IMG/VR virus record: IMGVR_UViG_3300008117_000120 | Location: 1-38,445 of that record | DNA: 38,445 bases | Source of the DNA: a virus | Direction: 5' to 3' (one strand) | In this document: piece after piece, positions 1-38,445 of the stretch | Layout: each line of letters opens with the position of its first letter | Numbering within the stretch: the stretch's first letter is position 1 | Program-made: the position numbers and the translations under genes | The notes under the pieces: generated by a model | Databases searched by the model: none | What the model saw: the letters and a program-made list of their open reading frames with translations, nothing else | Told to the model about the DNA's origin: nothing

Positions 1-414
1 ACTCAGGGAACTCAGGGTATTCAAGGAACACAGGGTATACAAGGTGTAACTGGTATTCAAGGAACTCAAGGTACTCAAGGCATACAAGGAATTACTGGAG
101 CACAAGGTGCTCAAGGCATAACTGGTATCCAAGGTACTCAAGGAATCCAGGGTATACAGGGTACTCAAGGTATTCAAGGAACACAGGGTGTACAAGGGGT
201 ACAAGGTATCCAAGGTACACAGGGTACTCAAGGTGTACAGGGTACCCAAGGAACTCAAGGCACCCAAGGAATTCAAGGTGTACAAGGTACTCAGGGTACC
301 CAGGGAACCCAAGGCATTCAAGGAACTCAGGGCACACAAGGAACTCAAGGCATTCAAGGAGTACAGGGTACTCAAGGAACTCAGGGTACACAAGGTATCC
401 AGGGTATTCAGGGT
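1..414 (+). repeat. Collagen-like Gly-X-Gln block A1 (partial)
   Basis: About 46 Gly-X-Y triplets, mainly GTQ and GIQ with some GVQ, GAQ and GVT/GIT, running in from the left edge and ending before 'GSAANS'. Gln fills most Y positions where animal collagen has hydroxyproline. Codons vary synonymously (CAA/CAG, GGT/GGA/GGC), so the protein pattern rather than the DNA is conserved. Confidence 0.9.
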
Positions 415-3400
415 AGTGCTGCAAACTCTATCTCAAATAATGTTAACAACTATGTAGTTACAGCTACAGGAAATGGAGCTACACCTTTTAACGGTGAGGC
501 TAATCTACAGTTTGATGGCTCTACTCTATCATTAACAGGATCCTTAGTACAATCAGGTTCTTCAGTAGCTGCCTCTTTAAGAGGAAGTGGATCAGGAGTA
601 TTTTCAGTAGACGGAACACTAGGAAGATTATTCCAAGTAGACGATACATTATCAGGATCACTCTTTAGTGTTAACACTGCAGGTGGTTTACCTGTAATTG
701 AGGCTTTCTCTGATAATACAGTTAGAGTAGGTCAATTTGGACAAAAAGCATTATTTGTATCTCAATCCAAAGTAGGTGTAGGTAAGGAAAGTGCTTTAAA
801 TGGTACTTTAGATGTTAGTGGATCTGCTACTATTACAGGATCTCTTAGTGTTTTAGGAGATATTACCTCAACTGGCACTATTACAGCACAAACAATTGTT
901 GCTCAAGTAATTACCTCATCAGTTGATTTTGTAACTGGATCTACTCGCTTTGGTACTTTACCTTCAGTAAACACACATCAATTTTCAGGATCAGTTTCAA
1001 TAACTGGTTCTTTAGCTTATACAAATATACCTTTAGGCTCAACTGAAACTAATATTGTAGTTACAGATGCCTCAGGTAATTTTAGATATAGAACGAATTT
1101 AAGCCTACAGGGAACTCAAGGTACGCAAGGAACACAAGGTACTCAAGGCATTCAAGGTGTACAAGGTACTCAGGGTACCCAGGGAACACAAGGAGTTCAG
1201 GGTGTTCAAGGAATACAGGGCACTCAAGGTACTCAGGGAATCCAGGGTACTCAAGGCACCCAAGGAACTCAAGGTATCCAAGGTGTTCAAGGTACTCAGG
1301 GTACTCAAGGCACTCAAGGAATCCAAGGCGTACAGGGAACTCAAGGCACACAAGGAACTCAAGGTATACAGGGCATTCAAGGTACCCAGGGAACACAAGG
1401 AACTCAAGGTATTCAAGGAGTGCAGGGTACACAAGGTACTCAGGGAACTCAGGGCATTCAAGGTACCCAGGGTACTCAAGGAACTCAAGGGATACAAGGT
1501 GTTCAAGGAACCCAAGGAACTCAGGGTACACAAGGTATCCAAGGAGTACAGGGAGCCCAAGGTACACAAGGAACACAAGGTATACAAGGGGTACAGGGAA
1601 CCCAAGGTACACAGGGAACTCAGGGTATTCAGGGCTCAGCTGCTAACTCAATTACAAATAATGTAAACAATTACGTTGTTACAGCTACTGGTAATAGTGC
1701 TACTCCATTTAATGGAGAATCAAACTTATATTTTGATGGCACTAGTTTAGGTATAGGCACTACAGTCCCAGGTAGAAAACTAGATTTGTCTATTGGAGGC
1801 CAAATGACTTTTGGAAATAATGTTGTAACAGATTCAACATCAGGAATATATTGGCATGATACCTCAAACTATGGAATATACCGTACATCAGGTGCTTGGA
1901 CTTCAAATACATATCAGCAATTAAAATTAGCTTGGTCTACAGGTATTATATTATCTCCAGGTGAAGGTGGAACTTATGATAAAAGTTATGTAGAAGTAAA
2001 TACAGGAAAGGGATTAATGGTTACATCTGGTAATGTTGGTATAGGCACTACAGACCCATCAACTAAACTCCATTTATATGAATCTACAGCAGCTGATGTT
2101 ATTTTAAGATTAACTCCTACTGATGGATCTTATGATCCTGTAATTCAACTTACAGGACAGGGTAATAGTATAGCAACTGAAGGTTTTGAAATTTGGTATT
2201 CTAATAATGTTGGTGATGTTCATTTATCAACAACATATGTTAATGATGCTGCCGCCATTCGTTTTCATACTAGAACAGGAGCATCAAAATCTACATCTAA
2301 TGAAAGATTAACAATAGCAGGTAATGGTAATGTTGGTATAAACACCACAAACCCAGGATATAAACTTGATGTTAATGGAGGATCAGCAGCTACATATATT
2401 GGTATTAAAGCATCAGGTGCAGGAAATGAAACTACATTAGCCTTTACTAATGTTAATGGTGATGCCTTTATAGGATTAGCAGGAGGAGCAGGCAATATTA
2501 TTACAGGTACAGCAGCAGGTGACTTAAATATCAATAATAGAACTGGTGGTAAAATTAATTTAAGTACCACTAGTGCAAATGCTCAGTTAACTATTAATGC
2601 TAGTGGTAATGTTGGTATAGGTACTACAAACCCAAATGCTAAACTTAATGTAGCCGGAGATACTAGTATAACAGGCTCTCTAGTACAATCAGGCTCTGGT
2701 GTAGCAGCCTCACTACGAGGTAGTGGATCAGCAGTATTCTCTGTTGATGGTACTTTAGGTCGTTTATTCCAAGTAGATGATTCACTTTCAGGATCATTAT
2801 TTAGTGTAAACACAGCTGGTGGTTTACCTGTAATTGAAGCATTCTCAGATAACTCAGTTAAAATTGGTAAATATGGGGCTGAATCAATTGTAGTATCAGG
2901 ATCAGGAGGTCCATTACAATTAAGTGGTTCAGTTAAATTAATAAGTTTAGGAACAGCATCCGATACTAATATAGTTGTATTTAATACAACAACTAAAACT
3001 CTTGGATATAATACAGCTTTGAGTTTGCAAGGAACCCAGGGTACACAAGGTACACAAGGCACTCAGGGTACCCAAGGAATACAAGGCATCCAAGGTACAC
3101 AGGGTATTCAAGGAACTCAGGGAACTCAAGGCATTCAAGGAGTGCAGGGTACACAGGGTACTCAAGGAACACAAGGAATACAGGGCACTCAGGGAACTCA
3201 AGGAACACAGGGTATTCAAGGCACACAAGGTACACAGGGAACTCAAGGCATTCAGGGAACTCAAGGCACACAAGGTACACAAGGTATTCAGGGTGTTCAA
3301 GGAACTCAAGGCACACAAGGAACTCAAGGTATTCAAGGTACTAATGCCTCTACCTCTATTACAAATAATACTAACAACTATGTTGTCACTGCTACTGGAA

Positions 3401-6400
3401 ATGGATCAACTCCATTCAATGGAGAATCAAATTTATATTTTGATGGAACTAACTTAGGTGTTGGAACTACATCTCCAAACTCTAAAATAACAGTAAATAC
3501 TGACTTTGCCTCTATTGTGGGTATGACAATTAGTACTGATAATGCTAATGATTCTCAAATAGTACTAAGAAAAGCAGCTAGTAAACCAGCTTTTGGAGTT
3601 TTAGCTTGGGATACTAACGTGTTTTTATCAGCAGGAGTATACTATGATGGTGGATCTTGGATTCACCATAGTGATGATACTAATAGCCAATTATTCTTCT
3701 TTAGCCCAGGACTTGGAATGAGATGGTATGCCTCGAGTGATTCATCTGTTAGCTGGAACGTAGCTAGTGATGAGCAGCTTTGGAATGACTCAGCAAACTG
3801 GACAAATTTAGTTCGCTCAACAAGAAGTGGAGATTCATATTTTACAGGAGGAAATGTTGGTATAGGTACTACAGGACCAAACTATCCTATTGATTTACAA
3901 CGTACAACTTCCCCATTAACCCTTAATTTAAAACTAAATAAAGGATCTGTAACAAATGATTATGCTGAAATAGCATTTCAATTATGGGATGGAGCGGGTA
4001 CTGGAGCTAACACATTTGGTGGTACTGGAAATTCAAGACCAAGTGTTGTTTTAAGAGCATTAAATGAAGATGGTAATAGTGCTGCTGGTGCTTTTATAGT
4101 AGGTACCTTTACAGGAGGTGCTACTAACTCTACATTAACTGAAAAGTTTAGAATATCAAGTGGGGGCAATGTTGGTATTGGTACTACAAACCCAACAGAA
4201 AAACTTCAAATCCAAACTGGTAATGTCTTTGTAGGAGGGATTACTGCTTCTACTCCTATAACAACAGGCACTCAGTATAAAATAAAAATGGGCCAGCAGT
4301 ACTGGAATAGTACAAAAGGTACAGATGGAAGTATTAAACTAGAACTATATAGTGTAAATTCTGGTGATACTTATGGAATAGGTGTAAGTGCTAGTGAATT
4401 AGAAATACAATCACAAGCAAATATTGGTTTTTATGCTGGAGGTTCTACTACAAGAACTCTTCGTATGCTTATAGAAGGGGCTAGTGGCAATGTTGGTATA
4501 GGTACTACAAACCCAGTAAATAGACTTTCTGTAGAAGGAGGTAGTATAAAACTTAATCATGCTAATGCAGCTGCCAATTATTATTTAGCTTTAAATAAAA
4601 AAACAGGCCAAGATGGAGGAATATTATTTCAAAGAGATAATGCTGAAGATTGGCAATTTGTTAATACTACTAGTGGAAACTTAACATTCTATTCATATGG
4701 TATTGGTTCTGAAGCTATCACATTCCAAAAATCAAGTGGTAATGTTGGTATAGGTACTACATCTCCAGTTGCTTTATTAGATGTTAGAGGTAGCTCTCAA
4801 GTTAGATCAATAACATTATCAGGTGCTTTAGTAGGAGATGATGCTAATGTAGGCTCAATGGATGGTTTAGTAGGATGGTATGTGGGTGATTCATATAATG
4901 CTACTGATAAAGTATGGTATGATATTTCTGGAAATGCTAACCACACAAATGCCTCTAAAGGATCACCGACTAAAGTAACATTTTCAGCAGGTAGCAGTAA
5001 TTCATACAAAACATTTAGTGTTGTAAGTGGTAGTACAAGTGATGGTTTAACTTTCCCATCAGCTATTTTACCAGGTACATTTACTTTATTCCATGTTACT
5101 AGATATATAGGAGGTGCTAAAAAAAGAATCTTTGATGGATACTCAGGTAACTGGTTATCTGGTTTTTGGGATGGTAATTCTGGTGTTGCTTACCATGAAG
5201 GATGGATTACAGACCAAACAAACCATTTTGGAAATAATTGGGTATTATCAACAGATCAAAACTCATTATATAGAGGACAAAGTGATGGTTCTTTATATTC
5301 AGCTACAGGTGGTGGAGGAGCATCAGCAAGATTAACAATTAATAATGGTAACTATACATCAGGTACAGGTGGATCTGTAGGTGCCGAAGTATCAGATTGG
5401 TTAGTAGCGGAAGTTATTGTATTTAATAGAACATTAACTACAGAAGAAATATTATATGTAGAAAATTATTTAGGTAGAAAATATGGTTTACCTTTATATA
5501 ATAACTATTTTCAAGGTAATGTTGGTATAGGCACTACAGCCCCAGTTAATAGATTACATGTAGTTGGATCTTCTTCAACTAATGAAAATATAACACCTAT
5601 CTTCATCACCCATGACTTTTCAGGAACTCATGGTTTTGGTTTAGCTATTTCTAGAGATGCTAGCACAAATACAGCTGCTTTATCTTTTGGTGCTGATAGT
5701 AGTACTAATGCTATTATAGCAGCTAATAATTCTGATTTAAGAATAGGTAAACAACAATCCTCAGCGTTTAGTGAGTATGTTAGAATTGACACTAATGGTA
5801 ATGTTGGTATAAACACTACAGCACCAGGAGCTAAACTTGATGTTAGAGGTAATAGTTTATTTTATAATACAGGAGCTGATACTTTCCTTACAATTCAAGG
5901 AAACTCATCATATGACCCTATTTTACAATTAAAATCAGATCAAAACACAATAGCGGACGAAGGTTTCCAAATGTGGTATACTAATGATGTAGGTAATATA
6001 CGTTTTGCTACTACATATCCTAATGATGCTGCTAGTATACATTTCCACACTAGAACAGGAGCATCAAAATCTACATCTAACGAAAGATTAACTATATTAG
6101 GAGGAGGAAATGTTGGAATAGGATCATCATCACCTGCTTATAAACTAGATGTCTCAGGCACAATCCGCGCTACAGGCGATGTTATAGCCTACTCAGATGC
6201 TCGTGTTAAAACAAATGTATTAACAATAGAAAAAGCTATTGAAAAAATAAAAGCATTAAGAGGTGTATCTTATACTCGTACCGACAGTGAAGACAAATCT
6301 GAAAAAATAGGTGTAATAGCACAAGAGGTACTTGAGGTATTACCACAGGTAGTACAACAAGATGAAAATGGAAAATATAGTGTTGCCTATGGTAACATGG

Positions 6401-6465
6401 TAGGTATATTAATTGAAGCAGTTAAAGAATTAACTGCACGTATTGAACAATTAGAAAATAAATAA
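1..6465 (+). CDS. Giant tail fibre A, collagen-like with S74 chaperone (5' truncated)
   Basis: The frame is open from base 1 to a TAA at 6463-6465 (2,154 codons), so the N-terminus lies outside the window; a GTG at 1420 is an internal codon in a repeat, not the start. Order: Gly-X-Gln block, beta linker, second Gly-X-Gln block (1108-1635), 'GNVGIGTT' modules, third block (3028-3339), more modules, an embedded LamG-like domain (about 4850-5510), final modules, then a peptidase S74 chaperone of endosialidase type from about 6190. The SDAR motif (Ser codon at 6193) is the expected self-cleavage site, and the stretch ends in a coiled coil. S74 domains trimerise a fibre and are then cut off. I count 12 'GIGTT'-type modules. 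The likely role is a trimeric receptor-binding tail fibre. The next gene starts one base after the stop. Fibre identity is strong; the receptor is unknown. Confidence 0.88.
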   Translation, partial: TQGTQGIQGTQGIQGVTGIQGTQGTQGIQGITGAQGAQGITGIQGTQGIQGIQGTQGIQGTQGVQGVQGIQGTQGTQGVQGTQGTQGTQGIQGVQGTQGTQGTQGIQGTQGTQGTQGIQGVQGTQGTQGTQGIQGIQGSAANSISNNVNNYVVTATGNGATPFNGEANLQFDGSTLSLTGSLVQSGSSVAASLRGSGSGVFSVDGTLGRLFQVDDTLSGSLFSVNTAGGLPVIEAFSDNTVRVGQFGQKALFVSQSKVGVGKESALNGTLDVSGSATITGSLSVLGDITSTGTITAQTIVAQVITSSVDFVTGSTRFGTLPSVNTHQFSGSVSITGSLAYTNIPLGSTETNIVVTDASGNFRYRTNLSLQGTQGTQGTQGTQGIQGVQGTQGTQGTQGVQGVQGIQGTQGTQGIQGTQGTQGTQGIQGVQGTQGTQGTQGIQGVQGTQGTQGTQGIQGIQGTQGTQGTQGIQGVQGTQGTQGTQGIQGTQGTQGTQGIQGVQGTQGTQGTQGIQGVQGAQGTQGTQGIQGVQGTQGTQGTQGIQGSAANSITNNVNNYVVTATGNSATPFNGESNLYFDGTSLGIGTTVPGRKLDLSIGGQMTFGNNVVTDSTSGIYWHDTSNYGIYRTSGAWTSNTYQQLKLAWSTGIILSPGEGGTYDKSYVEVNTGKGLMVTSGNVGIGTTDPSTKLHLYESTAADVILRLTPTDGSYDPVIQLTGQGNSIATEGFEIWYSNNVGDVHLSTTYVNDAAAIRFHTRTGASKSTSNERLTIAGNGNVGINTTNPGYKLDVNGGSAATYIGIKASGAGNETTLAFTNVNGDAFIGLAGGAGNIITGTAAGDLNINNRTGGKINLSTTSANAQLTINASGNVGIGTTNPNAKLNVAGDTSITGSLVQSGSGVAASLRGSGSAVFSVDGTLGRLFQVDDSLSGSLFSVNTAGGLPVIEAFSDNSVKIGKYGAESIVVSGSGGPLQLSGSVKLISLGTASDTNIVVFNTTTKTLGYNTALSLQGTQGTQGTQGTQGTQGIQGIQGTQGIQGTQGTQGIQGVQGTQGTQGTQGIQGTQGTQGTQGIQGTQGTQGTQGIQGTQGTQGTQGIQGVQGTQGTQGTQGIQGTNASTSITNNTNNYVVTATGNGSTPFNGESNLYFDGTNLGVGTTSPNSKITVNTDFASIVGMTISTDNANDSQIVLRKAASKPAFGVLAWDTNVFLSAGVYYDGGSWIHHSDDTNSQLFFFSPGLGMRWYASSDSSVSWNVASDEQLWNDSANWTNLVRSTRSGDSYFTGGNVGIGTTGPNYPIDLQRTTSPLTLNLKLNKGSVTNDYAEIAFQLWDGAGTGANTFGGTGNSRPSVVLRALNEDGNSAAGAFIVGTFTGGATNSTLTEKFRISSGGNVGIGTTNPTEKLQIQTGNVFVGGITASTPITTGTQYKIKMGQQYWNSTKGTDGSIKLELYSVNSGDTYGIGVSASELEIQSQANIGFYAGGSTTRTLRMLIEGASGNVGIGTTNPVNRLSVEGGSIKLNHANAAANYYLALNKKTGQDGGILFQRDNAEDWQFVNTTSGNLTFYSYGIGSEAITFQKSSGNVGIGTTSPVALLDVRGSSQVRSITLSGALVGDDANVGSMDGLVGWYVGDSYNATDKVWYDISGNANHTNASKGSPTKVTFSAGSSNSYKTFSVVSGSTSDGLTFPSAILPGTFTLFHVTRYIGGAKKRIFDGYSGNWLSGFWDGNSGVAYHEGWITDQTNHFGNNWVLSTDQNSLYRGQSDGSLYSATGGGGASARLTINNGNYTSGTGGSVGAEVSDWLVAEVIVFNRTLTTEEILYVENYLGRKYGLPLYNNYFQGNVGIGTTAPVNRLHVVGSSSTNENITPIFITHDFSGTHGFGLAISRDASTNTAALSFGADSSTNAIIAANNSDLRIGKQQSSAFSEYVRIDTNGNVGINTTAPGAKLDVRGNSLFYNTGADTFLTIQGNSSYDPILQLKSDQNTIADEGFQMWYTNDVGNIRFATTYPNDAASIHFHTRTGASKSTSNERLTILGGGNVGIGSSSPAYKLDVSGTIRATGDVIAYSDARVKTNVLTIEKAIEKIKALRGVSYTRTDSEDKSEKIGVIAQEVLEVLPQVVQQDENGKYSVAYGNMVGILIEAVKELTARIEQLENK
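1108..1635 (+). repeat. Collagen-like Gly-X-Gln block A2
   Basis: About 58 triplets between the linker ending 'FRYRTNLSL' and the module starting 'GSAANSITNN'. The same two flanking linkers border blocks B1 and B3 in the second fibre, so the block is part of a reused cassette. Confidence 0.9.
1744..6156 (+). repeat. GNVGIGTT beta-module repeats of fibre A
   Basis: About 12 copies of a signature reading G-N-V-G-I-G-T-T-x-P followed by a K-L-x-V type strand, near 1750, 2032, 2329, 2605, 3457, 3850, 4168, 4486, 4738, 5515, 5797 and 6106. Most are 250-320 bases apart, so each module is about 85-105 residues. Core bases are well conserved between copies. They are probably repeated beta units of a trimeric shaft; the structure is inferred. 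Confidence 0.85.
3028..3339 (+). repeat. Collagen-like Gly-X-Gln block A3
   Basis: About 34 triplets of GTQ, GIQ and GVQ, preceded by 'NTALSL' and followed by 'TNASTSITNNTNNY', the same downstream module type as the other blocks. Confidence 0.9.
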
Positions 6466-6466
6466 T

Positions 6467-7138
6467 ATGGCATTTTCAAATGGTCCTGTAATACCAACTA
6501 ATGGTCTCGTTTTATCTTGGGATGCTGCTGATCCAAACTCATACCCAGGAAGTGGAACCACTATATATGATACATCAGGAAATGGAAATAATGGAACGTT
6601 AGTAAATGGAGTATCATTTAGTTCAAATAATGGTGGTACATTAGTCACTGATGGTGTTGATGATTACATTTATAGTACAACTCCTAATTTATCATCAACT
6701 AATTATACTGTAGTAGGAGCAGCTCGTTATATTTCTCTTATTAGACCTGGAGGATCTTACCCTGGAGGAAGAATGATTAATGCTAATGGAAATAACTGGT
6801 TATTAGGACATTGGGGAGATACAGTAGACAATTATTATGCTGACGGAACTATTGTTGGTATTAATGGAAGCATAACAGATTTTAATTGGAGAATATATGC
6901 AGGCACAGGTAATATATCTGGGGATTCTTATAGTTTTTACATGAACAATAGTTTGTATGCCTCAAATAGTGGAGGATCAGCAGGTCCTAGTGGCATAATA
7001 ATTGGAAAATACCCTTTTACTAATTCAGAAAATGCTAATGGTGCTTTTGGATTTGTATTAGTGTATAATAGAATTCTTACAACAGACGAAATGACTCAAA
7101 TATATAACGCTAAAAAATCACGTTTTAATTTAAAATAA
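6467..7138 (+). CDS. LamG/concanavalin A-like tail protein, copy 1
   Basis: A 223-residue protein with the N-terminal pattern 'DGLVLSWDAADPNSYPGSG' then D-T-S-G-N-G-N-N-G, typical of LamG/concanavalin A-like jelly-roll domains in phage tail proteins. No signal peptide or membrane segment is seen. It ends in 'KKSRFNLK', a tail shared with the next two genes. The start is one base after the fibre A stop (TAATATG), so it is probably translated from the same message. It is the first of three tandem paralogues. The likely role is carbohydrate binding or a fibre-tip accessory; the ligand is not readable from sequence. Confidence 0.8.
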   Translation: MAFSNGPVIPTNGLVLSWDAADPNSYPGSGTTIYDTSGNGNNGTLVNGVSFSSNNGGTLVTDGVDDYIYSTTPNLSSTNYTVVGAARYISLIRPGGSYPGGRMINANGNNWLLGHWGDTVDNYYADGTIVGINGSITDFNWRIYAGTGNISGDSYSFYMNNSLYASNSGGSAGPSGIIIGKYPFTNSENANGAFGFVLVYNRILTTDEMTQIYNAKKSRFNLK

Positions 7139-7139
7139 A

Positions 7140-7829
7140 ATGGGGATATCAGGTGGACCAGATTTAATTCAGGATGGATTATTAGTAAATTTAGATGCTA
7201 GTGACAAGAATTCTTATCCTGGCAGTGGTACTACATGGTTTGATTTAAGTGGTAATGGAAATAATTTTACATTTTCCGCTACTCCAACTATGACTGGTGG
7301 GGTATTTAATAGTGGAGCATCTACATATGCTTATAGAAATGCTATAGCAGTAGATTCCTCTGTTAGTGGATATACTTTAGAGGCATTTTTTAAAATAAAC
7401 TCTAGTACAGGAGGAAGTTGGCAAAATGTAACCCAAAACGGAGGAGAAGACCCAGGCAGACATATGATGTGGTATAACGGAGGATCAAATACATTTCAAG
7501 CATTATTTCATACACCAAATGCATATAATAACATATCAGATACTTTATCTATAGGTGTTTGGTATTATTTGCAATTATCTTATAGTCCCTCTGGTGGAGG
7601 AAGCAACGGTAGAAGGGCTTGGCTTAATGGTGTTGAAAAAACAGTAAATAATACAGCAGCAGGAAATGCTACCCCTTCAGGATATTTTACAATATCTGTA
7701 GATAGTGATCTTGTATCTAATAAATCAGATATGTCTTATTCCTCTGTTAGATATTATAATAGAAGTTTGAGCCCATCTGAAGTTCTTCAAAATTATAATG
7801 CTTTAAAGTCACGCTTCGGCTTAAAATAA
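7140..7829 (+). CDS. LamG/concanavalin A-like tail protein, copy 2
   Basis: A 229-residue paralogue of the gene before it. It has 'DGLLVNLDASDKNSYPGSG', a W-F-D-L-S-G-N-G-N-N motif and a C-terminal 'ALKSRFGLK'. The start lies one base after the upstream stop, so translation is probably coupled. The middle (about residues 55-150) differs most from copies 1 and 3, as expected for binding loops that have diversified while the jelly-roll frame is kept. It is probably a receptor-binding or structural accessory of the tail fibres. Confidence 0.8.
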   Translation: MGISGGPDLIQDGLLVNLDASDKNSYPGSGTTWFDLSGNGNNFTFSATPTMTGGVFNSGASTYAYRNAIAVDSSVSGYTLEAFFKINSSTGGSWQNVTQNGGEDPGRHMMWYNGGSNTFQALFHTPNAYNNISDTLSIGVWYYLQLSYSPSGGGSNGRRAWLNGVEKTVNNTAAGNATPSGYFTISVDSDLVSNKSDMSYSSVRYYNRSLSPSEVLQNYNALKSRFGLK

Positions 7830-7834
7830 AGTAT

Positions 7835-8503
7835 ATGGCAATACAATACGCAAATGGTAAAATAGTAACAGATGGACTAGTATTATCACTAAACGCCGCT
7901 GATAGAAATTCATATCCTGGAAGTGGTACTACTTGGTTTGATATGAGTGGAAATGGCTATAATGGTACTTTAACTAATGGACCAACATTTAATTCAGCTA
8001 ATGGAGGGAGTATTGTGTTTGATGGAACAGATGATGTAGTAAGGTTAACACCAGCTTTAGTTACTGGCACTGGAGACTTTAGCTTATGTTCTTTTGTAAA
8101 AAGAAACACTACAGATGCCGGTGCTGATTTCATATGTGGAAATTATGGAGCAGCTAATAATGGATTAGAATTATACTACTACTCAAATAAAATTTATTTT
8201 TACATGGTAGGATCATATTCAGTAGGAAATACAACTATCTCAGATATGAATTGGCATCATGTGTGTGGAACTAGACAAAGTGGAGCATTAACTATTTATC
8301 TAGATGGAGTATCAGATGGTACAGGAACAGCAAACGTTAGCATACCAGGAAATAATCCTTTTACTTTAGGTAATGGCCATGATTACACATCAGAAGCACT
8401 AAATGGTAATATAGCCAGCTGCCAAGTATATAATCGTGCCCTTTCAGCTTCAGAAATCCTTCAAAACTACAACGCTCAAAAATCACGCTTCGGTTTAAAA
8501 TAA
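7835..8503 (+). CDS. LamG/concanavalin A-like tail protein, copy 3
   Basis: A 222-residue third paralogue. It has 'DGLVLSLNAADRNSYPGSG', W-F-D-M-S-G-N-G, then the classical LamG pattern of 'FDGTDD', 'NWHHVCGTR', 'IYLDGVSDG' and 'CQVYNRALSASEI', ending 'AQKSRFGLK'. It is the most canonical of the three. The upstream spacer is five bases. Its 3' end uses more C-ending codons than the rest of the gene, as at the ends of both fibre genes. The likely role is glycan or receptor binding at the tail. Confidence 0.82.
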   Translation: MAIQYANGKIVTDGLVLSLNAADRNSYPGSGTTWFDMSGNGYNGTLTNGPTFNSANGGSIVFDGTDDVVRLTPALVTGTGDFSLCSFVKRNTTDAGADFICGNYGAANNGLELYYYSNKIYFYMVGSYSVGNTTISDMNWHHVCGTRQSGALTIYLDGVSDGTGTANVSIPGNNPFTLGNGHDYTSEALNGNIASCQVYNRALSASEILQNYNAQKSRFGLK

Positions 8504-8514
8504 AATAAAAACAT

Positions 8515-8790
8515 ATGGAACAACAAGAATACCCAAACAGAGAATTCATGATCTTTGATGTTAGTGAACTACCATCAATTGATTTCACACAAGTATTAGA
8601 AACATCAATTGATACTGTTCGCAAATCAGTAGATCAAACAAAAACATTTGTAAAATGGGATGGTGCAACTATTCCATCATCAGTAGCGGCCTTAACCACA
8701 AAAGAAGGCCCATACACTTATGATGAGATATTAGCAATCCTTGCTACACCAGAGTGGACATCTCCTGACACAGGCAGTATTGCACCTTAA
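8515..8790 (+). CDS. Small hypothetical protein between fibre genes
   Basis: A 91-residue protein I do not recognise. It is acidic, with no signal peptide or membrane segment. The region 'FVKWDGATIPSSVAAL' followed by 'GPYTYDEILAILATPEW' looks like a compact folded unit. It sits 11 bases after the third LamG gene and just before the second giant fibre, so a tail-fibre accessory or chaperone role is possible but unproven. Its TAA stop overlaps the candidate late promoter box of the next gene. Confidence 0.65.
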   Translation: MEQQEYPNREFMIFDVSELPSIDFTQVLETSIDTVRKSVDQTKTFVKWDGATIPSSVAALTTKEGPYTYDEILAILATPEWTSPDTGSIAP

Positions 8791-8798
8791 TATTTATA
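8790..8798 (+). promoter_or_regulatory. Candidate class II (late) promoter box before fibre B
   Basis: ATATTTATA, preceded by A, with 20 bases between its end and the fibre B ATG. The same box at similar spacing precedes several structural genes. No TTTGG lies 24 bases upstream, unlike class I sites. Confidence 0.5.
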
Positions 8799-8818
8799 CC
8801 ATATAATTGTGATATAAT

Positions 8819-11800
8819 ATGGTAATAGATAGTGGTTTAGTTACTAGTTCCCTTTCAGTAAGCGGTTCATACAATCAATCAGGTAATGCTGTTATATCTG
8901 GTAGCTTAACCGTTACTAACACTTTAACTGCTCAAACAATTGTAGCTCAAACCATTACCTCATCTACTGACTACGTAACTGGATCAACAATATTTGGCTC
9001 TAATTTATCAAATACACACCAGTTTACTGGTAGTGTATCAATAACTGGTTCATTAGCACTATCAATTCCACAAGGCACTACAGAAAATAGAATTGTAGTT
9101 ACAGACAACAGTGGAAATTTTAAATACAGAACTGATTTTAGCTTACAGGGAGCACAAGGTACTCAGGGTACACAAGGAACACAGGGTATTCAGGGCACCC
9201 AAGGTACTCAGGGCACACAGGGCATTCAAGGAATTACTGGTGCTCAAGGCACTCAAGGAACACAAGGCATTCAGGGTACACAAGGTACCCAAGGTATACA
9301 GGGCACTCAAGGTACACAGGGTGTACAGGGCGTTCAAGGAACTCAAGGCACACAGGGTATTCAAGGTACTCAGGGAACACAGGGCACACAGGGAATACAA
9401 GGTGTACAGGGTACACAGGGTATTCAAGGTGAGCAAGGTATACAAGGTACCCAAGGAACACAAGGGATACAAGGCACCCAAGGTATTCAGGGAATACAAG
9501 GTGAGCAAGGCACTCAGGGAACACAAGGTGTTCAAGGCATACAGGGTACTCAAGGAGTACAAGGTGTACAGGGTATAACTGGAGCACAAGGTATTCAAGG
9601 TACTCAGGGCACTCAGGGTACACAAGGTATTACTGGTACTCAAGGTACACAGGGAATACAGGGTGTTCAAGGTACACAAGGTACCCAAGGAACTCAAGGC
9701 ATACAAGGGGTACAAGGCACCCAAGGCATACAGGGAACCCAAGGCATACAAGGAATTCAGGGTGTACAGGGAACTCAAGGAACCCAAGGCACACAAGGTG
9801 CTCAAGGTACACAAGGTATAGCTGGTAATTCAAACTCATTCTTTAACTACCAAGCAAAAACTACTATCACCACAGGTGATCCTTTATCTGGGTTTTTAAT
9901 TTGGAATAATGTAACTCAATCTAATGCCACTCAAATTAATGTGAGTGAAGTTGATGGTTTAGCAGATAATGTTGATATATTCTTAGGTAATTTACCAAGT
10001 GGCTCTACTATTACAATTCAGGATAAAACCTCTCACACAAATTATCAAACATGGAATATTGGAACAAGTACTGATAATACTACTTACTGGTCATTTCCAG
10101 TATCATTAGTAACATCAAGTTACTCATTTACCAATAATGAAGAGGTATTATTTATCTTTGTAAAACCTCCATCTGGTGCTCAAGGTGTTCAGGGTACTCA
10201 AGGTACTCAAGGAACACAGGGTGTACAAGGGGTACAAGGTATCCAAGGTATACAGGGTATACAAGGGCCTCAAGGCACACAAGGAACTCAAGGCATTCAG
10301 GGAACACAAGGCATACAAGGTATTCAAGGTACACAAGGAACCCAAGGAACACAGGGTATACAAGGAATTACTGGAGCACAAGGTGCTCAAGGTATTACTG
10401 GTATTCAAGGTACCCAGGGAACTCAAGGCACACAGGGTATAACTGGAGCTCAAGGCATACAAGGAATACAAGGTATAACTGGTGCCCAAGGTATAACTGG
10501 GGCTCAAGGCACTCAGGGTACTCAAGGGATTCAAGGCATACAGGGTATTACTGGTACTCAAGGAACACAGGGTACCCAAGGCATTACAGGTACACAAGGT
10601 ACTCAGGGTACTCAAGGCATCCAAGGCGTTCAAGGTACACAGGGCACTCAAGGTATTCAAGGCGTTCAAGGAACGCAGGGCACTCAAGGTATTCAAGGTG
10701 TACAAGGAACGCAAGGTACACAGGGCACACAAGGTATAACTGGAGCTCAGGGTATTACTGGAACTCAAGGTACTCAGGGAACACAAGGAACACAGGGTAC
10801 TCAGGGTACACAAGGCACACAAGGAATTCAAGGAGTACAGGGTACACAAGGCACCCAAGGCACACAGGGTATTCAAGGTATTCAGGGTAGTGCTGCAAAC
10901 TCAATAACAAACAATGTTGATAATTATGTAGTAACAGCCACTGGTAATGGTGCCACTCCATTTAATGGAGAATCTAATTTAGTATTTAATGGGTCTAATC
11001 TGGGTATAGGTACTACAGCTCCAATAGCAAAGTTTGAAGTATATAATTCTGCAGAAAATATAGTTAGACTAGTAGGAGGGGTAGGCACAGGATCAGGTAA
11101 TATGGTATTATCTAAAATTAGAAACTACTCAGATAATGATCCTATTAATTTGTTCTGGTCTGATCACGCAGTAGGGAATACAAATAGATCTAATAATTTA
11201 TTTAGAATACATGCAAATGAAACTAACCCAGCAGCGATTCCATTTAGAGTAACTGCTCAAGGTACTTTAGCATCACCAACATATGAAGCTATAGCTGTAA
11301 ACTATGTTGGTAATGTTGGTATAGGTACTACAGCACCATCAGTAAAATTAGATGTTAATGGTAATATATTAACAAATTCTGTTTTGTATGCTGGTTCAGT
11401 CTCTAGCACAAGAATTACTGTTGATGGAGGATCAATACAAGGATATTATAGTTCTGAAGGCAATGCTAGATTTTTAATAGGAAGAGACATATACTACAGT
11501 GGCCAATCAGGTATTGCTTTAGGAGGAGGTGGTTCCTTTGTTATGGTAGGAGATGCTAGTAGTACTGTTGGTACTGCAATGGCGTTTGCTGTAGGTGCAA
11601 GTAGTGGTGGTGGCCCTAGTGCTGAAAAAATGCGCATTACCTCTGGAGGTAATGTTGGTATAGGCACTACAAACCCTACATTAGCAAAACTCCAAGTTAG
11701 TGGTAGTGTATATGCTGATTCTTTAACTGTAGCAGGTACTTTAACTGCTCAAACAATAGTTGTTCAAACAATTACTTCATCTACTGACTTTGTAACTGGA

Positions 11801-14800
11801 TCTACTCGCTTTGGTACTCTAACCTCAAATACTCACCAGTTTACTGGTAGTGTTAGTATTACAGGAAGCTTTGCATATTCTAATATTCCAGTTGGCTCAA
11901 CTGAAACTAATATTGTAGTTACAGATGCTAGTGGGAATTTCAGATACAGATCTAATTTAAGTTTACAAGGAACCCAAGGTACACAGGGAACCCAAGGCAC
12001 CCAAGGAATTCAAGGTGTACAAGGTACCCAGGGAACCCAAGGAACACAGGGAATCCAAGGTGTACAAGGAACACAAGGCACTCAGGGTACTCAAGGCATA
12101 CAAGGCACCCAGGGAACCCAAGGCATTCAGGGAGTACAAGGAACACAAGGCACTCAGGGTACTCAAGGCATACAAGGCACCCAGGGTACTCAGGGAACTC
12201 AAGGCACACAAGGAATACAAGGTGTTCAAGGAGCACAAGGTACCCAAGGCACACAAGGTATTCAGGGTGTACAGGGAGCTCAAGGTGCACAAGGTACCCA
12301 AGGAACTCAGGGCATACAGGGAGTACAAGGAACACAGGGAACTCAAGGTATTCAAGGATCAGCTGCTAACTCAATAACTAATAATACAAATAATTATGTT
12401 GTAACTGCTACTGGAAACAGTGCTACTCCGTTTAATGGAGAATCAAACTTAGTGTTTGATGGATCTAGTTTAGGTATAGGCACTACAGCTCCATCAAATA
12501 CTCTTGTAGTAAATGGATCTCAAAGAAGCTATAATGGTGATAGCTATGAGGTAATAAAACATGGTACCTTTGCTTTAAATGATGGAACAGCAGGTAATTT
12601 TAATCACTTTATTACTGTTGGTACTACTAACGTTAGAGCAACAAGTATTGAATTAACTTTATCTGAAGTAAATATTGGTCATAATGTAATAAGATATACA
12701 ATTATCTCAAATTATGATGATTTAGCTGATACTACAAAACGTATAGTTTTACCTCTATACTCAACAAACCCAAGATTTGAAAACTCAGGTGGATCATATG
12801 GAGGAGCAGTACATGAACTTCAAATATGGAGTGATGGTAGTGGTACAATGTATCTTAGACTTGTAGTTAAAACTACAGGAAGTGGAGCTGCTCCAAACTG
12901 GTATTGGACAGCTAAACTTAAAAACTGTGATATTACAGATACTCCAAACTCAACAGGTACAGATACTACTACATACGGAATATACAAGTACACTCAAATT
13001 ACTCAAAGAAATTCTAATGTTGGTATAGGTACTACAACAGTAACAGATAAACTAGAGGTAAGAGGAGCCGATAATGGGATTACAATTTCCTCTATATCAG
13101 CTAATAGACCAGTACTTCAGTTTGTTAATGGTTCTACTATGATGTTAAAGCTTAGCGCTAATGGAACTTATGGTGCTATAGCTGATACTACAGGTGATTT
13201 AATGATTTTTAAAGGAGGAAGTGTTGGTATAGGTACTACAGCACCATCCCAAAAGCTACATTTACATGATGGTGATTTTGCTATAACAAGTACATATAGT
13301 AGTGGTACTAATGATATATTATTTTCTGGAGGTTCAACTACAGGAACAGCTAATAATACAACAGCAAGAATAAGAAATACAGCTACCGCTCCTGGAGGAG
13401 CTGCTACTGGTGATTTATTATTTACTGTTAATAGTGGAGATACTTTTGTAAATGCACTTTACATAGCTACCAATGGTAATGTTGGTATAAACACTACATC
13501 TCCAGGCTATAAATTAGAAGTACAAGGCACTTTTAATACTTCAGGAAATACTACATTAGCAGGAACAGGTGCTAATGTTATTATTAAAAACCATAGTAAT
13601 TATCCTTGGTTTGAAGGACAAAGTGCTTCTGCTCAAATTTTCTTTGGAAGAAATGGACAAAATCCATGGGGAATAGGATCAGATGGAACTTATGCTTTTA
13701 GACTATGGAGTTCCGCTTTTGCTACTGGTTATCTTGAAATATTAGCATCAAATGGTAATGTTGGTATAGGATCAACATCACCCGCTGCAAAATTAGATAT
13801 AGTAGGAGCAGGATCAGGTTTAGCTTTAACATTTGGAAACACAGTTCCAAATAATCCACTCTTTATAAACACATATGGTGGGTGGAGTGGTATAGGAATG
13901 GATCAAACCTCAGCTGGTATAAGATTAGCTGGGGATTATAATGCTACAACACTTCCTTTAACAGATATAGGATATTATTCAGCAGGTACAGTAGCACATG
14001 CTAATTGGGTAAGTAGATTAAGAGTTAATCAAAATGGTAATGTTGGTATAGGTACCACATCACCCTCAGTTAAACTCCATGTAGCTGGAACTAATGCATA
14101 TATTAGAATTGATGATACAGGAGTAAGTGGAGAAAGTGGATTATTATTACAACCAACAGGATATAATGCCAAAGCAGGATTTACAATAAATTATACAACT
14201 GCTGAAGTGAGACATTTTGCAGGAGAAGCAGGAAATACTTATTTCCATACTTTCTATACTGCTGCTTCTGAAAGAATGCGCATTACCTCTGGAGGTGATG
14301 TTGGTATAGGCACCACAAGCCCTCTCTCAAAACTCCATATCAAATCAGCAGGATCAGGATATAATGCTTATCTAGGAGAAGGAGGATCAACAGTAGCTAG
14401 TATATTACCATATAATGGAGAAATTTATATATCAGCTGGTACTTATTATGAAGGAGCTACTTGGTTGTATAAACAATCAGCTGGTGCTTCTTTATTCATG
14501 ATAAGTGAAACTGGAGGAACTCGTTGGTGGAGTGGTACAGGAGCCTCTTATAGTAATGTTATTAGTAATGTACAACTATGGAATGAATATGGTTATTGGA
14601 AGCATTTAGTACAATCAACATATAGTGGAAACTCATATTTTACAGGAGGTAATGTTGGTATAGGTACTACAAACCCAACACAAAAATTAGAAGTTAATGG
14701 TAATATAAAATTAACTAATGGAGGATTTATTTATGGTGATGGAGCTAATGCTGATTTAGGTTTAAGTAATAATGGAGGATCTATATTAAGATATGGAGGT

Positions 14801-16594
14801 GTTTCTGTAAAAGCTTTAGCAGCCTCTATTAAATTAATAGCTACATCTGAAGAAATATCATTACAGAATAATGGTGGCACTATATGGATGAAAGCTGATG
14901 GTAATGTTGGTATAGGTACTACATCACCAGGAGCTAAACTAGAAGTATCTTATGCTAACTTATCAACTAATGGGGTTAGATTAGTGGGAGGTGGAGGAAC
15001 AACAGCAGGTAATATGATTTTATCTAAAATTTCAGATTACTCTGATACATCTCCTATAAATCTATTCTGGGCAGATCATGGAAGCCCTGCTCGTACTAAT
15101 ACACTTGTAAGAATACATACAAATGAAACATCAGCTGGTGGTTATCCATTTAGAGTAACAGCTCAAGGTACTTTAGCATCACCAACATATGAGGCTATAA
15201 ATGTAAGTTATATTGGTAATGTTTTATTTGGAACTACAAATGCTGATGTTGGAGGTAGTGTAGCAGGTACTGTTATTCGTCCAAATGGTACAATAGCTGT
15301 ATGCTTTAATGATTCTTCTCCTTTAAACTATCAATCTCCAATTGCAGCAGACAGAAGAAATACAGCAGGAGATGGATTAATGTATGGAATGTGGAGACAA
15401 GGTATTTTTCAAGGAGGATTTGGTGCTACTAATACACAAGCAATAACTTTTATAACAGGTAATGGCAGTAATAGTGCCGCTACTGAAAGAATGCGTATTA
15501 CAGGTGGAGGTAATGTTGGTATAGGCACTACAGGCCCAAGTGGAATATTTCATGTTAGAGCCACAAGTATAACAGCTGCTGCTCCATCTTTAGGATGGCC
15601 AGTATATAATCCTGAGGCAGACACTAACGCTAGAAATATTTACATTGATACAGATGGTAACGGCAGTGTAAGTACAGCAGGATATGGTGCTACAGTAGTT
15701 TTACAATTAGGACAATATTATGATTCTCGTGTTGTAATTACACCTCAAGGAAATGGAGGTGCCTCTCCTGGTGATCAAGGTACAGGTAGAGGTAAAGACT
15801 TAATGCTTAAAGCAGGTACTTCTGATAATAATGCTGGATATAAAGGAGGTAGATTATACCTAAATGGAGGTATGGGATATCAATCAGCATTTAATACTAA
15901 TGTTGGTGATATATTAATGCAAACTTTAACAGGTGGAGGTAATGTTGGTATAGGCACCACTTCCCCAACCCATACTCTTTATGTTGATGATGGAAGCTAT
16001 AATAGATTAGCTGTAAGAGTAGGAGCTCCAAACGTAGCAAATACAGCAGGTAGATGGACAGGTATTGGACTTTCTGGTGAAGAAGCTAATACTAAAGGTG
16101 GTATTTTATTTGAAAGTCTAGGTACATCTTATTCTAGAGGCAAAATCCATATTGCTATTAATAATACTGCTGATCAAACTAATGTATCTACATCAGATGC
16201 TATTTTAACTGTAATTCCTGCAGGTAATGTTGGTATAGGCTCTACATCTCCTGCCTATGCACTAGACGTTTCAGGCACCATCCGCGCCACAGGCGACGTT
16301 ATTGCTTACTCAGATGCTCGCGTTAAAGATAACGTAACAACAGTAGAAAACGCATTAGACAAAATTAAATCACTTCGTGGTGTAAATTACACCCGCAAAG
16401 ACGATGAAACCAAAGCATTAAAAGTTGGTGTTATTGCACAAGAGGTGCTACCAATATTACCTGAAGTAGTACAACAAGACACTGATGGTAACTACAGTGT
16501 TGCCTATGGCAACATGGTTGGCGTACTTATTGAAGCAATCAAGGAACAACAGCGCCAAATCGAAGATCTTAAATATTTATTATCACAAAAATAA
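8819..16594 (+). CDS. Giant tail fibre B, collagen-like with S74 chaperone (complete)
   Basis: A 2,591-residue fibre and paralogue of fibre A. The N-terminus (about residues 1-109) is a beta-rich head with 'TLTAQTIVAQTITSS' and 'THQFTGSVSITGS'. Then come two Gly-X-Gln blocks separated by a unique domain of about 116 residues (9827-10174), 'GNVGIGTT' modules, a repeat of the head linker (about 11700-11965), a third block, and a long shaft of about 13 modules. It ends in a peptidase S74 intramolecular chaperone with the SDARVK motif (Ser2498, expected self-cleavage point), 'GVIAQEVLP', 'YSVAYGNMVGVLIEA' and a final coiled coil. The ATG at 8819 has no Shine-Dalgarno but a late-type box upstream. 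The likely role is a trimeric receptor-binding fibre. Confidence 0.9.
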   Translation: MVIDSGLVTSSLSVSGSYNQSGNAVISGSLTVTNTLTAQTIVAQTITSSTDYVTGSTIFGSNLSNTHQFTGSVSITGSLALSIPQGTTENRIVVTDNSGNFKYRTDFSLQGAQGTQGTQGTQGIQGTQGTQGTQGIQGITGAQGTQGTQGIQGTQGTQGIQGTQGTQGVQGVQGTQGTQGIQGTQGTQGTQGIQGVQGTQGIQGEQGIQGTQGTQGIQGTQGIQGIQGEQGTQGTQGVQGIQGTQGVQGVQGITGAQGIQGTQGTQGTQGITGTQGTQGIQGVQGTQGTQGTQGIQGVQGTQGIQGTQGIQGIQGVQGTQGTQGTQGAQGTQGIAGNSNSFFNYQAKTTITTGDPLSGFLIWNNVTQSNATQINVSEVDGLADNVDIFLGNLPSGSTITIQDKTSHTNYQTWNIGTSTDNTTYWSFPVSLVTSSYSFTNNEEVLFIFVKPPSGAQGVQGTQGTQGTQGVQGVQGIQGIQGIQGPQGTQGTQGIQGTQGIQGIQGTQGTQGTQGIQGITGAQGAQGITGIQGTQGTQGTQGITGAQGIQGIQGITGAQGITGAQGTQGTQGIQGIQGITGTQGTQGTQGITGTQGTQGTQGIQGVQGTQGTQGIQGVQGTQGTQGIQGVQGTQGTQGTQGITGAQGITGTQGTQGTQGTQGTQGTQGTQGIQGVQGTQGTQGTQGIQGIQGSAANSITNNVDNYVVTATGNGATPFNGESNLVFNGSNLGIGTTAPIAKFEVYNSAENIVRLVGGVGTGSGNMVLSKIRNYSDNDPINLFWSDHAVGNTNRSNNLFRIHANETNPAAIPFRVTAQGTLASPTYEAIAVNYVGNVGIGTTAPSVKLDVNGNILTNSVLYAGSVSSTRITVDGGSIQGYYSSEGNARFLIGRDIYYSGQSGIALGGGGSFVMVGDASSTVGTAMAFAVGASSGGGPSAEKMRITSGGNVGIGTTNPTLAKLQVSGSVYADSLTVAGTLTAQTIVVQTITSSTDFVTGSTRFGTLTSNTHQFTGSVSITGSFAYSNIPVGSTETNIVVTDASGNFRYRSNLSLQGTQGTQGTQGTQGIQGVQGTQGTQGTQGIQGVQGTQGTQGTQGIQGTQGTQGIQGVQGTQGTQGTQGIQGTQGTQGTQGTQGIQGVQGAQGTQGTQGIQGVQGAQGAQGTQGTQGIQGVQGTQGTQGIQGSAANSITNNTNNYVVTATGNSATPFNGESNLVFDGSSLGIGTTAPSNTLVVNGSQRSYNGDSYEVIKHGTFALNDGTAGNFNHFITVGTTNVRATSIELTLSEVNIGHNVIRYTIISNYDDLADTTKRIVLPLYSTNPRFENSGGSYGGAVHELQIWSDGSGTMYLRLVVKTTGSGAAPNWYWTAKLKNCDITDTPNSTGTDTTTYGIYKYTQITQRNSNVGIGTTTVTDKLEVRGADNGITISSISANRPVLQFVNGSTMMLKLSANGTYGAIADTTGDLMIFKGGSVGIGTTAPSQKLHLHDGDFAITSTYSSGTNDILFSGGSTTGTANNTTARIRNTATAPGGAATGDLLFTVNSGDTFVNALYIATNGNVGINTTSPGYKLEVQGTFNTSGNTTLAGTGANVIIKNHSNYPWFEGQSASAQIFFGRNGQNPWGIGSDGTYAFRLWSSAFATGYLEILASNGNVGIGSTSPAAKLDIVGAGSGLALTFGNTVPNNPLFINTYGGWSGIGMDQTSAGIRLAGDYNATTLPLTDIGYYSAGTVAHANWVSRLRVNQNGNVGIGTTSPSVKLHVAGTNAYIRIDDTGVSGESGLLLQPTGYNAKAGFTINYTTAEVRHFAGEAGNTYFHTFYTAASERMRITSGGDVGIGTTSPLSKLHIKSAGSGYNAYLGEGGSTVASILPYNGEIYISAGTYYEGATWLYKQSAGASLFMISETGGTRWWSGTGASYSNVISNVQLWNEYGYWKHLVQSTYSGNSYFTGGNVGIGTTNPTQKLEVNGNIKLTNGGFIYGDGANADLGLSNNGGSILRYGGVSVKALAASIKLIATSEEISLQNNGGTIWMKADGNVGIGTTSPGAKLEVSYANLSTNGVRLVGGGGTTAGNMILSKISDYSDTSPINLFWADHGSPARTNTLVRIHTNETSAGGYPFRVTAQGTLASPTYEAINVSYIGNVLFGTTNADVGGSVAGTVIRPNGTIAVCFNDSSPLNYQSPIAADRRNTAGDGLMYGMWRQGIFQGGFGATNTQAITFITGNGSNSAATERMRITGGGNVGIGTTGPSGIFHVRATSITAAAPSLGWPVYNPEADTNARNIYIDTDGNGSVSTAGYGATVVLQLGQYYDSRVVITPQGNGGASPGDQGTGRGKDLMLKAGTSDNNAGYKGGRLYLNGGMGYQSAFNTNVGDILMQTLTGGGNVGIGTTSPTHTLYVDDGSYNRLAVRVGAPNVANTAGRWTGIGLSGEEANTKGGILFESLGTSYSRGKIHIAINNTADQTNVSTSDAILTVIPAGNVGIGSTSPAYALDVSGTIRATGDVIAYSDARVKDNVTTVENALDKIKSLRGVNYTRKDDETKALKVGVIAQEVLPILPEVVQQDTDGNYSVAYGNMVGVLIEAIKEQQRQIEDLKYLLSQK
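9146..9826 (+). repeat. Collagen-like Gly-X-Gln block B1
   Basis: About 75 Gly-X-Y triplets, mainly GTQ, GIQ and GVQ with occasional GEQ, GAQ and GIT, ending in G-I-A-G before 'NSNSFFNYQ'. GEQ triplets are seen only in this block and could form salt bridges or act as registry marks. Confidence 0.9.
10175..10888 (+). repeat. Collagen-like Gly-X-Gln block B2
   Basis: About 79 triplets, the longest block in the window. It has many 'GITGAQ' and 'GITGTQ' insertions that break the Gln periodicity, and one GPQ. It is followed by the shared 'GSAANSITNN' module. Confidence 0.9.
11000..16270 (+). repeat. GNVGIGTT beta-module repeats of fibre B
   Basis: About 16 copies of the signature, near 11004, 11311, 11650, 12475, 13016, 13220, 13475, 13755, 14035, 14293, 14648, 14900, 15214, 15510, 15938 and 16224. 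The one near 15214 is degenerate (GNVLFGTT). Bases between them encode variable beta modules, some clearly paralogous to modules of fibre A. Confidence 0.85.
11966..12358 (+). repeat. Collagen-like Gly-X-Gln block B3, with a recent internal duplication
   Basis: About 43 triplets. Bases 12062-12114 and 12134-12186 are an exact 53-base direct repeat offset by 72 bases (8 triplets), in contrast to the strong synonymous divergence elsewhere. This points to a recent unequal recombination or slippage event. Confidence 0.88.
16573..16581 (+). promoter_or_regulatory. Candidate class II promoter box inside the fibre B 3' end
   Basis: AATATTTATT lies in the last codons of fibre B, 26 bases before the ATG at 16608. 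It matches the box upstream of the other structural genes, but because it is coding it could be coincidental. Confidence 0.35.
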
Positions 16595-16607
16595 AAACTA
16601 AATTACA

Positions 16608-16976
16608 ATGGCAGTTTCTTACAATTGGACAATCAACCCATTAGAGTGTTATCCAACCTCCTCAGAAGGAGCAGATTACGTGTTTATTGCTCACTGGCAA
16701 TTACATGCCTCTGAGGAATACAGCGGATCTCTTTACACAGCTACTAGTATCGGTACACAAGCCGTGTCTGGTTCTGCTAGCGGTAGTTTCATTCCTTTCG
16801 AGGAATTAACATTACCTGTAGTACAGGATTGGGTTACAACCGCAATGGGCCCTGATCAAGTAGCTAGTTTGGAAGCTGGTTTAGCACAAAACATTGCTAA
16901 CCAAATCAATCCACCAGTGGTTACTTTACAGTCTCCATGGTTGACCCCAGCACCAACTGGATCTGGATCTCTTTAA
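16608..16976 (+). CDS. Small tail-associated protein (DUF7936-like pattern)
   Basis: A 122-residue protein with an N-terminus of the form 'YNWTINPLECYPTSS' followed by 'DYVFIAHWQLHA'. It then has a Gly/Ser-rich strand region, a 'FIPFEELTLPVVQDWV' helix and a C-terminal 'SPWL' motif. Short phage proteins of this layout sit next to tail-fibre genes in many T4-like genomes and are annotated as domains of unknown function; I believe it fits that group (DUF7936) but cannot search. It has no signal peptide or membrane segment. Eleven bases separate it from the next gene. Confidence 0.6.
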   Translation: MAVSYNWTINPLECYPTSSEGADYVFIAHWQLHASEEYSGSLYTATSIGTQAVSGSASGSFIPFEELTLPVVQDWVTTAMGPDQVASLEAGLAQNIANQINPPVVTLQSPWLTPAPTGSGSL

Positions 16977-16987
16977 TAATATAAATT

Positions 16988-17548
16988 ATGGCTCTCCCAA
17001 GCAGTGGACAAATAGCGTTTAGTGACGTAAGGACAGAGACATCCCAAAGTGCAATGACAAGTTATGCTTTTGGAGGGTGGGTGCAAGGAGCAGCAAATTA
17101 TAATCAAGCAACCACTCAAAAATATGCTCCTATAAACATACTATCTTCAGGATCAAGGTTTTCAACATCAGCAACTTATAGTGCAGCTTATGATTTATCT
17201 GAATGGTATAGCTATAACCATACAGCTAATATTTCCTCTAGTGTAACAGGTACTTTATATCATCATTTTAATGAGTATAGTTGTGATATTGCACAAAGTA
17301 TGTTATTAATAGATGCAGGAACATCTAATACTACTTGGTCTATCAACATATCAGGGAGCACTGTTGGGTATTTAAATGTATATTATGGTCGCCCTTGGAA
17401 TAACACAGGAACTTATAATAGCACAGGGTCAGCTACTTTAATAACTGGAAGTATTCTTAATCCAAACATGAGTTTTAATTATAATTATACTTATGATTCT
17501 AATAAAGGACAGTATTTATATTTCGTAATAGCATCAATTTGTCCTTAA
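16988..17548 (+). CDS. Small tail or adhesin-like structural protein
   Basis: A 186-residue protein opening with 'MALPSSGQIAFSDVRTE', an N-terminal pattern seen on many phage tail-tip or fibre-associated proteins, followed by a 'YDLSEWYSY' motif near residues 69-77. The rest is Ser/Thr/Asn/Tyr-rich beta-type sequence ('INISGSTVGYLNVYYG'). No membrane segment is seen. The C-terminus ends in a lone Cys-Pro. It lies in a run of small genes behind fibre B. The likely role is a minor tail protein or adhesin; assignment beyond that is not supported. Confidence 0.65.
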   Translation: MALPSSGQIAFSDVRTETSQSAMTSYAFGGWVQGAANYNQATTQKYAPINILSSGSRFSTSATYSAAYDLSEWYSYNHTANISSSVTGTLYHHFNEYSCDIAQSMLLIDAGTSNTTWSINISGSTVGYLNVYYGRPWNNTGTYNSTGSATLITGSILNPNMSFNYNYTYDSNKGQYLYFVIASICP

Positions 17549-17560
17549 AAATATAATGTT

Positions 17561-18010
17561 ATGCCTAATACCGGTGGAAATTTAAAAATTTGGGTAGCAC
17601 CTGTTATACGTACAGTACAAATATTTGCTAGATTCTATGCCGATCCTACAAACGAAACTACAACTAACTTTGGTTTGTATTATAGTTTTAATAGTGGGGG
17701 AGATGAATTATTAGTAACAGCAGATAATATTGATACTACTTGTCAAGGAGTAGCAGCTGTATATGTACCTCCTGGAACTACATTTCATATTGGATTTTTA
17801 AGTACTGGTGGTAAACTTCAAATACCTTATAATTTTGATGGTACTTTTGCTAATGCTGGAGATGAAACTGATTGTCCTAATACTTTAAACTACACTTATT
17901 GTGGAACAAATAACGTAGGAGGAGTTCCATTATCAGTAAATGTTAGTGGTAATAATATTAACATTTCATTAACAATAGCTGTAGTTAAAGGATCATTTGT
18001 AGGTTGTTAA
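17561..18010 (+). CDS. Hypothetical beta-rich virion protein
   Basis: A 149-residue protein I do not recognise. It is acidic, rich in Asn, Thr and Gly, and predicted to be mostly beta strand. Four Cys residues ('DTTCQG', 'TDCPN', 'YTYCGT' and the terminal Cys) could form disulfides or bind metal. It has no signal peptide, starts 12 bases after the previous gene, and is probably co-transcribed with the tail-fibre accessory genes. Its place between fibre genes and the modification cassette suggests a virion-surface role, by context only. Confidence 0.6.
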   Translation: MPNTGGNLKIWVAPVIRTVQIFARFYADPTNETTTNFGLYYSFNSGGDELLVTADNIDTTCQGVAAVYVPPGTTFHIGFLSTGGKLQIPYNFDGTFANAGDETDCPNTLNYTYCGTNNVGGVPLSVNVSGNNINISLTIAVVKGSFVGC

Positions 18011-18019
18011 AATTAGTTT

Positions 18020-18553
18020 ATGTTAATAAAAACAGGTTCTCGTACAGGCATACTTGCCGATTATAATATCCAATTACTTAGAAATAAAGATTGGAGATTT
18101 GTAAATAAAAATGGTATTACCCATTTAGAAAAAGCATTTGAAGGAACTATATTTACTGATCATTCTCATTTTATAGAAAATTTTCTAAAATGTTTATACG
18201 ATAAAGAGTATAAATCAATACTGTGTGGAGGATTAGGATTAGGAATAGCACCCTATCTATCCCAACCATTCTGTAACACAATTGATGTAGTAGAGATAGA
18301 TCAAGATTTAATTGATTTAATTAACACAGCAGGATACTTATCATCTAAAGTAAATATGATTTGTGGTGATGTGTACACTTATAAACCACAACACAAATAT
18401 GATTTTATTTTAATGGATGTTTGGCAAAAAAATAGTAGTACATTTGATAGTGAGGTAGAAACAATAAAAAATAAATACTTGCATTATTTAAAAGATGATG
18501 GAACGTTATGTATTCCTTTAGATTATTTAGTAGGTAAGCCTTATAACCATTAA
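18020..18553 (+). CDS. Rossmann methyltransferase / spermidine synthase-like protein
   Basis: A 177-residue protein with a class I AdoMet-binding fold: motif I 'CGGLGLG' (residues 69-75), an acidic residue at the end of the second strand in 'VVEID' (Glu92), and a motif IV-like 'YDFILMDVW'. The spacing resembles spermidine synthase-like proteins, but it is shorter than a full spermidine synthase (about 280 residues), so a specialised small methyltransferase or polyamine-type transferase is likely. The substrate is unknown. It ends 36 bases before the next gene, where a class I promoter candidate lies. It may be the first gene of the modification cassette or the last of the tail run. Confidence 0.7.
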   Translation: MLIKTGSRTGILADYNIQLLRNKDWRFVNKNGITHLEKAFEGTIFTDHSHFIENFLKCLYDKEYKSILCGGLGLGIAPYLSQPFCNTIDVVEIDQDLIDLINTAGYLSSKVNMICGDVYTYKPQHKYDFILMDVWQKNSSTFDSEVETIKNKYLHYLKDDGTLCIPLDYLVGKPYNH

Positions 18554-18585
18554 TTTGGTTGTTAAAAATAGTTTTATTATATTTA
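18554..18585 (+). promoter_or_regulatory. Candidate class I promoter (TTTGG / TATATTTA) before the cassette
   Basis: TTTGGTTGT starts at 18554 and TATATTTA at 18578, exactly 24 bases later. This resembles the Bacteroidota -33 TTTG and -7 TAnnTTTG consensus. If spacing to the start site is standard, transcription would begin at or beside the ATG at 18590, giving a leaderless message. Confidence 0.6.
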
Positions 18586-18589
18586 GGTT

Positions 18590-19570
18590 ATGGAGAAAAA
18601 TCTAGTTAAACGTGTTATAGATGCTGGAGGTGATATTACTCCTCTCCTTATTCCTGCTGAACATACTAATGGTACTGGATTAATGAATCCATCTGTGATG
18701 GTAAAAGATGGAAAAATTACTGTCATTATTAGACATGTAAATTATACATTCTACCACTCAGAGAAAAAATTATTTCAACACCCATACGGACCATTAACTT
18801 ACATTCATCCAGAAAACGATGTTCGTTTACGAACATGGAATTGGTATTGTGAAATAGGTAATGATTTTAAGGTTAGTAAATATTATAAAGTAGATACTAG
18901 CCAATTTGACATATATGAGCCACTATGGGAATTTGTAGGATTAGAGGATGCCCGTATTATTGAATGGAATAATAAATTATATCTATCAGGAGTACGTAGA
19001 GATACTACTACCAACGGGGTTGGTAGAATGGAGCTATCTGAGATACAAGTAAATAAAGATAGTGTAAAGGAGATTAGTAGAGTAAGAATTGCACCACCAA
19101 ATGATCCAAACTCATATTGTGAGAAAAATTGGATGCCAGTTATAGATAAACCATTTCACTATGTAAAATGGGCTAATCCAACTGAGCTAGTTAGAGTAAA
19201 TCCTAATGCTGGTACATCACAAACAGTTCATGTAAGCAATCCTATTTCACTTCCAAGAGATTTAAGAGGTGGATCTCAAATCCTACCATTTAAAGATGGT
19301 TACTTTGCTATTACACATGAGGTAGATTTATTTAAGAGTGAAGAGGGTAGAAAAGATGCCGTATATTATCATCGCTTTATAGTATGGGATAAGGACTTTA
19401 ATATCATTAAAGTAACACCTGAATTTCATTTCATGGATGCCGATGTTGAATTCTGTATTGGATTAGCTGATTATGGAGATGAATATTTAATCACATTTGG
19501 ATTCCAAGATAATGCAGCATATCTATTAAGAGCATCTAAAACAGTTATAGAGGAGTTTATCAATGGATAA
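18590..19570 (+). CDS. GH130-like five-bladed beta-propeller protein
   Basis: A 326-residue protein patterned like GH130/GH43-type five-bladed propellers. It has 'NPSVMVKDGKITVIIR' (residues 33-48) as the first blade, 'GLEDARI' (117-123) corresponding to the G-x-x-D-P-R substrate motif, 'EKNWMP' (178-183), 'RGGSQ' (226-230) and His243. GH130 enzymes phosphorolyse or hydrolyse mannosides; related propellers occur beside glycosyltransferases, and some act in mannosyl transfer. No signal peptide is seen, so it should act in the infected cell. The stop overlaps the next ATG by 8 bases. The sugar substrate is not readable. Confidence 0.65.
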   Translation: MEKNLVKRVIDAGGDITPLLIPAEHTNGTGLMNPSVMVKDGKITVIIRHVNYTFYHSEKKLFQHPYGPLTYIHPENDVRLRTWNWYCEIGNDFKVSKYYKVDTSQFDIYEPLWEFVGLEDARIIEWNNKLYLSGVRRDTTTNGVGRMELSEIQVNKDSVKEISRVRIAPPNDPNSYCEKNWMPVIDKPFHYVKWANPTELVRVNPNAGTSQTVHVSNPISLPRDLRGGSQILPFKDGYFAITHEVDLFKSEEGRKDAVYYHRFIVWDKDFNIIKVTPEFHFMDADVEFCIGLADYGDEYLITFGFQDNAAYLLRASKTVIEEFING

Positions 19571-20696
19571 GATATACATTATAAATTATTTGGCCAATAA
19601 AATTAAGGCAAAATCATATCTTGAGATAGGTGTTGATCAAGGCATTAGTTTTAAAGATATAAACATAGAACATAAAGTAGGAGTTGATCCATTCTCACCA
19701 TATCCAGGAGTTATTAAAGAGGAATCAGATACTTTCTTTAAAACCAACACAGAAAAATTTGATATTATATTAGTAGATGGATTACATCATGCTGATCAAG
19801 TTTATAGAGACATTATTAATGCTTTAGAATGTTTAAACCTACATGGTTATATTATATGCCATGATATGCTTCCTACCAATTATGATATGCAAGTAATTCC
19901 ATTTAGTAGTGGAATGTGGACAGGTGATTGTTGGAAAGCATTTGTAGAATTAAGACAAACAAGAAATGATCTTGATATGTTTACTATAGACACCGATATG
20001 GGATTAGGTGTTATTAGAAAAGGTAAACAAACTTTATTAGATACAACTGATCCAATAAATTACTTTCACTTTAGCAACAATAAACATAAGTGGATGAATA
20101 TAGTTTCACTCCCTGATTTTTATAAAAAGATGGGTGAAAAAGATGTATTAAAAGCACTATTAAACCACTATATAGCCTACCCAAATAATCCAGAAATTAA
20201 CTTCTATATGGGTGTATATTATCAGGGTATAGGACAGACAGCATCAGCTGTATCATATTATTTAAGAGCGGCTGAAAGAACATATGATGATTTAGTGCGT
20301 TATGAATGCTTACTAAGGGCAGGAATGTGCTTTGATTCACAAGGTAGCAGAAATAATTCAGTAGAGGGAATGCTACAACATGCGGTAGCGCTAATGCCTT
20401 ATAGACCAGAGGGATATTATTATTTAAGTAGATTTTATGAGCGTGCTGAAAAATGGTTTAATAGCTATCTTATAGCTAGTATAGGTGATAAAGTAGCCAA
20501 TAGAGTTCCTACACCATTAAAAACAGATTTAGATTATCCTGGATTCTATGGTGTTATATTTGAAAGAGCAGTTAGTGCTTGGTGGTGTGGATTGTGTGAG
20601 GAATCGAGAAACATATTTAGATATTTATTAGAGAATGAACCACTAAATGATGTTCATAAACAAGCTGTATTAAATAATTTAAACCGTATAGGATGA
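19563..20696 (+). CDS. Methyltransferase fused to a TPR-like helical domain
   Basis: A 377-residue protein. Residues about 15-150 look like a class I methyltransferase of the Methyltransf_24 type: 'SYLEIGVDQG' (motif I, Glu21/Gly23), 'VGVDPF' (40-44), 'DIILVDGLHHAD' with Asp72, and 'ICHDM' with His100-Asp101. Residues about 190-377 are helical with TPR character ('NPEINFYMGVYYQGIGQ', 'RPEGYYYLSRFYERAEKW'), resembling repeats found in O-linked glycosyltransferases and their partners. Methylation of a sugar or protein side chain is plausible. The start overlaps the upstream gene by 8 bases and the stop shares ATGA with the next, so translation is coupled. Confidence 0.7.
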   Translation: MDKIYIINYLANKIKAKSYLEIGVDQGISFKDINIEHKVGVDPFSPYPGVIKEESDTFFKTNTEKFDIILVDGLHHADQVYRDIINALECLNLHGYIICHDMLPTNYDMQVIPFSSGMWTGDCWKAFVELRQTRNDLDMFTIDTDMGLGVIRKGKQTLLDTTDPINYFHFSNNKHKWMNIVSLPDFYKKMGEKDVLKALLNHYIAYPNNPEINFYMGVYYQGIGQTASAVSYYLRAAERTYDDLVRYECLLRAGMCFDSQGSRNNSVEGMLQHAVALMPYRPEGYYYLSRFYERAEKWFNSYLIASIGDKVANRVPTPLKTDLDYPGFYGVIFERAVSAWWCGLCEESRNIFRYLLENEPLNDVHKQAVLNNLNRIG

Positions 20697-21358
20697 AATA
20701 TATTGACAACAACCCAGAATCAGAATGGGGAATAGTGGAAACAGACCAGTGTGGAGTATCTAATTTAAAAGATAAACGATTCTTCGTTGTAGATAACTTC
20801 TACGCTGATCCTATAGCTGTAAGGAATTTTGCCTTACAACAAACATATTTTCCAGGAGAGGGTGCTGTAGGTCATCGCACTAGAAAACAATTTATGTTTG
20901 ATGGTGTAAGAGAGGCGTTTGAAAGTATTATTGGGGTAAAAATTGCAGATCGTGATAATGGATATGGATGGTTTGATGAGGGAATTAATGGACGCTTTCA
21001 ATATTGCCCTGCAGGTACACCATCAGTATTTCATTGTGATTCTCAAAAATGGGCAGCTGTAATTTATCTAACACCAGATGCCCCACCTCAATCAGGTACT
21101 AGCTTCCTTAGACATAAGGAAACTAAAATATTTCACAATAGTCAAATTAATTGGGATGCTGGTGAGGGATTTAAAGTATTTAACCAAAAAACATTTCTAG
21201 ACGGTACACCATACGAGACAGTTGATGTTGTAGGAAATGTATTTAATAGATTAGTTATATTTGATGGTGGATTAATCCACTCTGGAATAAATTACTTTGG
21301 ATGGGATATTGAAAGTAGTAGATTATTCCATATATTCTTCTTTAACGAGCAACAATGA
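20693..21358 (+). CDS. 2-oxoglutarate/Fe(II) oxygenase-like protein (DUF6445-like)
   Basis: A 221-residue protein carrying the full metal triad in correct order and spacing: His114-x-Asp116 ('FHCDSQKW'), distal His196 ('GGLIHSG') and Arg210 ('SSRLFHIFFF') for 2-oxoglutarate. The 'AAVIYLTPDAPPQSGTSF' stretch is the usual strand after the HxD motif. It resembles DUF6445-type relatives of prolyl hydroxylases. It probably hydroxylates a protein or sugar, but the target is unknown. Start and stop each share ATGA with a neighbour, locking its expression to the methyltransferase and the glycosyltransferase. Confidence 0.78.
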   Translation: MKYIDNNPESEWGIVETDQCGVSNLKDKRFFVVDNFYADPIAVRNFALQQTYFPGEGAVGHRTRKQFMFDGVREAFESIIGVKIADRDNGYGWFDEGINGRFQYCPAGTPSVFHCDSQKWAAVIYLTPDAPPQSGTSFLRHKETKIFHNSQINWDAGEGFKVFNQKTFLDGTPYETVDVVGNVFNRLVIFDGGLIHSGINYFGWDIESSRLFHIFFFNEQQ

Positions 21359-22122
21359 TACCAGTTATAGGAACAGCAGTTATGAAAAACCCTCATTGGG
21401 TAGAGCGCCTATACAAAAGTATAGACTATCCAGTAGATAACTTCGTTATATTCAACAATAACGGTAAGGGTGAAATAACACAAGAGCTAGAGGCGCTACG
21501 TGATATTGATCATAAATTTGTAAATAAACTTACAATATGCCATTTACCTACTAATTTAGGTGTATCATGTGTTTGGAATTTAATTATTAAATCCTATGTT
21601 AATGCACCTTACTGGATTATAGTAAATGATGATGTTGCATTTACAGATGGTTTATTAGAGGAAATGTATATAGCAGCTCAACAAGATGTTGGATTAGTAT
21701 TTCCATATGGAGGTGATTTTGGACAAGGTGCTTGGGATTTATTTCTAATTAAAGATTCAGTAATCCAAAGCCACGGACTATTTGATGAAAATCTAACACC
21801 AGCATATTGTGAGGATGCTGATTATATTATGCGTTTAAATAACCATCCAGTAAATAAAATATGCAATTTAAGTAAACCATATTTACATGGTCCTGGATTG
21901 TATAATGAATATTATACTCATGGTAGCCAAACTAAAAAATCAAGTATTGAGCTTAATGATAGATTAAACGAGATTAATTTAATTAACTTTAAATACATGA
22001 CCGAAAAATGGGGTGAAGGATGGCGCGTAACTGAGCCATACAGACATCCATTTAATAACGATACGTTGCCTCTATCCACGACCACTTATGACATATCATT
22101 TATAAGAAGTAAACAGATTTAA
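21355..22122 (+). CDS. GT2-like glycosyltransferase
   Basis: A 255-residue GT-A fold protein. It has an N-terminal strand 'IPVIGTAVM', 'NFVIFNNNG' and 'TNLGVSCVWNLII' (the nucleotide-sugar binding region of family 2 enzymes), 'YWIIVNDDVAF' with Asp92-Asp93 as the metal-binding DxD-type motif, and 'YCEDADYIMRL' with Glu153-Asp154 as the likely base region. No membrane segment is seen, so it is cytoplasmic. It shares ATGA with the oxygenase gene upstream. Such phage enzymes can glycosylate virion proteins, DNA or host surface; position behind Thr-rich fibres favours virion protein, by inference. Confidence 0.8.
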   Translation: MIPVIGTAVMKNPHWVERLYKSIDYPVDNFVIFNNNGKGEITQELEALRDIDHKFVNKLTICHLPTNLGVSCVWNLIIKSYVNAPYWIIVNDDVAFTDGLLEEMYIAAQQDVGLVFPYGGDFGQGAWDLFLIKDSVIQSHGLFDENLTPAYCEDADYIMRLNNHPVNKICNLSKPYLHGPGLYNEYYTHGSQTKKSSIELNDRLNEINLINFKYMTEKWGEGWRVTEPYRHPFNNDTLPLSTTTYDISFIRSKQI

Positions 22123-22128
22123 AACAAA

Positions 22129-22160
22129 TTTGGTTGTCTCCTAAAAAGATGATATATTTA
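22129..22160 (+). promoter_or_regulatory. Candidate class I promoter before the small-protein group
   Basis: TTTGGTTGT at 22129 and TATATTTA at 22153, the same 24-base phasing as three other sites. The predicted start near 22165 leaves about a 20-base leader before the ATG at 22185. Confidence 0.6.
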
Positions 22161-22184
22161 TATACACAATAAAATAAATTAAAT

Positions 22185-22385
22185 ATGTTAACAACTATCC
22201 TCGTATTAGCTGTAATCGCTGCTGTAGTATTCTTCTTAATGAAGAAGGGTAAAATTGCCGATGCTAACAACAACAACATTCCTGATGCTATTGAAAATAA
22301 AGTAGCTGAAGTTAAGGAAGAAGTTAAAGAAGTAGTAAAAAAAGCTAAGAAAACAACTGCTAAGAAAGCAAAAACACAAAAATAA
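22185..22385 (+). CDS. Small single-span membrane protein with Lys-rich tail
   Basis: A 66-residue protein. Residues 2-19 ('LTTILVLAVIAAVVFFLM') form one transmembrane helix, followed by a KKGK stop-transfer cluster, placing the C-terminus in the cytoplasm. Residues about 26-35 ('DANNNNIPDA') resemble a calcium-binding loop of the thrombospondin type 3 or dockerin kind. The rest is a Glu/Lys-rich helix ending in a very basic tail that could bind nucleic acid or acidic lipid. It could anchor phage components to the inner membrane or modify the envelope; function is unknown. Confidence 0.72.
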   Translation: MLTTILVLAVIAAVVFFLMKKGKIADANNNNIPDAIENKVAEVKEEVKEVVKKAKKTTAKKAKTQK

Positions 22386-22388
22386 TAT

Positions 22389-22850
22389 ATGGAAAAAATT
22401 ACATTGAAGTTATCTGAGTTCTATCAACTCGAGGCTGAATTGAATGGTCTTACTAACCAACAAACTGGTGAAGTAATTTCAAAAGGCTTATTGAGCGAAA
22501 AAATCAAATTAACTACAAAGTATTGGTTACATGACCTTAATAAGAAGGTTGCTGCTGAAAAAGAATCAGTAGAGAAACTTAAAGAGGAATTAATCAAGAA
22601 GTACGGTAAAGAAGAAAACGGTGCTATTAGTATTCCTCTCTATATCAATGAAGTAATTGATGAAGAGACTAAAGAAGTAGTATCACGTGAATTAAACCCT
22701 GACTTTGTTAAGTTTCAAAATGATTTTAACGCTTTACTAAGTGAAGAGCGTGAATTAGAATATCGCACTTTCAAATTAGAAGAATTTGATGGTGTTGAAA
22801 CTGAAGGTGTTTATAACACATTCTTTAAGTTAGTAAAAGTTGATGAATAA
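22389..22850 (+). CDS. Hypothetical helical protein
   Basis: A 153-residue, charged (Glu/Lys-rich), mostly helical protein that I do not recognise. A central coiled-coil-prone segment lies around residues 45-75 ('LHDLNKKVAAEKESVEKLKE'). It starts three bases after the membrane protein gene, and its stop overlaps the next start. C-ending codons are frequent, as in highly expressed genes of this window. The context is a cluster of small proteins ahead of the tail sheath; its role is unknown. Confidence 0.7.
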   Translation: MEKITLKLSEFYQLEAELNGLTNQQTGEVISKGLLSEKIKLTTKYWLHDLNKKVAAEKESVEKLKEELIKKYGKEENGAISIPLYINEVIDEETKEVVSRELNPDFVKFQNDFNALLSEERELEYRTFKLEEFDGVETEGVYNTFFKLVKVDE

Positions 22851-23076
22851 AATATCTGAAATATTTCAGGCGTGGGTAGCCTCGGCTAGACCCACTCCTG
22901 AACAACTTTCAATTGCTCAATATCGCTCACAAGTTTGTGATAGCTGTCCACACAAAAAATTTGTAACAGCAATCCAAACATTTGTATGTGGTGAATGTGG
23001 ATGCCCATTGAGCAAAAAAGTATTTTCACCTAAACCAGGACCACAAGCTTGCCCATTAGCTAAATGGGAACAATAA
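22843..23076 (+). CDS. Cys-rich putative zinc-ribbon protein
   Basis: A small protein of 77 residues if the ATG at 22843 is used; a TTG three bases earlier is possible but less likely. It contains 'VCDSCPH', 'CGECGCPL' and 'ACPLAKW', six to seven Cys arranged as two C-x2-C knuckles plus extra Cys, typical of a zinc ribbon that binds nucleic acid or protein. It overlaps the upstream stop by 8 bases, so translation is coupled. No catalytic domain is present. Confidence 0.68.
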   Translation: MNKISEIFQAWVASARPTPEQLSIAQYRSQVCDSCPHKKFVTAIQTFVCGECGCPLSKKVFSPKPGPQACPLAKWEQ

Positions 23077-23085
23077 TAAAACGTT

Positions 23086-23352
23086 ATGGCACAACTTACA
23101 CCAGAGGAATTACAATCTATTAGAGATTTACAATCTAAGTACAACCAAACAATCCTTGAGATTGGTGCATCTGAAGCACAGCTAATCGTATTTCAAGAAA
23201 ATATTGAAAAATTGACCGATGCTAAAAAAGGTTTAGTATCTGATTTAAAAACAATCGAGCAAAAAGAATCAGAGCTTATTAAAACCTTACAAGAAAAATA
23301 CGGTCAAGGCAGTATAGATATTAATACGGGAGAAATCACACCTATCCAGTAA
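23086..23352 (+). CDS. Small coiled-coil protein
   Basis: An 88-residue protein almost wholly predicted as coiled coil: heptad-like hydrophobics run from 'LQSIRDLQSKYNQTILEI' through about residue 76, followed by a short 'IDINTGEITPIQ' tail. No membrane segment or Cys. It lies nine bases after the zinc-ribbon gene and is the last gene before the sheath transcription unit. Function is unknown; assembly factor or scaffold is a guess. Confidence 0.68.
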   Translation: MAQLTPEELQSIRDLQSKYNQTILEIGASEAQLIVFQENIEKLTDAKKGLVSDLKTIEQKESELIKTLQEKYGQGSIDINTGEITPIQ

Positions 23353-23380
23353 TAGTTTCGCGTTTTGTAATGGGTTTTGG

Positions 23381-23389
23381 ATATTTATT
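23381..23389 (+). promoter_or_regulatory. Candidate class II promoter box before tail sheath
   Basis: ATATTTATT, preceded by G, lies 44 bases before the sheath ATG, farther than at other class II sites. A 6-base inverted repeat (ATTAGG at 23390-23395 and CCTAAT at 23401-23406) follows at once and could fold in the leader. TTTCG lies where class I has TTTGG, so class membership is uncertain. Confidence 0.45.
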
Positions 23390-23433
23390 ATTAGGTCAAT
23401 CCTAATTAAATTTTCAAAAACAATTAATACAAA

Positions 23434-25563
23434 ATGGCAGAACAAATTTTATCTCCAGGCGTATTCCAAAATGAATCTGACCAATCGTTAGTTCAGAGGG
23501 GTATTCAAGGTACTGCAACAGCAATTGTTGGTCCAACTGTGTTGGGTCAACCATTCGTTCCTACCTATGTTACTTCTTACAGTGAATTCGCAGCAAAATT
23601 CGGAGAAACATTTAAAAGTGGTAGTTACAACTACGAATACTTTACATCAATGGCCGCTAGGGATTTCTTCCAAAATGGTGGTCAAACATTACTCGTAACT
23701 AGAATTGTAAATGGTAGTGGTAGCTCAGCAATGAGTACTTACGCTTCAGCTAGTGTTGGTAACCAAACTCCAACTACTGGTGATAAATTTGCTACTGGTA
23801 GTGGTGCTATAGCTGCTGCTTTTACTGCTAACCAAGAAGTTAGAGTAACTTACGGAAGTACTGTATATCGCTTTATTGCTGTAGATAACACAACTCTTGG
23901 TCCTCAAGATGATGTAGATGGTAACTTATATTACTTTGCTACAGGATCAACAGCAGCCGCTCAAGCTACTAACGTAGCAGCTGTAATTAACCGTGCAATA
24001 TCAGGATCTGCAGCTAGCGCTAGTGTAAACTTAGTAGTAGCTTCAACAAGTACTGCTACTTTAATTCTTTCAGGATCTTCAGCTGGTACATTTGCTAACG
24101 GAATTACAGTAGCAACTGGATCGGCTTCAAGTTTCTCTACTTTAATTACTTTAGGTGGTGGTACTAATACATCCGATACTGGAAATGCATTTGTACTTGA
24201 AACATTAGCTTGGGGTAATACAATGAATAACACCTCTAGCTTATCAGCAGGTGCTTTAGCTAGTGGTAGTACAGTAAACGTTCGTTGGGAAATTACGCAA
24301 GTAAGTACTGGTAGTGGTACATTTACCTTAGCTATTCGTCAAGGTAATGATAATACTGCTCAACCTAACTATATAGAAACATGGCCTAATTTATCATTAG
24401 ACCCAGCCTTACCAAACTTTATCTCTCGTGTAATTGGTGATTATAAACCAATGTTCCGTTTAGATGTTGATGGTGAGCCATATATTGATATTACTGGTTC
24501 TTACGCTAATGCTTCTCAGTATGTGCGTGTTAAATCAGTAAACCCAACAATTGATTCAATTGATAATAATGGATTCTTTAAATCAGGTTCCTTAAGCGGT
24601 AGCTTACCAGCATTAGGAAGTGGATCATATGGTGGTTCATTTGGTGGTGGTTTAACTGCTACTTCACTTGCACAATTAATGAACGAAAATATCACAGCAA
24701 CTAACGTTCAAGGTTTCCAACCAGCTGATTATATTACTGCTTTCAATTTATTAGCAAATAAAGATGATTTCCGCTTTAATGTATTATTAGCTCCAGGTGT
24801 TACTTTAGACAATAGTGCAGTATCAACTATGATTTCTACTTGTGAGGGTCGTGGTGATGCAATTGCTGTTGTAGACACTAAATTATATGGCGCTGTAGTA
24901 TCAACAGCTGCAACAGCTGCTGCTGGTCAAAACAGTAATTATGCTGCAACATATTGGCCTTGGGTACAGTTATTTAGCTCTGGATTAGGTAAGGCTGTAT
25001 GGGCTCCTCCATCAACAGTAATGGGTGGTGTTTATGCCTTCAACGATCAGGTTGCTGCTAGCTGGTTTGCTCCTGCAGGTTTAAATCGTGGTGGTGTTCC
25101 TTCAGTATTACGTGCTGAAAGAAAATTATCTCAAAACGATCGCGATACATTATATGATGCAAGTGTTAACCCATTAGCTACATTCCCTGGAGAAGGTGTT
25201 GTAGTATTTGGTCAGAAAACATTACAGAAAAAATCAACAGCATTAGATCGTGTAAACGTTCGTCGCTTATTAATTGCATTAAAAGATTACATTGGTCAAG
25301 TAGCTAATAACTTAGTATTCGAACAAAATACTAACGTTACTCGTAACCGCTTCTTAAGCCAAGTAAATCCATACATGGAATCAGTAGTACAACGTCAAGG
25401 TTTATACGCTTACAAAGTAGTGATGGATGAATCAAACAACACTCCTGATGTAATCGATCGTAACCAATTAGTAGGTCAGATCTATATCCAACCAACTAAG
25501 ACTGCTGAATTCATTATATTGAACTTCAACGTACAACCAACTGGCGCTACATTCCCTGCCTAA
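23434..25563 (+). CDS. 18: Contractile tail sheath protein (gp18-like)
   Basis: A 709-residue protein with the classic sheath N-terminus 'SPGVFQNESDQS' then 'GTATAIVGPTVLGQPFVP' and a 'SYSEFAAKFGE' segment. The C-terminus is the conserved core: 'RRLLIALKDYIGQVANNLVF', 'NPYMESVVQRQGLYAYKVV' and 'VGQIYIQPTKTAEFIILNF'. It polymerises around the tube and contracts at infection. Residues about 95-300 are Ser/Gly/Thr-rich and variable, likely the outward-facing insertion domains. It is slightly longer than T4 gp18 (about 660 residues). C-rich codons near the 3' end fit high expression. The tube gene follows after about 50 bases. Confidence 0.95.
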   Translation: MAEQILSPGVFQNESDQSLVQRGIQGTATAIVGPTVLGQPFVPTYVTSYSEFAAKFGETFKSGSYNYEYFTSMAARDFFQNGGQTLLVTRIVNGSGSSAMSTYASASVGNQTPTTGDKFATGSGAIAAAFTANQEVRVTYGSTVYRFIAVDNTTLGPQDDVDGNLYYFATGSTAAAQATNVAAVINRAISGSAASASVNLVVASTSTATLILSGSSAGTFANGITVATGSASSFSTLITLGGGTNTSDTGNAFVLETLAWGNTMNNTSSLSAGALASGSTVNVRWEITQVSTGSGTFTLAIRQGNDNTAQPNYIETWPNLSLDPALPNFISRVIGDYKPMFRLDVDGEPYIDITGSYANASQYVRVKSVNPTIDSIDNNGFFKSGSLSGSLPALGSGSYGGSFGGGLTATSLAQLMNENITATNVQGFQPADYITAFNLLANKDDFRFNVLLAPGVTLDNSAVSTMISTCEGRGDAIAVVDTKLYGAVVSTAATAAAGQNSNYAATYWPWVQLFSSGLGKAVWAPPSTVMGGVYAFNDQVAASWFAPAGLNRGGVPSVLRAERKLSQNDRDTLYDASVNPLATFPGEGVVVFGQKTLQKKSTALDRVNVRRLLIALKDYIGQVANNLVFEQNTNVTRNRFLSQVNPYMESVVQRQGLYAYKVVMDESNNTPDVIDRNQLVGQIYIQPTKTAEFIILNFNVQPTGATFPA

Positions 25564-25572
25564 GGGGATGTA
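25548..25572 (+). terminator. Hairpin spanning the sheath stop codon
   Basis: Arms 25548-25557 and 25563-25572 pair over 10 bases with one G-U, and the loop is GCCTA. No U-run follows, so it may attenuate transcription or protect the mRNA 3' end rather than terminate fully. A class II promoter box follows at 25580. Confidence 0.45.
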
Positions 25573-25579
25573 GTTGCTA

Positions 25580-25588
25580 ATATTTATT
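25580..25588 (+). promoter_or_regulatory. Candidate class II promoter box before tail tube
   Basis: AATATTTATT, 24 bases between box and ATG. The box sits between inverted arms TTGCTA (25574-25579) and TAGCAA (25591-25596). Confidence 0.5.
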
Positions 25589-25612
25589 AATAGCAATTAA
25601 ACACAAAATAAA

Positions 25613-26098
25613 ATGGCAGTATTAGACGCTAACGAAATCATGTTTACCGCTTTTGAACCAAAAGTTCAAAATAGGTTTATCATGTACATCGATGGTATCC
25701 CAGCATATTTGATTAAGGCAGCCGCTGCTCCTGGATTTGAAGCTGGTGAAATTATCTTAGATCATATCAACGTATACCGTAAAGTAAAAGGAAAAGTACG
25801 TTGGAACGATATGCAATTAAGCCTTTACGACCCAGTAACTCCATCAGGCGCACAAGCTGTAATGGAATGGGCTCGTTTGGCACACGAATCAGTAACTGGA
25901 CGCGATGGTTACTCTGATTTCTATAAAAAAGATTTAACTTTAGATATTTTAGGTCCTGTAGGCGATATCGTAGGTGAGTGGATTATTAAAGGTGCTTATG
26001 TTAAAACAGCTACTTTCGGTGAATACGATTGGGCTAACGAGGCAGCTATCAACTTAACCGTTAACATCGCTATGGATTATTGCGTATTGAACTTCTAA
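25613..26098 (+). CDS. 19: Tail tube protein (gp19-like)
   Basis: A 161-residue protein of normal tail-tube length, directly after the sheath as in T4-like phages. It has 'FEPKVQNRFIMYIDGIPAYLIKAA' at the start (the strand pair that packs in the tube ring), 'VRWNDMQLSLYDPV' and 'GAYVKTATFGEYDWANEAA' near the end. Hexameric rings of this protein form the inner tube that carries DNA and is driven through the envelope. It has its own promoter-like box and a strong terminator, so it is probably made as a single-gene message in large amounts. Codons are biased to C-ending forms. Confidence 0.94.
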   Translation: MAVLDANEIMFTAFEPKVQNRFIMYIDGIPAYLIKAAAAPGFEAGEIILDHINVYRKVKGKVRWNDMQLSLYDPVTPSGAQAVMEWARLAHESVTGRDGYSDFYKKDLTLDILGPVGDIVGEWIIKGAYVKTATFGEYDWANEAAINLTVNIAMDYCVLNF

Positions 26099-26123
26099 TT
26101 CCCCTCTATATCTCTTTCTTTAA

Positions 26124-26154
26124 GGCGTCTGCTTTTGCAGACGTCTTTTTTTTT
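26124..26154 (+). terminator. Rho-independent terminator after tail tube
   Basis: Arms GGCGTCTGC (26124-26132) and GCAGACGTC (26137-26145) pair over 9 bases with one G-U, with a TTTT loop and nine T (26146-26154). It separates the tube message from the next promoter box four bases later. Confidence 0.9.
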
Positions 26155-26157
26155 CGT

Positions 26158-26166
26158 ATATTTATA
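26158..26166 (+). promoter_or_regulatory. Candidate promoter box before the gp26-like gene
   Basis: ATATTTATA preceded by T, 20 bases before the ATG at 26187 and directly after the terminator. TTTTG in the terminator loop lies where class I sites have TTTGG, but the match is poor, so it is grouped with class II. Confidence 0.5.
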
Positions 26167-26186
26167 TATATAACAAATAAAAGTTT

Positions 26187-26930
26187 ATGGCTGAATTAAA
26201 AATTCCAACAGAAACAGTTTCGCTACCATCAAAAGGATTATTATATCCCGAAACATCCCCACTAGCTAAGGGGCAAATTGAAATGAAATATATGACGGCT
26301 AAGGAAGAAGATATCCTTACTAACGTTAACTATATTAAAAACGGAACCGTTATTGATAAATTATTACAATCACTGATCATTACCCCGATTGATTATAATG
26401 AACTATTAATTGGTGATAAAAATGCAATATTAGTTGCTGCTCGTATTTTAGGATATGGTAAAGATTATAGTATTAACTATGGTGGTAAAGAATTTAATAT
26501 TGATTTATCTAAACTAGAAGATAAAGTAGTTGATGAATCATTATTTAAACGCGGAATAAACGAATTTAATTTTACATTACCACACTCAGGCAATAATATT
26601 ACTTTTAAATTATTAACGCACGGTGATGAACAGAAAATAGAGGCTGAGATTAGGGGTATGCAAAAAATCAACCCAAATGCTACTACAGACGTTACAACCC
26701 GCTTAAAACATATCATTACCTCAGTTGAAGGTAAACGTGAACAAAAAGATATTCGTGATTTTGTTGATAATTATTTAATTGCTAAAGATTCAAGAGCATT
26801 AAGACAACATTATGGCAAAATATCTCCGGATATTAATTTAAAATATATTCCAGAAGATGTAGACTATGTAGGGGAGGGCATAGATATTCCAATATCTATT
26901 AGCTTTTTTTGGCCTGACTCTGGAATATAG
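26187..26930 (+). CDS. T4_baseplate / gp26-like protein, putative tail assembly chaperone
   Basis: A 247-residue protein with 'VSLPSKGLLYPETSPL' then 'IEMKYMTAKEEDILTN', 'IDYNELLIGDKNAILVAARILGYG', and a C-terminal 'YIPEDVDYVGEGIDIPISISFFWPD'. This layout matches the T4 gp26-like baseplate family (T4_baseplate). It lies directly before the tape measure, where most tailed phages encode a tail assembly chaperone pair joined by frameshifting. The frame ends at 26930, but a run of seven T at 26904-26910 near the end, followed by an open +1 frame, suggests a longer form (see next entry). Soluble, no membrane segment. Confidence 0.78.
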   Translation: MAELKIPTETVSLPSKGLLYPETSPLAKGQIEMKYMTAKEEDILTNVNYIKNGTVIDKLLQSLIITPIDYNELLIGDKNAILVAARILGYGKDYSINYGGKEFNIDLSKLEDKVVDESLFKRGINEFNFTLPHSGNNITFKLLTHGDEQKIEAEIRGMQKINPNATTDVTTRLKHIITSVEGKREQKDIRDFVDNYLIAKDSRALRQHYGKISPDINLKYIPEDVDYVGEGIDIPISISFFWPDSGI

Positions 26931-27186
26931 ACCATTATTATTTTCTCAAATACACGAAATAGTATTTCACGGTAATGGTGGATACGATTGGGACACTGTT
27001 TATAACATGCCTCTTTGGTTGCGTAAGTTTACATTTGAAAAATTAAGAGAATATTACGAAAAACAAAAAGAGGAAGCTGAAAAACAGCAAAACATGTTAA
27101 AAAATAAATCAAGTAAAGAAATATCACGACCAAACGTTGCACCAACAAAACCACCAACATACGTAGCTAAAGCGCCTAAAAAGTAG
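26911..27186 (+). CDS. Out-of-frame extension of the gp26-like protein (probable frameshift product)
   Basis: In the +1 frame relative to the gp26-like gene an ORF is open from 26884 to the TAG at 27184-27186. It encodes 'YRPLLFSQIHEIVFHGN', 'GYDWDTVYNMPLWLRKF' and 'TFEKLREYYEKQKEEAEKQQ', then a Pro/Lys-rich tail. No usable start exists before an ATG at 27007, yet the coherent sequence begins well upstream of it. A T7 run at 26904-26910 allows a +1 or -2 slip onto this frame; for +1 the joined product would be about 332 residues (241 + 91). A simple -1 slip would hit TGA at 26915. The stop lies inside a terminator stem, which supports a real 3' end. Alternative: a separate 59-residue protein from 27007. 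Confidence 0.65.
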   Translation, partial: GLTLEYRPLLFSQIHEIVFHGNGGYDWDTVYNMPLWLRKFTFEKLREYYEKQKEEAEKQQNMLKNKSSKEISRPNVAPTKPPTYVAKAPKK

Positions 27187-27194
27187 GCGCTTTT
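27169..27194 (+). terminator. Terminator overlapping the stop of the frameshift ORF
   Basis: Perfect 10-base arms 27169-27178 and 27184-27193 with loop AAAAG, and four T at 27191-27194. The right arm begins with the TAG stop. A class II box starts two bases later. Confidence 0.75.
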
Positions 27195-27195
27195 A

Positions 27196-27204
27196 ATATT
27201 TATA
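27196..27204 (+). promoter_or_regulatory. Candidate class II promoter box before tape measure
   Basis: AATATTTATA directly after the terminator hairpin, 17 bases before the ATG at 27222. Confidence 0.52.
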
Positions 27205-27221
27205 TGTCGTAACACCATATT

Positions 27222-29696
27222 ATGGCAGAACCTACAGTACAAGAATTACAACAACAATTAACAGATCTTAATAGAAGATTAAGAGAAGCTGGTGGATTAG
27301 GTATTGATCTTCAAGAAGCATTTCGTAATGCTGGAACTGATACTAAAAAGCTTAATGAATATATTAAGCAATTAAATAAGCAATATGAAGAGCTTGTAGA
27401 TAATGTAGATTATGTATATAGAACATTTCAGGATATAACGTCTGAATTAAAAAATCAAAATTTATTATTAAAAATTGGTAAAGGAGCATTTAAAGAATTT
27501 ACCAATATTGCTCAAGATTTAAATTCTTATCAAAAAGGATATAACGACCTTACTGATAAAAATTTTAAAAAAATAAAAAACGGTCTTGCACTCGAAAAAC
27601 AAGAATTAGAGTTTGTAGTAGCACGATTAAAAGCATCTGAAACAGAACGTAGACGAGAATTTGAAAGATTAGGTGCTTTAGAAGATAGAACTTCATTACA
27701 AGAAAAACGATTAAAAGAGTTACAAAAAGAAAACGAATTATTACTTAATGCTGAAGAAGCATTAAAATCTGGTATTCCTATATTAGAAAAAGAACTTAAT
27801 TTAACTAAGCAAATAGCAGATACTAGAAAAGATTTAGGCGGACTTGCTCAAGCAGCAGGTAAAACTATTTCTCAATATGGTGGTTCATTAGCTAGTTTTT
27901 TAAATATAAATGAAGCAACAGAAGCTGTTGAAGAATTTAATAAACAACTTATTCAAGATGCTTTATCTACTGAAGAAATAAAAAATAAACTTCTTGATAT
28001 TGAAAAAGAAAAAAATGAGCTTGAAAAACAAGGCTTATTAACAGATAAAAAAAGACTAGAATTAGAAGATAAAGCATATACTATAAAGCAGAAAGCAATT
28101 GATTCAACTAATAATTTAAACAATAAATTTAGATCATTAGGAGTATTTGCTAAAGAATTAGGAGTAGGCTTTAAAAAATCATTAACAGATCCAGTTACTT
28201 TAATTACCTTCTTTGTAGGAAAAGCACTTGATGCTAATAAACAAACAGTTGAACTAGGTAAAGCATTAGGATATGCAGGAGGAAGAGCTGAACTATATAG
28301 AGAAAGCATAGCAGCTATTGCTCGTGGATCAGGAAATATATTTGCTACTACAGAAAATTTAGTTGAATCATTTAACGAATTAGCCCAAGCAACTGGGTTT
28401 GTTTATGAATATAGTGCTGATCAGCTTCTCACTCAGACTAAATTAACTAAACAAGTTGGCTTACAGGCGGATGAAGCTGCTCAAATACAACGTTTTGCTA
28501 TAGTAACAGGTAAATCATCTGAAGAAACATATAGATCATTTGTTAGAGGATTAACAGCAGCAAGAAATCAACTTCGAGTTGGTATTAACTTCAAAGCAGC
28601 TCTTGCTGAAGCCTCTAAAATATCAGGTCAGTTAGCTGCCAACCTAGGCAACAACCCAGAAATGATTGCTAAAGCAGTAGTAACTGCTAAGGCATTTGGT
28701 ATGACCTTAGAGCAGGTTGCTGCTGCTGGTGATAAATTACTTGATTTTGGTGGATCAATTGAAAGTGAATTAAAGGCTGAATTATTATTAGGTAGACAAA
28801 TTAATCTTGAAAGAGCAAGAGCAGCAGCATTAGCAGGTGATCAAGTAACATTAACCGAAGAATTAGCTAAAAATGTAGGTACAGCAGCTGAATTTACTAA
28901 ATTAAATAGATTACAACAAAATGCTTTAGCTGAATCTGTAGGTATGACCTCAGATCAATTAGCTGAAACATTAAGAAAGAGAGAGGAAGCTATTGCTAGT
29001 GGAAAATCATTAGTTCAAGTACAAGAGGAAGAAGCAGCAAAAGCTTTAGAAAGAAATAATATACAAGATAAATTTAACCAAGCAATTCTTAAATTACAGG
29101 ATTTCTTTGGTAATTTAATAGCAGGACCATTAGGTACTATTTTAGATATGCTAACAGATGCACTATCAATAGTTACTTTAATAGCTGCACCCTTCCAATT
29201 AATATATGATTTAACATCAATGATTGGAAATGGACTTGGAACTTTAATTAATAGTTTAGGTATTGTTGGTAAACTTATAAAAGGAGTAGCAAGTGCTGCT
29301 ATTATATATGCTGCTTATAAAGCATATGCTAATTTAGCTTCTATTCCTGTTATTGGAATTGGATTAGGAGCTGCGGCTGCTGCTGGTATTACCGCTGCTG
29401 GTTTTGGTTTATTAAACAGCAAAAAAGGTGATGACGTACTATCCGAAGGTGGCTATGGTAAACGTACATTACTAGCACCAGAAGGCGCTATTAAATTAAA
29501 CGATAAAGATACTGTAATTGCTGGTACTGATTTAGGTGGTGGTGGTGGAGCTTCAATTGATTTAACACCAATGATTGCAGCTATTAATGAAGTAAGAACT
29601 GCTGTAGATAGATTATACAACAAAGATACATCAATCAACATGGATGGTAAAAAGGTTGGCTCAACACTAGTACAAGGTAGTTACAAAGCAGCATAA
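27222..29696 (+). CDS. Tail tape measure protein
   Basis: An 824-residue protein with long coiled-coil stretches (residues about 5-85, 125-200 and 240-300), a middle helical domain (about 310-600), and a hydrophobic region around residues 635-730 with Ala/Gly/Ile-rich segments ('GLGAAAAAGITAAGFGLL') able to enter a membrane. The C-terminus has 'GGYGKRTLLAPEGAIKLNDKDTVIAGTD', a pattern common at the ends of tape measure proteins. It sits after the chaperone pair and before baseplate genes, the usual place. It sets tail length and probably aids DNA passage. At 824 residues it predicts a tail of roughly 120 nm using the common 1.5 angstrom per residue rule, an inference. Confidence 0.85.
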   Translation: MAEPTVQELQQQLTDLNRRLREAGGLGIDLQEAFRNAGTDTKKLNEYIKQLNKQYEELVDNVDYVYRTFQDITSELKNQNLLLKIGKGAFKEFTNIAQDLNSYQKGYNDLTDKNFKKIKNGLALEKQELEFVVARLKASETERRREFERLGALEDRTSLQEKRLKELQKENELLLNAEEALKSGIPILEKELNLTKQIADTRKDLGGLAQAAGKTISQYGGSLASFLNINEATEAVEEFNKQLIQDALSTEEIKNKLLDIEKEKNELEKQGLLTDKKRLELEDKAYTIKQKAIDSTNNLNNKFRSLGVFAKELGVGFKKSLTDPVTLITFFVGKALDANKQTVELGKALGYAGGRAELYRESIAAIARGSGNIFATTENLVESFNELAQATGFVYEYSADQLLTQTKLTKQVGLQADEAAQIQRFAIVTGKSSEETYRSFVRGLTAARNQLRVGINFKAALAEASKISGQLAANLGNNPEMIAKAVVTAKAFGMTLEQVAAAGDKLLDFGGSIESELKAELLLGRQINLERARAAALAGDQVTLTEELAKNVGTAAEFTKLNRLQQNALAESVGMTSDQLAETLRKREEAIASGKSLVQVQEEEAAKALERNNIQDKFNQAILKLQDFFGNLIAGPLGTILDMLTDALSIVTLIAAPFQLIYDLTSMIGNGLGTLINSLGIVGKLIKGVASAAIIYAAYKAYANLASIPVIGIGLGAAAAAGITAAGFGLLNSKKGDDVLSEGGYGKRTLLAPEGAIKLNDKDTVIAGTDLGGGGGASIDLTPMIAAINEVRTAVDRLYNKDTSINMDGKKVGSTLVQGSYKAA

Positions 29697-29703
29697 CCAT
29701 TAA

Positions 29704-29712
29704 ATATTTATA
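29704..29712 (+). promoter_or_regulatory. Candidate class II promoter box before the baseplate run
   Basis: AATATTTATA, 21 bases before the ATG at 29734. It could serve the tightly spaced run from 29734 to 36550, where no further box is seen. Confidence 0.52.
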
Positions 29713-29733
29713 CGAAACATCAAACTAAATAAC

Positions 29734-30039
29734 ATGAGTTTAATCGACAAATTACGTACACAAGGTACTTTAAGTATGAGAGGTGGCCAACCAGCTAACT
29801 TTGGTGTTAATCCAGTTCCACCAAACTCATTACATAATTTATACTCTGTAGATGGTCAACCTCCTGTTACCTGGAGATTAATCCCAGGCAACTTATCAAT
29901 GAGACCACAACCATCTACATTAGATGAATTAGATCCAAACGCGATCAACTTAACACCAAACGGTGTAGTATCACAAGTGTACAAATCTAGAACAGGACGT
30001 CAGTACAAAGACTTAGGTCCACGTGACGGACGCTACTAA
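29734..30039 (+). CDS. Small structural protein of the baseplate run
   Basis: A 101-residue protein, Pro-, Asn- and Gly-rich, starting 'MSLIDKLRTQGTLSMRG' and ending 'GRQYKDLGPRDGRY'. No membrane segment, Cys or catalytic motif. Much of it looks extended rather than globular, which suits a clamp or linker between virion proteins. It is the first gene of the run to the hub and ends nine bases before the next. I do not recognise a family. Confidence 0.65.
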   Translation: MSLIDKLRTQGTLSMRGGQPANFGVNPVPPNSLHNLYSVDGQPPVTWRLIPGNLSMRPQPSTLDELDPNAINLTPNGVVSQVYKSRTGRQYKDLGPRDGRY

Positions 30040-30048
30040 TAGTATAAG

Positions 30049-32301
30049 ATGCCTTTAATTGACCTACAAACGGACTTAAAATCACTTAAGTACGGACAAG
30101 ATCAACCAGGAGGAGGTAATAGCGGACAACCCTACATTCAAGTAGATATCAACAAAGTTGATACTGGTTTTAACCGTTTTCGATTAACTAAATTCGATGA
30201 TGGTTTAATTAGAGGTGGAGCTGTAGGTGCTGCTAATGCTTCAATCGTTGATACTCTTCGTATAGGCAAATTCCTAACTAATCTTCCACAAGGTCCATTA
30301 TTTATAGTTAAGCAAGTTGGCTTACAACTTTCCCAACCCCAATTAGAATATAAAAAATTAAGAACTGATAATCCTACCTCTGGTAGTGGGTTATTAAGAA
30401 ATGTAGGTAACTTTATAGTTAATACAGCAAATAAAATTGTTAATGCTGTAGGACCTACTCGCATATACAACTTAGGTATAAACACATTAGCTCAAGTGCC
30501 TGTAAATGCATTTGGGCAACATATTGTTAGACATGGTTTATTACCTGTTCAAAACGATGATACAAAATACATTAACGTAGCTGAATATAATAACTACGGA
30601 GATGGTAAAAACAATAGATTAGTAGGATATAGAAGTAAATTTCAATTAGGCGATAATAAACCTAATCCTACTCAAAGCAGAAATGTAATTAATACTGTTA
30701 ATCGTATTTCTCAAGCATTAGGTGCTTTAACAGGTGCTTCATTCAATCCAATAAAACTAGAACCAGAACAACTTACAATTAATAAGTATATTTCTGGTCC
30801 TGGATCAATATATGGTATAGGAAGTACTCTTATTAGAAGATATAGTTTTACCGAAGATGGAACCAAAATAAATTTTGCTAAAAATAGAAATTATGTTAAG
30901 CAACATTTACCTGAGGTTAAACTTTATCAAACATTTGACTATAGTGTTTCTAATCTTAGTACATCTAGTTTAAGTGCTAATCCATTTAATTTAAAACAAG
31001 AATTAAATGTTTTAAGTGCATCATTTCAAACATACATTGCTGCTGTTGGTGATCCAACAAGTAGCAAATATGTAGCTGCTCAACAAGAAGCTAGTGCTAG
31101 CCAAAATATAAAAAGCTTTACAGCATTATCTAATTATTCAGGGTCAACATTATCAACTACAAGTTTTCCTGGTTTAAAAGATAATACTCCTCCTACTTTA
31201 CTTAATTATACTGCATCAAATGCAGATATATCTTCTTCTATAAACGTTGGTAATCCTTTAACAGCAAGTGCTGATTTAGGATTATCTCGTTTTAGTAATG
31301 TGCCTACTGAATCTATTAATAATGGAATTAACCAAAACGTTATACCTTATACTAATCAGGCGGCTAAAAAATATTCTGAATTAAGAGCACAAATAAATAA
31401 AACCTCTAATATATCTCAAAACTTCTTTAAAACAGATAATACCTTTACTATAAATAGAGGTGCTACTGATTTAAAGTATGTAGCAGATCAAATAAAAGAT
31501 AAATTTAAAAGAACTAATGATATTGTTGTATCAGATGATACAATGGCTCTAAGATTTACCCCATTAGATCCATTTTCAGGTGAGGCTTTAAACGTATTAA
31601 GCTTTTTAGGTTATTTAAGTGAATATAGTGAAGATTATAATAGTACTTGGGGTAATACAAGATATGTAGGCCGTGCTGAAAGTTTTTATGTATTTAATGA
31701 ATTTAAACGTACAGCAAGTATTGGATTTCAAATTCCATGTTACAATAGAGAGGAATTAATAGTTAAACACTGTTTATTAAGTGAATTAGCCTCAACATTA
31801 GCAGGTAAGTATGAAAATAATTTACTTGGTGGTATTATTACTAGATTAAAAATAGGAAACTATATTAATAATCAACCTGGCATTATTACTAATTTAAATT
31901 TCTCCCCTATTCAGGATTCAAATTGGGATCTAGATATACAATTAGCTTACTATATAAAAGTAAGCTTTGGATTTACCTTTATTCATGATTATCTTCCTCA
32001 ATATTATGAGTGTGGATTTATATTTAAAGAACCAACTCCAGAACCACAACCTGTTCCTGTTCCACCAGAACCACAACCTGAAGAAACACCACCACCTCCT
32101 CAACCTGTACCTGTTCGTCAACCACCAGTTTCAAATGATACTGGATCATTAGTAAGATATCCTATAGGAAGAACAGATATAAAAGAACCAATTGATCATA
32201 CTTATGTTAAAAAACCAATTATTCCTGTAGCTCCAAAATCTCGATTTGGAGGATTTAGAGGTGGTAGTTTTGGAGGAGGAGGTGCAGGAGGTCGTTTTTA
32301 A
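30049..32301 (+). CDS. Large putative baseplate/virion structural protein
   Basis: A 750-residue protein without a recognised enzymatic motif. The start 'MPLIDLQTDLKSLKYG' is followed by 'GFNRFRLTKFDDGLIRGG' and 'GPLFIVKQVGLQLSQPQ'. The middle (about 300-480) is Ser/Thr/Asn-rich; residues about 490-660 are more globular ('MALRFTPLDPFSGEALNVLSFLGYL', 'ASIGFQIPCYNREELIVKHC'). A Pro/Glu hinge (about 664-700) leads to a basic tail and a terminal Gly/Phe/Arg-rich segment. By position between tape measure and gp53-like protein it could be a gp48/gp54-type tube initiator or a wedge part; sequence alone does not decide. Confidence 0.68.
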   Translation: MPLIDLQTDLKSLKYGQDQPGGGNSGQPYIQVDINKVDTGFNRFRLTKFDDGLIRGGAVGAANASIVDTLRIGKFLTNLPQGPLFIVKQVGLQLSQPQLEYKKLRTDNPTSGSGLLRNVGNFIVNTANKIVNAVGPTRIYNLGINTLAQVPVNAFGQHIVRHGLLPVQNDDTKYINVAEYNNYGDGKNNRLVGYRSKFQLGDNKPNPTQSRNVINTVNRISQALGALTGASFNPIKLEPEQLTINKYISGPGSIYGIGSTLIRRYSFTEDGTKINFAKNRNYVKQHLPEVKLYQTFDYSVSNLSTSSLSANPFNLKQELNVLSASFQTYIAAVGDPTSSKYVAAQQEASASQNIKSFTALSNYSGSTLSTTSFPGLKDNTPPTLLNYTASNADISSSINVGNPLTASADLGLSRFSNVPTESINNGINQNVIPYTNQAAKKYSELRAQINKTSNISQNFFKTDNTFTINRGATDLKYVADQIKDKFKRTNDIVVSDDTMALRFTPLDPFSGEALNVLSFLGYLSEYSEDYNSTWGNTRYVGRAESFYVFNEFKRTASIGFQIPCYNREELIVKHCLLSELASTLAGKYENNLLGGIITRLKIGNYINNQPGIITNLNFSPIQDSNWDLDIQLAYYIKVSFGFTFIHDYLPQYYECGFIFKEPTPEPQPVPVPPEPQPEETPPPPQPVPVRQPPVSNDTGSLVRYPIGRTDIKEPIDHTYVKKPIIPVAPKSRFGGFRGGSFGGGGAGGRF

Positions 32302-32312
32302 AATAATTTAAA

Positions 32313-32621
32313 ATGAATCGCTACGAAAATCAAATCATATTACGTACTGAAACTACAGATAAACCTTACTACAAGGGAAGATATTACCCAAATATTCCTT
32401 TGTCAGAGTCTGATGTGTATGTTATTACTAATGTAGGAGATAGACTTGATAACTTAGCTTATGTTTATTATGGTGATGCTACTATGTGGTGGGTTATAGC
32501 AATGGCTAATAATAACGCTACTAGAGGTGCATTATACCCAACACCAGGTACTCAATTACGAATACCTACTAATTTAACGGCTGTATTAAATCAATACAAA
32601 CAATTTAACGTAGCTAGATAA
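32313..32621 (+). CDS. gp53-like baseplate protein with LysM fold
   Basis: A 102-residue protein. Residues about 40-90 follow the LysM pattern: 'VGDRLDNLAYVYYGDATMWWVIAMANN', then 'PGTQLRIPTNL'. Contractile-tail baseplates use such LysM proteins (T4 gp53, phage P2 gpX-type) to join wedges to the hub. It is followed directly by the hub-peptidase gene, matching the 53-5 gene order of T4, where gene 5 is the hub lysozyme. The start is 11 bases after the previous stop, with an A-rich leader. Confidence 0.83.
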   Translation: MNRYENQIILRTETTDKPYYKGRYYPNIPLSESDVYVITNVGDRLDNLAYVYYGDATMWWVIAMANNNATRGALYPTPGTQLRIPTNLTAVLNQYKQFNVAR

Positions 32622-32625
32622 TGTT

Positions 32626-35600
32626 ATGTCAATATTTAAAGATACACTTAAAAAAGATATTCAAGATCAGCTAAAGGTAAGACAAGATGCCTTAGTTGAA
32701 CGCACCCCCACTTCAATCCAGTATTTAAATGCTCGTAATGCCTGGATTAGAATGACCTCTGCGGTTAATACTTATACAGGACCTGTACCTGCTACAAGTG
32801 CTAGTTTAGCTGATGAAAAAAATTACACAAATACATTAGCTAAACAACACGTTTTACAAGGAGGTGTATTATATGAAGGAAATACCGCTAGAGTAGGTGT
32901 TGGTACAGGAAATCAAGCATATAGTTTAATTAATCAAAGTGGTGTTGTTGCAAACAGATTAGGTATTCGCCCTATGCCTGGCATTACAGGCATAGATGTT
33001 AAATCTAAATCAGCATACGGTTCACTAAGAGAGGTAACAGTTAATTTTATTGCTTGGGATATTCGCCAACTTGAAGAATTAGAATTACTCTATATGCGTC
33101 CAGGGTATACTGTACTTGTAGAGTGGGGATGGGCTCCATATCTAAATAATGAGGGAAATTTATCTAAAAATGTCAATTATTACGATATTTTAAATAATAC
33201 CCCCGATAAAGAAACTATATTTAAAAATTTGTATGATGATGCTGTTAAAGAATACGACGGCAATTATGATGCAATGTTTGGATATGTTAAAAATTATAGC
33301 TGGAGTGCTCGTGATGATGGTGGATATGATTGTACTACTGAAATTATATCGGTAGGTGAGGTAATGGAATCATTAAAAGTTAACTATGCTCCATTTAATG
33401 ATTTAGATAGAATATCTAAAACAGGATTAATTGCTCCTAGAGTAGAAGATATATCATTATCGGATTTACCTGATTTAAAAAAATATTACTCTAAAAATGT
33501 ACTAGCTGGTTTATTTTATGAGTTGTATACTATAGCAAATAAAAAAATGCCTGGTACACAAGATAAAGGAGATAACCTTACTATTAAAGATAATGTAAGT
33601 GGATCTGTTAGTTACTACGATCTATTTAAAAAAACACTTAACATATCTGGAGGCCCAGCAGAGGCTAGCAGTAATGGTAAAATTGGAGCTAGTGATGAAC
33701 AAATATACATTACATTAGAAGGCTTATGTAATGTAATTAATAATTATGTTACATTTAAAGACTCAAATAGTAAAAGTGCCTTTGTAAAATGCTCAGTATT
33801 AGATAGAGAATATGTTACTAATAATACAGGATCTAATGCACTAACAGGAGATGGATATTTATTATGTCTAGCACATCCTTTACAATTATCTGTAGATCCA
33901 ACTGTAGCTATAATTAAAAGCCCCGTATGGGCTAATGGATTTAAAGTTAATCCAGATACAATAGCACCTACTTCCTCAACGGGATTTAATTTAATTACAT
34001 TTTCAAGTAAATTAAGCGATGCTGATTTAAATAATATATTAGATCAAATATACTATATAGCTGTTAGTACTAAAACCAAAACAGCTAAAAGTAAACAAGC
34101 TATTGTTGATTATATTAAACAAAAAACACAACAAGATCCAGATACAGTTAGAGCATTAACTAAACTTCATTTTGAAAAGTTAAAAAACCCTAACTATAAA
34201 ATTAATAAACCAGCAAATGTTGATTTAATTAATTCCGCTATTGATGATATAAACAATATTGATAATACTAAATTAAATAAAACATTAGCTGCCTCTGGTG
34301 TTGGAAATCAAGTTTCATTATTTGCATTTTTACAAAGAAATTTTCTTACTGGGTTAAGTACACAACAAGTAAATGAGGCTTTTGGAAAGGCAGTTGAATT
34401 TACCAAATCAGATCCTGTAGCTACTCAACAAGCTGAATTAAATAAAGAGAAAAAAGCTTTAGAATCATCACAAACTAAAGCTATAGAAAATCTACAATAT
34501 TTAAATAATATTATAAGACCATACTTTTATCAAAATGATTGGAAAACAGAGTTAGGTATTATAGGAAATATATATGTTAATTTAAATTTCTTATTTAGAT
34601 TAGCTTTAGATAATAATTTAGAATCATTAGATACTAAAGAGAAAAAAGATATTAATCTATATAACTTTTTAAAAAGTGTATTATCTGAAGTTTCGGCTGC
34701 TAATGGTAATGTAAATAACTTTGATTTATTTGTTGATCCTGAAGATAGTAAAATATACATTATAGATATTAATTATGTTGATTCTAAACCAAGATCTGAG
34801 GTGTATGAAAATATATTTCAATTAGAAATGCATAATTTAAAATCTACAGTTAGATCTTACAAACTAGAATCACAAATATTCCCAGATCAATCAGCTACAG
34901 TAGCTATTGCAGCACAAGTAGGTGGAGGTGCTATGGCAACTGATAATAATACAATGTTAGATTTTAATAAAGGTTTATTAGATAGAATTATACCTAAAAA
35001 AACAGATCCAACAATAGATCCTGATCAACCTACATTTGAAAAAGTTAAAGCTCAACTTCAAAGTGTAACTGACTCTCTTCAATCACTATATGATTTTTTT
35101 GGAGATCAAGATTATGGTTGGTTTACTGATGGAGATTTTGATGCTGATAAAGCAAGTGATTATAAAAATTCATTAAAAGATTTAATTAATTTCTTTAAAA
35201 ATTTAACTAAATCAAATATTAAAAATAGAGCTATTATTCCTACTAAACTATCTGTTACTATGGATGGTATTGGAGGATTAGTAATAGGTCACTTATTTAA
35301 AATACCCCCTGATTTATTGCCTAAAGGATATCAAGGTGCATCATTAGGATCAAAATTAGGATATACTATTACAGGTATAGGACATTCTATTAAAGATAAT
35401 GATTGGACAACTAACATTGATGCTCAAACTATTATATTAGATAATCCACAAGGTGGTGTTTTAAATTTTAATGATTTAGTAACTGTAAACCCAAAAGGAA
35501 ATTTGGAAACTAAAGCAAAAACTGATATAAATAATACCAGAAGATCAGCCTCTGGAGGTGCTAAAAAATCTATTTGTGGTCAAGTAAGAACAAATGGTGC

Positions 35601-36036
35601 TATAGAAGATATTTTAGTAAGTATAAGACCTGGCCTTTATGCTCGTCACTACAGCTCAGTAAATCAAAGTGATGAAAAACGTATTAGACTTCAACCTAAT
35701 GCTATAAGAGATTTAGAAGCACTATTAATTGATGCTTTTAGCGCTGGTATTCTTATTAAGGTTAACTCAGCATATAGAACACGTGATGATCAAGAAAGAA
35801 TTAAAGCAGCATCAGCGGCGTCAGGCATTCCAGCAGCAACCCCAGGAACATCAAATCATGGATTTGGATTAGCAGTTGATTTGGCTGATAAAAATGGTGT
35901 TAGAATTAATCCAATTAAAACACCTAAAGAATGGGCTTGGATTCAAGAAAATAAAGCAAAATATGGATTTGAAAATATAAATAATGGTAATGAATCACAT
36001 CACTACGATTATCAAAAACCAGGAATAACTTGCTAA
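32626..36036 (+). CDS. Baseplate hub protein fused to an M15 (VanY-type) peptidase
   Basis: A 1,136-residue protein. The N-terminus (about 90-260) has 'SLREVTVNFIAWDIRQLEELELLYMRPG' and 'LVEWGW', a hub-type beta domain. Around 870-950 a second hub element appears ('LSVTMDGIGGLVIGH', 'YTITGIGHSIKDNDWTTNI'), like the final barrel of gp27/gpD-type hub proteins. Residues about 990-1136 form a D-Ala-D-Ala carboxypeptidase/endopeptidase domain of family M15: 'SAYRTRDDQ' (from 1047), zinc motif Ser1076-x-His1078 to Asp1085, and Glu1123 to His1126 near the end. It probably sits at the tail tip and cuts peptidoglycan peptide bonds on entry, a counterpart of the gp5 lysozyme of T4. Confidence 0.85.
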   Translation: MSIFKDTLKKDIQDQLKVRQDALVERTPTSIQYLNARNAWIRMTSAVNTYTGPVPATSASLADEKNYTNTLAKQHVLQGGVLYEGNTARVGVGTGNQAYSLINQSGVVANRLGIRPMPGITGIDVKSKSAYGSLREVTVNFIAWDIRQLEELELLYMRPGYTVLVEWGWAPYLNNEGNLSKNVNYYDILNNTPDKETIFKNLYDDAVKEYDGNYDAMFGYVKNYSWSARDDGGYDCTTEIISVGEVMESLKVNYAPFNDLDRISKTGLIAPRVEDISLSDLPDLKKYYSKNVLAGLFYELYTIANKKMPGTQDKGDNLTIKDNVSGSVSYYDLFKKTLNISGGPAEASSNGKIGASDEQIYITLEGLCNVINNYVTFKDSNSKSAFVKCSVLDREYVTNNTGSNALTGDGYLLCLAHPLQLSVDPTVAIIKSPVWANGFKVNPDTIAPTSSTGFNLITFSSKLSDADLNNILDQIYYIAVSTKTKTAKSKQAIVDYIKQKTQQDPDTVRALTKLHFEKLKNPNYKINKPANVDLINSAIDDINNIDNTKLNKTLAASGVGNQVSLFAFLQRNFLTGLSTQQVNEAFGKAVEFTKSDPVATQQAELNKEKKALESSQTKAIENLQYLNNIIRPYFYQNDWKTELGIIGNIYVNLNFLFRLALDNNLESLDTKEKKDINLYNFLKSVLSEVSAANGNVNNFDLFVDPEDSKIYIIDINYVDSKPRSEVYENIFQLEMHNLKSTVRSYKLESQIFPDQSATVAIAAQVGGGAMATDNNTMLDFNKGLLDRIIPKKTDPTIDPDQPTFEKVKAQLQSVTDSLQSLYDFFGDQDYGWFTDGDFDADKASDYKNSLKDLINFFKNLTKSNIKNRAIIPTKLSVTMDGIGGLVIGHLFKIPPDLLPKGYQGASLGSKLGYTITGIGHSIKDNDWTTNIDAQTIILDNPQGGVLNFNDLVTVNPKGNLETKAKTDINNTRRSASGGAKKSICGQVRTNGAIEDILVSIRPGLYARHYSSVNQSDEKRIRLQPNAIRDLEALLIDAFSAGILIKVNSAYRTRDDQERIKAASAASGIPAATPGTSNHGFGLAVDLADKNGVRINPIKTPKEWAWIQENKAKYGFENINNGNESHHYDYQKPGITC

Positions 36037-36037
36037 T

Positions 36038-36550
36038 ATGAGAGTACCAGCAAATACAATAGAAATAAAATATACATCAGGTGATGAATTTGTATTTTCA
36101 TTTAACTACAAATTTTATCAAGGATATTATTATGAGTTTAATGATAAATTTTTTGCTGGTAAAGAATTTGATATTAATGCTCCTGAATTAATTAGATCTA
36201 AAGGAAGAGAAGTTAATACTGCATTAACAAATCCAAAAACATTTATTTACGGATCATTAAGTAAAGTAAAACCAAGTAATAAAAGACCTGCTTCGTTTAT
36301 TTATAAATACGAAAGTGATGTTAGATATTTTACTTACAATGCAAGCACTAATATTATTAGAGAGATAAGTAAAATAACATATGATGAATTTAAAGACAAT
36401 CCATATTATATTTCTGTTGTTTTAAATTATAAAGGTGGATTTAACGATATTGAATTAAACGAGGCTGAAAAGAAAATTCCTGGTATAAAGACCTTCGTAA
36501 ATACCTCCTATGTACGTCCACAAAATGAAGATAGTGGTTTGGTGGGCTAA
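36038..36550 (+). CDS. Hypothetical protein after the hub gene
   Basis: A 170-residue protein rich in Tyr, Phe, Lys and Asn, starting one base after the hub stop (TAATATG), so it is probably coupled to it. Strand-rich start 'NTIEIKYTSGDEFVFSFNYKFYQGYYYEF'. No membrane segment, signal peptide, Cys or known motif. A baseplate role is likely from context, for example a partner of the hub-peptidase; it ends the structural run. The -33 part of the next promoter candidate overlaps its last codons. Confidence 0.65.
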   Translation: MRVPANTIEIKYTSGDEFVFSFNYKFYQGYYYEFNDKFFAGKEFDINAPELIRSKGREVNTALTNPKTFIYGSLSKVKPSNKRPASFIYKYESDVRYFTYNASTNIIREISKITYDEFKDNPYYISVVLNYKGGFNDIELNEAEKKIPGIKTFVNTSYVRPQNEDSGLVG

Positions 36551-36569
36551 AAAATTTTACTTATATTTA
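36538..36569 (+). promoter_or_regulatory. Candidate class I promoter before the DNA polymerase gene
   Basis: TTTGGTGGG at 36538 and TATATTTA at 36562, again 24 bases apart. The predicted start near 36574 leaves about a 16-base leader before the ATG at 36590. Confidence 0.58.
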
Positions 36570-36589
36570 AATCATAAAGGTTATGTTAT

Positions 36590-37882
36590 ATGTTTTACGT
36601 TATAGAAAAATCATCTCAATTACCTGCTAAGTTTGGAGATTGCTTTATTAGGTTTATTCCTAAAAACAATAATTTCCATCCTGCACTTACCGATTTGAGT
36701 TTAATTTATATTCGTCCTCTTGATGATAAGAAAGGATATGTCATTTGCCTTGATCATACTGAATCGTTTGGTATTGATAAGGTAGAGGTATTAGATTGGT
36801 TATTAGAACACACAGGTAATCTGTGGGTATTAAATAAAAAGAAAGCGCTACATTGGATGTATCCGCTGGCTGACAAGCTGTTTGATGTTAATTTTATTAG
36901 TTTCGTTGACACTGGTACAGGCACTAGGTGTACTGATTATTATTATAATAAGTATCCTAGTTTGCCTAATACCAATTGTTTAATTCCAATTAGTAAACAT
37001 TATGAGGAGAGTGAGGTAATGTTTTCTGAGGTATTATCTTTAATTCAACAGTATAATTTATTAGATACACAGCTTCAATTTCAAAATTTCCATACTACTC
37101 ATGTATTTTATCAAATTGAAAAAAATGGTATAAAGGTTGATAAAACATGCTTTGTTGATTTCTATAAGGACAAACTACAATACCCAGAATTTAATTTACA
37201 TAAAGGTAAAGTATATACTCAATATAATTTATACACCACTACCTCACGCCCCTCAAATACATTTAATAATACTAACTATGCTGCATTAAATAAAGATAAT
37301 GGCGAGCGTGAGTGCTATAAACCTACAAATGATAAATTTGTTGAGATGGATTTTCAGGGATATCACCCACGTTTGATAGGTAAGATGATTGATTTTAAAT
37401 TTCCTAAAGATCAAAATACATACGATTATTTAGGTGGATTACTTGGTGTAAGTGCACAAGAGGCCAAAGAATTAACATTCAAACAATTATACGGTGGTGT
37501 ATGGAGCGAATATCGTGATAAACCATTTTTTAAAGATGTAGCAACATTTACAGATGAGCTATGGGATGACTTTAAAGGTAGTGGCTACATAACAACTAAA
37601 AATAAAACGTTTAAACGCATTGAGCTACCTGATATGATACCTGCTAAATTATTAAATTACGTCGTTCAAAGCGCAGAAACAGCAACAAATATAACATTAT
37701 TAGAATTAATATTAAAATATTTAGAGGATAAAAAAACTAAATTAGTTCTGTATACCTATGATGCGTTTTTATTTGATTACGCTAAAGAGGATGGAGACAT
37801 ATTACAAGAAATTGTAGATATACTTGAATACCCCGTTGGTATTAAACAAGGTATCACATATCATGGTTTGAAAAAAATATAA
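36590..37882 (+). CDS. Compact family A DNA polymerase-like protein
   Basis: A 430-residue protein with the family A (Pol I/T7-type) palm and finger motifs in order: a 'TSRPSN' stretch (218-223, Arg220) matching the TGRLSS region before motif A, motif A 'MDFQGYHPRLIG' with Asp254, motif B as Lys293 to Tyr301-Gly302 ('KELTFKQLYGG'), and motif C 'YTYDAFLFDY' with Asp391. Both metal-binding Asp are kept, but the usual H-D-E of motif C reads Y-D-A. Residues 1-150 resemble a decayed exonuclease domain without a clear D-x-E site. It is far shorter than T7 polymerase (704), so the thumb must be small or missing. A second subunit or accessory role is possible. Confidence 0.75.
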   Translation: MFYVIEKSSQLPAKFGDCFIRFIPKNNNFHPALTDLSLIYIRPLDDKKGYVICLDHTESFGIDKVEVLDWLLEHTGNLWVLNKKKALHWMYPLADKLFDVNFISFVDTGTGTRCTDYYYNKYPSLPNTNCLIPISKHYEESEVMFSEVLSLIQQYNLLDTQLQFQNFHTTHVFYQIEKNGIKVDKTCFVDFYKDKLQYPEFNLHKGKVYTQYNLYTTTSRPSNTFNNTNYAALNKDNGERECYKPTNDKFVEMDFQGYHPRLIGKMIDFKFPKDQNTYDYLGGLLGVSAQEAKELTFKQLYGGVWSEYRDKPFFKDVATFTDELWDDFKGSGYITTKNKTFKRIELPDMIPAKLLNYVVQSAETATNITLLELILKYLEDKKTKLVLYTYDAFLFDYAKEDGDILQEIVDILEYPVGIKQGITYHGLKKI

Positions 37883-37888
37883 ATATTT

Positions 37889-38107
37889 ATGATGGACAAT
37901 ACATTTTACGATTTGAACAAACTATTCTGCACATTTACCTCAAAGGACGAAATAGAGTCGGTAATTACCACCAAAGCGAAGAACTTATGTGTACATATAA
38001 TATTGATATGGGTAATATGTCTGATGCTCCGTTACCAAACACAATATTGTTACATCGCAAAAAAGAAAGTAATACACTGTACACCATTAATGCTCTTAAT
38101 ACATTAA
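37889..38107 (+). CDS. Possible N-terminal part of the small gene between polymerase and SSB
   Basis: This frame starts with ATG-ATG seven bases after the polymerase stop and reads 'MDNTFYDLNKLFCTFTSKD', then 'ESVITTKAKN'. Purines at first codon positions are frequent up to about 37985, as in real genes here. Beyond that it becomes a hydrophobic Cys/Trp-rich string typical of a shadow frame, while the -1 frame takes on coding character. It is probably the first part of one gene continued at 37987-38253, through either a frameshift or a base error; it could also be spurious. Confidence 0.35.
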   Translation: MMDNTFYDLNKLFCTFTSKDEIESVITTKAKNLCVHIILIWVICLMLRYQTQYCYIAKKKVIHCTPLMLLIH

Positions 38108-38253
38108 TTAAGAAACTAAACGGAGGTGTACTGGATACTAAATATATCGTTAATTGGCACGACTATAAAAATAGTATACTGCTCACTAACGGCCCTGAAC
38201 TGCGCAAATTAGATACAGCAATCCACAAGATCATAGATTTGTCTGCTAGATAA
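37987..38253 (+). CDS. Hypothetical protein between polymerase and SSB (start uncertain)
   Basis: An 88-residue frame from ATG 37987, reading 'MCTYNIDMGNMSDAPLPN', 'LYTINALNTLIKKLNGG' and 'DTKYIVNWHDYKNSILL', with codon use like neighbouring genes. No family is recognised. The same frame is open upstream to 37846 without an ATG, GTG or TTG, so the true start may lie in the other frame at 37889 and be joined by a frameshift. It ends 51 bases before the SSB gene. A role in replication or its control is possible by position only. Confidence 0.6.
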   Translation: MCTYNIDMGNMSDAPLPNTILLHRKKESNTLYTINALNTLIKKLNGGVLDTKYIVNWHDYKNSILLTNGPELRKLDTAIHKIIDLSAR

Positions 38254-38285
38254 TTTGGTAGTTTAAAGATTAGGTTGTATATTTA
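38254..38285 (+). promoter_or_regulatory. Candidate class I promoter before the gp32-like gene
   Basis: TTTGGTAGT at 38254 and TATATTTA at 38278, with 24-base phasing as at the three other class I sites. Predicted leader about 15 bases before the ATG at 38305. Confidence 0.6.
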
Positions 38286-38304
38286 ATTTTAAAATAAAAC
38301 AGTT

Positions 38305-38445
38305 ATGGATTTAAATTTGGCTAAGCAGAAATTGGCCGCTGCTCAAAACAAGGGAAATCAAACCCGTGAAAAAATTGATTACACTAAAATTTTCTTTAAA
38401 CCAAAACCAGGCAAGTACCAAGTACGTATCCTACCTAACAAGTAT
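38305..38445 (+). CDS. 32: gp32-like single-stranded DNA-binding protein, N-terminus (3' truncated)
   Basis: Only 47 codons are in the window, open to the right edge. The start 'MDLNLAKQKLAAAQNKGNQ' resembles the basic, Lys/Gln-rich cooperative-binding arm of T4 gp32, and 'FFKPKPGKYQVRILPNKY' matches the first strand of the gp32 OB-type core, where T4 has a V-I-R-F-L-P-S segment. gp32 coats single-stranded DNA at forks and aids the polymerase. Its place behind a polymerase-like gene and a class I promoter fits a replication module. Confidence is limited by truncation. Confidence 0.72.
   Translation, partial: MDLNLAKQKLAAAQNKGNQTREKIDYTKIFFKPKPGKYQVRILPNKY

Follow-up and report, generated by a model that had tools for sequence, protein, structure and literature searches.

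The late promoters of phage T4 consist of a single -10 box, TATAAATA, with no -35 box, and are read by gp55 together with gp33 and the clamp. Its middle promoters combine a MotA box with a sigma70 -10 element, AsiA and MotA redirecting the host sigma factor. In the Bacteroidota, sigma-A promoters carry a -33 box, TTTG or TTG, and a -7 box, TAnnTTTG, as in the F. psychrophilum motifs SM1-3 (PMC9723704). Few descriptions appear to exist of how T4-like Bacteroidota phages are transcribed, and full-text literature searches returned no paper on the motif considered here or on the promoters of these phages, an absence that is not proof. We suggest that the T4-like Bacteroidota myoviruses, to which the present sequence would belong, possess a clade-wide promoter class, termed class A, in which a -33 TTG core is followed, at a distance of 23 nt, by a -7 box of the form TAnnTTTA, so that the layout of the host sigma-A promoter (TTG / TAnnTTTG) is kept and its final G swapped for A. 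Class A shares with Bacteroidota sigma-A promoters its two boxes, their phase (22-23 nt from TTG to the -7 box), the invariant TA and TTT and the free nn; it differs in the final A, in a fixed 19-nt gap and in an upstream box that reads TTTGG or GTTGC where the host has simply TTTG. Like T4 middle promoters, it stands ahead of replication genes (polymerase, SSB, helicase), but its upstream box occupies the position of sigma region 4 and not that of the MotA box at -30. The phased -33 box that accompanies TATATTTA also sets class A apart from T4 late promoters, which have none.

The window, that is, the whole 38,445-nt stretch of DNA analysed, contains four exact copies of TTTGG-N19-TATATTTA, all on the + (coding) strand and none on the - strand. 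One hundred dinucleotide-preserving shuffles gave an expectation of 0.00, and the mean count in 2000 sequences simulated under a Markov-1 model was 0.006; even a search open to every 5-mer, every 8-mer and all gaps of 10-30 met with a four-fold repeat in just one of 300 random sequences. The original prediction had listed four copies with identical 24-base phasing, had held AT-richness to be a poor explanation for four equal spacings and had proposed scanning the whole sequence against shuffled controls and comparing intergenic with coding counts. All four copies were recovered, the shuffles bear out the argument from composition (4 against 0.00), and 78 of the 79 unique sites in the window and its relatives lie outside predicted genes, as called by a crude procedure that takes ATG-initiated ORFs greedily.

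The first site (18554..18585, +; TTTGG at 18554-18558, N19, TATATTTA at 18578-18585) ends only 4 nt from the ATG of the cassette at 18590, and a transcription start 5 nt past the box would make the cassette message leaderless. The site at 36538..36569 (+) overlaps the end of the upstream gene and precedes a fragment of a family A DNA polymerase gene (ATG 36590), whereas that at 38254..38285 (+) precedes the SSB gene (ATG 38305). The names proposed earlier for these two genes hold, the former product being 34% identical to the family A DNA polymerase of phage immuto and the latter corresponding by synteny to the immuto SSB; the motif also stands before the SSB orthologues of G004 and G008. The site at 22129..22161 (+), TTTGG-N19-TATATTTAT, precedes a small-protein group (ATG 22185) and is kept in relatives. 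A fifth site was found at 26133..26165 (+), ahead of the baseplate hub gene (26187-26930); there TTTTG-N19-TATATTTAT (box at 26157-26164) differs from the TTTGG-N19-TATATTTA motif by one mismatch and keeps the 24-nt phase, and most relatives have TTTGG where the window has TTTTG. The sites at 22129 and 26133 fit class A and the class L described below alike, and their location among tail and baseplate genes contradicts the view that only non-structural genes are served.

An intrinsic terminator hairpin overlaps the baseplate hub site (26122..26147, +; arms 26122-26132 and 26137-26147 around a TTTT loop, with a T run behind them), with a folding energy of -18.1 kcal/mol and a z-score of -7.2. 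The -33 box of the 26133 promoter sits in its loop and 3' arm, and this overlap recurs in relatives. The notion that TTTGG is here a mere part of the terminator was rejected, since its phase to the -7 box stays constant at 24 nt as the register of the hairpin shifts.

Upstream of structural genes we find a second class of element, class L, consisting of NATATTTAT without a -33 box. For this class, ATATTTATA occurs in 197 of 818 upstream regions against 0.2 expected from coding sequence. In the window, on the + strand, AATATTTAT lies at 8789..8797, 22 nt ahead of the gene for a 2591-aa protein (ATG 8819), and again at the end of that gene (16572..16580), 28 nt ahead of the ATG at 16608; further copies stand at 25579..25587, 26 nt ahead of the tail tube gene (ATG 25613), at 27195..27203, 19 nt ahead of the gene in the tape-measure position (ATG 27222), both genes being placed by synteny, with immuto in the case of the tail tube, and at 29703..29711, 23 nt ahead of the ATG at 29734. 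The variant GATATTTAT at 23380..23388 lies 46 nt ahead of the tail sheath gene (ATG 23434). Class L resembles T4 late promoters in that one AT-rich -10/-7 box recurs phage-wide ahead of structural genes, in phages that encode a gp55-like sigma factor, although NATATTTAT follows the Bacteroidota type of box rather than TATAAT or TATAAATA.

Across 1.08 Mb of T4-like Bacteroidota phage sequence, all 95 class A sites found lay on the + strand and none on the opposite one, with a phase of 24 nt and in gaps just before genes, against 2 sites each at spacings of 23 and 25. Many of the 95 are orthologous and hence not independent; the independent tests are eight long contigs and the per-genome counts. 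In those contigs, with nn left free, 29 of 30 occurrences of TTTGG-N19-TAnnTTTA were co-directional with genes and the reversed-pattern control gave 1, whereas boxes with C, G or T in place of the final A stayed at control level (6 co-directional and 3 opposite, control 8). The phage -7 box in relatives is thus TAnnTTTA with variable nn. In immuto, TTG lies 23 nt before TATATTTA at 23 sites, every one of them on the + strand, and the TTG core is embedded in GTTGC or GTTGG in Immutovirus and in TTTGG in the lineage of the window. In G001 an additional upstream element, GGCAAAATAA, lies close to TATATTTA. The genes downstream include those for DNA polymerase (PolA), SSB and the DnaB helicase as well as genes of the structural region; start codons follow at a fairly constant distance of about 15-28 nt, some boxes ending 4 nt from the ATG. 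Class A also stands ahead of many small Immutovirus genes that look early, and these would need a reader before any phage sigma factor is made, unless that factor is packaged or the host reads the sites weakly.

The last base of the -7 box separates phage from host. With the pattern TTG-N19/20-TAnnTTTA/G, the upstream regions of immuto hold 28 A-ended and 0 G-ended boxes, those of the window and three relatives 12 and 0, and those of G001 4 and 0; letter shuffles, from which expectations in this phage comparison were drawn, predict 5.1 for TAnnTTTG upstream in immuto against the 0 observed. The host side was represented by one Flavobacterium genome sample and five Flavobacteriaceae genomes, which may not include the window's own host. 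At the phage spacing, the G-ended box is enriched in the former (15 seen, 0.5 expected) and the A-ended box is not (1 against 2.0), while the latter show TTTG-N20-TATATTTG in excess of its control (18 against 7) and TTTG-N20-TATATTTA without enrichment (25 against 29). These counts, together with the final-base control in the eight contigs, rule out AT-richness alone as the source of the final A. The Bacteroidota -33/-7 layout proposed in the original prediction is supported, TTG lying 23 nt from a box with free nn in the window and immuto and 22-23 nt from it in the Flavobacterium genome. Recognition by a host-type sigma factor survives as far as layout and spacing go; reading by the ordinary host factor is not supported, given that the host is enriched only for G-ended boxes and the phages only for A-ended ones, and that a sigma-like phage protein exists. 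The replacement of G by A, noticed at the outset and treated as minor, appears to be the central feature. Phage FCL-2 is enriched for the host-type TAnnTTTG (10 against 3.2) and phage 6H gave no clear signal, so that the A-ended code does not hold for Flavobacterium phages in general.

A candidate reader is encoded by these phages in the form of an unannotated sigma-like protein, gp118 in immuto, which was found with an HMM of seven gp55 proteins (E 0.029). Nineteen of the 34 members of its family match Pfam Sigma70_r2 at E up to 0.1 (best 2e-5), the first member lying below the curated cut-off; profile-profile comparison with gp55 gave E-values of 1.6e-4 and 3.7e-4 with probabilities of only 51 and 36, and 3 of the 34 matched phrog_234 (best 0.026). 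When four to five genomes were searched in six frames with Pfam Sigma70_r2 and Sigma70_r4_2, no match emerged; searches with the PHROG gp55 families were likewise negative but uninformative, no positive control having given a match either. The structural model indicates that gp118 has a sigma region 2 fold: T4 gp55 is its best match (7d7c_F, Z 9.9, rmsd 3.0 over 110 residues) and the remaining fold matches are nearly all sigma factors, although Foldseek against the PDB gave weak E-values (best 0.2) and a sequence search of solved structures returned one weak, unrelated match only. The likeness to gp55 comprises the region 2 fold, the best structural match and a weak profile match; members of the gp118 family, however, exceed gp55 by at least 47 residues, have at the C terminus a helical, HTH-like part that is modelled with modest confidence, and share about 13% identity with gp55. 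The sigma gene and the promoters co-occur in the same contigs, the gene lying outside the window, which is a 38-kb fragment. In the TTTGG lineage this gene has a TTTGG box of its own but a G-containing -7 (TAnnnTG), and TTTGG may therefore be read by the host sigma factor.

That the sites are real phage promoters we regard as nearly certain; which sigma factor reads class A is something we infer. On balance we favour, with somewhat better than even confidence, phage promoters that have a changed -7 box and are read by the host core RNA polymerase carrying a gp118-family sigma factor. The gp55-related region 2 of that factor would contact the -7 box, and its HTH-like C-terminal part may contact the -33 box, the latter being a guess in view of the weak Foldseek E-values and the modest confidence of the model. 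Where the -33 box is absent, the shared -7 core (NATATTTAT) would then constitute a T4-late-like class ahead of structural genes, the timing of expression and the transcription start positions being presumed. More tentatively, TAnnTTTA and TAnnTTTG at equal spacing may form a one-base orthogonal code, with a gp55-descended sigma factor that has a -33-reading domain serving two-box promoters (replication) as well as single-box ones (late) while the box of its own gene contains a G.

Other readings deserve consideration. On the view of the original prediction the sites are ordinary host sigma-A promoters, in which an A at the end of TAnnTTTG is tolerated, and the -33 TTG and 22-23 nt spacing identical to those of the host, the variable nn on both sides and the need for the probable early genes of immuto, which carry class A, to be readable early all accord with this. 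We nevertheless consider it unlikely, because the A-ended box is at or below chance in the host (1 against 2.0 expected, with 15 against 0.5 for G; 25 against a control of 29 genome-wide) and the phage boxes are never G-ended at this phase in the complete and window-group genomes tested, whereas a tolerated variant should mix with the consensus and not exclude it. Quite unlikely, too, is a host sigma-A redirected by a phage accessory protein, as by AsiA and MotA in T4, with host region 4 reading the -33 box, the modified enzyme reading the altered -7 box and gp118 confined to the late NATATTTAT class. A TTTGG common to the G-containing promoter of the sigma gene and to the A-ended class would suit a single -33 reader, PolA, SSB and DnaB correspond to the middle-gene set of T4, and GGCAAAATAA near TATATTTA in G001 is what an activator site would look like; a different region 2 is, however, the simplest account of a changed -7 box. 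Finally, the near-constant distance to start codons (about 15-28 nt) and the overlap of TTTGG with the hairpin loop at the baseplate site could be read as translation-initiation or RNA-processing signals, or as remnants of the terminator hairpin at that site. This we hold to be very improbable, since two separate boxes keep a rigid 24-nt phase across a free spacer, as the hairpin register shifts and at sites with no hairpin, some boxes end 4 nt from the ATG, and the layout is that of mapped host promoters.

With gp118-family recognition as the preferred explanation, the outcome of this work is a complete and testable rule for promoter maps and a candidate sigma factor among unannotated genes, of use in annotating a large uncultured clade. 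The closing base of the -7 box, A or G, provides a clean one-base contrast that separates phage from host genes, and it could provide Flavobacterium genetics with an expression switch.

The four copies of TTTGG-N19-TATATTTA named in the original prediction are confirmed at 18554, 22129, 36538 and 38254, on the + strand only, and the observation is strengthened. The pattern is absent from 100 shuffled sequences and averages 0.006 copies in 2000 Markov sequences, while four copies of any repeated 5-mer, gap and 8-mer arise in 1 of 300 random sequences. A fifth site, at 26133, carries TTTTG, one mismatch, with the phase unchanged. The -7 boxes at 18578, 22153, 36562, 38278 and 26157, all on the + strand, end 4, 24, 20, 19 and 22 nt, respectively, before an ATG. 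These sites very likely function as promoters.

The 38,445-base IMG/VR fragment comes from the part of a T4-like myovirus genome that encodes the tail and baseplate, and every gene in it is on the + strand: a tail sheath gene (Pfam Phage_sheath match), genes for a T4-type baseplate protein and a VanY peptidase and, after these, genes for a fragment of a family A DNA polymerase and for an SSB. Among named phages, the Flavobacterium phages “immuto” are closest (47% identity in the sheath, 34% in the polymerase fragment), and gene order is shared with them. In this clade the polymerase is seemingly split into two separate genes (36590-37882 in the window; gp001 and gp199 in immuto). Collagen-like G-T-Q-G repeats lie at 1-460 and 1300-1900 in a tail-fibre gene, made up of a 1681 aa ORF that starts at 1420 and the repeats ahead of it. 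Between the tail and small-protein genes, an AT-rich four-gene cassette with its own promoter (18590-22122; 326 aa unknown, 377 aa with Methyltransf_24, 221 aa DUF6445 and 255 aa unknown) looks like an inserted accessory module.

Conservation was assessed in 1.08 Mb comprising 80 IMG/VR loci related through the sheath gene, immuto and the window. The motif occurs 95 times on the + strand and never on the − strand, spacings of 23 and 25 give two copies each, and 78 of 79 unique copies lie outside predicted genes. Two positions recur among relatives, one ahead of the small-protein group and the other ahead of the baseplate hub gene; copies there are orthologous and hence not independent. An independent test searched eight long contigs, leaving the middle box bases free (the strand of two, G002 and G003, being taken from a sheath-gene search). 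TTTGG-N19-TAnnTTTA was found 30 times, 29 of them co-directional with genes, against one for the reversed pattern. The start of the box varies (TATA, TAAA, TACA, TATC, TAGA, TAAC and others), its middle bases being free as in the host TAnnTTTG. Replacing the final A with C, G or T leaves 6 co-directional and 3 opposite matches, with 8 in the control.

In immuto, TTG lies 23 nt before TATATTTA 23 times on the + strand and never on the −, mainly as GTTGC/GTTGG-N19-TATATTTAGGTAT before small genes at 60-76 kb, a region that looks early; its relatives repeat the pattern with TATATTTA or TATCTTTA, and the TTG inside TTTGG sits in the same register. One relative, G001 (loci L085-L092; e.g. 2423, 25888, 33825, 36084 and 48446), has an extra GGCAAAATAA a few bases before TATATTTA, possibly an activator site specific to its lineage; GGCAAAATA occurs there in 8 copies on the + strand and none on the −.

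Genes downstream of these phased sites were named by comparison with immuto. They include the DNA polymerase fragment (window and G006), SSB (G004 and G008; in the window by synteny), DnaB helicase (G004 and G006), the baseplate hub gene (four genomes) and small unknown genes. The proposal that the sites serve non-structural genes thus does not hold for all of them, two conserved sites being structural; replication genes predominate at the non-structural ones. Before the baseplate hub gene, a strong terminator hairpin (26122-26147, −18.1 kcal/mol) holds the -33 box of the next promoter in its loop and 3' arm, and this arrangement (26122-26165 for hairpin and promoter together) is kept across the clade; among relatives the hairpin register moves by at most 2 bases and the 24-nt phase to TATATTTA is constant. 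The box ends exactly 4 nt before the ATG at 18554, as it does at sites in G001, G004 and G006. If the box spans −12 to −5, as in the host, transcription would start on the A of the ATG, which suggests a leaderless start at such sites.

A second class of site has a single box. The strongest signal near start codons, in 818 upstream regions, is ATATTTAT(A/T), and ATATTTATA is present in 197 of the 818, where coding sequence would predict 0.2. The window has 11 copies of NATATTTAT on the + strand and one on the −; eight copies (8789, 16572, 22153, 23380, 25579, 26157, 27195 and 29703) lie 19-46 nt ahead of a gene start, mainly of structural genes and mostly lacking a -33 box, a design resembling that of T4 late promoters. 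The sites at 22129 and 26133 (TATATTTAT) match both classes; the trailing T is absent at 18554, 36538 and 38254.

Which enzyme reads these boxes? Recognition by a host-type sigma factor, as originally proposed, is partly supported by the layout, since the spacing is that of Bacteroidota sigma-A promoters, but is contradicted by the final base. Mapped sigma-A promoters of F. psychrophilum carry TAnnTTTG at −12 to −5 (PMC9723704). A Flavobacterium genome, sampled at 204 upstream regions, has an excess of TAnnTTTG (89 vs. 22.7 expected) but not of TAnnTTTA (85 vs. 75.5); when a TTG 22-23 nt ahead is required, the counts are 15 vs. 0.5 for G-ended and 1 vs. 2.0 for A-ended boxes. In five Flavobacteriaceae genomes taken together, enrichment is seen for TTTG-N20-TATATTTG (18 vs. 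7 in the control), whereas TTTG-N20-TATATTTA shows no excess (25 vs. 29). The phages show the opposite, A-ended boxes with phased TTG outnumbering G-ended ones by 28 to 0, 12 to 0 and 4 to 0. Because TAnnTTTG is enriched in the unrelated phage FCL-2, the A-ended code is a property of the window/immuto clade.

The leading candidate for the reader of A-ended boxes is a putative phage sigma factor, the immuto gp118 family, for which fold, Pfam and profile evidence agree. Generic sigma models run on whole genomes gave no match; an HMM of seven gp55 proteins, the T4 late sigma factor, weakly matched gp118 (E 0.029). The family is widespread (G001 orthologue at 50899-51675), and 19 of 34 single members match Sigma70_r2 (best 2e-5), with single members also matching phage sigma PHROGs; its profile matches that of gp55 at E 1.6e-4, probability 51. 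The best fold match of its AlphaFold model (pLDDT 73, core 80-92) is T4 gp55 (7d7c_F; Z 9.9, rmsd 3.0, 110 residues), although helical folds may score Z 8-13 without true relationship and Foldseek E-values are weak. Other fold matches are nearly all sigma factors, some aligned through the C-terminal part. The neighbours gp116 and gp115 (27159-31507 of immuto locus L002; immuto 77-81.5 kb) have no clear family match. In cyanophages and phage Moby, gp55 adjoins gp47, and gp116/gp115 are possibly unrecognised equivalents of that neighbour.

In the TTTGG lineage, the sigma gene is itself preceded in most orthologues by TTTGG-N19-TAnnnTG (G001 50849-50899, or 10849-10899 of L087; L291-L330). TTTGG and TA are unchanged in 16 of 16 aligned upstream regions, and the box, usually G-containing, represents a third -7 type that resembles motif SM5 of F. 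psychrophilum (TAnnTTGY). A hypothetical two-step circuit is plausible, in which the host enzyme would make the phage sigma from a G-containing box and the sigma would then activate the A-ended boxes.

Follow-up and report, generated by a model that had tools for sequence, protein, structure and literature searches.

A modular cassette of uncultured aquatic T4-like phages that probably modifies adjacent Thr/Gln-rich collagen-like fibres

Introduction

Why would a tailed phage carry four overlapping enzyme genes beside two collagen-like tail fibres? This question is raised by the IMG/VR virus record IMGVR_UViG_3300008117_000120, of which positions 1 to 38,445 constitute the stretch of DNA analysed here (38,445 nucleotides; hereafter the window). 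A first-pass annotation, made from the sequence alone, had proposed that the phage modifies its own fibres in the manner of animal collagen, i.e. by hydroxylation followed by glycosylation, with modification of DNA or of the host surface as alternatives. In this study, we examined the enzymes, their insertion site and their distribution relative to collagen-like fibres, and we arrive at the reading, to which we assign a probability of about 60%, that the four genes represent one variant of a modular cassette by which the phage post-translationally modifies the adjacent fibres.

Results and Discussion

The four genes form a discrete inserted unit

The cassette consists of four ORFs, all located on the plus strand (Table 1), whose coordinates reproduce the overlaps of 8, 4 and 4 bp that had been reported for them. 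A single promoter candidate ahead of the cassette, proposed at the same time, was rejected because promoter-like sites proved rarer than in shuffled sequence (16 vs 29.6). The four genes are a discrete inserted unit: in the close relative L273 both flanks are present at 86-87% identity while exactly these genes are missing, and the 11-bp direct repeat of which two copies surround the window cassette is found as one copy at this empty site. The upstream gene with a methyltransferase-like fold is kept at the empty site and is thus not part of the inserted unit. L273 displays no Gly-X-Y run in its visible fibres.

Table 1. Features of the window in the fibre and cassette region (triplets of the first fibre were counted in runs of 6 or more)
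Position	Strand	Feature	Remarks
1..6465	+	Collagen-like tail fibre, 5' end cut by contig	140 Gly-X-Y triplets
8819..16594	+	Collagen-like tail fibre, 2591 aa	200 Gly-X-Y triplets, three blocks
16608..16976	+	DUF7936 protein, recurrent neighbour	Same family at ~10 cassette loci
18020..18553	+	Spermidine-synthase-type methyltransferase fold, upstream neighbour	Retained at empty site
18552..18562	+	Left copy of 11-bp direct repeat AATTTGGTTGT	Brackets cassette
18590..19570	+	GH130/GT108-fold beta-propeller protein, core gene	326 aa; fold match, invariant motif
19563..20696	+	Methyltransf_24-TPR fusion	377 aa; head aa 1-165, TPR aa 166-377
20693..21358	+	2OG-Fe(II) oxygenase, DUF6445/phrog_1644 type	221 aa; HxD...H...R conserved
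21355..22122	+	GT2-like glycosyltransferase	255 aa; PHROG and Pfam profile matches
22127..22137	+	Right copy of 11-bp direct repeat AATTTGGTTGT	Brackets cassette

The core pairs a GH130/GT108-fold protein with a TPR domain

The first gene had been labelled GH130-like, a label with which its fold and motif agree although its Pfam GH130 score (PF04041, E=0.04, 13.3 bits) stays below the cut-off of 26; a sequence-profile search for related solved structures yielded no credible PDB match. The AlphaFold2 model (pLDDT 87) is a five-bladed beta-propeller of GH130/GT108 topology, for which the top Foldseek matches are GH130 mannoside phosphorylases and Leishmania GT108 mannosyltransferases (E 2.7e-9 to 1e-6), and the catalytic-Asp motif (E/Y)DxR (E119, D120, R122) is invariant across 49 homologues. 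The protein therefore shares the GH130/GT108 fold without being filed as a GH130 member and, judging from this fold and one motif, is probably an enzyme of the beta-mannoside transferase/phosphorylase type.

The methyltransferase-TPR fusion and the 2OG-Fe(II) oxygenase likewise proved to be correctly named. The Methyltransf_24 head scores above its Pfam gathering score (E=2e-8, 35.2 bits vs 26.3), and the model of the fusion protein (pLDDT 92) resembles O-methyltransferases and the TPR superhelix of OGT/SPINDLY, its TPR part being matched by Foldseek to CTPR and OGT TPR (OGT/SPINDLY, E ~2e-5 to 5e-5); Pfam TPR_17 is detected in 39/77 relatives. PHROG annotates this methyltransferase as 'DNA methyltransferase'. 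The oxygenase matches DUF6445 (E=9e-11) and phrog_1644 (E=1e-30), and its HxD...H iron triad and distal Arg (H114, D116, H196, R210) are kept in 40-41 of 41 homologues, while a sequence search for solved relatives gave no credible match. The GT2-like protein matches a PHROG galactosyltransferase profile (E=5e-21) and Pfam GT2 at E=0.002, with 18.7 bits against a gathering score of 23.3.

Across 94 TPR families the GH130-like gene is present in 85, as opposed to 43 for the optional 2OG oxygenase; GT2-like homologues occur in 39, and one TPR relative is a GH130-TPR fusion. The TPR domain is constant, while the catalytic heads fused to it are exchanged in many combinations (methyltransferases, 2OG oxygenase, radical SAM/SPASM, glycosyltransferases). 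The GH130/GT108-fold protein and the TPR domain form the phage-specific core of the cassette. Among 84,980 species with cellular genomes only five matches to the TPR core were found, and a cellular origin was rejected as these are mostly MAG contigs; one of them, L354, was examined in detail, carries neck and terminase genes and turned out to be a T4-like phage contig, and the gene order of L353 is identical.

Glycosyltransferases and 2OG enzymes of other phages modify DNA, and a base modification pathway shielding the phage genome would be in keeping with this and with the PHROG label of the methyltransferase. Furthermore, the authors of the DSL-LC02 genome assign another of its glycosyltransferases to such a role (PMC10611076). 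Nevertheless, this function is exceedingly improbable here: the cassette sits in the tail-fibre/neck region, its methyltransferase head is fused to a TPR domain and modelled as an O-methyltransferase fold, and the cassette is absent from close relatives sharing the structural backbone, being present only with one fibre type. Among the linked genes, radical SAM/SPASM domains, which are of peptide type, and TPR domains, which bind protein, also favour modification of protein over that of DNA.

The adjacent fibres are Thr/Gln-rich and nearly devoid of proline

Together the window fibres comprise at least 340 Gly-X-Y triplets, of which most read Gly-Thr/Ile-Gln, with Thr (53%) or Ile at X and Gln (94%) at Y. 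A GTG at 1420, considered as the start of the first fibre, is an artefact, the frame being open from base 1. Uninterrupted runs of 35-80 triplets, one of which starts at position 9149, qualify as collagen-type sequence, the longest run of the second fibre (80) comparing with a maximum of 5 among 200 shuffles.

Only one Pro occurs in the 340 window triplets, and the Pro and Lys residues expected as substrates of a collagen prolyl or lysyl hydroxylase are almost missing from X and Y of cassette-linked fibres (median Pro ~1%, Lys 0%), making animal-type prolyl/lysyl hydroxylation followed by glycosylation unlikely. GC content was rejected as an explanation for the scarcity of Pro, since GC-matched fibres still differ at X-Pro (1.7% vs 7.1%, p=0.003), as they do at X-Thr and Y-Gln (p<1e-6). 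Triplet Thr amounts to 30% with GH130 and 11% without it (37 vs 5 families, the 5 being a single lineage). Thr, Lys and Gln were no different in fibres with and without the 2OG gene; X-position Pro was slightly higher with it (p=0.03, uncorrected).

The cassette is almost confined to genomes with such fibres

The TPR core was identified in 27/35 contigs selected by (GTQ)4 DNA and length alone, compared with 1/35 contigs carrying other Gly-X-Y fibres (Fisher p=6e-11), and a test for GH130 in nine GTQ contigs with the TPR core found it in all of them. In the sheath lineage to which the window belongs, the cassette co-occurs with (GXQ)6 in three contigs (the window, L002 and L005), while 29 contigs lack both (p=2e-4). 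The co-occurrence with Gly-X-Gln fibres predicted by the first-pass annotation was consequently observed, while a cassette common among relatives devoid of these fibres, named there as evidence to the contrary, was not, as close relatives without the cassette also lack Gly-X-Gln fibres. Its proposal that a phage modifies its own collagen-like fibres hence gains from the tie between cassette and fibre, and loses the animal-like order of hydroxylation then glycosylation, which neither the near absence of Pro and Lys nor the optional nature of the oxygenase bears out.

Among 22 non-redundant cassette families for which each flank extends over 7.5 kb or more, 19 possess a run of >=10 Gly-X-Y triplets within ~10 kb and three display no run in view; the median distance from TPR to run is 1.9 kb (65 families). 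Proximity within genomes is modest (Fisher p=0.008, 8 long contigs) and was dropped as main proof for this weakness. Two counter-cases were found: L277 carries 127 Gly-Thr-Ser/Thr triplets and S-CRM01 a Gly-X-Gln collagen, both in the absence of the cassette. Among 50,697 phage records, GH130 and TPR occur together only in DSL-LC02 and Synechococcus phage S-SCSM2R (host WH7803), which with S-CRM01 are the three phages whose repeat DNA is closest to the window fibre; the collagen of S-CRM01, like that of Escherichia phage VR7, contains Pro, and neither of these two has the cassette. The DSL-LC02 paper terms this phage metagenome-assembled and does not discuss the cassette (PMC10611076), nor was a description of a TPR/GH130 cassette found in the open-access literature. 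Overall, this cassette of uncultured aquatic T4-like phages is almost confined to genomes with Thr/Gln-rich, nearly Pro-free collagen-like fibres of the Gly-(Thr/Ile/Val)-Gln type, and this near-exclusive pairing suggests that the enzymes probably decorate those fibres.

The co-occurrence could instead stem from a shared recombination hot spot or from phylogeny. Joint movement of cassette and GTQ fibre by recombination, devoid of functional coupling, would accord with the short direct repeat flanking the cassette, the modest within-genome proximity and the known hypervariability of this tail region (PMC7029224). It is very unlikely given that the association persists at TPR identities of ~35-85% to the window, follows repeat composition rather than fibre presence alone and survives differing gene orders, including that of DSL-LC02, where the cassette, flanked by a collagen-like protein and a tail fibre, is encoded on the opposite strand and so is not hitch-hiking within an operon.

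Under the main rival, the enzymes would act on the surface of the infected host, altering its LPS, O-antigen or capsule, e.g. to block co-infection or to keep progeny from sticking to debris, and the link to the fibre would be indirect because both lie in the host-recognition region. Glycosyltransferases of the pelagimyophage host-recognition region have been interpreted in this way (PMC7029224), and some cassette loci bear GT17, GT25, GT2, sugar-activating (CTP_transf_like and MannoseP_isomer) and heptose-kinase-like genes. The rival predicts neither a preference for Gly-(Thr/Ile)-Gln over other collagen-like fibres nor the co-absence of cassette and fibre type within one lineage; additionally, radical SAM/SPASM and TPR domains suit protein substrates, and no flippase or polymerase is among the families listed. 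We therefore regard host-surface remodelling as unlikely.

It is quite unlikely, too, that the cassette targets another virion protein of the locus (DUF7936, tail-tip or non-collagen fibre domains) in place of the Gly-X-Y blocks. DUF7936 genes recurrently adjoin the cassette but also occur in relatives lacking it, and Gly-X-Gln composition is the tightest correlate. In L002, a P4H-type 2OG oxygenase (2OG-FeII_Oxy_3, E=1e-14) lies beside structural ORFs with (Thr-Pro)n and poly-Pro tracts, a pairing that was set aside as it is confined to one family.

Proposed mode of action and implications

Modification of the fibres is best read as the work of a scaffolded enzyme complex which would glycosylate and further modify the Thr/Gln-rich repeats. 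In the scheme that we infer, from fibre as substrate and Thr as acceptor to sugar, step order and benefit, the TPR domain would bind the fibre chain in its extended form and deliver exchangeable enzymes to it: the methyltransferase and 2OG oxygenase in the window, and radical SAM, FkbM methyltransferase or glycosyltransferase domains in relatives. The GT2 and GH130/GT108-fold enzymes may build a short sugar chain on Thr side chains, probably including a beta-mannose-type sugar, and oxygenase and methyltransferase would tailor the glycan or side chains further. Thr glycosylation stabilises collagen (Bann 2000, as cited in PMC3368898), and the likely benefit would be stabilisation or shielding of a triple helix that gave up proline. 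The more specific proposal, that a phage-specific TPR hub with exchangeable heads and a GH130/GT108-fold enzyme modify proline-free collagen with Thr-linked sugars replacing stabilisation by Pro/hydroxyproline, is put forward tentatively, at somewhat below even odds.

Provided that the fibres are indeed what the cassette modifies, it would, as far as we could find, constitute the first collagen-modification pathway in bacterial viruses and a natural route to a collagen helix that is stable despite lacking proline. Orphan 2OG oxygenases, FkbM-type methyltransferases and radical SAM genes that phages carry close to their tail fibres would also gain a function, and phages may then vary their receptor-binding fibres through chemistry as well as sequence. 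Such orphan genes are often annotated as 'minor coat protein' or 'DNA methyltransferase'.

Comparison with known systems

In O-GlcNAc transferase and SPINDLY, a TPR superhelix selects protein substrates for a glycosyltransferase. The phage superhelix is similarly joined to putative protein-modifying enzymes; its heads, however, are not GT41, and methyltransferase, 2OG, radical SAM and several GT families are swapped. Compared with GH130 mannoside phosphorylases and GT108 dual transferase/phosphorylases (PMC4599007, PMC8950772), the phage protein is only ~10-16% identical and, unlike these, its gene nearly always lies beside a TPR hub. Mycobacteriophages are also tailed phages with glycosyltransferases, which decorate their own structural proteins, i.e. 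virion capsid and tail-tube proteins (Freeman et al. 2023, described in PMC12363180), but the description in that secondary source, as far as it extends, includes no GH130/TPR core, 2OG oxygenase, radical SAM or collagen-like substrate. Mimivirus likewise combines its own collagen-like proteins with a 2OG oxygenase and glycosyltransferases acting on collagen (L230 lysyl hydroxylase/glucosyltransferase and R699; PMC9546862); its enzymes act on hydroxylysine, whereas the phage fibres are almost without Lys or Pro, the phage enzymes are from different families and the phage host is bacterial. Finally, the Bacillus exosporium collagen BclA shares Thr-rich collagen-like repeats and is glycosylated by the organism that produces it (reviewed in PMC8968730), although repeats of Gram-positive bacteria mostly hold Pro at X and Thr at Y, while those of the phage place Thr at X and Gln at Y with Pro almost absent.

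Collagen-like fibres beside the cassette

The viral contig (IMG/VR) under study, 38,445 bases long, bears a T4-like myophage tail module with sheath, tube, baseplate hub and gp25-like wedge subunit. Two collagen-like fibre genes lie upstream of the cassette; a GTG at position 1420, listed as the start of the first, was rejected as an ORF-calling artefact because its frame is open from base 1. The fibres carry 140 and 200 Gly-X-Y triplets, respectively, in runs of 35–80, in which X is Thr (180/340) or Ile, Y is Gln (318/340) and Pro occurs once in total. A DUF7936 protein encoded in the window recurs beside fibres in relatives with and without the cassette.

Coordinates of the features discussed
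Feature	Sequence	Position	Remark
Collagen-like fibre 1	window	1-6465	cut by contig start
Collagen-like fibre 2	window	8819-16594	
DUF7936 protein	window	16608-16976	
AATTTGGTTGT, first copy	window	18552-18562	
Cassette	window	18590-22122	overlaps of 8, 4 and 4 bp
AATTTGGTTGT, second copy	window	22127-22137	
Sheath gene	window	23434-25563	tail module
P4H-type oxygenase and Pro-tract locus	L002	5497-9132	cassette 85–95% identical to that of window
Fibre	L277	2736-7052	
Radical SAM, GH130-TPR locus	L354	275-4782	
Cytidylyltransferase-cupin fusion	L401	6406-7161	
GH130-like locus	L426 (OQ999401.1)	5802-8332	

This fibre type is unusual. Cassette-linked runs, excluding all loci fetched by the Gly-Thr-Gln pattern, display medians of 1.7% X-Pro, 36% X-Thr and 71% Y-Gln, whereas other viral Gly-X-Y runs have 16%, 4% and 14%, respectively, a contrast that persists after GC matching; for all bacteria, X-Pro is 19% and Y-Thr 32% (review, PMC8968730). 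Thr accounts for 30% in families with GH130 versus 11% in those without, the latter being five families of one lineage. Phages DSL-LC02 and S-SCSM2R combine Thr/Gln-rich fibres with the cassette, while the collagen-like fibres of S-CRM01 and VR7 contain Pro, and these two are not among the phage records with GH130 or the TPR core, nor was a cassette present in the regions read. In L002, a relative of the window, the place of the upstream methyltransferase is taken by a P4H-type 2OG oxygenase (Pfam 2OG-FeII_Oxy_3) together with two DUF6734 proteins; in this one family, the adjoining structural ORFs have (Thr-Pro)n and poly-Pro tracts that recall hydroxyproline-rich glycoproteins. Locus L324 has (TP)n without the L002-type oxygenase.

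Composition and distribution of the cassette

The four overlapping genes reported by the first-pass annotation were confirmed. The first product, whose Pfam GH130 score is below the cut-off, is predicted to be a GH130/GT108-fold beta-propeller: its AlphaFold2 model (49 homologues) matches beta-mannoside phosphorylases and Leishmania GDP-mannose-dependent mannosyltransferases, and its catalytic-Asp motif is invariant across the 49. In the second, a Methyltransf_24 domain is fused to a TPR superhelix; the third, a 2OG-Fe(II) oxygenase, has its iron and 2OG motifs intact, and the fourth is GT2-like.

GH130 plus TPR is the real core. Among 94 non-redundant TPR families, many represented by contig fragments, GH130 is present in 85, a 2OG gene in 43, GT2 in 39 and a methyltransferase head in 36. 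Across 77 TPR proteins the TPR domain is retained throughout, whereas the domains fused to it vary: FkbM methyltransferase (23), Methyltransf_24 (21), radical SAM (16, of which 14 SPASM), DUF6445 oxygenase (7), GT17 (2), GT25 (2) and GT2 (1). GH130 and TPR are fused in a single protein in locus L004, and a subgroup that lacks GH130 retains TPR and GT2.

Relatives of the GH130-like protein are encoded in more than 600 stretches of viral contigs, and among 50,697 phage records GH130 plus TPR is found in DSL-LC02 and S-SCSM2R only. Cellular genomes almost entirely lack the TPR core (five matches among 84,980 species); the one match examined in detail, L354, is a contig from a T4-like phage that was binned as Rhodobacteraceae, and four nearby radical SAM proteins (phrog_1802) precede its GH130-TPR pair. 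At eight loci (L401 and relatives), a gene near the cassette encodes a fusion of a cytidylyltransferase-like domain with a mannose-6-phosphate isomerase cupin domain and may serve to supply a sugar donor. Actinomycetia phage DSL-LC01 (L426) encodes a distant GH130-like 'beta-mannosyltransferase' (25% identity) accompanied by a TauD-type dioxygenase and a methyltransferase, with neither TPR core nor Gly-X-Y run in the region viewed; these enzyme types may have come together there independently.

The cassette is a discrete unit. Contig L273, of the same lineage (sheath 82% identical), keeps the upstream methyltransferase gene and downstream genes at 86–87% DNA identity, yet none of the four genes lies between these flanks, which makes it an empty site. 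Two perfect copies of AATTTGGTTGT bracket the window's cassette and one is present in L273. This single pair fits gain or loss alike.

Co-occurrence of cassette and fibres

Cassette and Gly-X-Gln fibres were found to co-occur. The TPR core (E<1e-50) was present in 27 of 35 contigs picked, blind to the cassette, with a pattern matching the DNA of four Gly-Thr-Gln-type triplets and chosen by length, versus one of 35 picked by any Gly-X-Y run of at least 15 (Fisher p=6e-11 for 27 against 1; one more at 4e-13). Counts here and throughout come from large, non-random samples of mostly fragmentary contigs. Conversely, a Gly-X-Y run lay within ~10 kb in 19 of 22 well-flanked cassette families, and was not visible in the other three, compared with one of 26 sheath-relative loci. 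Within the window's sheath lineage, a comparison that controls for phylogeny, cassette and (GXQ)6 repeats occur together in the window, L002 and L005 and are both missing from 29 other contigs, including L273 (p=2e-4, L002 and L005 having been included because they bear the cassette). Simple hitch-hiking in an operon is disfavoured since in DSL-LC02 a collagen-like gene and a tail-fibre gene flank the cassette, which is on the opposite strand; within-genome proximity of cassette and fibre is of only modest significance. The cassette-free L277, also of this lineage, encodes a fibre with 127 Gly-Thr-Ser/Gly-Thr-Thr triplets.

Proposed mechanism

The cassette is proposed to act on the fibre, and all steps beyond this are inferred. 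The first-pass annotation had invoked hydroxylation, glycosylation and methylation of the fibres; an animal-style route via hydroxy-Pro or hydroxy-Lys is disfavoured because these residues are nearly absent from cassette-linked fibres. The GT2 and GH130/GT108-fold enzymes would glycosylate Thr, and the oxygenase, methyltransferase and radical SAM enzymes, as optional additions, may tailor the glycan or side chains. Such glycosylation could stand in for the missing proline, since Thr glycosylation is a known means of stabilising collagen (Bann 2000, as cited in PMC3368898). The TPR superhelix would hold the fibre chain and present it to the enzyme heads, the proposed model being OGT-type enzymes, in which a TPR superhelix holds the substrates.
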